The position numbers and the translations under genes were made by a program. From assembly GCA_025403435.1 (NCBI GenBank), contig CM046333.1, positions 10,627,770 through 10,691,769 on the forward strand: 64,000 nt of DNA, written 5' to 3'. The notes under the pieces were generated by a model. It ran no database searches. It was given only the letters and a program-made list of their open reading frames with translations, and had not been told where the DNA came from. The DNA is from Artocarpus heterophyllus (taxonomy: Eukaryota > Streptophyta > Magnoliopsida > Rosales > Moraceae). This document shows positions 1-64,000 of this stretch, in pieces (the first letter of the stretch is position 1; every line of letters begins with the position of its first letter).

Positions 1-344
1 ATCAATTGCCGCCGTCCCTCTCCGCCTCCACACTCCTTAATCTCAACCAAAATTGTAAGTTTTGTTAGAAATTGATAAATTGTTGTTGATTATGATGTAT
101 AATTAATCCAAAATTGATAAATAGTTGTTGATTTTGTTGTTTATTTCGTGAAATTTGTATTGTAGATCATGGGTATGATTTCTTTGTTTTATAATGAATA
201 TGTGTAACTTGTTTTATGATGGGTGATGTTTTTGTTTTATAATTAATTAATATATATATATAGGTGGGTATATATATAATTAAATTGTGAAATTAATTTT
301 AATTGAATATTTGCTATTTATTATTTTGATTTAGGAATTGTAAA

Positions 345-3300
345 ATAGATAGGAAATGGATGTGGGATTTTCGATTGTCTAGAGAGTATGTGAATGGTGT
401 AGAAGAGTTATTGGAGTTTGCCAAAAGTCATGGCAATGGTGATAAAATTCGGTGTCCTTGTGTTCAATGTGGAAACCATAAATTGCATCCAATTTCAATT
501 GATAGAGGACATTTATTTCGAAATGGAATTATAAGTAGTTATCAAACGTGGCATTTTCATGGTGAGTCTTATTTCAATCCAACTTTACTAAGTAAAGAAA
601 AGCAAGCTATTGTGGAGGATAATATGGATGATCAAGACAATATGGTTGAAATGATCAATGATTTAGAGGAACACTTTGTACACCATCCGGATTTATTTGA
701 GACAATGATGAATGATGCGGAGACACCCGTGTATGAGGGGTGTACCAATTCCACTAAATTGTCTGCTTTAGTTGGATTATGAAATTTGAAAGCGTCGGAT
801 GGGTGGTCAAATTCTAGTTTCACAAAACTGTTGGAATTTTTAGGAAGGCTTCTACCAGAGAGTAATAAATTATCAACTAGTATGTATAAGGCTAAGAAGA
901 CTTTGAGCACTTTGGGAATGGATTATGAGAAAATTCATGCTTGTGAAAATGATTGTGTTCTCTACAGGAATGAGTATGAGGACGAGAATTATTGTCCAGT
1001 TTATCAACAAGCAAGGTGGAAGAAAGGAAAGGAGCCAAAAGACGGCAAGAATGGAGTGCCAAAGAAAGTGTTATGGTACATTCCACCGGTACCACATTTG
1101 AGGCGTTTATTCGGAAACCCAAAACATGCCAAGAATTTGAAATGGCATCACGACAAACGGGTGGATGATGGTATGCTTAGACACCCAACGGATTCACCAC
1201 AATGAAAGACTTTTGAAGCCGATCATCCTAACTTTAGTGCGGATCCAAGAAACATACATTTCGCTTTGTCGACGGACAGAATGAACCCACATGGTAACAT
1301 AAGTAGTAGGCATAGTACTTGGCCCGTAATACTTGTTAACTATAATCTCCCTCCAAAGATGTGCATGAAGCAGAAGTTTTTAATGTTGTCTTTATTGATT
1401 TCGGGTCCCACCAACCAAGCAATGACATTGATGTATACTTGGCATCGTTAATCGATGACCTAAAAAGGTTGTGGGAAAATGGAGTTGAAGTTAGAGATGC
1501 TTATCGAAAAGAGACGTTCACACTCCTTGCAATGTTGATATGGACAATTAACTACTTTCCTGCATATGACAATTTAATCTGGTTATTCGGTGAAGAGTTC
1601 TATTGGTTGTCCTATTTGCATGATAGAAACGTCTCACAAACAGTTGAAGAATTGTAAGAAAACCGTTTTTCTTGTCATAGAAGATGGTTGCCAAGACATC
1701 ATCGCTACCACAAACAAAAGAAAGCCTTTGATGGCAACAGCGAAGAAAAAGACCCTCATCGCCCTTTGACATGTGAACAAATATTTGAAATGGTAAAAGA
1801 TATAAGAGTCGTATTCGGTAAGAGAAAGCGAGGTAAGGACGAGCAGCCAAATGATGAACCATGGAAAAAAAGATCAATTTTCTTTGATCTTCCATACTGA
1901 AAGACATGTTTTGTTCGTCGTTGCTTGGATGTTATGCATATTGAGAAAAACGTTTGTGAATCCGTAGTCGGCACGTTGCTTGACATTCCGGGCAAGACTA
2001 AGGATGGTGAAAAAGCTTGGTTGGATCTCATAGAAATGAATATTAGGCCTAATTTGTTTCCTGAGAACAGAGGAAACCATACTTACTTACCTCCGGCAAA
2101 GCACACGTTATCCAGAGTGGAAAAGAAAAAGCTCTGTGAATGGCTTACTTCATTAAAAGTGCCGAATGGGTATTCTTCGAACTTCAAAAAGTTGGTGTCG
2201 GTGAAGGATTTGAAACTTATTGGCATGAAAACACACGATTGTCATGTGTTGATATAGCAATTACTACCACTTGCTTTGCGGGGAATTCTAACAAAGGATG
2301 TGAGATTTGCAATTTTTGAGTTGTGCTCGTTCTTCAATTCAATATGCTCGAAGGTCATTGATTCACTTGTGTTAGATTCACTGCAATTGGAGTTGGTGCA
2401 AACCTTATGCATGCTTGAAAAGTATTTTCCACCGGCATTTTTTGACATCATGATTCATTTAACGGTGCACTTAGTACGTGAAGTTAAGTTATGCGGACAG
2501 GTGTATTGGACATGGATGTACCTATTTGAAAGATATATGAAGGTTTTGAAGGGCTATGTGAAAAATCGAAATAGGCCGGAGGGGTGTATTGCAGAAAGTT
2601 ACAAAGCTGAGGAATCGGTTGAATTTTGCTCCGAGTACCTATCTAATGCAGACACAATTGGGGTGCCAAAGACTATAAATATTGAGGTTAGGGAACTATC
2701 TACGGGCAAGCCTTCATCAGTAAATCGAGAGGAGTGGGAGCAAGCTTGTTTTTATGTCTTGCATAATACTAATGAAGTGGAGCCTTTCATTGAGGTGTAC
2801 ATGAACGAATTAAAAAAAATACCTAAAAAGAGCAATAAATGAGAAGTGGTTGCAAGATGAACACAACCGGACCTTTCAGTTGTGGATTAGAGTACACATC
2901 TATGGTAAGTGCTCTACATCACAAGATGGAGGCATGTCACAGGAGTTGAAGAACCTAGCTAGAGAACCGTCGTCGGTAGTTACAAGGTATACGTCATATT
3001 CCATAAATGGTTACACTTGCTACACTCGCGAAAGAGATGAGAAGCATCCGGTACAAAATAACGGTGTGACTCTCTGTGCTGAGGCTATGCATATTGCCTC
3101 CGCTAAGGACAAGAATCCGGTATATGGGACCATGAACTACTTTGGTTTCATTGAAGATATTTGGGAACTTGATTATGGGGGATTACGCATAGCACTTTTT
3201 AAGTGCAAGTGGGCCGACAATAACTATGTTAAGAACGACGATGACGACATCATAGTGGTTGACTTTAGAAGATTGGGATATAGGAATGATACCTTCATTA

Positions 3301-3560
3301 TGGCATCACAAGCAATCCAAGTTTTTTATACTACAGATCCCCAAGATATGGAGTTGTCTCTAGTCATCCCGACAAAGCCAAGAGTAGTTATCGACGGTGA
3401 CAAAGTTGATGAGGATTGTGCAGACATCCCTTCATTCAAAAAGGGATTGTCACTGGTTGAAGAGATAGATAATTTTAAAGATGATATTTCGCACTTGCTT
3501 CGTGAAGATGTGGAATGGATATGTATTAAGGAACCAATGAAAAAAAAGATAAAAAGATGA
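345..3560 (+). pseudogene. TNP2-like CACTA transposase, broken
   Basis: Recognisable blocks follow the order of plant TNP2 transposases. An N-terminal Transpos_assoc-like domain (345-780) has a Cys/His cluster in CPCVQCGNHK. A Transposase_21-like core (about 1200-2260) includes a GVEVRDAYRKETFTLLAML stretch. A DUF4218-like region (about 2270-2840) has HLVREVKLCGQVYW and RNRPEGCIAE. A DUF4216-like region (about 2850-3400) has YGTMNYFGFIEDIWELDY. Breaks seen: the expected start Met appears as ATA at 345-347, with the next in-frame ATG at 360. TGA stops fall at 780-782 and at 1203-1205, the second where the family normally has Trp. Frame changes lie near 1370 and 1650-1920, a stop is near 2257, and another break is near 2842. 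The family catalyses cut-and-paste transposition; this copy cannot make a full protein. Confidence 0.85.
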
Positions 3561-3924
3561 GCATCAATAATTTGTATAGATTTTAATTTACTTGTAACAT
3601 TTTTCTTTAATTTATTTTATTTTTCAATCTTTTTTTAAGGGTTTTGTATATCTATCTATAGTTAAATTTGTGGTAAAAACGGAGATAAAGTATACATTAT
3701 AGGCTATTGGATGCTTAACACATGGGCTGGCCACCCTAGGCAACAAAGAATATGATGTGTAAGAAATATTTAAGATAATTTTTTACGACGGTTTTTGTCC
3801 ATATGGTCGTGGAAGATTCTCACACCCACCTTCTCAATTTTGAAATTCGCACCTCCCTCACCCATAATTGTATGCGCGCCCTCTCTCTCATTTCATTCCT
3901 CACACTCTCTCTAAAATCTCTCTC

Positions 3925-4345
3925 TCTCTCTAAAATCCTTGCTCCCTCCGCCGCCATCACCTCCACCGCACCGCCATTGCCCCCTTGCCGCCGATAAGCT
4001 CCCCCTCCCTCTCTCTCTCCTCTTCCCCCTCGCCCCTTCCCCCGTTGCCCCTCGCCCCCCCTCCCCCTCTCCCCTAGGCCCCCCACCCCCTCACCCCTTG
4101 CCCCTCGCCCCCACCCACCCCCCTCTCCTACCCGCCCCCTGCCCCTACCCAACCCCGTCCTCACCCACCCCCTCCCTCACCCGCCCTTCGGCCCCACCCA
4201 CCCTCCACCCTCTTCGCCACCTCGGCCCCACCCACCCCCTCCCCCTACAAGCCCCTCGCCTCCACCTGAACCCTCTCCTTCACCCACCCCTCCACCCCAC
4301 CCGCCCTCTTGCCCCCACCCACGGCCCCCCCTGGGCCCTAGTCCC
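3925..4345 (+). repeat. C-rich low-complexity tract
   Basis: About 420 bases of plus-strand sequence made almost wholly of C with scattered T, A and G (CCCT, CCAC and CCCCTCGCC variants), following a CT-rich stretch at 3880-3935. It lies between the two CACTA genes, probably in the leader or promoter region of the second gene. The long proline-rich or glycine-rich reading frames across it come from composition and are not credible proteins. Confidence 0.8.
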
Positions 4346-4347
4346 TC

Positions 4348-4800
4348 ACATGTGTAATATGCAAAATTATGAATTTGAAATATGAAATTTGTGAATATGT
4401 GTAATCTGTGAAATTGTGTAATTGAAGTTGCAAATTTGTGAATATGTATAATATGTGAGGATATGTAAATATGTGTAATATATGAAATTGTGTGAAACCC
4501 TTTCAATTTGTGAAATTATATCTGTAATTAAAATTGTGAATTTGTGAATATGTGTAATATGTGAAATTGTGTAGTTGAAATTGTAAACTTGTGAATATGT
4601 CAAGACTTGAATACGTGAAATTATGTCAATATATGAAATTGGGGACTTGAAATTGTAAACTAGTGAATAAGTGAAGATGTGAATTTGTGCAATTATGTGA
4701 ATATGTCAATATGTGTAATATGTGAAATTGTGTAATTGAAATTGTAAATTTGTAAAATTGTGTGAATTGAAATTGTAGTTTGTGATTTAATATTAGTATA
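4348..4800 (+). repeat. Degenerate TG/AT minisatellite
   Basis: Directly after the C-rich tract the composition flips to irregular copies of a motif close to TGTGAATATGTGTAATATG followed by TGAAATTGTGTAATTGAAAT. The copies vary in length and have drifted. The stretch ends shortly before the ATG of the second CACTA gene and may lie in its 5' leader or first intron; an acceptor-like TATACAG is at 4824-4830. Confidence 0.75.
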
Positions 4801-4835
4801 TATGTGTTAGTTTTTGCTTACTTTATACAGGTACA

Positions 4836-7490
4836 ATGTCTCGTGAAATCGATAGTGACCAGTACGAGGACGAGTACAAAGACTGCACTCTATCTTCATC
4901 GTAATATAGCAAGGGAAACCAATGCAGTAAGCCACGAAGGTGAACCGAATTTGATCCGAAAGTAGACTTTGAGCGAATGGCTACATTAATAAAAAAATTC
5001 ATCGGATGAGAAATAAAGGTTTAAGAATTGAAGTTACTTTTGATTCAAAAGGCCAACCAGAAGGCGCACCTAGCTATGAATTAAGCAGTTGAATCAGAGT
5101 CCTCAGTTGAAAGCATGTTTCGATATGGACAAAAGATTGGAGGTCTAAGGATTTAGATAAAGTAAAAGATGTGATTTGGAGAGAGAGATATGAAGCTTTC
5201 ACAGTCGAGGATTGGTATAGGAAAAGGACTTTGAAGGTTTGTGGCGAATTAGCAAAGGGGTTCAGATCCAACCTCTACGTTACCTTCGTATAGCCATACC
5301 TTTCTATTCCGAAGGAGGATGAAAATGTATATAAACGGCCTCCTACGGTAGTACACTACTACCTCTCCATAAACGATGACGACTGGAAAGCTTTTGTTTG
5401 GTATCGACGTTCCACCGAATTCCAACTGCTATCATCAAATGCAAGAACAATAAGAGTAAAAAATGAATACTGCTCTATGGTTGGCCAAGTCGGATATAGA
5501 GAGCTCGGGCAATCCTTGGTACGTTAATATTTTACTCATATTACATATATTAATTATTCTATCATTACTATGTTGCTAACATAGCGTAACATAGTTTGCA
5601 AAGACGGGCGTGCTACCAACACAGGAGGAGTTATGGGTAAAATCACGTCAAAGTCTTGATGGCCAGTTTAAAAATTCAAAAGTAGCAGAAATTGGAAACT
5701 TGATTGTAAGTTTACTGAACACGAACAATTAATTTCTAATTTAATACCAGATGAAGGATTGCTTGAATAACATGGTTGTGTTGTTGTTTTACAGAATGAA
5801 TACACAACGCAATAAAGTCAAGGGAGCTTCCAATCAGTCGGAAATGATGATATTCTGACGAGGGCACTAGGGAAACCGAAACATTCAGGACGTGTTCGCA
5901 GTTAGTCGAAGTATTAAGTATGTGAAGCAGTCTCAATACTTCGACCTCCAATCAAGTACTTTGAAATTGAATAGCCAAATGTCGAAGATGCAGATGGAGA
6001 TTGTAGAACTGCAGGGTCTTGTGACCGAGCTCATTTTCCAAGGACGTGCCAAGTCAACAGATAATAGCATCTCACAACGCAACCGCTTCAAAGCTAGTTG
6101 TAACCCTCCCAATAATGTAACAGAAGCTCCAGAAACTCCAGAAGTCCAATTGTCATCTCCTCATCAAGAGCCAGAACAATGCAGGCTATTTGTTGAGGAT
6201 AGAATTAATGGTGGGTGTGCACTTATTGCACTTGGAAGGTTTGGATGGAGAGTCTTCCAACTGATATAGTTCATGGACGACTATTAGGGGATGAGAACGT
6301 ACGCGTTAGCATCACTACCAACAGAGTTAGAATAGCTGAATTGCATGTTCCAACACTTGAAGCAACAATTGTGGGTGAAGCCGCTAGAAGCTTCATCGCA
6401 TGGCCGAAGAGGTTAGTTAAAGTCATTGCATTAACGAAGACGAGTCGAGCGCCTAGCCATGTTCCACAGGATCTAAGCGGAAAGAAACGCCAAAAAAAGA
6501 AAAGCACTACAAAAGCAAGAGAATCACAACCTGAGGTAGAACAAGAACAAGAACAAATCGTTGCTAATGGGCAATTGCCTGCATTTAACTTCGGTTCAGT
6601 ACCTCAAGAATTTATGCAACTGGCTCTATACGCACATTCTTTCATGTGCGATGGGTCGACGATTCAGTGCCCGATACCGGTAAATGTCACTAGCAATGAA
6701 TTGCCTATTTATGTAGGGTATGAAGACGTTTACTACTTCATTACCTTTGATAAAATCGGAGCGAACTGCATCCTGGTATACCTCAGGTAATAACTCCATC
6801 CTTATTTCATATTTTTAAAATATAGGTAGAGTGCTTTCAAATAATTGACTGTATTGTTTTTTATTGTAGTTTTTTGACGAAATATTGTGAACTTTAAGGC
6901 TTGGTGCAAAATTTTAGCTTCATATCTTCGGCCATTGTTTCAAGTGCCGCAAGAGACCTATAGAGTGATCGTAGACAACGCGCCACATCACTCCTCTACT
7001 TACTAGCTCAAGCATCGAGGGGGAAATTATTCTTCCTGTCATACAAAGTTGGAGAACATTGGATGTTGGGACCTATTTCGTCATGGGAGGACCAAATATA
7101 TTGGTTTGACCCCCCTCGGACACCCACCACGTGAGGATTTCGTATCAATCACGAGATTATAAGTATTAATGTTCTCTTATAAAATTAATTGTTTTTGGTC
7201 CTATATAATTGTATCGTCTATTAATTCATTTAAACATGACACATTATTAGGGCGCTTAACGACTGAAAGCTTCAAGCGGAAAGCAGTATCATAATCCGAC
7301 CGAACGGAACGCTATATTCCAAACGTAAGTGTCCAAGACAACAATGAAACATAAAATGTGGTTTTTTTATTCTACGTTTCATGCAGGATATAATTATAAG
7401 TGGTATAAAAGCCTTAGGAAAAAAAGATTTTTATATACATGAAGTTAGATTAGAGTTGATACAATTTGTAAATAGGTATGTGCTTTTTAG
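4836..7490 (+). pseudogene. Second CACTA gene: Transposase_24-type plus Ulp1-like C48 peptidase, broken
   Basis: The first part (ATG at 4836) is highly broken. About 5270-5520 encodes a recognisable Plant transposase (Ptta/En/Spm, PF03004-type) block: PYL, then DDDWKAFVWYR and GQVGYRELGQS. Likely introns follow about 5518 and 5705. A coiled-coil-like stretch lies near 5950-6050. The 6180-6420 part (CRLFVEDRINGG, then VHGRLLGDENVRVS) is a conserved region found upstream of the protease in these genes and is frameshifted near 6235. The end resembles a Ulp1/SENP-type cysteine peptidase: ELPIYVGYEDVYYF (6700-6740), GEHWML with the expected catalytic His (about 7050), a downstream YWFDP, and a KCPRQ motif near 7330. 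Ulp1-like peptidases process SUMO-type conjugates, and many CACTA and MULE elements have captured them. Numerous stops make this copy non-functional. Confidence 0.7.
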
Positions 7491-7841
7491 ATAGATAGAT
7501 GGAGATAGTAGATAAACAATTTGCTCAAAATAGCTCAAATATAAATGATCTTGTAATTTCAATATACACCAATTTTTGCATGCAATTAGGGCCTTGCTGT
7601 AATGGATAACAAACGAGACTGGCCATCCTGCGGGAAATCAAAAGTTAGATTAGAGTTGATACAATTTGTAAATAAGTATGTGCTTTTTAGATAGATAGAT
7701 GGAGATAGTAGATAAACAATTTGCTCAAAATAGCTCAAATATAAATGATCTTGTAATTTCAATATACACCAATTTTTGCATGCAATTAGGGCCTTGCTGT
7801 AATAGATAACAAACGAGACTGGCCATCCTACGAGAAATCAA
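7442..7841 (+). repeat. 200-bp tandem duplication
   Basis: The segment 7442-7641 is repeated directly as 7642-7841 with a handful of substitutions (for example aataggtatg versus aataagtatg). It starts in the C-terminal coding remnant of the peptidase (EVRLELIQF) and includes the 3' flank, so it duplicated the gene's tail inside the CACTA element. Confidence 0.95.
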
Positions 7842-7849
7842 AAATTTTT

Positions 7850-8078
7850 GACGATTTTTTTTAGGGGAATACAAATTTTACACGACGGTTTCTTAAAAAA
7901 CGGTCGTGGAAACTAGGGTTTCCACTTACCGTTTCTCGAGTTTCCACGATGGTTTCTCATACATCCTCTTTCCCGCGCCAAGTTTTCTATTACACAACGG
8001 TACAAAATCGTCGTGAAAACTCGATGTTGTACTACGACCGAAGTTTAACCGCCGTGGAATCCGCAATTTATAGTAGTG
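7850..8078 (+). repeat. CACTA subterminal repeats and right terminus
   Basis: Several copies of ACGACGGTTT, CGTCGTG and CCACGATGG-like motifs in both orientations crowd the last 200 bases, which end TAGTAGTG at 8071-8078. Such motifs are where En/Spm-type transposases bind. The sequence right of 8078 shows no CACTA character. Confidence 0.75.
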
Positions 8079-8081
8079 TGC

Positions 8082-11000
8082 ATTTATTAGAAACATTTGC
8101 AACAATCTAAATTACGTGTATACTTTTTTTTTTGTGAACAAATTTTTTTACCCAAAAAATTGTCTAGTAAAATTAGGGGAATAGACAGTACACAGCCATG
8201 TTATACATGTGACGAAAATAGAGAATGAGATCGTGTTTAACGTTTCCTAGGATGAATTCCGCCAATTGCAAACCCTTACTAGAGTTTTGTAATAAAATAT
8301 GCCTTTTTTCATAATAAGACATATAACTGGCCCCACGTGAGAGAATTGAATAAAATGTTTGATTTTTGCGTGATACAATAGAAAATGTTTGTTAGCTCAC
8401 CTCATTTCATTGCGGTTTCAATCAAAGCCAATAGTTCATTAATCTCCTTTCCTTCGCATCCGTGAGCGCACGGTAAGTTTTCACACTCAAAAGTACAAGC
8501 TGGTCCTTTTCAATTGATCAAAAGGCTGACTGACAGGTGGCAAGACGCAGTTGGGTTGATGAACATGCGTCGGCTAGACTTTTTTTTTTTTTTTGGCTAG
8601 ATTGCGTCGGCTTTACTTAATCCACCTGTAAAGAAATGCCCTTCGTTTTGTGTGGAACTTTGAATGCATGCAAAGTGCATGACGAATGGCCGAGGCAGGA
8701 GCCAAGTTCTTTGTTCACCTAATGCAAATTTGAATTTTGAGTATTCAAATAATTATAGAAAGAAGTAAGAGTTTGGTAGTTGGTAGTAGGGGCGGAGTAA
8801 AAAAAAAAAATAACCAAAAAGGACAAGTATGTAACTGAATTAATAAAGTGACAAACAAATTTACTTTTAAGAAAAGAGACGAAATACACTTTCAAGAGGA
8901 GGTCGGTATACAATTTTTATAGAATTTTATACATAAGATTATGTAAAAAAAATTAAGGGGGTGGCCGTCGATTCTCATCTTTATGTGACTCTATTTTTTG
9001 ATTGGTAAATATGATAATGTAGTTCATGATTATTTTCAGCCGTTTATCGATAAGGATTCCCTTAGTGAAGAGACCCAATCAAAATTTATAGTTTTACACT
9101 ACTAGAAATTGAAATCCACTGTATTGGAAAATTGCTTGTCCATCATGTCCTCATTATGCATTATTTTTAATTATTTTAAATTGAGAGTGACAAATTCAAA
9201 TTCTCGAGATAAAAAATGTGTCAATTTACTATTAAATTATATATGCCTACAAATACTGTTATAGACTAATTTATGTTCTATATTTTCTAATTTACCAATT
9301 GGGTTGGAGTTAGGCAATGACTGTAACATGTTAAAGTTTCTCATTTACCACCATGGTCCACAAAGTTGAACACAAGTTGATTACTTAACTCTAACAAAAG
9401 GACAAAACTCCAATTGAAGAAGCCAATATTATTGAAGTATGTGTTACATGAACTATCATTATCCCATGAATTATGTCTCTGCGGTGTTCGGTAGAATTTC
9501 TATCAGAGACTATAAGGTAGTTGTGAGTAGATTTGATTCGTTCACCCTTCCATTTTGACTTTCTTATAGCTGTGATACAACTAATGATGGAAAAGGGATT
9601 AGTTTCATGGTAAAGACTGGCTCCCAATAGTTCCAGACATTTCATATTACATTTACTACTTTACCTTTTCAAATGTCAAAACCATTGTACCAGTGTCTGG
9701 GATTTATTATTATTATTATTATTATTTTTAACTGTTGCTCCTTAAATTTATTCCGCAAATTTTTAGTTTTGACAAGTATTACCTCCATTGGTAGCCAGTG
9801 ATTCCCTATATGTATGTATAAGCATGCATATAAAATATATTAAAAATTGCACAAAAGTCCCTTCTATAAAATTAAATATACAATATATTGATGACATGTA
9901 ACATGTACATAAATAGTTAATTAATGATTGTTTAATCTATATTTATTGTACTTAACATCTTTATTTTAGTTTTTTTTTAAAATAAAAAATTTCAAAGTAA
10001 TTTAAATTTAGATATAAATTTGGCTAACATTTCAACAATAAAAGATCTTTCATACTTTTAATTAATTACTTACATAAAAATTAGACATCAATTTCAATAA
10101 AAAAAACTAGCATCATCATTAATGAGGAGTGATTTGTTATAAATTTTTAAGTTCAAAATGCAACTTGTCGAAATTAAAAATTAAGAACAAATTACTAATG
10201 TACGATAAGTTCAGGGAACAATAATACTAAAAACCTTAGTTTCATTGTGTGAACTTGGAAAAAAGCATATATCATTTCTTCTGTATTTTTTTGGGAGGGT
10301 CGTTTCTTCTGTTTTTCTATTGCCACTCAAAGCTAAAAATCACAAATCAAATGTGATGATAAAAAGGAATAATTTATCCTCTTATTTTCATTGCTACACC
10401 ACTCTGGTTTGCTCTACACGCAAGCAAATTTACAGATCAGCCAAAAGACACATGAATAATTAACCATTAAGAGTTACCTAGAAAGTTTCCTTGTACGTGT
10501 ATGTCATTTGTGATTTGGGTACTTTTTTTCAGGATTTCAAAAGAACTTTTGGTGTTTGTTCGGTTTGGCAAGGTCTGATCTTGACCCTGCAACGCTTCAA
10601 TGAATTTGCTTTGCGCAAGGGATTACCAACCCTGAAGGAAATATTTACACAAATAAATAAATAACAAAATCAAATATTCTCATAAATCTTCTATCACTGT
10701 TTTTATCTAGTGGGGCTGCCTCAACATCAAACTTATAGGATAATTAATTATACCAATAGAAAGGAGAAGAACTCAAATTACACATGTTATTGGTTTTCAT
10801 AATAGGCATAAAGAATAAGAAGTCAATAATTAGGCAAGTTATTTCCACATTCTAACACACATGACAAGTACCTTAAACCAAAGTTTTTGTTTGAATTTAG
10901 CTTTGTAAAATTAATATTTATATGCACACAGAGGAAAAATAGTTGTTCAATTGGAGTGGTTGGTAAATGAAAGAAACTATGAGGTCTAAGCCTTGATATA

Positions 11001-11118
11001 TAAACTCCACATATAGGCATTTCTCCACCATTTCATTTCACCTTTTTTTTTATCAAATTTGACAACTCTTTTATTTGTTTATTTATTTATTTTTTTGATA
11101 CATTACTCAATAAGAAAG
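8082..11118. other. Intergenic, AT-rich, no gene seen
   Basis: I found no credible coding region here. It contains a T-run near 8578-8594, an A-run near 8800, and a TTA triplet repeat at about 9700-9726. The last few hundred bases before 11119 should hold the kinase promoter and leader, but I could not assign a specific element. Confidence 0.6.
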
Positions 11119-13247
11119 ATGAGTGTAAAGAAGTTCACATGGAAATGCATACTTCCTGGCTGTTGGAAGGCACAGAACCCTGAATTAGAACCAAGAAAAG
11201 AGGCCCCAATGCAAACTTCTTTCCGGAGGCTGTCTATTTCAGATGTAAGCGATCCCAGCTCACCGATGCTTGCTGACGATCTCTCGAATTCTGTCATTGG
11301 CTCAAAGCTTCACACTGTTTTCCTTAGCAGAGCTCAGTGGCATAACAAACAACTTCTTGTGGAGTAATTTGCTCGGAGAGGGCGGGTTTGGGCCGGTGTA
11401 CAAGGGATTCATTGACGACAAGCTTAGGCCTGGCTTGGAGGCTCAGCCTGTTGCTGTCAAACTACTTGACTTGGATGGCCTGCAAGGCCATAGAGAGTGG
11501 CTGGTTAGTTAATTTCCTCTGCTTTTATTATATGAGCATATTCAAGGCACTAAGATGTAACGTAATAATTTGATCAAAGTCCTTTTATTCATATTTTCTT
11601 TTTTTTTTTCTTTGTTGTAGGCAGAAATAATTTTCCTTGGGCAGTTGAGGCATCCTAATCTTGTGAAGCTGATTGGATATTGTTGTGAGGAGAAGCACAG
11701 GCTTCTAGTCTATGACTACATGGCTAGAGGCAGCTTAGAAAATCATCTGTTCAGAAGTAAGATATTGACCTATTATTGCATATCTATATATATATTTAAA
11801 CTTGGGGTAAGGATTTGAACTTACAACACAGGTAAAACCAAATGTAGATTTATCGCTAGATTATACTTGCGATCATTATATATTACCTCCTTTTGTCTCT
11901 CTTTGTCCCTCATCTCGTTTAATGAAACGCAGGATACACTGCTGCCTTGCCATGGTCAGCTAGAATGAAAATTGCTTTTGGAGCAGCAAAGGGATTAGCC
12001 TTTCTCCACGAGACAGATAAACCTGTGATATTCAGAGATTTTAAGACTTCAAACATTTTGTTGGACACTGTAAGCTCTCTCTCTTCTTTCGTCAACACCT
12101 TACGACTGTGACCGGGAACAAGTTTGGTTTTGCTGATATATTGTCTTTCCAAAATTACCTCATCATTCCATTAAAATAAACATTTGAAAATCTATATCCT
12201 TTAAAATAAAAATCTTTTCATTGTTGTTAATATTATTATTTTTTATTTCAGGACTATACGCCTAAACTTTCAGATTTTGGATTAGCAAAGGATGGCCCGG
12301 AAGGAGAAGACGCACATGTAACTACTACACGTATAATTGGCACTCAGGGGTATGCTGCCCCGGAGTACATCATGAAAGGTGAAAATCCACCACTTCTAAT
12401 ATATTTCTTCATTAAAAAAAAAAAGGCTATAAGTTTGAAAAAAGAGGAAGAAAAGGGAATTTTACAACAGGAAATTTAGTCGTTGATTACTATTTTGAGT
12501 AGTCATATTAAAAATTTGTAGCACAAAGTCATAAATATAGAATTACTTTAAGTCATAAACTAGACAATTGAAAAATTAATTCAACAATTAAAGTAACACT
12601 CCTTATTGGGATTAAAAAGTGATCGTTCTTACCATTAAAAAAAAGAGTCAGTTTAATACATTTTGTTATTATTTTTTAAGCCTGACCCAATTGAGATATC
12701 CAAAAATCCAGGTCATTTGACTACCAAAAGTGACGTGTATGGCTATGGGGTAGTTCTACTAGAGCTTCTAACAGGCAAACGATCCATTGACAGAATTCGT
12801 CCAAGTCGTGAGCAGAGCCTTGTGGAATGGGCAAGACCTCTTTTGAAGGACCCCAAAAAGCTTGACCGTTTTATGGACCCCAAACTGGAGGGACAATTTT
12901 CAACCAAAGGTGCCCAAAGGGCAGCTCTTTTGGCCTACAAATGCTTGAGCCACAACCCCAAGTGTCGTCCCACTATGAGCGATGTGGTCACAATCTTGGA
13001 GCCTCTTTTGGACTTAAACGACTGGTTTTTTGAACCATTTGTCTACGTCGTACCACCAACTGATGATGAAAGTGCTGTTACCATAGACTGTTTTGTGAAG
13101 GAGAAAGATGGCAACGAGGAGAATGGCCGCCGGGGTGGTTGGCGGCGCCGGATTAAGTCGACTATGTCTTTGGTTGCTTACTCGGATACGTCGTTGTGTA
13201 GGAAGTTTGGAAATAGTTTAGAATCACCTAAAAATTGTGCGGATTGA
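11119..13247 (+). CDS. RIPK/PBL-type receptor-like cytoplasmic kinase (RLCK VII), one frameshift
   Basis: A Ser/Thr kinase of the RLCK VII class, which relays signals from plasma-membrane immune receptors. Five exons fit GT-AG rules: 11119-11503, 11621-11756, 11933-12069, 12252-12378 and 12712-13247. Removing one base gives about 439 residues, the family's size. Motifs in order: N-terminal VKKFTWKC, Gly-loop [12 protein letters not shown], catalytic Lys in [24 protein letters not shown], catalytic loop [13 protein letters not shown] (the family usually has Tyr for the first Phe), [21 protein letters not shown] and [17 protein letters not shown] Cys-rich start without a transmembrane segment suggests membrane attachment by acylation (inference). 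Oddity: exon 1 changes frame between 11311 and 11325, just before SLAELSGIT, so as written the ATG frame stops at 11367. This is either a one-base assembly insertion or a disabling mutation. Closest type is RIPK, which phosphorylates RIN4; orthology is not proven. Confidence 0.85.
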
Positions 13248-15087
13248 GAAAGGCAAGTGGAAATTGATTCCACAAATGACAAGAAGGAATAAGTTCTTTG
13301 TGTAAGTTTGATCAAGTTTGTAATAGAATTCAAGTTATAGACAAAGAAAGGGAATGAAAGGAAAAGCAAGCTCCTATGCCTCTGGGATAGCCTGAATTTG
13401 ATGTCGAGTCCACTCCACTTGAGTATGGTCTAAATATACCGGGAGTTTGGATCAGGTGCGATTTGCGGCAGGTGTGAGTTCGATCCCGTCTTGTGCTCAA
13501 CGTAAGCCCTTCCACAACAACAACAATATTAGACAAGGAATTTTTAGAGATTATTAAGGATTAAAATGAGAGCCGCTCAATTGACTTTTTAAAATATCTT
13601 TTGGGATCTCTTTTTTGTGGTCCTTTTTAGGTTTTTTTAAACTTTAAAGGTTGAAAATTTGTGAAAATGTATATGATGTTGTATGTAAACCGGTATGGTC
13701 CTCTTTAGACCATGTCTTGAATTTTACAAAATCCGACGGCTTAAAAACACCTCTAGTGTGAACAAATGAAACAAAAATGACCCTTAAAATAAATGGTGAG
13801 AATTTTCGTAAGTTAGCAAGTAAAAGTTATTACAAACTTTACTGAATTTACTCATAAATAAATTGGTAAATTTAAAATTTACTCATATTTATCCCATGAA
13901 TAAATCTAGTAAATTTGGTATTGTAATTTATTCCATGATCAAATTTGATAAACTTGAGATTCACTTATATACTCACATGAATCCTCAAGTTATATACATT
14001 TTTTTTATCAATATTACTAGTCTTTATTTACATAATATTTACTATTTCTCATTATGAACTCATTTTTACACTTAGAAATCTTCTTTCAATATTAAAAATA
14101 CTATTTCTTTAAACATGTAGTCTGTAAACTATTTTGTAGGGAGTAGTGAGCTAATAAAGGATATTTACTATTTCTCATTATAAACTCATTTTACCTTTAC
14201 AAATCTTTTTTAAATATACTATTTATTTAAAATTGAGTCTATAAACTATTATGTAGGGAGTATATGAGCGATTTGTTATTGTAAATATTCGAAACTAAGC
14301 TACTAACTTAAAATTTTCATCTTATTTTCATGTTAATATTCTTAAAATAAATGTATTAATTATAAATAAAAAGTTATCTAATCTATTTATAGTTTTTTTG
14401 GCGTTCATTAATCCCCATATAGCCACCTTATGACACAAAGATAAGAGTAGCGTGAAAAGTAAAAAATAAAAAAAGACGAGCAGGTAAAATTTAATCCATT
14501 TCTATTTTTTTTTTTCATTTTCTCTCTTCGTGTTTTTAGGGGATTTTAGTTAGTTTTACTTTACATGTTCGGCTGAATTTTTGTTAGGTGGTTTTTTTTA
14601 AGGATATTCTTTGTTAGGTGCTAAATCTCCTTAGATTGTGATGATCTATTTATAAAGCAAAGAAGATTATGTGTTAATTTTGCTAGATTGTCCCTTCGAA
14701 TATTAATCATAATTCTTATTCTTATTTTATCTAATTTCTAACTTAAAAAAAAAAATCGTATCTCTATTTGGATTACTTTGTTCCCCATGTTTTATTCCAA
14801 GGAAAGGATATAATATACGCTTCAATATCTAATTCTGATTCTGTTTTAAACTTCTTTCCGTTTCATTCGGCCAAAAATAATAATAATAATAATAATAACT
14901 CCTTTATCCGTATCAACTTCAAACTGTCCCCTGATCTGTATCTATATCTTTATATATGTGTATATATACTGGTTTACACACAAAAAGCTCACTCATATTT
15001 AAGTAGCTTGTTTCTCGTGGTACCTTGTTGCGTTTTTCATATTCTCCGTTTTGTGTTTGCGTTCCGAGAAAATCAGTAATCTTAATC
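13248..15087. other. Intergenic with a diverged tandem duplication
   Basis: No coding region recognised. An imperfect direct duplication of about 126 bp runs roughly 14041-14160 and 14167-14285 (both begin ACTATTTCTCATTAT and end near a TAGGGAGTA). An AAT triplet run lies at about 14874-14898. A TATA-like stretch (TTTATATATG, about 14949-14959) roughly 130 bases before the cupin ATG is a plausible core promoter. Confidence 0.55.
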
Positions 15088-17276
15088 ATGTCGAATATTG
15101 ATCTTTCACCAAAGCTGTCGAAGAGAGTGTACGGAGGCGATGGTGGGGCCTATTATGCATGGTCTCCATCTGAGCTGCCCACGCTTCGCGAAGGGAATAT
15201 CGGAGCGGCCAAGCTCGCTCTTGAGAAGAATGGCTTCGCTCTTCCTCGCTATTCTGATTCTTATAAGATTGCCTGCGTTCTCCAAGGTAAAATTTTCCCT
15301 CTATTTATTTATTAATTATCAATAAGTATTTGTTTTCTTTTATTTATTATCTTTATCAGTATCTGTTTTCTTTTATTCCTGGTTTGTCTACATTATGTAT
15401 TTCAATGCATATAGTTTGGCTTTTTTTTCCATCTTCTGTAAGGTTTTCAGTACTCGTATGGTTATTTTACAATTAATATTAATTTTATTGTTATTTTTTA
15501 TGTTTATAATAGGCAGAGTGAATTAGATGTTAATGCATGGGGTGTATTTTGACGGTGTATTTAAATTTAAATATCAAGAAAAAAAAAGTATGATCCTTAT
15601 TTGTTTTTTAATTTCTCTTCATAATTAACTATTTTGTATTTTTCTCTTTGTGTCATTCACAGAATCGAAATCGTGCCCTGTAAATTCTGCTTTTGAGCAT
15701 TTTGTAGCTTGCATACACATATTTTAATTATACATAATTTTTGTTGATTATACATATCGTAAAATAGTATGATTAACCTCCACAACATAACATATCTTTG
15801 CTTTGTTCAGGAAACGGTACGGTTGGAATAGTCCTTCCAGGATCAGAAGAGAAGGTGGTTGCAATCAAGAAGGGAATGCCATTGCCCTCCCATTCGGTGT
15901 TGTCACATGGTGGTACAACAAGGAGGACACTGAGCTTGTTGTCCTCTTCTTGGGTGACACTTCCAAGGCTCACAAGTCCGGCGAATTCACCGACTTCTTT
16001 CTCACCGGCTCCAACGGAATTTTCACCGGCTTCTCCACCGAGTTTGTCAGCCGGGCATGGGACTTGGAAGAGAATGTGGTTAAGACCCTCGTCAGCAAGC
16101 AGCCTGGCCAGGGCATTGTCAAGCTCAAGGAAGGATTTAAGCTGCCCGAGCCTAAGAAGGAGCACCGCGAGGGGCTGGCGTTGAACTGCGAGGAGGCTCC
16201 TTTGGATGTCGACATCAAAGGCGGCGGACGGGTGGTGGTTTTGAACACTAAGAACCTTCCTTTGGTTGGTGAGGTTGGGCTTGGGGCTGACCTTGTTAGG
16301 CTGGATGGAAGTGCCATGTGCTCCCCTGGATTCTCTTGTGACTCTGCTCTCCAAGTCACGTATGTTGTTAGGGGAAGTTGGCGTGTCCAAGTTGTTGGTG
16401 TTGATGGCAAAAGGGTCTTGGAAACGACTGTTAAAGGGGGTAATCTGTTCATCGTGCGTAGGTTCTATGTTGTCTCCAAGATTGCCGACCCGGATGGCTT
16501 GGAATAGTTCTCTATAATCACAACTCCAAAGTAGGTGAATTTATCTAAATATCCAAAGAACAAATATTTACCGATGACCCACTAATAAATGGTGTGCCTC
16601 ACATTATAGGATGTACACATAAAATTCGTAATTTATTAATTGTGGTGTTTAATATAAACGATGCTTTAAATACATTTCAATCGAAAAGGTATTTTTCATT
16701 GTTGTTGTTTCTTAGGAGATGAAAAAAAAAAAACAAATTCTTAATATATGTTGTCATTTGTAGCTCTTTCTGCTGTTACTTTTGTTTTTGTTTTTTTTTT
16801 TTTTCCAAAACAAATGTTGTTGCTTTTTATACACATACAAACTTTTTTAAATCATAAATACACATACTAACTATGTGTTTGGCTAAAGGTGGTTTATCCA
16901 CTAACTTAGTTATAAACAGTGTAAAACTTTCACATACTATAGTAAAAAAAAAAAAAGTTACTAGTGTAAAGCTCTCACATTTTAACCAATGGTTTCCACC
17001 ACCAAGCCAAACACCCTATAAGTGTTTTTTTTTTTTTTTTTTGTTATAGATGTTACAGTCTTAAGGATTAGTGTTTGATGTAAAGATTAATTTTTGATTT
17101 TGTTGTTGGTTTGTTTGCAGCCCAAAATATTCACCCACTTGGCTGGAAGGACTTCGGTGTGGAAGGCTTTATCTCCTCAGGTGCTCGAGGCTTCATTCAA
17201 CGTGGAATCTGACGTGGAGAAGCACTTCCGATCGAAGAGGACTTCTGATGCTATTTTCTTCCCTCCACCAAACTAG
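15088..17276 (+). pseudogene. Two-domain 11S-globulin-like cupin (cytosolic glutelin type-A-like), three lesions
   Basis: Related to plant RmlC-like cupin proteins annotated as glutelin type-A-like or legumin-like, with two beta-barrel domains and no signal peptide. Exons: 15088-15286, 15811-16530 and 17121-17276. With lesions discounted the product is about 357 residues, the family's length. Blocks: MSNIDLSPKLSKRVYGGDGG; first cupin TVGIVLPGSEEK and ALPFGVVTWWYN; linker LPEPKKEHREGLALN; second cupin CDSALQVTYVVRGSWRVQVV; C-terminus HFRSKRTSDAIFFPPPN. Lesions: a one-base loss in the GGG run near 15872, a stop TAG at 16505-16507 where the family has Trp, and a frame mismatch at the exon 2/3 junction, best explained by two extra A's in the A-run at 17124-17127. 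Three independent breaks favour a pseudogene; local assembly errors remain possible. Intron 2 holds a MITE. Confidence 0.8.
16872..17018. repeat. MITE in intron 2 of the cupin locus
   Basis: Begins TGTGTTTGGCTAAAGGTGG and ends with the inverse (CCACCACCAAGCCAAACACCC), with a central AGTGTAAAGCTCTCACAT core. The terminal inverted repeats and core match other short copies in this window (20023-20177, 59014-59194). Its superfamily cannot be settled because the target duplication is ambiguous. Confidence 0.75.
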
Positions 17277-18049
17277 ACAAAACATTTTCATTATTGGGCG
17301 TTCCAATAAAAAGCTCCAAGGACAATCATTTTCTAAGGTTGTGAGCTCTTTGTTCAAATTATTTAGATTTATATTTGGATTTAGGTCATGTTTATATTAG
17401 CGTTAGGATTATTTAAAGTATTAAGAATTATATTTTCTTTCGAGTTAAATCAGCTTTAGGATTTGCTTCCCATAAGGACGTCTATGTTATGTTTATTTTG
17501 AGGAATTGAATAGTATTTTTCATTCCAATTACTATTTAGAATAGTAATAGATCTTCACATTCATTTTCTTCCTCCTCTTCTTTTATTCATCTAAACTGGC
17601 CTCATTGCTTTACTCATCAAAAAAAAAAAAAAAAAAACTGCCTCGTTGCTTCATTTATTTATTTTTGTGAATACAATGCTTTAATGATTGAGTAATACCA
17701 CCTCCTTTTTTTTTCTTTTTTTTTTTAAATTAAGCTTTCTTGCAAGATTAACACTGAAATTGGTTACTCCTAAAAAAAAAGTTTATTTCTTTATTTTTTT
17801 AGAACAAATTGGCTGTTGCTACTAGTCGATGTTGATTTTTACAGATAAACAATCCTAATTAATTAATGATAATATTGAGAAATTTGAGAATAGACAAAAA
17901 CCTACCCATGCATCAAACATTTAAATGAGAAGCTCAACAACCACTTTTCGACCAATTGCACTTTTTTCTTCCAAGCAGCCCCTTAAACATCACACACACA
18001 CACATATATATATATATCTTCCTTCCTTTCAACCTATTGCTACCAAATA

Positions 18050-18240
18050 TACAATTTTTTTTGTGTAAACCATCCGGTATCCGGACATACCCAACTAATT
18101 TGAATTTGAGCCGGATTGGACCCTACAGTAGAGAAAACTCTTCCAACAAATACATCTCCATACATAAGGCTCTAACCCGAGACCTTACTTAAGGAAGAAT
18201 GAGCTCCTTACCACCCAATCCCACGTGTTGTTGGTTACCA
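18050..18240 (-). mobile_element. tRNA-derived SINE-like copy
   Basis: Read on the minus strand from about 18240, there is a box-A-like TGGGTGGTAAGG and about 30 bases later a degenerate box-B-like CGGGTTAGAGCC, as in the RNA polymerase III promoter of tRNA-derived SINEs. About 130 bases of unique body follow and end in an A-rich tail (the T-run at 18055-18062 on the plus strand). No flanking duplication was established. Confidence 0.5.
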
Positions 18241-18732
18241 AATATACCATTTAATTTCTGTAACACCTGATTTGATGTGAGACAACCTAACCCTAATAGG
18301 CCTTGTTGAAAGCATGAATTTCATTGCCTCATTTCCACTATATTAATTATTAATTAACTGATTCGCCTATTTGTTTCAACCAAACATAGAAAAAGTCCTC
18401 ATTAAGGTGGTATCTATCCACAACTGCTTAACATTTTAAACAAAACGAAAAATTGTAGCAATATCTTGACCCTTGTGTAGTGTTTTTGTAATTATACCGA
18501 CTAGCTTTCAATTGTCAAAACGTTCGCCAATAAAAATCACATTGCGAGCGATGGGTAGCTGTACCTTTCATTTTTTTTTTTTTTACTTTTTGTTTGGGAT
18601 GAAAAGAGATGGATACATGCACTTTTTTTAAATGGCCTTTAAAAAGAGAAACAATAAGAATAAGAAAATACAAAAAAAAAAGAAAAGAGAAGAAGACATT
18701 TAGGTCTTTTTATTAGGTAAAAGAACATTTTT

Positions 18733-19200
18733 AGGGCGTTTGGGAAATATGATTAGAAGTTAGAACTTAAACTTTTGAATTAAAACCTATAGCATGTAAA
18801 ATCTTTATGCTATAACTTATTTTTACTGATTAATGTAGCATACAAGAGCTTTATATTGTAACACTTTGGTGGTCAGTACCACATCTTATGCATTACATTT
18901 TAAATTCAGCTTAAATTTTTACATTTTCTCAGTTAAAAGTTAATTTTCACAATAAAATTTTGATTAATATAGCATGTGAGAACTTTACACTGTAACACTT
19001 TAGTGGACAGTACCACATCTTATGCATTACATTTCAATTTTAACTGAGGAAAATGTAAAAATTATCAATTTTATTGTGAAAATTAACTTTTAACTAAGAA
19101 AATGTAAAAATTTAAACTGAATTTGAAATGTAATGTATAAGATGTGGTACTGTCCACTAAAGTGTTACAGTGTAAAACTCTCACATATCACAGTATAAAT
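18733..19200. repeat. Nested foldback (MITE-like) element
   Basis: Left arm 18857-18959 is largely complementary to 19066-19173. Matching landmarks are TAACACTTT…CAGTACCACATCTTATG on the left and GATGTGGTACTG…AAAGTGTTACAG on the right. The spacer (18961-19060) holds a second partial copy of the left arm, so two alternative hairpins can form. The same AGCATGTGAGAGCTTTACACTG-type core marks this as kin to the short MITEs in the window. The likely left end is AGGGCGTTTGGG at 18733; the right end is unclear. Confidence 0.75.
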
Positions 19201-19877
19201 TTAAAGTTTGCTACAATATAAGTATGTAGTTTCAACTACATAGTTTTAACCACTCTTCTAGGGTCCGTTTGGTAAATGGATTCGAATTAGTGAGATTTGA
19301 ATTAGGATTTGAGTTAGTGATTTAAATTGTTATCCGAATTGACGTTTGGATGTGCATTTAAGTTTTCATCTAAGTATGGAATAAAATTAGAATTTATGTT
19401 TGAAAAAGTAATGAAAATAGTTTTTGATTTATTAACAAATCTAATAAAATCTTAATGTTAATGATTCTAAAAAAATGCAATATGGATCTTAATTTATTCT
19501 ACTATTCACTAGGAACATAATGAAAAAAGAATCATTTTAATTTGATATCAAATGAAAAAGTTATGATTTTTTTCTCTCAAATATGAGAGAGAATTTTAAT
19601 TTTTAATAGTAGTAGAGATATCTAAGTCTCAAAAGTTTAGGAGGGAGTCAGAACTCTAAAAACTTAGATTCTTGATACTCAAAGGATTCAGATATTATGA
19701 GAAACAAACACATATCCAAAAGATTCTTGATACTCAAATATAAATTTAAGTTTATTAAATATACAAAATACTCAAAATAAACAACCCCTAAACACCACGT
19801 AAGAAGCTATAATTTTTGCAAACATAAGGATGCATGGTACAAAAATAAATTTTCTCAAATTTTAAAAAACTAGCAAT

Positions 19878-19960
19878 GGTCGCCTGTGAGACTCGAGCTC
19901 ACGCGGGGAAACCCCACTAACTTGGCAGGCCAGCGCCTTGACCCGTCGGCCCAGGGAACC
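19878..19960 (-). other. tRNA-like sequence, class II shape, probably a pseudogene or SINE head
   Basis: On the minus strand 83 bases fold approximately as a tRNA with a long variable arm. The acceptor arms are GGTTCCC and GGCGACC (one mismatch). The D-arm region GACGGGTCAAGGCGC is typical of Leu/Ser tRNAs. The anticodon stem-loop is CTGGC CTGCCAA GTTAG, followed by a GGGG/CCCC variable arm and a T-arm GTGAG CTCGAGT CTCAC. The anticodon position reads GCC, which does not fit a Leu or Ser identity, and the T-loop is degenerate, so a functional tRNA is unlikely. Confidence 0.4.
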
Positions 19961-20022
19961 ATCATTAACGAAGGGGTATTTTCTTTTCAATATATATTTA
20001 TTTTGTTTTACTTTTTATTTAT

Positions 20023-20177
20023 AGGGTGTTTGGAAGGGTGGTGAGAACCACTTTTACTGTAGCATGTGAGTGTAACATATTTTTTTATTGTTACTGTAAC
20101 ATATGAGAGCTTTACACTGTTCATAACTGAGATTGTGGTGGGAACTGAATGGTTCCCACCACTCTCAAACACCCCCT
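20023..20177. repeat. MITE upstream of GCR1
   Basis: Starts AGGGTGTTTGGAAGGGTGGT and ends with the inverse (ACCACTCTCAAACACCCCCT). The core has ACTGTAGCATGTGAG and GAGAGCTTTACACTG. It lies about 275 bases before the GCR1 ATG, so it may be in the promoter region. Confidence 0.8.
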
Positions 20178-20451
20178 TAGATTCCAAATGCCGGTTCCTT
20201 AACGCGTCCCTGCTTCTGGGGAGCACTTTCACCATATTGGCGCTACTGTAGATTTGGAACAAAATAATCGGCAGATATTAAATTAAAAAAAAAAAAGAAG
20301 AAGAAGAATAAAACTGACGAGCAAAATTTCGGACATTACTTTTCGATTTTTTCTTTTCGTTCATTTTCAAGTTTGGGTCGGTTTTCGAAATTTCCTTGAT
20401 TTAGATTAGCACTCAAAACGGAAATCGAATCAAAGTTTCGATATCTAAAAA

Positions 20452-23400
20452 ATGTCGGCGACGGCGCAAGTCGCCGGGAATCTGACGGCGCACGAGCGGC
20501 GGGTCCTGACGGCGGTTAACGCCGGAGCAGCGAGCTTATCGTTCGTCGGTTCGAGCTTCATAGTCCTCTGCTATGTCCTGTTCAAAGAGCTCCGCAAGTT
20601 CTCTTTCAAGCTCGTCTTCTATCTCGCCCTCTCCGTAAGCCTCCTTTTACCTCATCAACTTCTCTGAAGACAAACATGTGTTGTTAGATCTAAGTGGAAT
20701 GGAATTTCATATTTTCTTTTCTCTAAATTCCTATTATGGAAGCTGAATTTCGCAGTACTTTTTCCCTCTCTAATTGTCGCGATTCGAACTCTTAGCGCTA
20801 ATGCTAAATGAGAAGTGCAATGCCGTTGTTCTGAAGCTTTGATAGTGGTTATAAAAGATCTTGGAACGTTTAATTTTGTCAGGAATTTCTTTGATCTTGA
20901 AGAATTGTTTAAAATTGAGTATTTGATTTGGAGGTTTTGCATAAAAATGGCAGCAGAAAACAATCCCAATACATTTTATATCCTTGTTATGTGTCCGGAA
21001 AAGAGTTCTTTCATGTTCATTTGAAACGGTTTTGACTAATTGAGATTTTTGAGATGTATATCTACTAAAATGTTGTTTTTTTATTTTATTTATTTTTTAT
21101 TTTATTTTAGGACATGATGTGTAGCTTGTTCAGCATGGTTGGGTACGCTTTCTGGACTTGGAGAAGTTGCAGTTGGGTATTTCATATATGTTATGTGATT
21201 CATCTGATGTTGGCTTTGTATGACTTATAGTACTCTTGTGCAGGGATCCATCCAAAGGGTTCTTTTGCTATGCTCAGGGTTATAGCACTCATTTCTTCTG
21301 CGTGGCATCTTTCCTATGGACCACAACTATAGCCTTTACTCTTCATCGTACCTGTCGTTAGGCACAAAACCGATGTTGAGGATTTGGAGGCCATGTTTCA
21401 CTTGTATGTTTGGGGTATGAGTCTTGTCTTGTCGCTGCCTAAAAACTTATTGTTTCTTCTCTAGCTTTTAGTTCTTCTGCAGTTTCAGAATATGAGTTCA
21501 TACTTGCTGTGCTTGTGCGCTTTGAATTTTGCTTTTTAGTGTGCTTTGTTTTAGTATTTGCAGCTCATTTGAGTGATAACTTGCTCTTTTTAGGAGCTTC
21601 ATTGGTTATGACTGTCATACGCTCTTTTGGGAATAACCATGCTCACTTAGGCACATGGTGTTGGACACAAACAAGCACCGGAAAGGCAAGTGATTAGCAG
21701 CTATTGGCTGCAAGGAAGTAGACCCAAGTTTGTAATATTTTCAGTTTGATTATTCTAACAATCTGGTCATTTTTGGATAAAGAACCAGGACAATGGCACG
21801 GTTTTTTTTCCATATTTCAGCTGCATTTAAATTAATTCTTTGATGTAATTGCCTTTTTCTTTCCCTGCTTACTTGTAGTTATAGTCTCATTTTCCTGCCT
21901 ATTTGTAGGTGGTCCACTTCATAACGTTTTATATACCACTCTGGGGTGCAATTCTTTACAATGGTATTACGTATTTTCAAGTGATACGGATGTTGAACAA
22001 TGCAACTCGCGTAGGCCTTCCTCTCGCCCATATTTTTTTTTTCATACACAAGTCATTTGTTTTCTGGGATTATTCTTATGCTTTGCGAATTTCAGATTGG
22101 CCGTGGGAATGTCAGACCGAGCATATCTGTCAGACACAAGAGCAGACATGAAGGTATGTGGTGTTGAACAAGTTTACTAGGGTCAGTTCAGGAGATCAAT
22201 GTACTATGGTTCATACATATATAGACAGCAGAAATATAAATTCAGGAATCAACTTGATAAAGAGATATTGTTGGAAGATGTAATAACTACAATAGTTGTA
22301 CTTTTCCTTTGTTTTGCTTCATTAATGTACTTATTTATTCGTTTTTTCTCACAGGCTTTAAATCGTTGGGGATATTATCCACTTATTCTGATAGGATCAT
22401 GGGCTTTTGGCACAATAAACCGCATTCATGACTTTATTGAGCCTGGTCATAAAATCTTTTGGCTTTCAGTTCTTGATGTTGGGACAGCCTCACTTATGGT
22501 AATTCTATAACCCAACCAGGACTGCTACTGTTGAGCTAATTTTTGCTATTTATTTCGTGTGGGATTAACAGTCTTCCCTTAAGATTATGTGCAAGCGTGC
22601 TTATCAGCTTATGTCTGTCACGATTTCGTTTAATCATTGAACTTGAATATTGGATAGAAAGTAATGTTTGTGGAGATTCTTTTGTAACCTTTATTGTGCA
22701 TAACAAGCTTACTCGAATCCCGTATTTTAGGCAATTATAGCTAGGATATGTCAACTTTTCCCCCCCTTGTAGTAATTATGGTAATCTGATTTTAGATATG
22801 TTGCATTGAGTAATCCATCTCGTCAGTTTTTAGTGCAAGGACCAATTTATATATATGAAATAAAGGGATTTGTTAATTTATTGCTTTTTTAAAAAACTGA
22901 GTAAATTAATTCATATTCTTGTTTTAGGGCCTATTTAACTCAATCGCCTATGGCCTAAACGCTTCAGTGCGACGAGCAATTTATGAAAGATTGGACCTGT
23001 AAGTCACCGATCTCTTTTTTCACTTTAATAAATCCTCAGCGTGATGATAATTTATACCTAGCATTTATGTCTTAGCATCTTGACTGTCTATTGGGACCTG
23101 TATATCTGTTCAAAACATGGTCTCTTGTCTGTTGACGTGTGTGCTACCTATCATAATACGTCTTCAATACATGCCACGTGTTAGTATGTGGAGATTATCT
23201 GATACATGGTTCTTGGTATGTCTGAATCTATGAAGTTAGGTTTCTAGCGCAGCTGGTGTTGCTCCTTCTAAGCAATCTTCATTGTTATACTATTAGTTTT
23301 GACTCCTTTCGAAAGATACAGTAGGCTATTTATTGTTTATCAGATTATAATTTTACTTACCCATGCTAATTGCGGTTATGTGGTTTTCTAATTCATTGAA

Positions 23401-23615
23401 TCACCATTCCTTGTGGCTAACTGTTGAGCTTTGGGAAGCTTTGTTTTTGTGTTGGAAATTAGACTGTATCTTTCCTTAGTGAATGATTCAATTTACAATT
23501 TTTCTACAGGTTCTGGCCAGATAGACTCAGGAGGTGGTTACCTTACAGTTCAAAGTTCAGAAACCAACAGCAAGAGAGTGAATTAGTTTCACTGAAAATT
23601 CAAGATCAGCAATAG
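20452..23615 (+). CDS. GCR1: GCR1, seven-transmembrane GPCR-like protein; two one-base frameshifts
   Basis: Plant GCR1 is a plasma-membrane 7-TM protein of the cAMP-receptor-like group, reported to interact with the G-alpha subunit GPA1. Nine exons can be traced: 20452-20634, 21111-21142 (32-nt microexon), 21244-21414, 21594-21685, 21909-22010, 22096-22153, 22355-22498, 22928-22998 and 23510-23615. After discounting two bases they total 957 nt (318 residues), close to family length. Marker blocks: SFVGSSFIVLCYVLFKELRK (TM1), CVASFLWTTTIAFTLHRT, DVEDLEAMFHLYVWG, SFGNNHAHLGTWCWTQT, PLWGAILYNGITYFQVIRML, ALNRWGYYPLILIGSWAFGT, FIEPGHKIFWLSVLDVGTA and a C-terminal Gln-rich tail. Exon 4 ends at a GC donor (AAAG/GCAAGT, 21686), all other introns being GT-AG. 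Lesions: an extra T at about 21353 creates an early TAG, and an extra T at about 22097 shifts exon 6. Confidence 0.9.
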
Positions 23616-24093
23616 CAAATTGGAAGAAATCAAGTATCAACCGATCCCTATTCTCTTGCCAAACTTGATTGAACATTTTTTCACTACCAGGACACAATTT
23701 AAGAAACAAAGGACTTGATGTCAGCGCCAGGTCTGTTGGTCGGATTCATTTTTTTTGAAGTAAATGCCTGTGTGACACGTCCTTTATTACCTGCTTCCCT
23801 TCTCAAGGCTGATTAAAAGACGCTGATGGATTTGTGGTGTTGGATTGGTCATGGACTCGGAGTAATGTTACCACTTCTGTAACGCACAAAAGTGCTTTTC
23901 TTCCAGTGAGTCATGTATTCTTGCTAAGTTGCTTACGGAAAATGGAAACTCCCTACCCCTTGTAATTTTCCTTTTATGTATATGATTTTTTTCCCACTCC
24001 CAGATTCTTTCTTGTTCGTTTTTAACCTTCTATCATTATCATAAGTTTGCGTGGTCCATTTCTCTGGTTTTTACATGAAAATTCTGCTTCATT
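23616..24093. other. GCR1 3' flank, no gene seen
   Basis: Probable GCR1 3' untranslated region and downstream DNA. It ends at the TCATT target copy (24089-24093) of the copia insertion and resumes at 29144. The interrupted sequence may include the GCR1 polyadenylation zone, which I could not pinpoint. Confidence 0.5.
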
Positions 24094-24348
24094 TGTCGAG
24101 AATAGGGATTATTTAGGCAAGGTTTGAGCTGTAAATCATGTAAATATGGTAAATAGGTATCAGCTAGTTGTCAAGTTTATTTTAGGAAGTTTTTATTTTA
24201 GGCTGATTTCGTTTCCTCTTTGCTGATATTCTTTCTCTCTAAATCAGTAATTCTATTCCTGATATTGAGCTGTAATTATGCTGTAAATTACTATAAAGGC
24301 AATCTCAATAGAAGAAAAAATGATTCCCTCAATTTGTCTCTTTCAAGT
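24094..24348 (+). repeat. Left LTR of the copia element
   Basis: 255 bp beginning TGTCGAGAATAGGG and ending TTTCAAGT. The end is unusual: plant LTRs normally end in CA. The boundaries follow from the TCATT target duplication and the adjoining primer site; a one-base shift (TTCAT duplication, end CAAG) is equally possible. Confidence 0.9.
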
Positions 24349-24414
24349 TGGTATCAGAGCCGACCCTTTCCTGCCCAGAATTTTTTTCCTGCGTCTTTAC
24401 CCTAAGCCAGAACC

Positions 24415-27400
24415 ATGTCAGAATATTTTAGCGAATCCACCACCATTCCTCAGTCCTCCTCACAACCCATAGTGACCAGAGATCTGCCAAAAACAACCTC
24501 TGATTCACACCCTGTCCAAATAACCACCATCAAGCTGAACGGCGACAACTTCTTGCGATGGTCTCAGTCGGTGAGAACGTACATCCGGGGCCGAGGAAAG
24601 ATGGGATATTTAACGGGTGACAAGAAAGCTCCGTTGGAAGATGACTCAACGTATGATACATGGGATGCCGAAAATTCCATGGTAATGACGTGGCTAGTAA
24701 ACTCCATGGAAGAGGAGATTGGTGCAAATTATATGTGTTTTCCTACGGCGTATGAGTTATGGGAAAATATAAATCAGATGTATTCTGATTTAGGGAATCA
24801 GTCCCAAATTTTTGAGTTGACTCTCAAACTTGGTGAATTGCGGCAAGGAGAAGAAACGGTCACCAAGTATTTCAACTCCTTGAAGAGACTCTGGCAGGAC
24901 CTTGATCTCTTTGATGCTTATGAGTGGAATAATGCTGAAGATGGACAGCACCACAAGAAAACAGTGGAAGATAGTCGTAACTTCAAGTTCTTGGCTGGCC
25001 TCAATGTTGAGTTCGACGAGGTGAGGGGGAGAATTATCGGTAGGAGGCCGCTGCCGTCCCTTGGCGAAGTCTTCTCTGAAGTTAGGAGGGAGGAGAGCCG
25101 GAGGAATGTTATGCTCGGCAAGAAGGGACCTGCTGCTACCGTTGAAGGTTCTGCCCTTGCTTCTATAGGCCTAAACATGCGTAGAGGTGCTGCCAACCTA
25201 CGTAAACTAGAGGAGAAACCAAGTGTGTGGTGCGACTATTGCAACAGGCCGCGTCACACTCGAGAAACCTGCTGGAAGATTCATGGCAAACCCGTCAACT
25301 TCAAGGGCAGAACAGCGCAGAAAACTGGCCGTGACTTTCCCACTGCAAATGAGGCCGAGACTACTGCCAGCACCATCACCAAAGAGCAGCTAGAGCAGCT
25401 TCTAGCACTGTTAAAACCTAATCCATCGTCCAGTACTCCTAGTGTCTCCGTGGCACATACAGGTAACGTAATAAATGCCTTCTCTTGTGGTTTCGGAATT
25501 TCTGCTCCATGGATAATTGATTCTGGAGCGTCTGATCATATGACCAACTCCTTGAACTTGTTGAAACTATACTCACCTTGTCTTGAAAATAGAAAAGTTA
25601 GGATTGCAGATGGAAGTTTTTCACCTATTGCCGGGAAAGGTTTGGTCCAAATTTCTGAAAAAATAGACCTTAAGTCTGTTCTCTATGTACCTAAACTTAC
25701 CTGCAACCTTTTGTCAGTTAGCAAATTATCCAAAGACTCTAACTGTCGTGTAGTTTTTTGTGACTCTCATTGTATTTTTCAGGACCAGAGCTCGGGGAAG
25801 ACGATTGACAGTGCTAGAATGGTTAATGGTCTTTACTATTTTGAGAATATTTTACCTAGTAATAAAATTGTTCAAGGGCTTAGTAGTATTAGTTCCCTTT
25901 TTGTTCGTGATCAAATAATGGTCTGGCATTGCCGTTTAGGCCACCCCAGTTTTTCATATATGAAACATTTGTTTCTGGATTTGTTTAAAAAAATGAATCC
26001 CTTAGATTTTCAATGTGAATGCTGTGTTCTTGCAAAAAGTCAACGTAGAACATATATTCCTAGACCTTATCTTGAATCAAAACCTTTTTACTTATTTCAC
26101 AGCGACGTGTGGGGACCCTCAAAGGTAACTACATCATCTGAAAAAAAATGGTTTGTAACTTTTACAGATGACCATACTCGACTTTGTTGGGTATTTTTGA
26201 TGAGAGAACTGAGGTTGAAAATTTTTTTAAAGAATTTTACAATTTGATTGAAAACCAGTTTCAAACAAAAATAAACATTTTGAGAACCGACAATGGAACA
26301 GAGTATTTCAATCAATATGTAGAAACCTTTTTGAAAGAAAAGGGCGTGTTACATCAATCAACCTGCCCTGATACTCCAGAACAAAATGGGGTATCGGAAA
26401 GGAAAAATAAGCACTTGCTTGAAGTTGCTAGGGCCATAATGTTTTACATGAATGTTCCAAAATACTTGTGGGGAGATGCAATTTTAACTGCAGCATATTT
26501 AATTAATAGGATGCCTACACGAGTTTTAAAACACATCACTCCGCTGGGCTGTTTAAAAATTTTTTTTCCGGAATCTCGAATCAATTCGGATTTACCACTA
26601 AAAATATTTGGCTGCACCGCATATGTTCACATACCTAAGAGATCCCGATCGAAATTAGATCCTAGGGCAGAAAAATGTGTTTTTTTAGGATATGTTGCAA
26701 ATCGCAAAGGCTACAAATTTTTTAATCCTCTCACGAAACGTTTTTTCATAACAATGGATGCCACTTTCATGGAAACAAAACCATATTTTACCAAAAATTT
26801 AATTCAGGGGGAGAATCTAAGGGAACCAGATTTTTGGGAAATGTCCGAACCTCTTTCGAATTTGGTTATTGACCAACCTCTTGATTTTCAAAATGAAAAA
26901 AGTGGGGAGTCTGAATCCACAATTGTCGATCGTGAAATTGGTCTGTCGGAAAAGGAAATACTACGAATAGAGAAGAACCGAAATATCCTTGAACCTGTGG
27001 TTTATTCTAGGAGAAATGTCCTCGGAAGAAGCGGAGATGAATTAATCATTCCAGCACAAGCTTCATTGGAAGCCCCGGGCAAAGGAACTATGGATACTCC
27101 AAGTACCTCTTTTTTCCCTAACTCATAGAAAAACATTCCTTTACCTGTTATTTCTGAGCCTTCCAGTGTCAGTCTCGAGAGTCCAACCCCAATTGTCCCA
27201 CAAGAAAATGATCTTGACCTTCCCATTGCCTTTCGAAAAGGTACTCGAACCTGCACCAAATACCCCATTGCCAGATATATAACCTATGATCATTTATCCG
27301 AAACACATAAGGCATTTACTACTAATATTTCAAAACATGTTGTGCCTAGAAACATTCAGGAAGCACTGGAGGACAAGGATTGGAGATTAGCAGTGTTCGA

Positions 27401-28883
27401 AGAAATGAATGCCTTAAAGAAGAATGGTACTTGGGAAATTGTTGAAGCACCTAAGGATCAGAAGATAGTAGGATGCAAATGGGTTTTCACAATAAAGAGC
27501 AAGGCGGATGGTAGTGTAGAGAGATTTAAGGCGAGGCTTGTAGCGAAAGGCTTTACGCAGACATATGGAATAGATTACCAGGAAACATTTGCTCCTGTTG
27601 CAAAAATTAACTCAATTCGAGTACTACTGTCACTTGCGGTTAATCTCAATTGGCCTTTGTATCAGCTGGATGTTAAAAATGCCTTCCTAAATGGAGATCT
27701 AGATGAAGAGGTGTTTATGAGACTCCCTCCGGGTTTTGAAACAAAGTTTGGAGCTGGAAAGGTGTGTAGACTGAAGAAGTCCCTGTATGGTCTTAAGCAG
27801 TCTCCGAGGGCATGGTTTGAACGTTTTGGCAAGGCTATGAAGCAACTTGGTTATGTTCAAAGTCAAGCTGATCATACCATGTTTTACAGACACTCAAAGG
27901 AAAGTAAAATTGCTGTGTTGATTGTATATGTTGATGATATCATCTTAACAGGGAGTGACTACGAGGAACTTGGAGAGCTTAAAGGGAAGCTTGCAAAAGA
28001 ATTCGAAATCAAGGACTTGGGAGTGTTGAAATACTTTCTTGGAATGGAGTTTGCAAGATCCAAGGAAGGTATATTTGTCAATCAACGCAAATATGTCCTT
28101 GATTTGTTGACCGAAACAGGTATGCTAGGATGTAAGCCAGCTGAGACGCCTATGGAGCCCAACGTCAAACTGCAACCAGCAGGTACAGAATATGTAAAGG
28201 AGAGGGAGCGCTATCAGAGACTTGTCGGGAGGCTAATTTATTTGTCACACACTCGACCTGATATAGCCTTTCCGGTGAGTGTAGTCAGCCAATTCATGCA
28301 CTCGCCTGGGTCTGAACATTTCGAAGCAGTGTACCGGATCCTAAGGTATCTGAAGGGGACACCCGGTAAAGGTCTTCTGTTTAAATGTCTGGGACATCTG
28401 AAAGTTGAAGCCTATACTGATGCAGACTGGGCGGGAAGTCTAACTGATAGAAGGTCTACTTCGGGATATTGCTCATTTGTGGGTGGCAATTTAGTCACCT
28501 GGCGTAGCAAGAAACAGAATGTGGTAGCTCGAAGCAGCGCAGAGGCTGAATTCAGAGCCTTGGCGTAGGGAATTTGTGAGGTTTTGTGGATTAAGAGGTT
28601 ATTATTGGAGTTGAAGATTTCAGAGTTGGTGCCAATGAAGATGCACTGTGACAACAGAGCAGCAATTTCAATTGCACACAATCCAGTACTTCATGATCGC
28701 ACAAAGCATGTGGAAGTCGACAAGCACTTCATCAAAGAAAAAATAGACAATAGTATGATTCGTGTGGACTATGTCCCCACCAAGGAACAAGTAGCTGATC
28801 TACTTACAAAGGGACTATACAAGAGACAGTTCGAATGGTTAGTAAGCAAGCTGGGTATGGAAGACATCTTTAAACCAGCTTGA
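24415..28883 (+). pseudogene. Copia gag-pol polyprotein, three visible breaks
   Basis: One long reading frame starts at ATG 24415. Gag is followed by a CCHC knuckle (CDYCNRPRHTRETC, about 25230-25271), then the aspartic protease (IIDSGASDH, about 25516-25542). Next come the integrase HHCC region (WHCRLGH to CECC, about 25922-26025) and integrase core (HSDVWGP; NGTEYFN; PEQNGVSER). The reverse transcriptase has catalytic YVDD at 27927-27938, and RNase H has DADWAGS and a later CDNRAA. The frame ends KPA at 28883. Breaks: a frame change near 26200-26212 in the integrase core, TAG at 27126-27128 between integrase and RT, and TAG at 28566-28568 inside RNase H, where a Gln codon would need one change. 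The copy is therefore non-autonomous in coding terms despite its youth. Confidence 0.9.
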
Positions 28884-28890
28884 GGGGGAG

Positions 28891-29143
28891 TGTCGAGAAT
28901 AGGGATTATTTAGGCAAGGTTTGAGCTGTAAATTATGTAAATATGGTAAATAGGTATCAGCTAGTTGTCAAGTTTATTTTAGGAAGTTTTTATTTTAGGC
29001 TGATTTCGTTTCCTCTTTGCTGATATTCTCTCTCTAAATCAGTAATTCTATTCCTGATATTGAGCTGTAATTATGCTGTAAATTACTATAAAGGCAATCT
29101 CAATAGAAGAAAAAATGATTCCCTCAATTTGTCTCTTTCAAGT
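28891..29143 (+). repeat. Right LTR of the copia element
   Basis: 253 bp; matches the left LTR except one substitution (AAATCATG versus AAATTATG) and a 2-bp shorter CT run. The TCATT target copy follows at once. Confidence 0.9.
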
Positions 29144-29148
29144 TCATT

Positions 29149-29914
29149 AAACTAAGGTAGACGCTGTAAATATTGTTATAATGTGCCTTTAATTAATGCA
29201 GTTTGACACATTGGCTTGCACAAATGTGTCAGCTTGATAGAGTTAAAATGCATGTTTTCCAAAATGTATAATGTAGGCGACCTTGGTCGATCATGAAATG
29301 CGCCTAAAGTTTGTTTTTGTTTTCATAGGAGGGGCAAGAATTTCTACAGACATTTGCAATTTTTTTTTTTCCATTTCAAGTAAAATTTTGTTTAGATCAT
29401 CAACTTTATGATTCATTAATATATCTTTTGTTATTTGGGTTTGATGAATGCACTTGAACCTCGAAACTGCTTTTGACGTAAATTTGGTCTAATGCATTTA
29501 TGATATCAAGCGTGGAAAGTTCTTCATATAGTCCTTAGTTTGTTATGGTTTGCCAGATAAAACCATTATAGCGACTCATCCTTGTATGCTGATCCTTGTT
29601 TCCATCTTTACTCAAAACAAACGTTTCCTTACTCACCATCGCTACTGTTCGTTTTTCCAGATTCCCTCACACAAGCACACAATGACACAAGCAAAACACA
29701 CTAAAAACAAAAAATAAAAAAGACAGAACAGAGCACTTCAGTTTGCAATTGAAAATTTATAACACAAGATGACTGTTTCCGAGGTTAGATATCCTCAGTA
29801 CCCATTCTTTCGACCATAATATTACCACAAAAAAGAGAGCCATAATTTGATTTTAGAAAAAAAAAAATACCAAAAAAATTTGTGCCATTCAATTCCTTTT
29901 ACCGGAAACGGAAC
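29149..29914. other. Intergenic between copia element and COPT gene
   Basis: AT-rich unique sequence and the 3' flank of the minus-strand copper transporter. No coding region seen. Confidence 0.5.
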
Positions 29915-30349
29915 CTAAGCACAAGCGCAGGGATTGTCCACGACAACCGTGACATCCTCCCCGGCGGTCCGAAAGAGAAAGCATCCCACGGTGAGGCCCA
30001 AAACGACGGCGACAAACACGCCTCCGTTGAACGACATGATCGCCAGCATGAGGAGGTACCCGATCGCCGAGTTCACGCCGAAGAGCAGAGCTCCGGCGAG
30101 CCTCGCCAGCGACCACTTCCCTCCGGCGAGCCTCTTCTGGAGGAGCGGAGCCTCGATCTGGGCGGGAGACGACGGGTTTCCGGCTGAGGCGATCTTGATT
30201 CGAAGGCGGAGATCCTCCATGTACTGGTAGAAGGCGGCGGCGATCACGCAGGCGAGCAAGGTAAGGGCGTAGGCCGTCCACGACGAGGTCCGCCATGAAT
30301 CCACCAGGAGAGTCACCTGCTTGCTCCAGTAGAAGGTCATGTGCATCAT
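29915..30349 (-). CDS. COPT5: COPT5-type copper transporter (Ctr family), intact
   Basis: A single-exon ORF of 144 residues. Ctr/COPT proteins form trimers that move Cu(I) across membranes; the COPT5 type sits on vacuolar or prevacuolar membranes and exports copper from the vacuole. Seen here: a Met-rich start [10 protein letters not shown]1 around residues 22-42 ([20 protein letters not shown]), a variable cytosolic loop (residues 43-85), and TM2 with the MxxxM signature (MLAIM). TM3 has a GxxxG-like packing motif ([10 protein letters not shown]), and the C-terminus ends in a Cys motif (NPCACA). Start and length fit the family and no lesions are seen. The gene is convergent with GCR1. The coding region is GC-rich compared with its flanks, and a CT-rich run at 30425-30470 lies in its leader or promoter. 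Confidence 0.93.
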
Positions 30350-32501
30350 CTTCTCCGCTTGAAGTTTAGAGAGAGATGTCTCTGGTCGAGTTTTAGAGAG
30401 GGGGAGAGAAATTGGAATTTTTCGGACTTTTTTTTTTTTTTCTTCCTTTTCTTTTCTCTTCTTTTCTTTTGTCGGTAGTTGAAAAGCCTAAAACGAAGGG
30501 AAGATAACGGAGTTAATTATCCTCTTCATTGTACAACATTGTATAGTACGAGTTTAGGAACGGTGGCTTTATTAATTGCTTCACAAATACGGAAAATGAC
30601 CTCCGTAAATGGCTTTATTACGGTTTTGACCAGGGTCCTTAACCCATCCATTGGTCCTGTTCGTTTTGGGGTTTTGATAATCTTAAATGTCTTCGTTCAC
30701 TCGATACGACATGCTGGTTTTCAAAAATATGGTTTAAAATATTTATTAAATTATTTTGTTGCTGACCTTGTGAGTTTGTTAAAATCTAGTGCTGATTTTA
30801 AGTCATTTTGCTAATTCAGTTTATTGAAATGATTAAGTTTGTTGTTGAATTCGGATTTTGTGTTTTAAGCATAATTTGTTGTTTAATTCAGTTTATAAGT
30901 TTGTTGTTTGATTCGGATTTTGTGAATGCCCCAATTCTATTTGAGAAAATTGAAGTTAAAGATTTTTTTTTTTTTTTGAGGGGGAAGTTAAAGAACTTAA
31001 ATTGACTTTAGATCGAATTTCAAGGAGTTGATATTGTACATTGGAAGCCTAATCATTTCCAGACTCACCACTGTCACAGATGATTTTAACTGAACTTGCT
31101 CACACTTGAAATTGTACCGCAGTAAATTTTCTGTTTGAACTCTGCCCCTATTTCATGCCATCGACCACCAAATTATAGTTTATTCAAAAAAAAAAAAAAA
31201 AAAACAACATGTGGATTCTGCTGTAGTGGAGTTTCTCATGGAACTTATAATTGCAAACGTAACTCTAATTCAATGGTATTGAAACCCTTCATTTTATGTA
31301 ATGTGATTAACATCCGTGTTTTTCTTCAAAAAAAATGATACGTAAATGCCAATATCATTTTTTTGGGCAAGCTTTATTATTGTGGTAACAAGTAACATGC
31401 CAATACTAATCAATTCTGCGCACAAAACACTGTTAATGAGTCTCTTATGCCTTACATGGTGAATTCAAAAACTTGTGTTCAAGAAAACAAGGGGTTTAAG
31501 AAACGATAAGGCCGGTGGTGGCTTTCTGGTTGTTGATGTTTTCAAGTTGGCAAGTTGAACTAGGAATACGACAGAATTTTAGGAATTTTTTTGTTTTCTA
31601 AAAATTGTAAAAATGAGAGAGGGAGTTTTTGTAATAGCATTCGCAAATCAAATTTTGACATTAAAGTCTTAACGGTTATAGTTTAAAGTTTTCACATATT
31701 AATATCATATTGTTTAAGTTTTGAGTAGGTTCGTAAACGTTTTAAAATAAGTTTCAACAAAGTTTCTAAACTTAATAAGATATTGGAGAGAATAATTTAA
31801 ATATTAATTTGAGTTTGAAAACTATAATACATGATAATTTTACATGTAGTTTTTTCTTCTCCTCCTAAAAATAGATAGATGGCAGTTGTGTAAATAGTAC
31901 GTAAGAAAATGATGATTCTTGCACATGGAAAGGAGGAAAGCATGAAAGAAACGGACAAGAAAGAAGGTGAAAATGCAGTACAAAGAGACAAGATACCATG
32001 TACTGCCAAATAGTACAGTGTACAGACCCAACACCATGAGTTAAGCTAGAAAGAGAAGCCCTCAAAAAAGAAAAGTAAAAAGGAGAGAATCGAAGAACTA
32101 ACAAATTCTGTCAAGTTTAGGATCTATTCAAGGGTACTCTCGACAGAAGGGGGACAAACGGATGAACACCCTGCATTTTTTTGAGGTGATTTTTCCATTT
32201 TGTCGTAAGTTTATATGATTAGATCATTCAAACATTTACTACACAACGTAATCTTTGGTCTTTGCTATATTTTTTGTTTCTGGTTCTTATTTCTTATCCC
32301 TTCCTGGCCTTTTTTATTTATCGTTGCGACTTGCGTGATGGACTAGGGGGGTGTAGGAAATAGTAACTGGAATCTGGACCCATCTAAGCAGCCATTGATG
32401 TGCTTTTACGTAAAAGCTTAAACCGAGAAAATAAACGTTATCATCCAGACATGTCAAGTAGATTTGCCTGTTTGAAGTATGTCCGCATGCAAGAAGCCTA
32501 T

Positions 32502-32802
32502 GTTACGTTTAAAAATGTAGTTCGAATTACAAAATTGTGATTCAAACAATCTTATTATAATGTTTTATTTCATAAAATTTGAATATGAGTTTCACTATTT
32601 TAGTTCAAACTAAAATTTCTGGTTGCGATGAAGTAAACCTTCTACATACCAAGAAAAAGTGAGTTATAGTGTAACGCTCTCATGTGTTACAGTGTTTAAA
32701 CCAAAAATTTCATTTAAACTATACGTCCTAAACACACTATGAATTTCAAACAAAGTTTAGTTCAAACTCTCAATTTAAACTGCATTTCCAAACCCTTAGT
32801 TA
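32502..32802. repeat. MITE-like element, about 300 bp
   Basis: The left end GTTTAAAAATGTAGTTCGAATT is the approximate inverse of the right end AATTTAAACTGCATTTCCAAAC. A central TAACGCTCTCATGTGTTACAG core resembles the other MITEs here. It is longer and more diverged than those copies. Confidence 0.6.
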
Positions 32803-33287
32803 ACCCTTAGTAACTAGATTGGTTTGTCTATGTCTTTGACTCTTTGTTGAAACAAGATTTGCTTAACTTCTCTTTCAATGGAGGAGTGGAACTTCGTTCA
32901 CGCCGATAATGACATCACATAAAGATTTTGCATTCCTCTCCCCCCTCTCCGCCCATAACTTGCCTTGGATTATCCTTACATTAATTATAATTGAAAGTAT
33001 CAATAATTAGTTTTCATTTATTGAATGAAGAATAAAATCATGGAAACAAGAAGATCCACGTATAAGAATTTTGTCGTGTACCCCTACCCTCTTAAATGGA
33101 AAAAGAAAAAGTCCATAGAGTACAACTACACCTAACTTCATAATACAAATTCAGAGAATTTGTAATCAAATTTCAACAAACAAACTTGCAGTCAGAGACT
33201 CTCATGAGCTAAAAAAAAAATGAAACATTGCAAATGTTGCAGTCAAAGAAAAGGGAAACAAAAGTGACTAAAGACTTGCATGGCAAG

Positions 33288-33321
<34 letters not shown>

Positions 33322-33341
33322 GAAAGGTCAGCTTTTTAAAA

Positions 33342-33460
33342 TTATAGCTTTGATATTTCATCTATGAAGGTGTTGCACTTTTCAGCTGCAATGTAAAATA
33401 CAGGGCAACTGATATAATCCTTTGCTTCTTCTTCATCTACGTGGATTTGGCCCCGCACAC
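33342..33460 (-). other. Possible orphan terminal exon
   Basis: On the minus strand a consensus acceptor (TTTCATTTAG) precedes an open stretch of about 38 codons with ordinary protein composition (includes DEEEAKDYISCPVFYIAAEK) and a stop at 33342-33344. No upstream exon was found on the minus strand before element A, so it may be a gene fragment or chance. Family not recognised. Confidence 0.25.
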
Positions 33461-33886
33461 CTAAATGAAACACAAATCTTAATTGTCGACGTGAAACAAC
33501 AACCAACCAGACAAAGAGTACTACTGCCAAGTGGGCACGACCACCACAACGTGTGGGCCCACTCTGTACCCAGATTTTTTGTTTTCTTTCTTGGATTTTT
33601 GGGCTCTATTTTCTAAAAGTTTCTGTCGATAAGTTCGTAATTATCAAAAAAAAAAGAAAGAGAGAGAGGAAGGAAGACAGAACTTCTACTGTTGTCAAAT
33701 ATCTGCCTGTTCTTATCCCCAAATCCAATCAAAGAGAGCACCAACCAGTTAGCGGAATATAAAACCGTGAGGGTAGACCAAGCGATGACTTGAATTACAC
33801 GACAAGGACGTTCAAATATGATGTTCAATAGTAACTTTTAGTTTAAGAATAATTTGATCAACTTATAAACAAATTAAAAGTAGAAG

Positions 33887-35852
33887 TGTAACGCCCCTAT
33901 GTGGGGGTTAACAGTTTTTAATGAGATAAAATAAAAATAAATAATAAAAGTAAAATCTTAAAAATAAAATTTGCCCGGGACTTAAATGAAAACTCTCAAC
34001 TCAAAAATAAAAATATAAACGACAAATAAACCACAGTTTTAATGTAGCACCTTAAATTTAATAATATAAACTGTTGTCATCATCATTTTAACCCTCAACA
34101 CATTATAATACAGTCACAGAAAGTAACAATTGATGCTTACATTATCATGAAGAACATTCTCAACGATTGAAACAGTCCCAATGTAATATAGTTACATCAC
34201 TTCCTCAACTATATTTCTCGTAGCCACCTCACATTTAGTGAGTCCTGAAAAGATATAAACATAAGGGTATGAGCAACACTATGCTCAGTAGAGAAAACCA
34301 TTACTCACCTTTATCATTACCACATTAAAATCTGCATGGTTAGTAAGTTACATCATATTCCAGATTATGAGGTTTATTATGATCACATCTTATGGATACC
34401 GTAGTTAATCATTACCAAGTGTCATAATTACACATTTATACAAATATTAACAATCATCATTGTTCCTAGGTATCCATGTTAAATTGAGTATCACTCAACT
34501 CATCGAAACCCAAATGGGCGCACTTGATCACCCTATAAACATTCCAAGGGTGTTCCGGTGAGGGGACATCAAGCCCCGAGTCCTCACCAAATCGATTCCT
34601 GTACAGTGTGTTCTGGGACTTTCAACCCAAGGAAGCGTCATCGCCTTCCCCCTATTTTACCTTTTAGGGTATTCATGCCCAAGGACGTAACCGTCGCCCT
34701 CTTCATGTCTCACAATTTCTCTATATTGAATCATTATCAATAGAGTTAGTTTTCCTAACCATGCTTCTCAATTTATAACATGTGTCAATTCATTATGTTC
34801 CTCGCCGTACAATACAAGACGAGTCCATGTCATAGTTTCATATGTGATACACATATAATATCAGTTCAACATAGATATATATATATTGCAGCAAAACAAT
34901 CAATTTTAATTCTATAAAAACCTCACAAAAGATGAGTAATAGAATCCCTACCTTTTAAGCTTATCAACAGTCTCTTAATCCTGGAATCAATTAACGTTAG
35001 CTCCATACTCCCTTGATCCTAAGGCGTGCATAAGGACAATTAAAACTAAAGCACAACATACAACTACATTCATAAAATTTATTTTAATTTAATCTTAGAA
35101 TTTCAAGAAATAACCACTGCCCATAGAGGTATTACAAAGTTTAACAATATAAATTTTCTGTCTAGGGCATATACACTTAGACTTCATACATATGCTCCAA
35201 AATAGCAACAAACATATACTTAGGTTTAAGAACGCAAATTTGAATAATCCTTTAGTATAAAAGAAAATTTATAAATGAAAGACTAAATTTGTTCATAAGA
35301 TTCTAACCTCGGATTATGGTTAGTTGGAAGCTTGAAATGGCTTCAAAACAGGTTCCTTTAGTTCGGTATGACTGAAATTCTTGCTCAAATGGAGGTGATG
35401 GTGGCTGATTTTTATGGCTGCCTTGAAGAAGTTCTCTAAGTATTTTGCTTCAGCAAAGAAATGAGAAGAAGAGTGTGGGAACCGTGGAAGAGAAAGGAAG
35501 AAAAGATGAAGTCTTTGAAGAGAAGTGATGGAAACAATTATAGAGGAGACATGTTGAAGCATGTCACGGAGGAAATAAAGAAAATGAGGGTCAAGAGTAG
35601 TTGGAAAAGATATCCTTATGTCTCATCTAAAGACTTTAACACACATAATGCCAATATGACATTTTTGAGATTTATTAGAAGTTCTAAGGCTTTTTAGTAA
35701 TCATACTAAATAAATATAGGAGAATTTTAGAAAACTTAAAAATAGATAAAAATAAATATTATAAAATAAATTTAAATGAAGCAATTTTTTTTTATACATT
35801 AAAAATTAATTTAATTACCTCAATACCCGTTAGGAGAATAACGGGTGTCACA
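33887..35852 (-). repeat. Element A 3' LTR (left in window)
   Basis: 1966 bp, TG…CA bounded (plus strand TGTAACGCCC … GTGTCACA). A 7-bp stem hairpin (CCCGTTA/TAACGGG) lies near its right end at 35826-35845. Short ORFs inside it are not credible genes. Confidence 0.93.
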
Positions 35853-36807
35853 GCTCTACCCCCCTTAAAGAAATTTCGTCCTCGAAATTTCAATTCTAGC
35901 AATACTAGTAAAAATTATGATTCCACTATGATTCCAATTCTGAGTCTAAACCGTTAATGTTGTTTGTCCTCCAAATTTAAGTTATCGTATTTCCACTTAT
36001 TTACTTGCATAATAAATCTTACTCCTAAATCCCTCAATAAGAGTATTTCTGACAAGTTTCAACTTATAACACCGTATAATAGTCTAAGAATCTGATCAGG
36101 CATACATATTGACCATATCATGATTCCGGTCCTTCATTGTCCATGGACTGTGATTTACAATCACATTTAAGGAGATTGCCAGAGAAATTTTATATACTTC
36201 ATCTTTAGGTTCCTTTTCCTTTTTGAGTAAGGAAAAGTCAAATATATTTGATTTCATACCTCAACTAATAAACTAAAACATAATCATAAAACATATATCA
36301 CAAACACTTATATTCAAAACCATACATTAAACTTATTCATAGAGATATTAAACAGAATCTCAGAGTTGCAGACAAACCCGACATATTTTTCATTAAACAG
36401 CTATCCTCATGACACAAACATTCAACCCAAATAATATACTCATATTTCATATGGAATATCCCCATAACTGACTCTGGTACTTCCACATAATATTAACAGA
36501 ATATTACACATTACAATTATGATACGGATACGTTTCGAGAGTACAAGGCACTCCGTATACCAGCTATCCATATCATGCATGCTTAGAGGATACAAAAACA
36601 TCGATAAACAAAAGATCGGACCTTTAGAAGGATGCGTTTCGAGAGTATCAAGTACTCCGTATCCAGCCATCCCGGCATTAGGCTCAATGAATCTAAAAGA
36701 TTGAACAACAACGTACCACAAGAAACACAGAATACAAGGCAAACGGTTATTCGTAACACACGAAATACGGACACACATGCCTACATGCCAAAGATAAAAC
36801 AAAAAGA

Positions 36808-37497
36808 TTACAGATGGAGATTCAAATCAATTGGCCGCTCCCGGCTTTCCCTTTCCCATTCAAGCTTGGATGTTGCAGTGTCGGATTCTGGATGTATGAT
36901 TTGCATTTTATCTATCAATTCCTCAGCTGTTGAAGCAGTGACAAAGATTTGTCTCTCCGATTCTGTAGTGATGTTTTCTTCCACAGCGTAATCTAGAAAT
37001 TTCAAAAGACCGTCATAAAAACCCTTTACGTTCAGCAGTCCCAAAGGTTTGGAATAAAAGCCCAACAATTGCCGCCAAGCAACTATAAATATTTCCTCAA
37101 GAGTACCTAGACCACCAGGTAATGCTATAAAAGCATCAGAATTATAGATTATGTCTTTAAAATTTTTAGGGATACTCCTGACTCCTTCTCCCTTACCTAT
37201 GGCTTCCTTACAAAGGTTTCCTTCAACTGGAATATGAGGCCAAATTCTTACATCAGTAGCGTCACTAGACCTAGCTGCTAGTGCCATATTTACCATCATT
37301 TTTATACTACCACCCCCATAGATTATGTTAATCTTCTTGCGTGCTAGGACTTGCCCTAAGTGATTTGCAGCTTCTAAATAAGCTTTATCTTTTCCAAGGC
37401 TGGAACCACAAAAGACACAGACATTCTTTATTTTCTTCGTGGACTGGGAGGTAGACATATTTGGTTTATAGAAGTGGTTGCTTAATGTCTGCTCCAC
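36808..37497 (-). CDS. LOG-like protein carried by element A (229 aa)
   Basis: Belongs to the LOG / lysine-decarboxylase-like family, whose plant members release active cytokinin bases from their riboside monophosphates. Seen: Rossmann start VCVFCGSSLGK (residues 26-36), IIYGGGSIKMM (58-68), SDAFIALPGGLGTLEE (120-135, the family's PGGxGTxxE motif), and PLGLLNVKGFYDGLLKFLD further on. Oddity: the family's MHxRKAxM segment just before SDAF is replaced by IPKNFKDI (109-116), putting Asn112 at the usual catalytic Arg position, so normal LOG activity is doubtful. Residues 1-20 and the Glu/Arg-rich tail look like additions. The ORF has no introns although plant LOG genes are multi-exon, pointing to capture of a processed transcript or a non-plant source (inference). 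It is second in element order, about 600 bases behind the zinc-finger ORF. Confidence 0.85.
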   Translation of the reverse strand: MEQTLSNHFYKPNMSTSQSTKKIKNVCVFCGSSLGKDKAYLEAANHLGQVLARKKINIIYGGGSIKMMVNMALAARSSDATDVRIWPHIPVEGNLCKEAIGKGEGVRSIPKNFKDIIYNSDAFIALPGGLGTLEEIFIVAWRQLLGFYSKPLGLLNVKGFYDGLLKFLDYAVEENITTESERQIFVTASTAEELIDKMQIIHPESDTATSKLEWERESRERPIDLNLHL

Positions 37498-38101
37498 TTA
37501 GACTTCGGGTTCTACATGAGTTTTTAAAGATGAGAAATATACAAAAAGGGCTAAAGAGATAGACGAGTAGGTAATGAAAAGGTAATCCAAAGATTTAAAC
37601 AAAATCTTGTGCGGATAAGAAAGTAAGATAAGGTGATTGATAGTTTACAGAAAATCTGATTCACTTTTTGAAAAAGATTAGACTCTAATTGTATAACTTT
37701 TGACAATTGAGAACAATTTGACAGAAGACCCTCATGACACAACTGTAGACTTTTTGACAAATATACACCAAGTCTAGAAATTTAATATAAACGACAAATA
37801 CTGTAGAACTTTTGAAATTTGAGACACAAATCTTGAAATGTCTGGATAAGCTTTTCAAAATTCAAACATATTACTGTACCGTATGTAACGTGTCTGATAA
37901 GATAATATATTTTATTATATATATATTTAAGAAAATCATAAATTAAATAAGATATTAACACTTACTGTATCAATCTAATAATCACAATTATTTCAAACAC
38001 AAAAGCAAATATTCTGAGTAAAAGAAAAACACAAACTGTTGAACATCAGCTAAAACTGCTTCAAATAAGTAAAGACTAAATAACCTTTATAGAACGATGA
38101 C

Positions 38102-38623
38102 TTATTCCCCATCCAGTTTTCTTATGGCTTGGCAAACAGGATCTAAAAATACCATATTCCTGAGGCGTTGTCTTTCTGTATAAAATTTAGGCCAGAGTTT
38201 AAAAATAGCTCCTTGAACATATCCACTAGGGTGACCGTGAAGAGGAGGATGGATGCTATCCAAGTTCTCCTTTGAAAGTCCATCCCTACAAAACCTTATT
38301 TTATCCTCTCTATTCGTAGACATATAACCAGGTGAAGTACATTTACCGTTACAATTTTGTCTTCCACATTTGTTACAAGTGACCACGATGGCACGAGCTC
38401 TTCTTTTCATTGCACTACGACTGGTACCCGTTCCTGGTAAACCGACATCTTGACTAAAGTCACTCGGACGGATTTTCCCCTCTATCAACATTCTCACATC
38501 ACAAGGGATGCCAAAACGCATAAGAATCCACAACCGAGTAATTCTAGCCTTGTATTTCTTTCTGAGAATCTTTTGGGAGAGTGATGGGAAATACTTTCTC
38601 AGGTGTTGGTACTTTGGGTCCAT
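38102..38623 (-). CDS. Basic four-Cys zinc-finger-like protein carried by element A (173 aa)
   Basis: First ORF in element order. Seen: a basic N-terminal third (KKYKAR, residues 22-27), a hydrophobic segment followed by GIPCDVRML (38-46), a Gly/Ser hinge (64-70), a basic patch KRRAR (73-77), then Cys83, Cys86, Cys91 and Cys95 (CX2CX4CX3C). The tail has no recognised domain. The order of helix with GIPxDV, hinge, basic patch and Cys cluster is that of the small cysteine-rich nucleic-acid-binding proteins of carlavirus-like plant viruses (Pfam Viral_NABP type); those can suppress silencing. This is a by-eye resemblance. It could instead be a retroelement nucleocapsid derivative, though the spacing is not a CCHC knuckle. 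Confidence 0.6.
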   Translation of the reverse strand: MDPKYQHLRKYFPSLSQKILRKKYKARITRLWILMRFGIPCDVRMLIEGKIRPSDFSQDVGLPGTGTSRSAMKRRARAIVVTCNKCGRQNCNGKCTSPGYMSTNREDKIRFCRDGLSKENLDSIHPPLHGHPSGYVQGAIFKLWPKFYTERQRLRNMVFLDPVCQAIRKLDGE

Positions 38624-40221
38624 GATGAGATGAAAGAAGAGTAAATAGAAAGGAAAAATTAAGATAGTAAATTGCAGAATCCTAGAATTCCTTCTTCTTT
38701 TTAGAGTGAAAGAAGAATTTCTAGTGAAAAAGAAGAGGATTTGCGATTTAGAGAGAAAATAACAAATTAAGAGAGAAAAAGTGAACTCAGAGAAATAAGC
38801 TCGTAGGCACAGTAAACGTATATGTAAACAATAATTAAACCACTGTATATGACACGTATAGAGACCACGTGGGAGAGACAGTGTGAATCAAACTGATTTA
38901 GGATTTAAACTAGGCCCAAATGTTCTTAGTTGAAAATGGTCAGGTTGTTTCGGGCCTTAACACATTTAGAACGAGTTAAATAACAAACACAAAATTGAAA
39001 ACCAATTTGTATAAATCTTAAACCCAATTCAAGCCACTATAGATAAGTTAACTATGAACAACAAATCTAATTTAACGACAACAAGGATCTTCCTGAATGA
39101 TATTTAAAATCATTTCATAACAACACAATCTTCCAGCAACTCAAATAATTTTGTTTTAATCAAAACCTTATTGAACAATACATACACCCATATGTTATTG
39201 ATAATACTCAACATCTATCAATGGATTCATCATCATTGCTACCAAGGGTTTAGAATGTGACTAACCTTGAAATCAATACGATTTACGTCTTTCAACGTAG
39301 ACCATATCAACGAACAAAGACACTTGATGTTACTACTTAAGAACATCTACAATCCTCACAATTCTACTTATACAATATATAATTTCCTCATATAACAAAA
39401 CCTTAGGTAACCAAAAGATTCACATCTAAACATCTAAAACTTAAACATTTTATCGTAATTATCCAAAATTATTATAAGTGCCTTAAGTATTATGATTTAC
39501 TTAAGGAAACTCCTATTGATCATTTTTCTATTGCATCTATATATAAAGATTCACTGATACACTTAAATACAATGTACGTAACGAAATATTCTAATTTTGA
39601 GATTCATGCATTCTAGACTTTACACAGTCTCAACAGACCAAAAGTCTAACATTTATCTCTCTCAAGATTCAATACCATGATTCCCAACTTATATCATATT
39701 CCTCAAATATATAGAACTTTTAAGAAAAGACATTAACACTTATGTGCTCCATCGAATCCACACATAATCATTACTTAGGTTTGAATCAATTACGAAAAAT
39801 TTGGCATATCTATGTCAAACTTTAAAATCAATAAATCAAGCCTTATATTTTTTATTGTTTTTCACGAGACAAAAGGCTCTTAAATCCTCGTATCTATACG
39901 AATTTCTCATCGTTTATACGAATTAGATATGCTTATAGATCCTAATATTATACGAATCTCTCATAAGCATTCTACTTATAAACTCATTCCATATAATTAT
40001 CATTCCCTCATAACTATTAATACTTTCCTTCTATATAATTATTGTACTCATATAACCATTAGTATTTTCATTCTATGGCCTTTCCATGTTACATCCTTCT
40101 AGACTGTATAAATCAATGTGAAGGTTCATTTTGATGATGACAATGAAAATTCAGCTTCAAAACCATCTCAAAAATATATTTTTTTAAAGTGGTGCTACAC
40201 TCCCTAGGTTAACCGAACCTA

Positions 40222-40234
40222 GGCTCTGATACCA
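40222..40234 (-). other. Primer-binding site of element A
   Basis: Minus-strand TGGTATCAGAGCC, complementary to initiator Met-tRNA, seven bases inside the 5' LTR. Confidence 0.85.
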
Positions 40235-40241
40235 AAAATTC

Positions 40242-42207
40242 TGTAACGCCCCTATGTGGGGGTTAACAGTTTTTAATGAGATAAAATAAAAATAAATAAT
40301 AAAAGTAAAATCTTAAAAATAAAATTTGCCCGGGACTTAAATGAAAACTCTCAACTCAAAAATAAAAATATAAACGACAAATAAACCACAGTTTTAATGT
40401 AGCACCTTAAATTTAATAATATAAACTGTTGTCATCATCATTTTAACCCTCAACACATTATAATACAGTCACAGAAAGTAACAATTGATGCTTACATTAT
40501 CATGAAGAACATTCTCAACGATTGAAACAGTCCCAATGTAATATAGTTACATCACTTCCTCAACTATATTTCTCGTAGCCACCTCACATTTAGTGAGTCC
40601 TGAAAAGATATAAACATAAGGGTATGAGCAACACTATGCTCAGTAGAGAAAACCATTACTCACCTTTATCATTACCACATTAAAATCTGCATGGTTAGTA
40701 AGTTACATCATATTCCAGATTATGAGGTTTATTATGATCACATCTTATGGATACCGTAGTTAATCATTACCAAGTGTCATAATTACACATTTATACAAAT
40801 ATTAACAATCATCATTGTTCCTAGGTATCCATGTTAAATTGAGTATCACTCAACTCATCGAAACCCAAATGGGCGCACTTGATCACCCTATAAACATTCC
40901 AAGGGTGTTCCGGTGAGGGGACATCAAGCCCCGAGTCCTCACCAAATCGATTCCTGTACAGTGTGTTCTGGGACTTTCAACCCAAGGAAGCGTCATCGCC
41001 TTCCCCCTATTTTACCTTTTAGGGTATTCATGCCCAAGGACGTAACCGTCGCCCTCTTCATGTCTCACAATTTCTCTATATTGAATCATTATCAATAGAG
41101 TTAGTTTTCCTAACCATGCTTCTCAATTTATAACATGTGTCAATTCATTATGTTCCTCGCCGTACAATACAAGACGAGTCCATGTCATAGTTTCATATGT
41201 GATACACATATAATATCAGTTCAACATAGATATATATATATTGCAGCAAAACAATCAATTTTAATTCTATAAAAACCTCACAAAAGATGAGTAATAGAAT
41301 CCCTACCTTTTAAGCTTATCAACAGTCTCTTAATCCTGGAATCAATTAACGTTAGCTCCATACTCCCTTGATCCTAAGGCGTGCATAAGGACAATTAAAA
41401 CTAAAGCACAACATACAACTACATTCATAAAATTTATTTTAATTTAATCTTAGAATTTCAAGAAATAACCACTGCCCATAGAGGTATTACAAAGTTTAAC
41501 AATATAAATTTTCTGTCTAGGGCATATACACTTAGACTTCATACATATGCTCCAAAATAGCAACAAACATATACTTAGGTTTAAGAACGCAAATTTGAAT
41601 AATCCTTTAGTATAAAAGAAAATTTATAAATGAAAGACTAAATTTGTTCATAAGATTCTAACCTCGGATTATGGTTAGTTGGAAGCTTGAAATGGCTTCA
41701 AAACAGGTTCCTTTAGTTCGGTATGACTGAAATTCTTGCTCAAATGGAGGTGATGGTGGCTGATTTTTATGGCTGCCTTGAAGAAGTTCTCTAAGTATTT
41801 TGCTTCAGCAAAGAAATGAGAAGAAGAGTGTGGGAACCGTGGAAGAGAAAGGAAGAAAAGATGAAGTCTTTGAAGAGAAGTGATGGAAACAATTATAGAG
41901 GAGACATGTTGAAGCATGTCACGGAGGAAATAAAGAAAATGAGGGTCAAGAGTAGTTGGAAAAGATATCCTTATGTCTCATCTAAAGACTTTAACACACA
42001 TAATGCCAATATGACATTTTTGAGATTTATTAGAAGTTCTAAGGCTTTTTAGTAATCATACTAAATAAATATAGGAGAATTTTAGAAAACTTAAAAATAG
42101 ATAAAAATAAATATTATAAAATAAATTTAAATGAAGCAATTTTTTTTTATACATTAAAAATTAATTTAATTACCTCAATACCCGTTAGGAGAATAACGGG
42201 TGTCACA
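40242..42207 (-). repeat. Element A 5' LTR (right in window)
   Basis: 1966 bp, same length as its partner and with no difference found on reading. Followed by the AGAAG target copy at 42208-42212. Confidence 0.93.
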
Positions 42208-42674
42208 AGAAGTCATTCAATAAAATTAGAACAAGAATATAATACATTTCCAACAAATAGTCCAACATTTTTTTGAAAAATTTGATTAAATTACATGCAT
42301 TACCTCACACCACCATCCATCTAGATCAAACCCAACTAGAACAAGAATATAATACATTTCCAATAAACAATCACCATGATTTGTAAAATTTAATCGGAGT
42401 TCATCTAGATACATTTCCTTACACTACCATCCATCCCAACCAATCATGAAATATAAAATAAGATCAAACCCAACAAAAAACTAAAAACTCTAAAATCCCA
42501 ACCATAAACTAATAAAAGCACTAATAAATTAGCATAAAATTTACGAGAAGAACAAAGAACAAAACAAGTTAACACAACATAACATAGCTGATAATCCATT
42601 GACGGCGTACCATTTGGGCTATGAACAACAAATTCATGATTAATTCCTCTTCCCCAATGCAAGCATGTGTTTCT

Positions 42675-43118
42675 TTACTCGCTCTGCGTCGTATCCGGCA
42701 TTGTCGCGAAGCAGCTTTTGGAGCGGCCGAGAGGTCGACAATTCGCCGCGAAATCGTTCTTGCTCGGGCAATCCAGCGTCCGGCGGAGAAGGTTCTTCAT
42801 GGCGGAGATCAGGTCCTCGCCAGGATTGCTCGGAGGACTCGACGACCTGAACTGCTCGCAGAACTTCATGTGTCGCTTCACCGCCTCGCCGGTCCCGATA
42901 TCCTCTCTCTGCGATCTTAAAACCTCGTCCTTCACTGCCTCCGCGCACAGCCCGCAAATCCACCTCCCCTGGTACCTCTCCCTCACCCGCACAATGTACG
43001 CCGGCGTGCACTCCTCCGTCAGCCCGCAGCAGTAGCACCTCGCGAACTCCACGTCTCCCGCCGCCGCCGGACCGCTCTGCGATTGAACCTCTGCCTCCTT
43101 CAGAACCTTCGCCGCCAT
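42675..43118 (-). CDS. DUF1677 family protein, intact
   Basis: A single-exon ORF of 147 residues starting MAAKVLKEAE (an upstream in-frame ATG at 43151 would add 11 residues unlike the family). Plant DUF1677 proteins have no firmly assigned function. Visible features: two CX2C pairs, CYCC in ARCYCCGLTEECTP and CGLC in GRWICGLCAEAV, likely to bind zinc together; the conserved RVRERYQGRWICGLC block; and a Ser-rich region near SSSPPSNPGED. The tail SKSCFATMPDTTQSE runs straight to a stop. It is GC-rich and intact. It sits about 460 bases right of element A, which inserted on its 3' side. The right flank (43119 onward) should contain its leader and promoter. Confidence 0.85.
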   Translation of the reverse strand: MAAKVLKEAEVQSQSGPAAAGDVEFARCYCCGLTEECTPAYIVRVRERYQGRWICGLCAEAVKDEVLRSQREDIGTGEAVKRHMKFCEQFRSSSPPSNPGEDLISAMKNLLRRTLDCPSKNDFAANCRPLGRSKSCFATMPDTTQSE

Positions 43119-45209
43119 TTTTGCCCCCCCACCCCAAAAAACCCTAATCAAAATCCCCGAATCAAAAAATTATAATTACCAATAGCGGAACAAAAAATTC
43201 AAAAACAGATTTATACGTAATTGCAAAATACGAATATTCCACGCCCGCGCCAATATGGTAATCAAAATTTAAGGTCTTTCCAAAGAAATCTGGTTCTAGA
43301 TTTTCTTACCGTTTGACTCTGAAATTCGAACTCGAATCAGCTGTAATCCTTGCACCTGCAGTTACAGTTTCTCTGTTTTCTTTTTTGTTTTTCTTTCCTT
43401 TGCAGCTTTGAAACGAAAGAGAAACTGTAACGGCAAATTCAACCTTAATATTTATAATATTAAAAGAAAATAAATTTTTATCGCTCTTTTTCCCACTCGT
43501 TTTCCTCAACTTTCTCGCCGCCAGTGAGAATCAGCCCAAGAATCACATACATATCTCGGAGAGCCTTATTTGGGCCGCTCTGTTCCTCAGAATAATCAGA
43601 TTTCGAACACAATAACGGAAATTCCAGAAAAAGAAAAAGAAAATCCCACGAGAGATTTTCTTTCGAAATTTCTCCTGGTCTCTCAAAGCTTAAAGATTGC
43701 AATAATAATAATAATGGGTATGAATTAGAAGATTGATTGATCTTCGCGAGATTATCTTTCCTTATAAATAGAACCAGAGGAGAAGACTGTTCCCCAATCA
43801 TTGGCGTTTTGGAGGCAACAATTCTAGTGGCCATTCTGTGCAGTTTTCTAGTACTTCGCTTCCCACCGAGTTACTATGGATCCGCGTGAAATCGTACGTT
43901 TTACGGGAGATTTGCGGATATTATTTCGGGACGTGGAGTTTTTTCATTGGCCTATGTTTGGTCAGTTTGACGGAGATCGGAGGGTGTTGTTTTTTTTATT
44001 TATTTATTTTTCCATGTTTGTGTGTGTTTGTGTTGAATTTTTGATTAGTGGACCACCTAGCCCAGCTGTCACGACAATTACTTGATTACGTTCGGCCAAG
44101 CTTAAACGTGCCATTTCGTTTGTCTCTTCATTCTTTGCCCCACCGGCTCTTGTGCCCGTGTCGAAAATTTAATCTTTTACTTAAAGGAAGAAAAAAAAAA
44201 AAAAAGACACTTAGACGCACATACGTGTCTTTTTAAAAAATAAAAATAAAAATAAAAGAAAAAAGCCCACTCCTGTCGCTCGGGCTGAGTGGGAGTACTT
44301 AAAATAAAAATATTGTAATAAACAAGCTTTTTTAAAAAAAAAATTTATATAATCTGCCAATTTTTTAATAAATAAATTAATATATATTTTTGTTATGTAA
44401 ATATCATTTATATGTCTTTTTTTTAATTTATATATTCAGAACCTTAAAATACCCTGTAACTAAATATTATCATGTATTTAAATTTTTATAACAAAATTTT
44501 TTATTTTTTGAATAGTTAAATTAGAGAAAAAAAATATACACGTATTACATTGACATATTATCATTATCACTTGAAGTCTTAAAAAAATGAAATAAATGTC
44601 ATTGAATATCATTACCATTACATATCATTAACTTAATGATAATAAGATACACCAAAAACTTAATAAATACTATATCATTAATTTAATTATATATCACAAA
44701 AAAAGAAAATATCAATCACTTAAAGTCTTAAGAAATAAATGTCATTACGTATTATTAACTTAATGATATATTAATTATATAACCAGTAAAACACATAAAA
44801 AGACTTAATAATACTGTGTCATTAATTTAATTACAACATCTTAATTTTAATTTATCTATAAAACTCTATTATTAATTTAATTACAACACCCTAATTCTAA
44901 TTTGTCCGTAAATCTAACTTGTCGATAAAAAATCTCATCTTTTTAGGGAGTTTTAAAATCATTATTTTAGATACCAATTTAAATTTAAGCAACAAATACC
45001 CTAATTTTAAGGATTTTTTTTAAATATAATAATATCATAATCCGTTTAAAATCTTAAATACGCATATTATAGTTATTTTAAAAAAATAAATTAAAACTAA
45101 CAATATCATTATTATAGTCATTAATGTCTTTATACATATGCATTGGGACATATAAAGAATATTTATGAACTGCAGACATATTTTAATTCTACAAATAAAA
45201 AAAGGGTTA
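43119..45209. other. Intergenic, very AT-rich
   Basis: DUF1677 5' flank, then low-complexity AT-rich DNA with A-runs (44190-44260). Reading frames at 43478-43834 (-) and 43838-44236 (+) have no family features and I do not call them genes. Confidence 0.5.
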
Positions 45210-46590
45210 TATGTCTCATTAGGCCGGCAATACGGGTTGCGACACGACGACACGACACTAATCCGACACGTTTTTTTGCGGGTTAGTGTCGAAAAATTTG
45301 ACCACGGGTCATTTTAGTGTCTACCCGAAACTGACCCGTCAAAAAATGGGTCGTGTTCGGGTCAACCCGTCTGACACTAAAATGACCCGTTTCTGACCCG
45401 TATTAATTAATTAACTTTAAAAAAATTAATATTATTTCATACATAATATAAACCCTTAAAATATCAAACCATACCTCTCTTATTACTCATTTTCTTGTTG
45501 AAGTGATATGAAACTCTTCTAATTTTATGTTTTTTTTAATTATTATATATATTAATGTAGGCGGGTCATAGGCGGGTTGTGGGTCACAATCGGGTTACGG
45601 GTCAAAAACGGGTCGCGGGTCATTATTTTTTGACACTATGCATAAGGAACAGGTTGACACGGGTCGTGTTCGTGTTAACCCGTATCAAAACGGGTCGTGT
45701 TAGGGTTGAGAATTCTCAACCCATTCGTGTCACGGGTCGGGTTAGTGTCGACTTAATTTTTGTAAAAATTGACTCCAACCCGACACGAACCCGACCCGCC
45801 AACCCATCTTGCCACCCCTATGTCTCATTAACCCTTTTTTAAAATGAACAGATAGGCCAATTTTAGAGGCACTTAAAAATTTATATCTTTACAAACATTG
45901 TCAATAATAAAAGAACCAAGGGTCAATTTTACTTTTAACGCATTATCATTCTCATCTTCTTTTCAACAGAAACCCTAACTTATTTTCTCTTCCCCTTCTT
46001 TCCTCCTCTCTTTCTCCTTGGTGTTGCTGCACCATCGTCTCTGTTGTCATTGTTGTTGCCATTGCATATTGTCGATGGTTGTGGATCCTAATCTCCAACA
46101 GTGAGTGGCTAGAGCAGGCTTTATGTGATCTTTGGAGATTGGCGATTTGAGATCTCCGATGTGATTCGCGATTTCTGGTGGGCTTATGACAGTGGTGGCT
46201 TCTCTTCTCTTTTGCTTTAGCGAATGAGATGGCAACGGTGACATTTGCTGCTCTCCTATTCTCTCTTTCACTTTCCACTAGTTTTTTTCTCTCTCTCTCC
46301 GTAAAGCACCAGGCTTTCTAAATCTCAATCGTGCTCCAGATGACGGCTATTGGGACATATAAAGAATATTCATAATCTGCAGATATATTTTAATTCTATA
46401 AATAAAAAAGTGTCACATGTCTTATTAACCCTTTTTTTTAAGGGAATAGATAAGCCAATTTTAGAGGCACTTAAAAATTTATATCTTTACAAACATTGTC
46501 AATAATAAAAGAATTAAGGATCAATTTTACTTTTAACGCACTATCATTCTCATCTTCTTCTCAACAGAAACCCTAACTCATTTTCTCTTC
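45143..46590 (+). repeat. Direct duplication, first copy split by an insertion
   Basis: The sequence beginning TTGGGACATATAAAGAATAT occurs at 45143-45220 plus 45830-45985 (interrupted by the MULE-like element) and again, uninterrupted, at 46349-46590, where it ends near AACAGAAACCCTAACTCATT. The uninterrupted copy shows the pre-insertion state. Confidence 0.85.
45221..45818. mobile_element. MULE-type non-autonomous element
   Basis: About 598 bp with ends AGGCCGGCAATACGGGTTG and (inverted) GGGGTGGCAAGATGGGTTGG. The interior is packed with CGGGTCGTGT-like repeats in both orientations. An 11-bp direct duplication TATGTCTCATT flanks it (45210-45220 and 45819-45829), in the range typical of Mutator-like elements (9-11 bp). 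The empty site is visible in the second copy of the host repeat near 46430. Confidence 0.85.
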
Positions 46591-47165
46591 CTAATTATAC
46601 AAAACCTTAATTAATAAACCATTTAAAGTAAACATGTGTTTAACAAGTAACTGCATGGCCAAATACACATGATATTAAGATTAATTTTCTATATTGACAA
46701 AACATAACCCTAACTTCATTAGCAACCACCATAACCCAACTGAGGAGAAATTCTCGTTGGCCATGGTAGCCACCACTGATGGCCTGGACTTCGCACCTGA
46801 AGTCGCCGCCATCTGGAGCGTGATTGAGATTTAGAAAGCCTAGTGCTTTGCGGAGAGAGAGATAGAAAAACTAGTGGAGACAAAAAGAGAGAAAGTTGCG
46901 AAGAGAAGAGAGCAGCAACTGTCACCATCGCCATCTCGTTCGCTAAAGCAAAAGAAAGGAGAAGCCACCGCTGTCATAAGCCCACTAAAGATCACAAATC
47001 ACGTCGGAGATCTCAAATCGCCAATCTCCAAAGATCACATGAAGCCCGCTTTAGCCACCAGCTGTTGGAGATCAGGATCCACAACCATCGACAAGATGCA
47101 ATGGCGACGACAATGACAACAACGACGATGGTGCAACAACACCAAGGAGAAAGAGAGGAGGAGAG
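46005..47165. repeat. Inverted duplication, arms about 340-360 bp
   Basis: 46005-46346 reappears in reverse orientation at 46808-47165. The arms encode matching conceptual peptides on opposite strands (for example SQIANLQRSH and MVQQHQGEREEER), but neither is a recognisable protein. The 460-bp spacer holds the second copy of the direct duplication. Confidence 0.8.
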
Positions 47166-47194
47166 ATGGCGGCACACAGTTTCTACACAGTGAA

Positions 47195-48763
47195 ACCGCC
47201 CATATCCCCCTCTATTTATACCCTCCCTCTCTCTTTCTTTCCCTCACTCTCACTCTCTCACTCTTTCACTGTCTTTCTCTCGTCTCTCCCTCTCTGTGTG
47301 TCTCTCTCTTTCTCTCCTCTCTCTCTAATTCAACAATTTGAACTCAAACTTCATGTTTTTCAACGAATTGAAAGCTCGAGAACGCGATTGGATGATCACA
47401 AACTCGATTTAAAGCTTCGATCTGATGTTAGTTTTCAAATTTCAAAACTTATCCTAATTTTTCAAATTTCCTTGCATTTTGAAATTCAAGCTCATTTAAG
47501 TTAGAAAACCTCAATCTAAGTTAAAGAAACTTAAAACAGCTAGAATCTAAGCTTTGTTTGAAGAAAAACGGATTCGAATTAAAATTTTCTATTTCTTTCC
47601 ATTTTTCTCTATTTTCAGGATTTTTCAAAGTTTTTGTGTAAACCTTGTTTACTTTAGCTCAAAAGTATTTTATGATATTTTTCTATTATCTATAAATGTT
47701 TTCTATGCCTAAGGACTGAGAAAAACAGGTTGAAATGAGGATTGAGCTCATGAGGTCGAAAACCCGTACCTGAAAAATTCTAAAATTTTTCAGTTCGGCA
47801 GGTCGGATTTATGAGTTCGATAGGCCAGATTCATACATCCGGTAGGCTGAACCTGGAAAAGTTCAGCCGACCGGACTCGATTTTTCGGCATGCAGTTCGG
47901 CCGACCGAACCAGGGTGACCTGCAGGCCAACCGGGCATGGTGAAATTTTGTTATTTTTCATCTGTTTTTATTATTTTAAACCCCGATTGAAATTTTAACT
48001 TTATAAAATGATTTTATTAGTACAAATGACACACTAGGACACCAAGAAATAATTTAGCAACATAGGTATCTTAAGCTAGATACTGATAGACCTAGTTATT
48101 ATACATTTAAGGTTGTTCGTGAATCCGCAAAGCTAACTTATAGCGGACCGAGATTACGGTGTGGGACATCGACACGAGTATTGAAATAGGATTTCTACCA
48201 TTTTCCTTGGTAACCTAGTTTTGAATGATTTTAGCCTTAAAAGGATTTTTATCAAAATGTTTTAAGTGATGAATTGAAAAAAGGATTTCTATTAAATTGT
48301 TTTCAATGATTGAATGAAAAAAGGATTTTATTAATTGTTTTCATAAACAGCAGATTGAGGTGATTCTCATAATAAACTCCATAATGAATGTAAATGGAAA
48401 TATTTGGTAAAAAGAGATTTTTAATAATTATAGAAAATTTATAGAAGGGCATAATGTCATATCAGAGATCGAGTCGTGTAGCGTGCGACCTTAGGGGCAG
48501 GTCTTGAAACCCAACTGGGCTACTACGGTGGTGTTACATATATGGTTTGTCCAAGAAAAGAAATGATATTCTTTCTGGTCGACCAACAAATGGTTTTGGT
48601 AAGATTAATTTTTGTTGTATTTTATTTATTCATCTATTCAAGTCTATTTTCTAAATAATTTCTTGAGTAATGAAAGTTTACATTTAGAATTAAATGTTTC
48701 TAAAAATAAAGTCCTACTGAGCCTTTCGTTCACAGTTTGTTTGTTTTAAAACTTTAACCCCCT
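47195..48763 (+). repeat. Gypsy LTR remnant, left of element B
   Basis: LTR-like sequence, including a CCGACCGAAC-rich part near 47870-47930, that ends at element B's CCCCT target copy and continues at 56776. Its outer left end was not identified. Confidence 0.5.
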
Positions 48764-50736
48764 TGTAACGCCCCTATATGGGGGTTAACAGTTTTTAATG
48801 AGATAAAATAAAAATAAATAATAAAAGTAAAACCTTAAAAATAAAATTTACCCCGGACTTAAATGAAAACTCCCAACTCAAAAATAAAAATATAAACGAC
48901 AAATAAACCACAGTTTTAATGTAGCACCTTAAATTTAATAATATAAACTGTTGTCATCATCATTTTAACCCTCAACACATTGTAATACAGTCACAGAAAG
49001 TAACAATTGATGCTTACATTATCATGAAGAACATTCTCAACAATTGAAGCAGTCCCAATGTAATATAGCTACATCACTTCCTCAACTATATTTCTCGTAG
49101 CCACCTCACACTTAGTGAGTCCTGAAAAGATAAAAATATAAGGGAATGAGCAACACTATGCTCAGTAGAGAAAGCCATTACTCACCTTTAGGTTTTTATC
49201 ATTACCACATTAAAACCTGCATGGTTAGTAAGTTACATCATATTCCAGATTATGAGGTTTATTATAATCACATCTTATGGATACCGTAGTTAATCGTTAC
49301 CAAGTGTCATAATTACACATTTATACAAATATTACCAATCATCATTGTTCCTAGGTATCCATGTTAAATTGAGTATCACTCAACTCATCGAAACCCAAAT
49401 GGGCGCACTTGATCACCCTATAAACATTCCAAGGGTGTTCCGGTGAGGGGACATCAAGCCCCGAGTCCTCACCAAATCAATTCCTGTACAGTGTGTTCTG
49501 GGACTTTCAACCCAAGGAAGCGTCATCGCCTTCCCCATATTTTACCTTTTAGGGTATTCATGCCCAAGGACGTAACCGTCGCCCTCTTCATGTCTCACAA
49601 TTTCTCTATATTGAATCATTATTAATAGAGTTAGTTTTCCTAACCATGCTTCTCAATTTATAACATATGTCAATTCATTATGTTCCTCGCCGTACAATAC
49701 AAGACGAGTCCATGTCATAGTTTCATATGTGATACTCATATAATATTAGTTCAACATAGATATATATATTGCGGCAAAACAATCAATTTTAATTCTATAA
49801 AAACCTCACAAAAGATGAGTAATAGAATCCCTACCTTTCAAGCTTATCAACAATCTTTTAATCCTGGAATCAGTTAACGTTAGCTCCATACTCCCTTGAT
49901 CCTAAGGCGTGCATAAGGACAATTAAAACTAAAGCACAACATACAACTACATTCATAAAATTTATTTTAATTTAATCTTAGAATTTCAAGAAATAACCAC
50001 TGCCCATAGAGGTATTATAAAGTTTAACAATATAAATTTTCTGTCTAGGGCATATACACTTAGACTTCATACATATGCTCCAAAATAGCAACAAACATAT
50101 ACTTAGGTTTAAGAACGCAAATTTGAATAATCCTTTAGTATAAAAGAAAATTTATAAATGAAAGACTAAATTTGTTCATAAGATTCTAACCTCGGATTAT
50201 GGTTAGTTGGAAGCTTGAAATAGCTTCAAAACAGGTTCCTTTAGTTCGGTATGACTGAAATTCTTGCTCAAATGGAGGTGATGGTGGCTGATTTTTATGG
50301 CTGCCTTGAAGAAGTTCTCTAAGTATTTTGCTTCAGCAAAGAAATGAGAAGAAGAGTGTGGGAACCGTGGAAGAGAAAGGAAGAAAAGATGAAGTCTTTG
50401 AAGAGAAGTGATAGAAACAATTATAGAGGAGACATGCTTCAGCATGTCACGGAGGAAATAAAGAAAATGAGGGTCAAGAGTAGTTGGAAAAGATATCCTT
50501 ATGTCTCATCTAAAGACTTTAACACACATAATGCCAATATGACATTTTTGAGATTTATTAGAAGGTCTAAGGCTTTTTAGTAATCATACTAAATAAATAT
50601 AGGAGAATTTTAGAAAATTTAAAAATAGATAAAAATAAATATTATAAAATAAATTTAAATGAAGCAATTTTTTTTTTATACACTAAAAATTAATTTAATT
50701 ACCTCAATACCCGTTAGGAGAATAACGGGTGTCACA
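48764..50736 (-). repeat. Element B 3' LTR (left in window)
   Basis: 1973 bp, homologous to element A's LTRs. Carries a six-base loop inversion relative to A inside the GACATG/CATGTC stem at 50431-50448. Confidence 0.93.
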
Positions 50737-51525
50737 GCTCTACCCCCTTAAAGAAATTTCGTCCTCGAAATTTCAATTCTAGCAATACTAGTAAAAATTT
50801 TAATTCCATTATGATTCAATTTCGAGTCTAAACCGTTAATGTTGTTTGTCCTCCAATTTAAATCATCGGATCTCCACTTATTTACTTGCATAATAAATCT
50901 TACTCCTAAATCCCTCAATGAGAGTATTTCTGACAAGTTTCAACTTATAACACCGTATAATAGTCTAAGAATCTGATCAGGCATACATATTGACCATATC
51001 ATGATTCCAGTCCTTCATTGTCCATGGACTGTGATTTACAATCACATTTAAAGAGATTGCCAGAGAAATTTTATATACTTCATCTTTAGGTTCCTTTCCC
51101 TTTTTAAGTAAGGAAAAGTCAAATATATTTGATTTTATACCTCAACTAATAAACTAAAACATAATCATAAAACATATATCACAAACACTTTTATTCAAAA
51201 CTATACATTAAACTTACTCATAGAGATATTAAACGGAATCTCAGAGTTGCAAACATACCCGACATATTTTTCATTAAACAGCTATCCATATCATGCATGC
51301 TTAGAGGATACAAAAACATCGATAAACAAAAGATCGGACCTTAAGAAGGATGCGTTTCGAGAGCATCAAGTACTCCGTATCCAGCCATCCCGGCATTAGG
51401 CTCAATGAATCTAAAAGATTGAACAACAACGTACCACAAGAAACACAGAATACAAGGCAAACGGTTATTCGTAACACACGAAATACGGACACACATGCCT
51501 ACATGCCAAAGATAAAACAAAAAGA

Positions 51526-52215
51526 TTACAGATGGAGATTCAAATCAATTGGCCGCTCCCGGCTTTCCCTTTCCCATTCAAGCTTGGATGTTGCAGTGTC
51601 GGATTCTGGATGTATGATTTGCATTTTATCTATCAATTCCTCAGCTGTTGAAGCAGTGACAAAGATTTGTCTCTCCGATTCTGTAGTGATGTTTTCTTCC
51701 ACAGCGTAATCTAGAAATTTCAAAAGACCGTCATAAAAACCCTTTACGTTCAGCAGTCCCAAAGGTTTGGAATAAAAGCCCAACAATTGCCCACAAGCAA
51801 CTATAAATATTTCCTCAAGAGTACCTAGACCACCAGGTAATGCTATAAAAGCATCAGAATTATAGATTATGTCTTTAAAATTTCTAGGGATACTCCTGAC
51901 TCCTTCTCCCTTACCTATGGCTTCCTTACAAAGGTTTCCTTCAATTGGAATATGAGGCCAAATTCTTACATCAGTAGCGTCGCTAGACCTAGCTGCTAGT
52001 GCCATATTTACCATCATTTTTATACTACCACCCCCATAGATTATGTTAATCTTCTTGCGTGCTAGGACTTGCCCTAAGTGATTTGCAGCTTCTAAATAAG
52101 CTTTATCTTTTCCAAGGCTGGAACCACAAAAGACACAGACATTCTTTATTTTCTTCGTGGACTGGGAGGTAGACATATTTGGTTTATAGAAGTGGCTGCT
52201 TAATGTCTGCTCCAC
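51526..52215 (-). CDS. LOG-like protein carried by element B (229 aa)
   Basis: Same length and frame as the element A protein. I count six base differences: five change residues (N7S, V91I, K111R, and adjacent W-to-C and R-to-G changes near residue 141) and one is silent. The PGGLGTLEE motif and the atypical segment before it are the same as in A, except Lys111 to Arg. No stop or frameshift. The W/R changes fall just after the active-site motif and could matter structurally. Confidence 0.85.
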   Translation of the reverse strand: MEQTLSSHFYKPNMSTSQSTKKIKNVCVFCGSSLGKDKAYLEAANHLGQVLARKKINIIYGGGSIKMMVNMALAARSSDATDVRIWPHIPIEGNLCKEAIGKGEGVRSIPRNFKDIIYNSDAFIALPGGLGTLEEIFIVACGQLLGFYSKPLGLLNVKGFYDGLLKFLDYAVEENITTESERQIFVTASTAEELIDKMQIIHPESDTATSKLEWERESRERPIDLNLHL

Positions 52216-52819
52216 TTAGACTTCGGGTTCTACATGAGTTTTTAAAGATGAGAAATACACAAAAAGGGCTAAAGAGATAGACGAGTAGATAATGAAAAGG
52301 TAATCCAAAGATTTAAACAAAATCTTGTGCGGATAAGAAAGTAAGATAAGGTGATTGATAGTTTACAGAAAATCTGATTCACTTTTTGAAAAAGATTAGA
52401 CTCTAATTGTATAACTTTTGACAATTGAGAACAATTCGACAGAAGACCCTCATGACACAACTGTAGACTTTTTGACAAATATACACCAAGTCTAGAAATT
52501 TAATATAAACGACAAATACTGTAGAACTTTTGAAATTTGAGACACAAATCTTGAAATATCCGGATAAGCTTTTCAAAATTCAAACATATTACTATACCGT
52601 ATGTAACGTGTCTGATAAGATAATATATTTTATTATATATATATTTAAGAAAATCATAAATTAAATAAGATATTAACACTTACTGTATCAATCTAATAAT
52701 CACAATTATTTCAAACACAAAAGCAAATATTCTGAGTAAAAGAAAAACACAAACTGTTGAACATCAGCTAAAACTGCTTCAAATAAGCAAAGACTAAATA
52801 ACCTTTATAGAGCGATGAC

Positions 52820-53341
52820 TTATTCCCCATCCAGTTTTCTTATGGTTTGGCAAACAGGATCTAGAAATACCATATTCCTGAGGCGTTGTCTTTCTGTATA
52901 AAATTTAGGCCAGAGTTTAAAAATAGCTCCTTGAACATATCCACTAGGGTGACCGTGGAGAGGAGGATGGATGCTATGCAAGTTCTCCTTTGAAAGTCCA
53001 TCCCTACAAAACCTTATTTTATCCTCTCTATTCGTAGACATATAACCAGGTGAAGTACATTTACCGTTACAATTTTGTCTTCCACATTTGTTACAAGCGA
53101 CCACGATGGCACGGGCTCTTCTTTTCATTGCACTACGACTGGTACCTGTTCCTGGTAAACCGACATCTTGACTAAAGTCACTCGGACGGATTTTCCCCTC
53201 TATTAACATTCTCACATCACAAGGGATACCAAAATGCATAAGAATCCACAACCGAGTAATTCTAGCCTTGTATTTCTTTCTGAGAATCTTTTAGGAGAGT
53301 GATGGGAAATACTTTCTCAGGTGTTGGTACTTTGGGTCCAT
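52820..53341 (-). pseudogene. Zinc-finger-like ORF of element B, nonsense at codon 17
   Basis: Homologous over all 174 codons to the element A ORF, with a TAA (TTA on plus, 53291-53293) where A has a Gln codon. An internal ATG at codon 35 could give a shorter protein that keeps GIPCDVRML, the basic patch and all four cysteines. The rest of the frame is open. The likely identity is as for the A copy. Confidence 0.6.
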
Positions 53342-54797
53342 GATGAGATGAAAGAAGAGTAAATAGAAAGGAAAAATTAAGATAGTAAATTGCAGAATCC
53401 TAGAATTCCTTCTTCTTTTAGAGGAAAAGAAGAATTTCTAATGAAAAAGAAGAGGATTTGCGATTTAGAGAAAATAACAAATTAAGAGAGAAAAAGTGAA
53501 CTCGGAGAAATAAGCTCCTATGCACAGTAAACGTATATGTAAACAATGATTAAACCACTGTATATGACACGTATAGAGACCACGTGGGAGAGACAGTGTG
53601 AATCAAACTGATTTAAGATTTGAACTAGGCCCAAATGTTCTTAGTTGAAAATGGTCAGGTTGTTTCGGGCCTTAACACATTTGGAACGAGTTAAATAACA
53701 AACATAAAATTGAAAACCAATTCGTATGAATCTTAAACCCAATTTAAAGTCCACTATAGATAAAGTTAACTATAAACAACAAATCTAATTTAACGACAAC
53801 AAGGATCTTCCTGAATGATCCAGCAACTCAAATAATTTTGTTTTAATCAAAACCTTATTGAACAATACATACACCCATATGTTATTCATAATACTTAACA
53901 TCTATCAATGGATTCATCATCATTACTACCAAGGGTTTAGAATGTGACTAACCTTGAAATCAATACGATTTACGTCTTTCAACGTAGACCATATCAGTGA
54001 ACAAAGACACTTGATGTTACTACTTAAGAACATCTACAATCCCCACAATTCTACTTATACAATATATAATTTCCTCATATAACAAAACCTTAGGTAACCA
54101 AAAGATTCACTGATACACTTAAATACAATGTACGTAACGAAATATTCCAATTTTGAGATTCATGCATTCTAGACTTTACACAGTCTCAACAGACCAAAAG
54201 TCTAACATTTATCTCTCTCAAGATTCAATACCATGATTCCCAAATTATATCATATTCCTCAAATAAATAGAACTTTTAAGAAAAGAGATTGACACTTATG
54301 TGCTCCATCGAATCCACACATAATCATTACTTAGGTTTGAATCAATTACGAAAAATTTGGCATATCTATGTCAAACTTTAAAATCAATAAATCAAGCCTT
54401 ATATTTCTTATTGTTTTTCACGAGACAAAAGGCTCTTAAATCCTCGTATCTATACGAATTTCTCATCGTTTATACGAATTAGATATGCTTATAGATCCAA
54501 ATATTATACGAATCTCTCATAAGCATTCTACTTATAAACTCATTCCATATAATTATCATTCCCTCATAACTATTAATACTTTCCTTCTATATAATTATTG
54601 TACTCATATAACTATTGATATTTTCATTCTATGGCCTTTCCATGTTACATCCTTCTAGACTGTATAAATCAATGTGAAGGTTCATTTTGATGATGACAAT
54701 GAAAATTCAGCTTCAAAACCATCTCAAAAATATATTTTTTTAAAGTGGTGCTACACTCCCCAGGTTAACCGAACCTAGGCTCTGATACCAAAAATTC

Positions 54798-56770
54798 TGT
54801 AACGCCCCTATATGGGGGTTAACAGTTTTTAATGAGATAAAATAAAAATAAATAATAAAAGTAAAACCTTAAAAATAAAATTTACCCCGGACTTAAATGA
54901 AAACTCCCAACTCAAAAATAAAAATATAAACGACAAATAAACCACAGTTTTAATGTAGCACCTTAAATTTAATAATATAAACTGTTGTCATCATCATTTT
55001 AACCCTCAACACATTGTAATACAGTCACAGAAAGTAACAATTGATGCTTACATTATCATGAAGAACATTCTCAACAATTGAAGCAGTCCCAATGTAATAT
55101 AGCTACATCACTTCCTCAACTATATTTCTCGTAGCCACCTCACACTTAGTGAGTCCTGAAAAGATAAAAATATAAGGGAATGAGCAACACTATGCTCAGT
55201 AGAGAAAGCCATTACTCACCTTTAGGTTTTTATCATTACCACATTAAAACCTGCATGGTTAGTAAGTTACATCATATTCCAGATTATGAGGTTTATTATA
55301 ATCACATCTTATGGATACCGTAGTTAATCGTTACCAAGTGTCATAATTACACATTTATACAAATATTACCAATCATCATTGTTCCTAGGTATCCATGTTA
55401 AATTGAGTATCACTCAACTCATCGAAACCCAAATGGGCGCACTTGATCACCCTATAAACATTCCAAGGGTGTTCCGGTGAGGGGACATCAAGCCCCGAGT
55501 CCTCACCAAATCAATTCCTGTACAGTGTGTTCTGGGACTTTCAACCCAAGGAAGCGTCATCGCCTTCCCCATATTTTACCTTTTAGGGTATTCATGCCCA
55601 AGGACGTAACCGTCGCCCTCTTCATGTCTCACAATTTCTCTATATTGAATCATTATTAATAGAGTTAGTTTTCCTAACCATGCTTCTCAATTTATAACAT
55701 ATGTCAATTCATTATGTTCCTCGCCGTACAATACAAGACGAGTCCATGTCATAGTTTCATATGTGATACTCATATAATATTAGTTCAACATAGATATATA
55801 TATTGCGGCAAAACAATCAATTTTAATTCTATAAAAACCTCACAAAAGATGAGTAATAGAATCCCTACCTTTCAAGCTTATCAACAATCTTTTAATCCTG
55901 GAATCAGTTAACGTTAGCTCCATACTCCCTTGATCCTAAGGCGTGCATAAGGACAATTAAAACTAAAGCACAACATACAACTACATTCATAAAATTTATT
56001 TTAATTTAATCTTAGAATTTCAAGAAATAACCACTGCCCATAGAGGTATTATAAAGTTTAACAATATAAATTTTCTGTCTAGGGCATATACACTTAGACT
56101 TCATACATATGCTCCAAAATAGCAACAAACATATACTTAGGTTTAAGAACGCAAATTTGAATAATCCTTTAGTATAAAAGAAAATTTATAAATGAAAGAC
56201 TAAATTTGTTCATAAGATTCTAACCTCGGATTATGGTTAGTTGGAAGCTTGAAATAGCTTCAAAACAGGTTCCTTTAGTTCGGTATGACTGAAATTCTTG
56301 CTCAAATGGAGGTGATGGTGGCTGATTTTTATGGCTGCCTTGAAGAAGTTCTCTAAGTATTTTGCTTCAGCAAAGAAATGAGAAGAAGAGTGTGGGAACC
56401 GTGGAAGAGAAAGGAAGAAAAGATGAAGTCTTTGAAGAGAAGTGATAGAAACAATTATAGAGGAGACATGCTTCAGCATGTCACGGAGGAAATAAAGAAA
56501 ATGAGGGTCAAGAGTAGTTGGAAAAGATATCCTTATGTCTCATCTAAAGACTTTAACACACATAATGCCAATATGACATTTTTGAGATTTATTAGAAGGT
56601 CTAAGGCTTTTTAGTAATCATACTAAATAAATATAGGAGAATTTTAGAAAATTTAAAAATAGATAAAAATAAATATTATAAAATAAATTTAAATGAAGCA
56701 ATTTTTTTTTTATACACTAAAAATTAATTTAATTACCTCAATACCCGTTAGGAGAATAACGGGTGTCACA
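54798..56770 (-). repeat. Element B 5' LTR (right in window)
   Basis: 1973 bp, equal in length to its partner. The minus-strand primer site lies just left of it (about 54778-54790). Confidence 0.93.
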
Positions 56771-56775
56771 CCCCT

Positions 56776-57208
56776 CTAGGTGGATTGCAGCTTAGGATCG
56801 GAAAAGAGTCCACAAACATGACATACGAGCAGTAGAAGAACCAAGTAGGTTATTTAAATTGAAAAAAAATTAAGACATGTATTACTTTAACTTTCTCTCT
56901 TTATTTTGGACTATGGTTGTAATTTATTATTATCAATACTATGTGTGTGCATAATATGTGGGTTAGTGGGACCCAACTCGCCTCTCTTATACTTTATTTA
57001 TTTATTTTATTATATTCCCTCTTGTTTATTATTTACATGTATTTTATTCTTATTTATCAAATGATTACAAATATTTGTTTAAAAATGGGCTTTAAATTAT
57101 CGCATTTTCTAAAATTAACTAATTTCTTTAACTTGTGTTTAACCAAAATTTCCACTTGATTAACCCAATTAAACTGTCACGTCACCTCTCGTACTCTAGG
57201 GCGTGACA
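56776..57208 (+). repeat. Gypsy LTR remnant, right of element B
   Basis: Continues the LTR split by element B and ends GGGCGTGACA at 57208. Three bases later comes TGGTGTCAGAGCTC (57212-57225), a Met-tRNA-type primer site, marking the LTR's 3' boundary. Confidence 0.65.
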
Positions 57209-57299
57209 AAATGGTGTCAGAGCTCAAGGTTATGAACCTTGGGCATTGTGCACACATAGGTACGACAATGAAATACCACCGACAATCCAAATTTTGTTT

Positions 57300-58025
57300 T
57301 CAGAAGTGAGAGAATGGTACACACCTAGACGTCGTTCGACTACGGACGCTGGGTTTGGAAATGATGAGGGCATGATGAGAGCCATGTTTGCTGTATTCCG
57401 ACAGATGGCAACAAGGGTAAGATAGGAGGATTCCTAGGCTAGTCATTGGCATGCATATTTTAAGGAGTTCCGACGTGTGTTTGTGCCAACCTTCGATGGA
57501 AATGGGGACTCACAAGTGGCTGAGTATTGGCTAGACTCAATCATGAAACACCTAGACACTCTTGGCGTGCCAGCAGAGTATCGTGTGGAGTTTGCAGCAT
57601 ATAAGTTCGAAGGTGATGCCAATACTTGGTGGAAGCAAGCTAAAAGCTTGGAGAACACTGGGAATATCAGTAGGGATAGGTTCGAGGAGTTGTTCTACGA
57701 TCGATACTTTATGCAAGGATATAGAGACCAGAAGGCAGCTGAATTCTACAGGTTGCAACAGGGTGATATGTCAGTTCGAGAATATGAGGCGAAGTTCAAT
57801 GAGCTGGCCAGGTTTGCTCCCTCTGTAGTGGCATTAGAGCATGAGAAATGCATTGAGTTTTAAGAAGGGCTTAAAGCCTCTATCTGAGGGCAGATTTCAA
57901 CTTGTTTGCATGATATTGATGCATCCAATTATCCATATAATGCTTGTCAAAAGAAATATAAAATGGCATCAGATCTCAATAACGACCACTTGAACATTGA
58001 GTACCTGTGGGTCCAAGGAATACTT
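57300..58025 (+). pseudogene. Ty3/gypsy gag remnant
   Basis: After a broken lead-in (REWYTPRRRS; stops near 57420-57440), the stretch 57468-57863 is open. It has the Retrotrans_gag hallmark: VAEYWLDSIMKHLD, KFEGDANTWWKQAK, then DRFEELFYDRYF and YEAKFNELARFAP. It stops with TAA at 57861-57863; similar but broken sequence continues to about 58025. No protease or RT follows, so the element is truncated. Confidence 0.8.
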
Positions 58026-58487
58026 TAACGTTTGCGTTGCCTGAGCAGGGTTGGAAATATTCTCATTCCAACATCATTCAATATCTATTATAGAAATATA
58101 CAATGGGATATGATAAGATGGTGATTAATATTTAATGCTTTAAAATATGTAGCATCCATAGAAATATCTTACTATAGAAAGCTCTAACCCATAAAATATT
58201 TCGTTAAAGTTTGTTGAAAATAGATTTGCAAACCGAAAGATATATCTAAGCCTTCAAATCAAAAATTTTAGTTCAAATCACCTAATATTCTCTCGCAACA
58301 TTTAAACTGTTTTAAAACCCATGAATTTTTTTTTACGGCATATAAACTTTATTGTATGTAATATTATTTGTATATACTTTATTTGGAATTTAATTTGTAC
58401 TTACTTTTGATTGAAATAATTATACGTAATCTTACCCATGTATACTGTGGAGGTCAACACATCTTACATAAGCCAATGTTTCTTTTT

Positions 58488-58631
58488 TAAGGAGAAATAT
58501 AATTCAGTGTTTATGATGTATAACTTCTGCTTAAGTTTTTTGTTTTGTTTGATTGACGTTAAGGAGAAATATAATTCAGTGTTTATGATGTATAACTTCT
58601 GCTTAAGTTTTTTGTTATGTTTGATTGACGT
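58488..58631 (+). repeat. 72-bp tandem duplication
   Basis: Two adjacent copies beginning AAGGAGAAATATAATTCAGT (58489 and 58561), nearly identical. A TA dinucleotide run follows at 58693-58719. Confidence 0.9.
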
Positions 58632-58680
58632 TGGAGTTATATTCGTATTTGATCTAGTCTGTGTATACATATATGTGTAC

Positions 58681-58719
<39 letters not shown>

Positions 58720-59013
58720 GCGGAGACTGTATCCATGTAAAAGATGTATGTATTTAAAGGAGTTATTTTATATGCAAAATATCTTATATTAATATTCACT
58801 TTTTACTTTCTGATCGATAATTGATTTATAAAAAAACAAAAGTATCTACATATTTAATAAGCGAGAATAACATTAAATAACAACTAAAAAAAGCAGATAA
58901 CTTGTTTTAAAATATCTGAAGTAAACAGAATTTTTACCATACAAATAATTTATTTTACCACAAGTAAATTTGGTGTTTGCTTTAAATATTTTAAACCTGC
59001 CATTAACTTTAAT

Positions 59014-59194
59014 AGGGTGTTTGGAAAGGTGGTGGGAACCAGTAGTGGGAACCACTTTTACTGTAGCATGTGTGAGTTTTATACTGTAGCATATTTTTTT
59101 TTTTATTGTTACTGTAGCATATGAGAGCTTTATACTGTTTATAACTGAGATTGTGGTGGGAACTGAATGGTTCCCACCACTGCCAAACACCCCT
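59014..59194. repeat. MITE, about 181 bp
   Basis: Well-preserved terminal inverted repeats of about 27 bp: AGGGTGTTTGGAAAGGTGGT at the left and the inverse ACCACTGCCAAACACCCCT at the right. The interior closely matches 20023-20177 (GAGATTGTGGTGGGAACTGA shared). Confidence 0.85.
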
Positions 59195-61075
59195 TAAAAA
59201 AAGACTTTTAAATAATGTTATTTGCCTTTTTTTTTCCCCTTTAATGAATCACATCAAAAGCTTTCTTAATTATTACGTATTACATTGAAATTTGAAATAT
59301 GAAAAGACGTAAAAACCCTTTCAGATAAGAAAAAGATATAACGACTTCTGAGTAAGAGAAATAAAAATCGAATTCCCAAACAAAAATAAATTAGTAAAAA
59401 AGTTGTCTCCTCCTTTCCCTTCAATTATCAGCGGCCATATAAAATGGTGAGGGGTCGAATTGCACATTACCCATGGCCGCCGCCATAGAAAAAGGTGAGG
59501 GATTGTATCGCTCATCGCTTGTTACCCATGGCCGCCCCCGGGGGGTCATGTGAGTAATGATACAAGGAGGTAGAGTCGTGCGGGTTTTAACAACCCATAA
59601 AGATGGAGTGATTTTGTCGATCACAAACCACTGCTAGAAAAAAGGACTCATGACCCATAGTCGTGACTGGGGTTGTGATAATGGCCTTGTTAGGTTTGAA
59701 TTTATATTAGCATATTGGCTTTCTAAATTGAAAACAGAAAAAGGAAAGGAAAAAGGATCAATGCATGATAATGTGGTAAATGATTAAATGTGGAAGATAT
59801 CAAAATCTTAAAGATAATACCAAAAACGTGAAATGCCAAGAAGGTGAAGATTCTATCCCAAGAAGAGATAATGCCAGCGTGTTTGAAGATTTTCATAGTC
59901 AAAATCAAGTTCAATTCAGATTCAAAGTCAATCTTATCTTAGGGAGCCAGTTTGATTCAAAAAAGAATTAGAAATTTGAATTAAATGAGGATTTTATCAC
60001 TTGTTTATAAAAGCTAAGACATGGATACTATTTATGGTTTTAAATGAAGAATATTTGATTTAGAATGGAGATCACCAGTTCTGGAGGCAAATTGTATCAT
60101 TTTTAAAGTTCAAGTTCAAATACATCGCAATAGATTCTACGATTGATTGAATTTTAGATAAGTTTTTACTGCCTATAAAAGGCGGACGATTCTGAGTTTT
60201 TCTATAGAGTGTCAAGAGGGCAAACAAGCATAGAGGCAGTGAGAATTTATCCAAGTATTTTTGGGAGAAGATATATTGTTCTTCGGGAGAAGAATTTGTA
60301 GTTTTCGGAAGAAAACGTTTTGTGATAGACGAGAGTCTTATGAAACAGAGTTAAAAATGAGTGGTATTAGCTGAACGAAGCAATAAGAAGTAGAACAATG
60401 TAGACGTAAATCTCTAAGAAGGAGTGTTAAATTGAATAAGTCTAATTGATGCTTGTAAGCAGGTTTTCTTAGTGGATTGTTCAATATTTGAGCATAGCCA
60501 TGGACGTAGGTTTTATAATTGAACCACGATAAAGTTCATTATGTTCTTTATTTACTTTATGTGTGAGTAATTTTTAATTAATTGGAATTTAATTAAAAAT
60601 TTGGTATTTTGCTAAAACAGATCTTTCAAATTTCTCTTTTGAAACACTACATTGCTTCTCTCTTCTTTAGGGTGACAATGCTTTAAATTCCCCTCACGCT
60701 GCAACTCTTTTCCTTCTTCTTCGATATGTTTTTAGTTTTCTTTGTTCATATATATTAGAGTAAATTGTACTGTTATGCTCTAAACTATTCGTTTTTGCAT
60801 AATGTATCATGAATTTTTCAATCTTTGCAAAATACATCATGACTTTTGAAATCATTAGCAATTGAGATTTAACAGCTAACAAAAGTTAAAAAGTATGGAC
60901 AATGTTAGTTACGAATTTCGCACGTGAATTTTAAGTATTTAATGAAAATTAAAAGTAGTTATTAGAGTTCAATTGTCAACGATTTTAAAGTTTATAGTGT
61001 ATTATGCCAATATTAAAAGTTTGGGATATTTTATACAATAAATAAATAGTTCGTGGTGCATGCAATTTACTTTTT

Positions 61076-61112
<37 letters not shown>

Positions 61113-61690
61113 TTATGCATTTTTCGTTCCAAAATACGATTTATAAATGAGGGATTCCTTTGTATTTTTTTTTTCTAAAAATAAATCAAATATGGACCTT
61201 GCCACTGAAAGAATGAAAAGAAAAAAAAATTATTACATGCATACATAGGAGTCTAATCTTGTCACTCATGGTAACCCTTTCAATTTTAATTCTATGGAGC
61301 TTTTGGCGATTCATGGACCAAAGTGGCTATATGCCACTGCTATAGAGATATTTTTCTCGTGTAAAGTTCTAGTTTACGTTGCATGTCATTTGTATGCTCT
61401 GGCAAGAGGCAACAAATGCTTCTCTATTGTCAGGACAATGCAACATGGCAGTCCATTTACTCGCAAAATTCAGAAACACTATTTTTCTCCATTAAAAAGA
61501 GAATTTAGATTTTAGTTGTTAAAAGAAAAGAAAGCAAAAAGTAGTCCTGTAACAAAAAAAAAAGAAGACAAATACAATATAATGTTTTCATCTCTTGATG
61601 CTACTTATTATTTATGTTCTAAAGCATCTTTTCAGTGTCTTTGTTATTTATGGCCAAAAACACACACCGTTACATTGTTTTTATCTAGTT
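59195..61690. other. Intergenic, no gene seen
   Basis: Contains a short diverged direct repeat ending TTACCCATGGCCGCC (about 59450-59536) and a perfect ATA/TAT hairpin at about 61074-61112. Reading frames here show no family features. Confidence 0.5.
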
Positions 61691-61695
61691 TACGT

Positions 61696-61852
61696 AGTGT
61701 TTGGAAAGTGTGGTTATAACTAAAACTTTTAAATTGAAAACTATAGCACGTGAGAGTTTTACATTATAGCTCACCTTTTTGGATTAATGTAGCATGTAAG
61801 AGCTTTACACCGTAACAGCTAAAAGTTTTAGTTAAACCTAATTTTGCCAACT
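61696..61852. repeat. MITE-like copy
   Basis: Ends AGTGTTTGGAAAGTGTGG and (inverted) AGTTGGCAAAATTAGGTT. The inner arms ACTAAAACTTTT and AAAAGTTTTAGT are complementary. The GTAGCATGTAAGAGCTTTAC core is as in the other copies. Confidence 0.65.
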
Positions 61853-61879
61853 AAGAGTTTTAGAGTACTTCTAAGACAT

Positions 61880-62440
61880 TCATGGGATTCAGTGGTGGCG
61901 GCGAACTTTCCGCTTGCTGCTGAGGTTTAAGCTTGTGAATTTTCTTAGCAAATCATGACTCTCTCAGCTGAAGCTTTTGCTGTGGAGAATGATTCTCTGA
62001 GCTGCATTCAAGCCTTTGTTGATAAAGCCCCTCCATCAGACTGGACTGTGCACTCAGTTTTCTTTCATGCTCTGAAGACCATTCCTGTTCATGGTCGGGT
62101 AGAATTCCGTTGGATCCCTCATTCTAGCAACGGCTTAGTTTGACAAATTAGTAGAAACTTTAAGTTTTAATTTACTATAGAGTAAAATTTTTATATGCTA
62201 CAGTAAAAATTAAAAATAAATTAAAAATTTATTACAATACAAAGCTCTCGTATGTACAATATTTAAGTTTCAAATTTTAGTTCTAATTTTATTTTCAAAT
62301 ATGCGATAGCTTATACTCTAGCTCGTTCTGCCTTGACCTCTAACTTTTGCCTGTACTGGGCACGGTGGTGCCCTCTGTGGCCACTGTTGCTTCGCCCGTT
62401 TATGGCCTTAAATAAAATTTCTCTTTTAGCAAAAAGAAAA
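61880..62440 (+). pseudogene. RNase H-like (RVT_3 type) fragment, split by an insertion
   Basis: The conceptual peptide SAEAFAVENDSLSCIQAFVD, then PPSDWTVHSVFFHALK and VEFRWIPHSSNGL resembles the plant RVT_3 RNase H-like domain found in non-LTR retrotransposons and their derived genes. At NGL the frame runs into AT-rich MITE-like sequence (about 62139-62302) and seems to resume as AIAYTLARSALTS. The upstream part has stops. A relic, not a gene. Confidence 0.5.
62139..62302. repeat. MITE-like insertion in the RNase H fragment
   Basis: AT-rich, about 164 bp, with loosely complementary ends (TTTGACAAATTAG and TTCAAATATG region) and an ATGCTACAGTAAAA / CAAAGCTCTCGTATG core. Its removal restores a continuous reading frame across the split. 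Ends are approximate. Confidence 0.5.
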
Positions 62441-63988
62441 AACCTTTTCGTTTTTATAACTTTTTAAGTCTTTAACTTGTAGTTAATGAGATGCGACATA
62501 TTAACAAATCACTGTATTATCTTCTTTCCTTGCTCCACAGGACACACAATCCAAAAAGTTTATTTTATGTATCGCACATTTTTTTAATGTCGGCCTTTCG
62601 GAATAACGTTTTTTCCCCTTTATTTTTGCAAGGTATATTATGTGTTGGGTTTTAGATGTTTTGAGATATCCAAAGGAGCTGGCCCAGACTCACCTACGGA
62701 TCTTGCCTGTGAGGCCCAAACAACCTAAGGGCATAATCTTGCTAATTATGCTGAAATGTAATAGAAAGGAGAAAATAATTTACAACTTAGTATCACTATA
62801 AATTTACAATATAATTTCGGAATATAAAACAAAAAGTATTATTCAAACTATTACATAACGATACAGTTTCTGAGATATTTTAGAAATATTATTACTATAT
62901 TTCAATTTTGTAAAACTAACAAAATTCCATTGGGAAACAGAAAAACTGCACCCCCAACCAAGGATCAAAAAATTTATGTTCATTCTTAAATATTAGAAGC
63001 TTTCGCAGTAGTCTGATCAAATCAAAATGAAAAACATATAAAAAAAATGAAGAATTACAAATTATCCCTAATTTTAAATTGAAAGACACTTGTTTTATAA
63101 AGATAGATTAATTACGAGCCCTTTTGAAGTTATAAGCAAAAATTTTTACCAAGTCAAATACGAAATTCTATATTTTATAAAATATTATCAAAAAGTTGTC
63201 CAAAGTTTATCTCAACATGACTATACATCATTGACTGATCAATGAAGAAAATTTTTACAAACGAAGGGACAACAAAATGAGGGCATTAAAATCAACAGAA
63301 AGTTAATAACCAATAAGATTGTAAAACCAAAACTTTTAGGTTATAATAAATGGAGAAATACTGTTAAGTTAATCATAATCTTATTTTATTTTATTTCGTA
63401 GAAACTTAATCATAGCTTAACTGACTTTAACATGTTTTTTTTTTTTTGGGAGTCTATGACATGGGTTTTCAAAGAAGGAAAAAACTCGCCCACAAAAAAA
63501 AATTGTTAGTGGGAATATTAAATTGAGGGAATTAGGCGGAAAAAATTCGTGCAAACTTTAATTTCACAAATCCCAAGTGTATATGATTAGGTAATATTAT
63601 TTAATCAACTAACATGTATAATTTAGGGTCAAGAGAGAGAGAGGATCTAGCGTTTAGCTTTGGACAGAGATAGAGAGAAGCGAGGAGAGAGAAAGAGATA
63701 GAGAGAGAGAGAGAGAGGTCAAATCGAGTGGTGAAGGGTTGGCTGTCTTTTATATTCTTGTGGTGGTGGCGGTGGTATTAGCCAAGAGGGTTTCAGACCA
63801 AAGAAGAGAGAGAGAGAGAGAGAGATAGAGAGGAGGAGATAGAGAGTGGGAAAAGGAAGCCCTTGGTAGCTCAAGATAATACTGGAGAGAGTTCCTAGCT
63901 CGAAACCCATTAAAAGCCCCATCTTTGATTCTCTATCTTCCTTTCTCTCTCTTCTCCGACTCGTCGGATTCGAGCTCAATCTCAGTCG
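62441..63988. other. Intergenic, with GA-rich leader or promoter at the right
   Basis: AT-rich to about 63620. Then GA repeats at about 63692-63718 and 63807-63835 and a CT-rich run at 63940-63957 on the plus strand, as often seen in leaders of plant housekeeping genes. Confidence 0.45.
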
Positions 63989-64000
63989 ATGGATCCCTTC
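63989..64000 (+). CDS. Possible start of a gene running off the right edge
   Basis: ATG GAT CCC TTC (MDPF) follows a GA- and CT-rich leader-like stretch. Only four codons are visible, so identity cannot be judged. Confidence 0.35.

Follow-up and report, generated by a model that had tools for sequence, protein, structure and literature searches.

How does an LTR retrotransposon without gag and pol multiply in a plant genome, and what do the two genes that it carries do for it? This question is raised by two elements, A and B, in a 64,000-nucleotide stretch of the Artocarpus heterophyllus genome (hereafter the window). The explanation that we favour, and rate slightly above an even chance, is a non-autonomous family whose members would be moved in trans by the gag-pol of a putative gypsy-type partner. 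Each element would encode, in sense and in place of gag-pol, two accessory proteins. ORF1 would blunt the RNA silencing that targets the element or its partner, and ORF2, arising from a LOG cDNA captured by the element, would bind TOPLESS-type corepressors via a C-terminal LxLxL motif. In our reading, both genes are host-manipulating, which suggests that the family spreads by disarming host defences.

The features of the two elements are as follows.

33887..42207, minus strand: element A, complete non-autonomous LTR retrotransposon, 8321 bp
33882..33886, no strand: target duplication of A, copy 1, AGAAG
42208..42212, no strand: target duplication of A, copy 2, AGAAG
40242..42207, minus strand: 5' LTR of A, 1966 bp (element sense is the minus strand)
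33887..35852, minus strand: 3' LTR of A, identical to its 5' LTR
40223..40234, minus strand: primer binding site of A, TGGTATCAGAGC
35853..35869, minus strand: polypurine tract of A
48764..56770, minus strand: element B, complete, same family as A, 8007 bp
48759..48763, no strand: target duplication of B, copy 1, CCCCT
56771..56775, no strand: target duplication of B, copy 2, CCCCT
54798..56770, minus strand: 5' LTR of B, 1973 bp
48764..50736, minus strand: 3' LTR of B, identical to its 5' LTR
54779..54790, minus strand: primer binding site of B
50737..50752, minus strand: polypurine tract of B

The original prediction placed both elements exactly, and LTRs, primer site, polypurine tract and own target duplications are all present. 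The two LTRs of a pair are free of mismatches in A (0/1966) and in B (0/1973), whereas the LTRs of A differ from those of B at 38 of 1964 positions. The TGGTATCAGAGC primer site, which we take to be of the initiator-Met tRNA type, begins 7 nt beyond the 5' LTR end, and the purine tract immediately precedes the 3' LTR. The LTR ends, Met-type primer site and purine tract look Tekay-like, which would suggest a Ty3/gypsy, Tekay-type lineage. The same two ORFs, both in the element's sense and thus on the minus strand, occur in A and B as anticipated, with a premature stop near codon 17 of the full frame in ORF1 of B. Gag and pol had been reported absent, and none was found in A by Pfam analysis of 10 of its 19 internal frames of at least 45 aa, where the single hit was below threshold and belonged to an unrelated family; a gypsy integrase fragment, used as the one tblastn query, had no match in the window. 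An Rfam search of the whole window revealed no family at threshold in the element, five matches at E 2-3.4 being treated as chance. Downstream of ORF2, a motif of 43-44 nt is repeated; it proved no more stable than its shuffles (the first of the two stretches being offset by 3 nt).

The family extends far beyond A and B. We retrieved 20 sibling loci from this 985-Mb genome; both ORF regions are present in the same order in 17 of them, and in all 15 of those with two linked LTR matches. These 17 siblings gave no integrase match inside the element (tblastn, one integrase query); as far as integrase shows, the ordinary gag-pol that would have spoken against the original prediction was not seen. 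When the host genome was searched with the LTR, all 40 scored matches, of 1174 candidates, were shown at 100%; with ORF1, all 150 scored matches, of 5822 first-look candidates, were identical and without a stop. LTR mismatches are absent in 12 of the 16 fully measured elements (some having 1-2 gap positions), and 13 of the 16 measured elements display exact target duplications. The family of A and B is large, young and high-copy. A duplicated locus, the other anticipated objection, was rejected: the target duplications of A and B differ, the pair recurs in 17 of the 20 siblings, which lie at other places in the genome, and the ORFs are thus tied to the element family and not to one duplicated locus. 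The earlier proposal that the cargo moves with the element is supported.

ORF1 is represented in the window by three features.

38102..38623, minus strand: ORF1 of A, 173 aa, flexivirus-type cysteine-rich protein (CRP)
38339..38377, minus strand: Cys cluster C83-x2-C86-x4-C91-x3-C95 of ORF1
52820..53239, minus strand: ORF1 of B, downstream open part, 139 aa

It was originally described as a zinc-finger ORF, a description that can be refined to a relative of flexivirus cysteine-rich proteins. Long relatives of about 43-60% identity are found in other plants, and ORF1 relatives occur in six named genera. Among 126 aligned family sequences, the zinc-finger cysteines C83, C86, C91 and C95 are each kept in 91-98% and the basic block 72-77 in 90-94%. 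At 16.3 bits (E 0.0096), the window ORF1 itself does not reach the Pfam cut-off of 23 bits; across the family, 97 of the 126 sequences match Viral_NABP, and 97 match Carla_C4, at E<=1e-3. The relative in L016, a gypsy-type element in which it lies in sense downstream of the integrase ORF, exceeds the Viral_NABP cut-off (34.2 against 23 bits) and falls below that of Carla_C4. The fold predicted from the 126 sequences (mean pLDDT 78.9), which replaced a poor one from 17 sequences (mean pLDDT 53), was compared with viral folds. Named flexivirus proteins of the CRP class make up 21 of the 29 matches, all weak (best E 1.9e-3, none reaching E 0.001; TM-scores to the query of 0.24-0.35 for the best 24), and a PDB fold search returned one match at E 9.9. 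Most of these viral fold relatives carry annotations as silencing suppressors or as nucleic-acid-binding proteins, and several viral CRPs are silencing suppressors according to the cited part of PMC12172455. In sequence, and by weak fold matches, ORF1 is a homologue of the flexivirus class of cysteine-rich silencing suppressors; its most likely action is to blunt RNA silencing.

ORF2 is a LOG-derived protein, with the following features.

36808..37458, minus strand: ORF2 of A, 216 aa, LOG-derived protein
36811..36825, minus strand: C-terminal LxLxL (EAR-like) motif of ORF2
51526..52176, minus strand: ORF2 of B, 216 aa, open, LOG-derived

Capture as cDNA is probable for ORF2, because it forms one unbroken frame and plant LOG genes contain introns. 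It matches LOGs in Pfam and the PDB, and both window copies keep PGGxGTxxE and Glu122, with Asn at catalytic Arg99 and Phe at Lys100. The cytokinin-activation gene of the original prediction is thus LOG-derived as proposed; the activity itself, however, has probably been lost in the window copies, because neither the catalytic Arg nor the Lys next to it is kept. Lys100 is gone in 105 of the 107 proteins of the ORF2 group, and Arg99 is retained in 97, so that loss of activity is not general in the group. In a bacterial LOG, alanine at AMP-binding and catalytic residues nearly abolishes activity, as described in the cited section of PMC4979012. LxLxL stands at the exact C-terminus of 83 of the 89 full-length ORF2-group proteins, against 0 of 15 in two host-type LOG groups, which were drawn after the motif table and a quick tree had been seen, so that the 0/15 is partly by choice. 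Because two active-site residues are missing and the protein ends in LxLxL, ORF2 most likely engages TOPLESS-type corepressors rather than acting as a cytokinin enzyme.

Might the two genes be neutral cargo, captured once and intact-looking only through a very young burst? The low LTR divergence would fit, and B transposed despite the stop in its ORF1. Variant density per site points the same way for ORF1: at 0.069 it is no lower than in the spacer (0.064) or in the 3' stretch (0.055). ORF2 alone has a lower density (0.035). Between A and B alone, ORF2 shows no sign of constraint (1 synonymous and 4 nonsynonymous codon changes), and broken copies amount to 5 of 19 for ORF1 and 2 of 19 for ORF2. 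Against this stands a synonymous excess in both ORFs: 18 of 36 variants in ORF1 where 8.9 are expected (P=0.0004) and 12 of 23 in ORF2 where 6.5 are expected (P=0.0098), in a test that ignores shared ancestry. Mean pairwise pN/pS is 0.15 for ORF1 and 0.26 for ORF2 (17 indel-free copies each). The long ORF1 relatives in other plants and the LxLxL end kept in ORF2 relatives also argue against mere cargo, which we regard as unlikely.

About equally improbable is that ORF1 substitutes for a nucleocapsid, as a zinc-finger, basic RNA-binding protein packaging element RNA into the partner's particles. Its conserved cysteines and basic stretch and the lack of a detectable gag in A would suit this role, but the L016 relative is an extra gene after integrase and not in the gag position (in a view that begins at the contig start), and its viral relatives are, as noted above, mostly annotated for silencing suppression or nucleic-acid binding. 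That ORF2 is an active LOG, raising local cytokinin and thereby cell division and element replication, appears more doubtful still: the conserved motif and Glu122, the Pfam and PDB matches and the retention of Arg99 across most of the group speak for it, while the window copies lack both Arg99 and Lys100, the latter lost almost throughout the group. An endogenous flexivirus in place of a transposon is suggested by the resemblance of ORF1 to a flexivirus protein, and can be given hardly any credence; it was rejected on the LTR-element anatomy (target duplications, primer site and purine tract included) and on the many copies, and Pfam, run on 5 and then 8 of the window ORFs, revealed no viral replicase, coat or movement protein. 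We retain the non-autonomous family with two host-manipulating genes as the preferred reading.

Several known systems resemble parts of this family. Non-autonomous plant LTR retrotransposons of the LARD type and gene-transducing elements such as maize Bs1 resemble it in combining LTRs, a primer site and a purine tract with the absence of gag-pol. Captured host sequence is a further common feature, described for Bs1 in the cited part of PMC7264820. The present family differs in having its two ORFs in 17 of 20 sibling loci, mostly intact, and with relatives in other plants. Athila, Retand and Tekay with its 5' aORF also add a conserved ORF to a gypsy element, as does L016, whose extra ORF follows the integrase ORF in sense. 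In the cited portions of PMC7264820, PMC11963269 and PMC11728184, the additional ORFs of the known elements are env-like, antisense or dsRNA-binding-like, and no flexivirus CRP or LOG is described among them. For Tekay 5' aORFs of maize and sorghum, a silencing role has been suggested from weak structural similarity (PMC11728184, in part).

The flexivirus CRPs (of carlavirus, vitivirus, trichovirus and mandarivirus) share with ORF1 the Pfam families, the Cys cluster with a basic stretch and, by weak matches, the predicted fold, whereas ORF1 is encoded by an LTR retrotransposon and is distant in sequence. With a median of 182 aa, the ORF1 family lies in length between the Carla_C4 (91) and Viral_NABP (227) models. 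Plant LOG (LONELY GUY) enzymes share the fold family and PGGxGTxxE with ORF2, which differs in lacking Arg99 and Lys100, in its added C-terminal LxLxL, and in its unbroken frame inside a mobile element. Insect retrotransposons likewise carry an RNA-virus gene, in the form of helicase domains with weak silencing suppression in a plant assay; this is, however, another gene in insect hosts, and the helicase is part of the element's own proteins (PMC6338049, in the part cited).

It has long been asked how retrotransposons of plants evade silencing by small RNAs, and a retrotransposon-borne relative of a known silencing-suppressor class makes this question directly testable in routine leaf assays. 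Tentatively, and with less confidence than in the preferred reading, an anti-defence module may be common to eudicot LTR retrotransposons and flexiviruses. A CRP suppressor would be present in at least two kinds of gypsy element, paired here with a LOG-turned-TOPLESS ligand, and would allow replication-defective elements to reach very high copy number; viral CRPs may even derive from such elements. If true, plus-strand RNA viruses and plant LTR retrotransposons share genes, and a cytokinin enzyme has been recast as a likely corepressor ligand.

The claim that no plant LTR family with this ORF pair had been described is uncontradicted in searches of open-licence PMC papers, where none was found. 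In other plants, linkage of ORF1 and ORF2 is suggestive only: among contigs below 100 kb, one size above 2 kb is shared (8723; P0056 and P0149), any match being expected by chance in 33% of trials and one above 5 kb in 2.4%. The viral_contigs scans, in which no ORF1 relative was found, gave 15 LOG matches in contigs classed as viral, with best segments of 25-62% identity.

Two members of a single LTR-retrotransposon family, both complete, lie on the minus strand of the window, exactly where the original prediction had placed them (A, 33887-42207; B, 48764-56770). Each is flanked by its own 5-bp target duplication, and the two LTRs show no mismatch in A (0/1966) or in B (0/1973). The elements are ordered as follows: 5' LTR, 7 nt, the primer site TGGTATCAGAGC, non-coding sequence, ORF1 (a cysteine-rich protein, CRP), 643 bp, ORF2 (a LOG-derived protein), a purine tract, and the 3' LTR. 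In A, 1618 bp of non-coding sequence, primer site included, separate the LTR from ORF1, and 955 bp, ending with the purine tract, separate ORF2 from the 3' LTR. In line with the predicted absence of gag and pol, neither was detected when Pfam was run on 10 of A's 19 internal frames with at least 45 aa, and an integrase fragment used as query had no match in the window. A 43-44-nt motif occurs twice 3' of ORF2 (36526-36672, minus strand), and inspection by eye suggests one compensatory pair change; a 163-bp deletion has removed the downstream copy from B.

Searching the host genome (985 Mb, 334 contigs) with 501 bases of the LTR returned 1174 first-look candidates, of which the best 40 were scored, all at 100%. 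Thirty-two of these form 16 linked pairs, A among them, spaced by 6190-6617 bases. Twenty loci were fetched, namely the 15 pairs other than A and five of the eight unpaired matches. ORF1 and ORF2 regions occur in the same order in all 15 pairs and in two of the five unpaired loci, the other three having a partial ORF1 without ORF2 (one) or the LTR only (two). The ORF pair therefore belongs to the element family, as had been proposed, being present in order at 17/20 sibling loci. Nor was an ordinary gag-pol seen in these siblings with one integrase query: at the 20 fetched loci no match falls within an element, the sole one lying outside, at locus L027. Sixteen elements, among them A and B, were measured in full (L037 was measured in part, L040 and L044 left out): LTR pairs are free of mismatches in 12, some of these containing 1-2 gap positions, and target duplications are exact in 13; the siblings are young by choice, since they were selected on LTR identity to A. 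LTRs fall into two length classes, of about 1.97 and 2.35 kb. The ~2.35-kb subfamily (loci L025, L028, L030, L031, L033-L037, and L039) carries an additional ~380 bases around LTR position 780. An ORF1 search of the same genome gave 5822 candidates, the best 150 of which, all on contigs C1-C9, are identical over 173 residues and devoid of stops; the candidates of these searches are first-look hits rather than confirmed copies, and scoring only the best biases towards intact ones.

Selection was evaluated on 19 copies (A, B, and 17 siblings), 14 of which have an intact ORF1 and 17 an intact ORF2. Pairwise pN/pS averages 0.15 for ORF1 and 0.26 for ORF2 (17 indel-free copies each). Counting each variant once and ignoring the kinship of copies, ORF1 displays 18 synonymous, 15 nonsynonymous, and 3 stop variants (8.9 synonymous expected, P=0.0004), and ORF2 12, 11, and 0, respectively (6.5 expected, P=0.0098). 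Beyond codon 129, ORF2 has no nonsynonymous variant in the 19 copies. Only ORF2 is less variable overall, with 0.035 variants per site against 0.055-0.103 elsewhere (ORF1 0.069, spacer 0.064, 5' stretch 0.103, 3' stretch 0.055). The ORF2 codons that differ between A and B comprise 1 synonymous and 4 nonsynonymous changes; for ORF1 the figures are 6 and 4 over 139 compared codons, plus an upstream stop in B. Since B moved recently despite its broken ORF1, either the proteins are able to work in trans, or some copies can do without them.

ORF1 of the window matches Pfam families weakly, below cut-off (Viral_NABP, E 0.0096; Carla_C4, E 0.1), and its putative placement with these viral families is carried by its relatives, of which a first search found 15 and a profile search 855. 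Of the latter, 120 are listed; named sources of the relatives include Populus, Xanthoceras, Acer, Rhamnella, Hibiscus, and Orobanche. In an alignment of ORF1 with 125 relatives, 97 of the 126 sequences match Viral_NABP, and 97 Carla_C4, at E<=1e-3, a level that the window ORF1 itself misses; four cysteines are kept in 91-98% and a basic stretch in 90-94%. The structure predicted from these 126 sequences (pLDDT 78.9, pTM 0.55) has a single PDB match (E 9.9) and 29 matches among viral structures, led by the "15kDa protein" of cherry mottle leaf virus. As none is below 1e-3 (best E 1.9e-3), weight is put on their consistency rather than on single scores: 21 are named proteins (9 "RNA silencing suppressor", 11 nucleic-acid- or RNA-binding, 1 "15kDa protein"), 3 unnamed ones rank among these, and the last 5 are unrelated or unnamed. 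The viruses behind the 21 are flexiviruses.

When the ORF1 profile was run against contigs of prokaryote genomes, it matched a single one of 3330 bp (L016), assigned to a bacterial bin and probably a contamination, since its content is plant-like. It harbors an open pol end with integrase (rve, E 2.4e-16; H2C2, E 1.4e-12); downstream of this, in the same orientation, come an ORF1 relative of 182 aa (Viral_NABP 34.2 bits, cut-off 23; Carla_C4 19.8, cut-off 20.9) and then a purine tract. The gene thus occurs in another element too, presumably a gypsy of the Athila lineage, as an additional ORF that follows pol. With this distant relative as query, the host genome gave 5265 candidates, the best 150 at 51-52% identity over nearly full length; 148 have a single TAA, whose position marks it as the probable terminal stop, while the remaining 2 contain a TAG as well. 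None of these 150 is closer to the L016 protein, and hence no second ORF1 type was seen among them.

The predicted cytokinin-activation-family identity of ORF2 holds, Pfam and PDB matches both designating a LOG. Compared with host-type LOGs, ORF2 has Asn at Arg99 and Phe at Lys100 (PMC4979012 numbering), with PGGxGTxxE intact; in that study, alanine substitutions at residues for AMP binding and catalysis left almost no activity, except at one serine. The 122 LOGs compared, made up of the two window copies and the 120 listed among 5301 matches, were divided, only after the motif table and tree were known, into 6 host-type proteins, 9 motif-free tree neighbours of these, and 107 others. An exact C-terminal LxLxL, one of two EAR motif forms (PMC9956375), terminates 83 of the 89 proteins of 210-230 aa from the 107-group vs 0/6 host-type and 0/9 neighbours. 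Within the 107-group, Lys100 is gone in 105 and Arg99 present in 97; copy number and names suggest that its other members may also be transposon-borne. In a quick tree, the six host LOGs separate with 100% SH-aLRT. Relative to the midpoint, the LxLxL-bearing P0121 and P0132 are placed on the side of the host LOGs, and a long branch (1.18 changes per site) carries the window ORF2 and a near-copy. Six Xanthoceras proteins (P0017, P0018, P0105, P0108, P0117, and P0126) lie near the host-type LOGs, lack LxLxL, and possess Arg99 and Lys100. The records of P0017 and of the ORF1 relative P0147 are of equal length.

Anatomy, homology, and selection form the established part, and the mechanism beyond them is a proposal. 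The element would most likely be copied by proteins of a partner, while ORF1 would most likely dampen RNA silencing and ORF2 engage corepressors. Several viral CRPs with an NLS and a zinc finger have been described as silencing suppressors (PMC12172455), and TOPLESS-interacting pathogen effectors are known (PMC8126959, PMC7446885). Searches covering open-licence papers gave no description of the ORF1/ORF2 pair, nor of any LTR retrotransposon with a flexivirus CRP. Neither appears in the parts covered of reviews on additional ORFs (PMC7264820) and gene capture (PMC13317346), of the Retand (PMC11963269) and soybean Diaspora (PMC1142308) studies, or of a catalogue of RNA-virus insertions in plants (PMC3136472). 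The same holds for the covered parts of two further studies, one suggesting silencing modulation for a different ORF of sunflower Tekay (PMC11728184) and one documenting insect retrotransposons with viral helicases (PMC6338049).

Other features of the window are:
330-3560, plus strand, DNA-transposon pieces (Transpos_assoc, DUF4218, DUF4216)
12657-13247, plus strand, protein kinase fragment
15791-16507, plus strand, Cupin fragment
24406-28568, plus strand, Ty1/copia element with gag and reverse transcriptase domains
29915-30487, minus strand, Ctr copper transporter fragment
42675-43118, minus strand, DUF1677 plant gene, its near end ~470 bp past the end of A
45142-47169, nested direct and inverted repeats between A and B (arms of 262 and 89 nt, 88-89% complementary)
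58487-58630, 72-bp tandem duplication, 99% identical

The DNA-transposon pieces are presumably of the CACTA type. The copia element is probably broken, since it is open across three successive frames.
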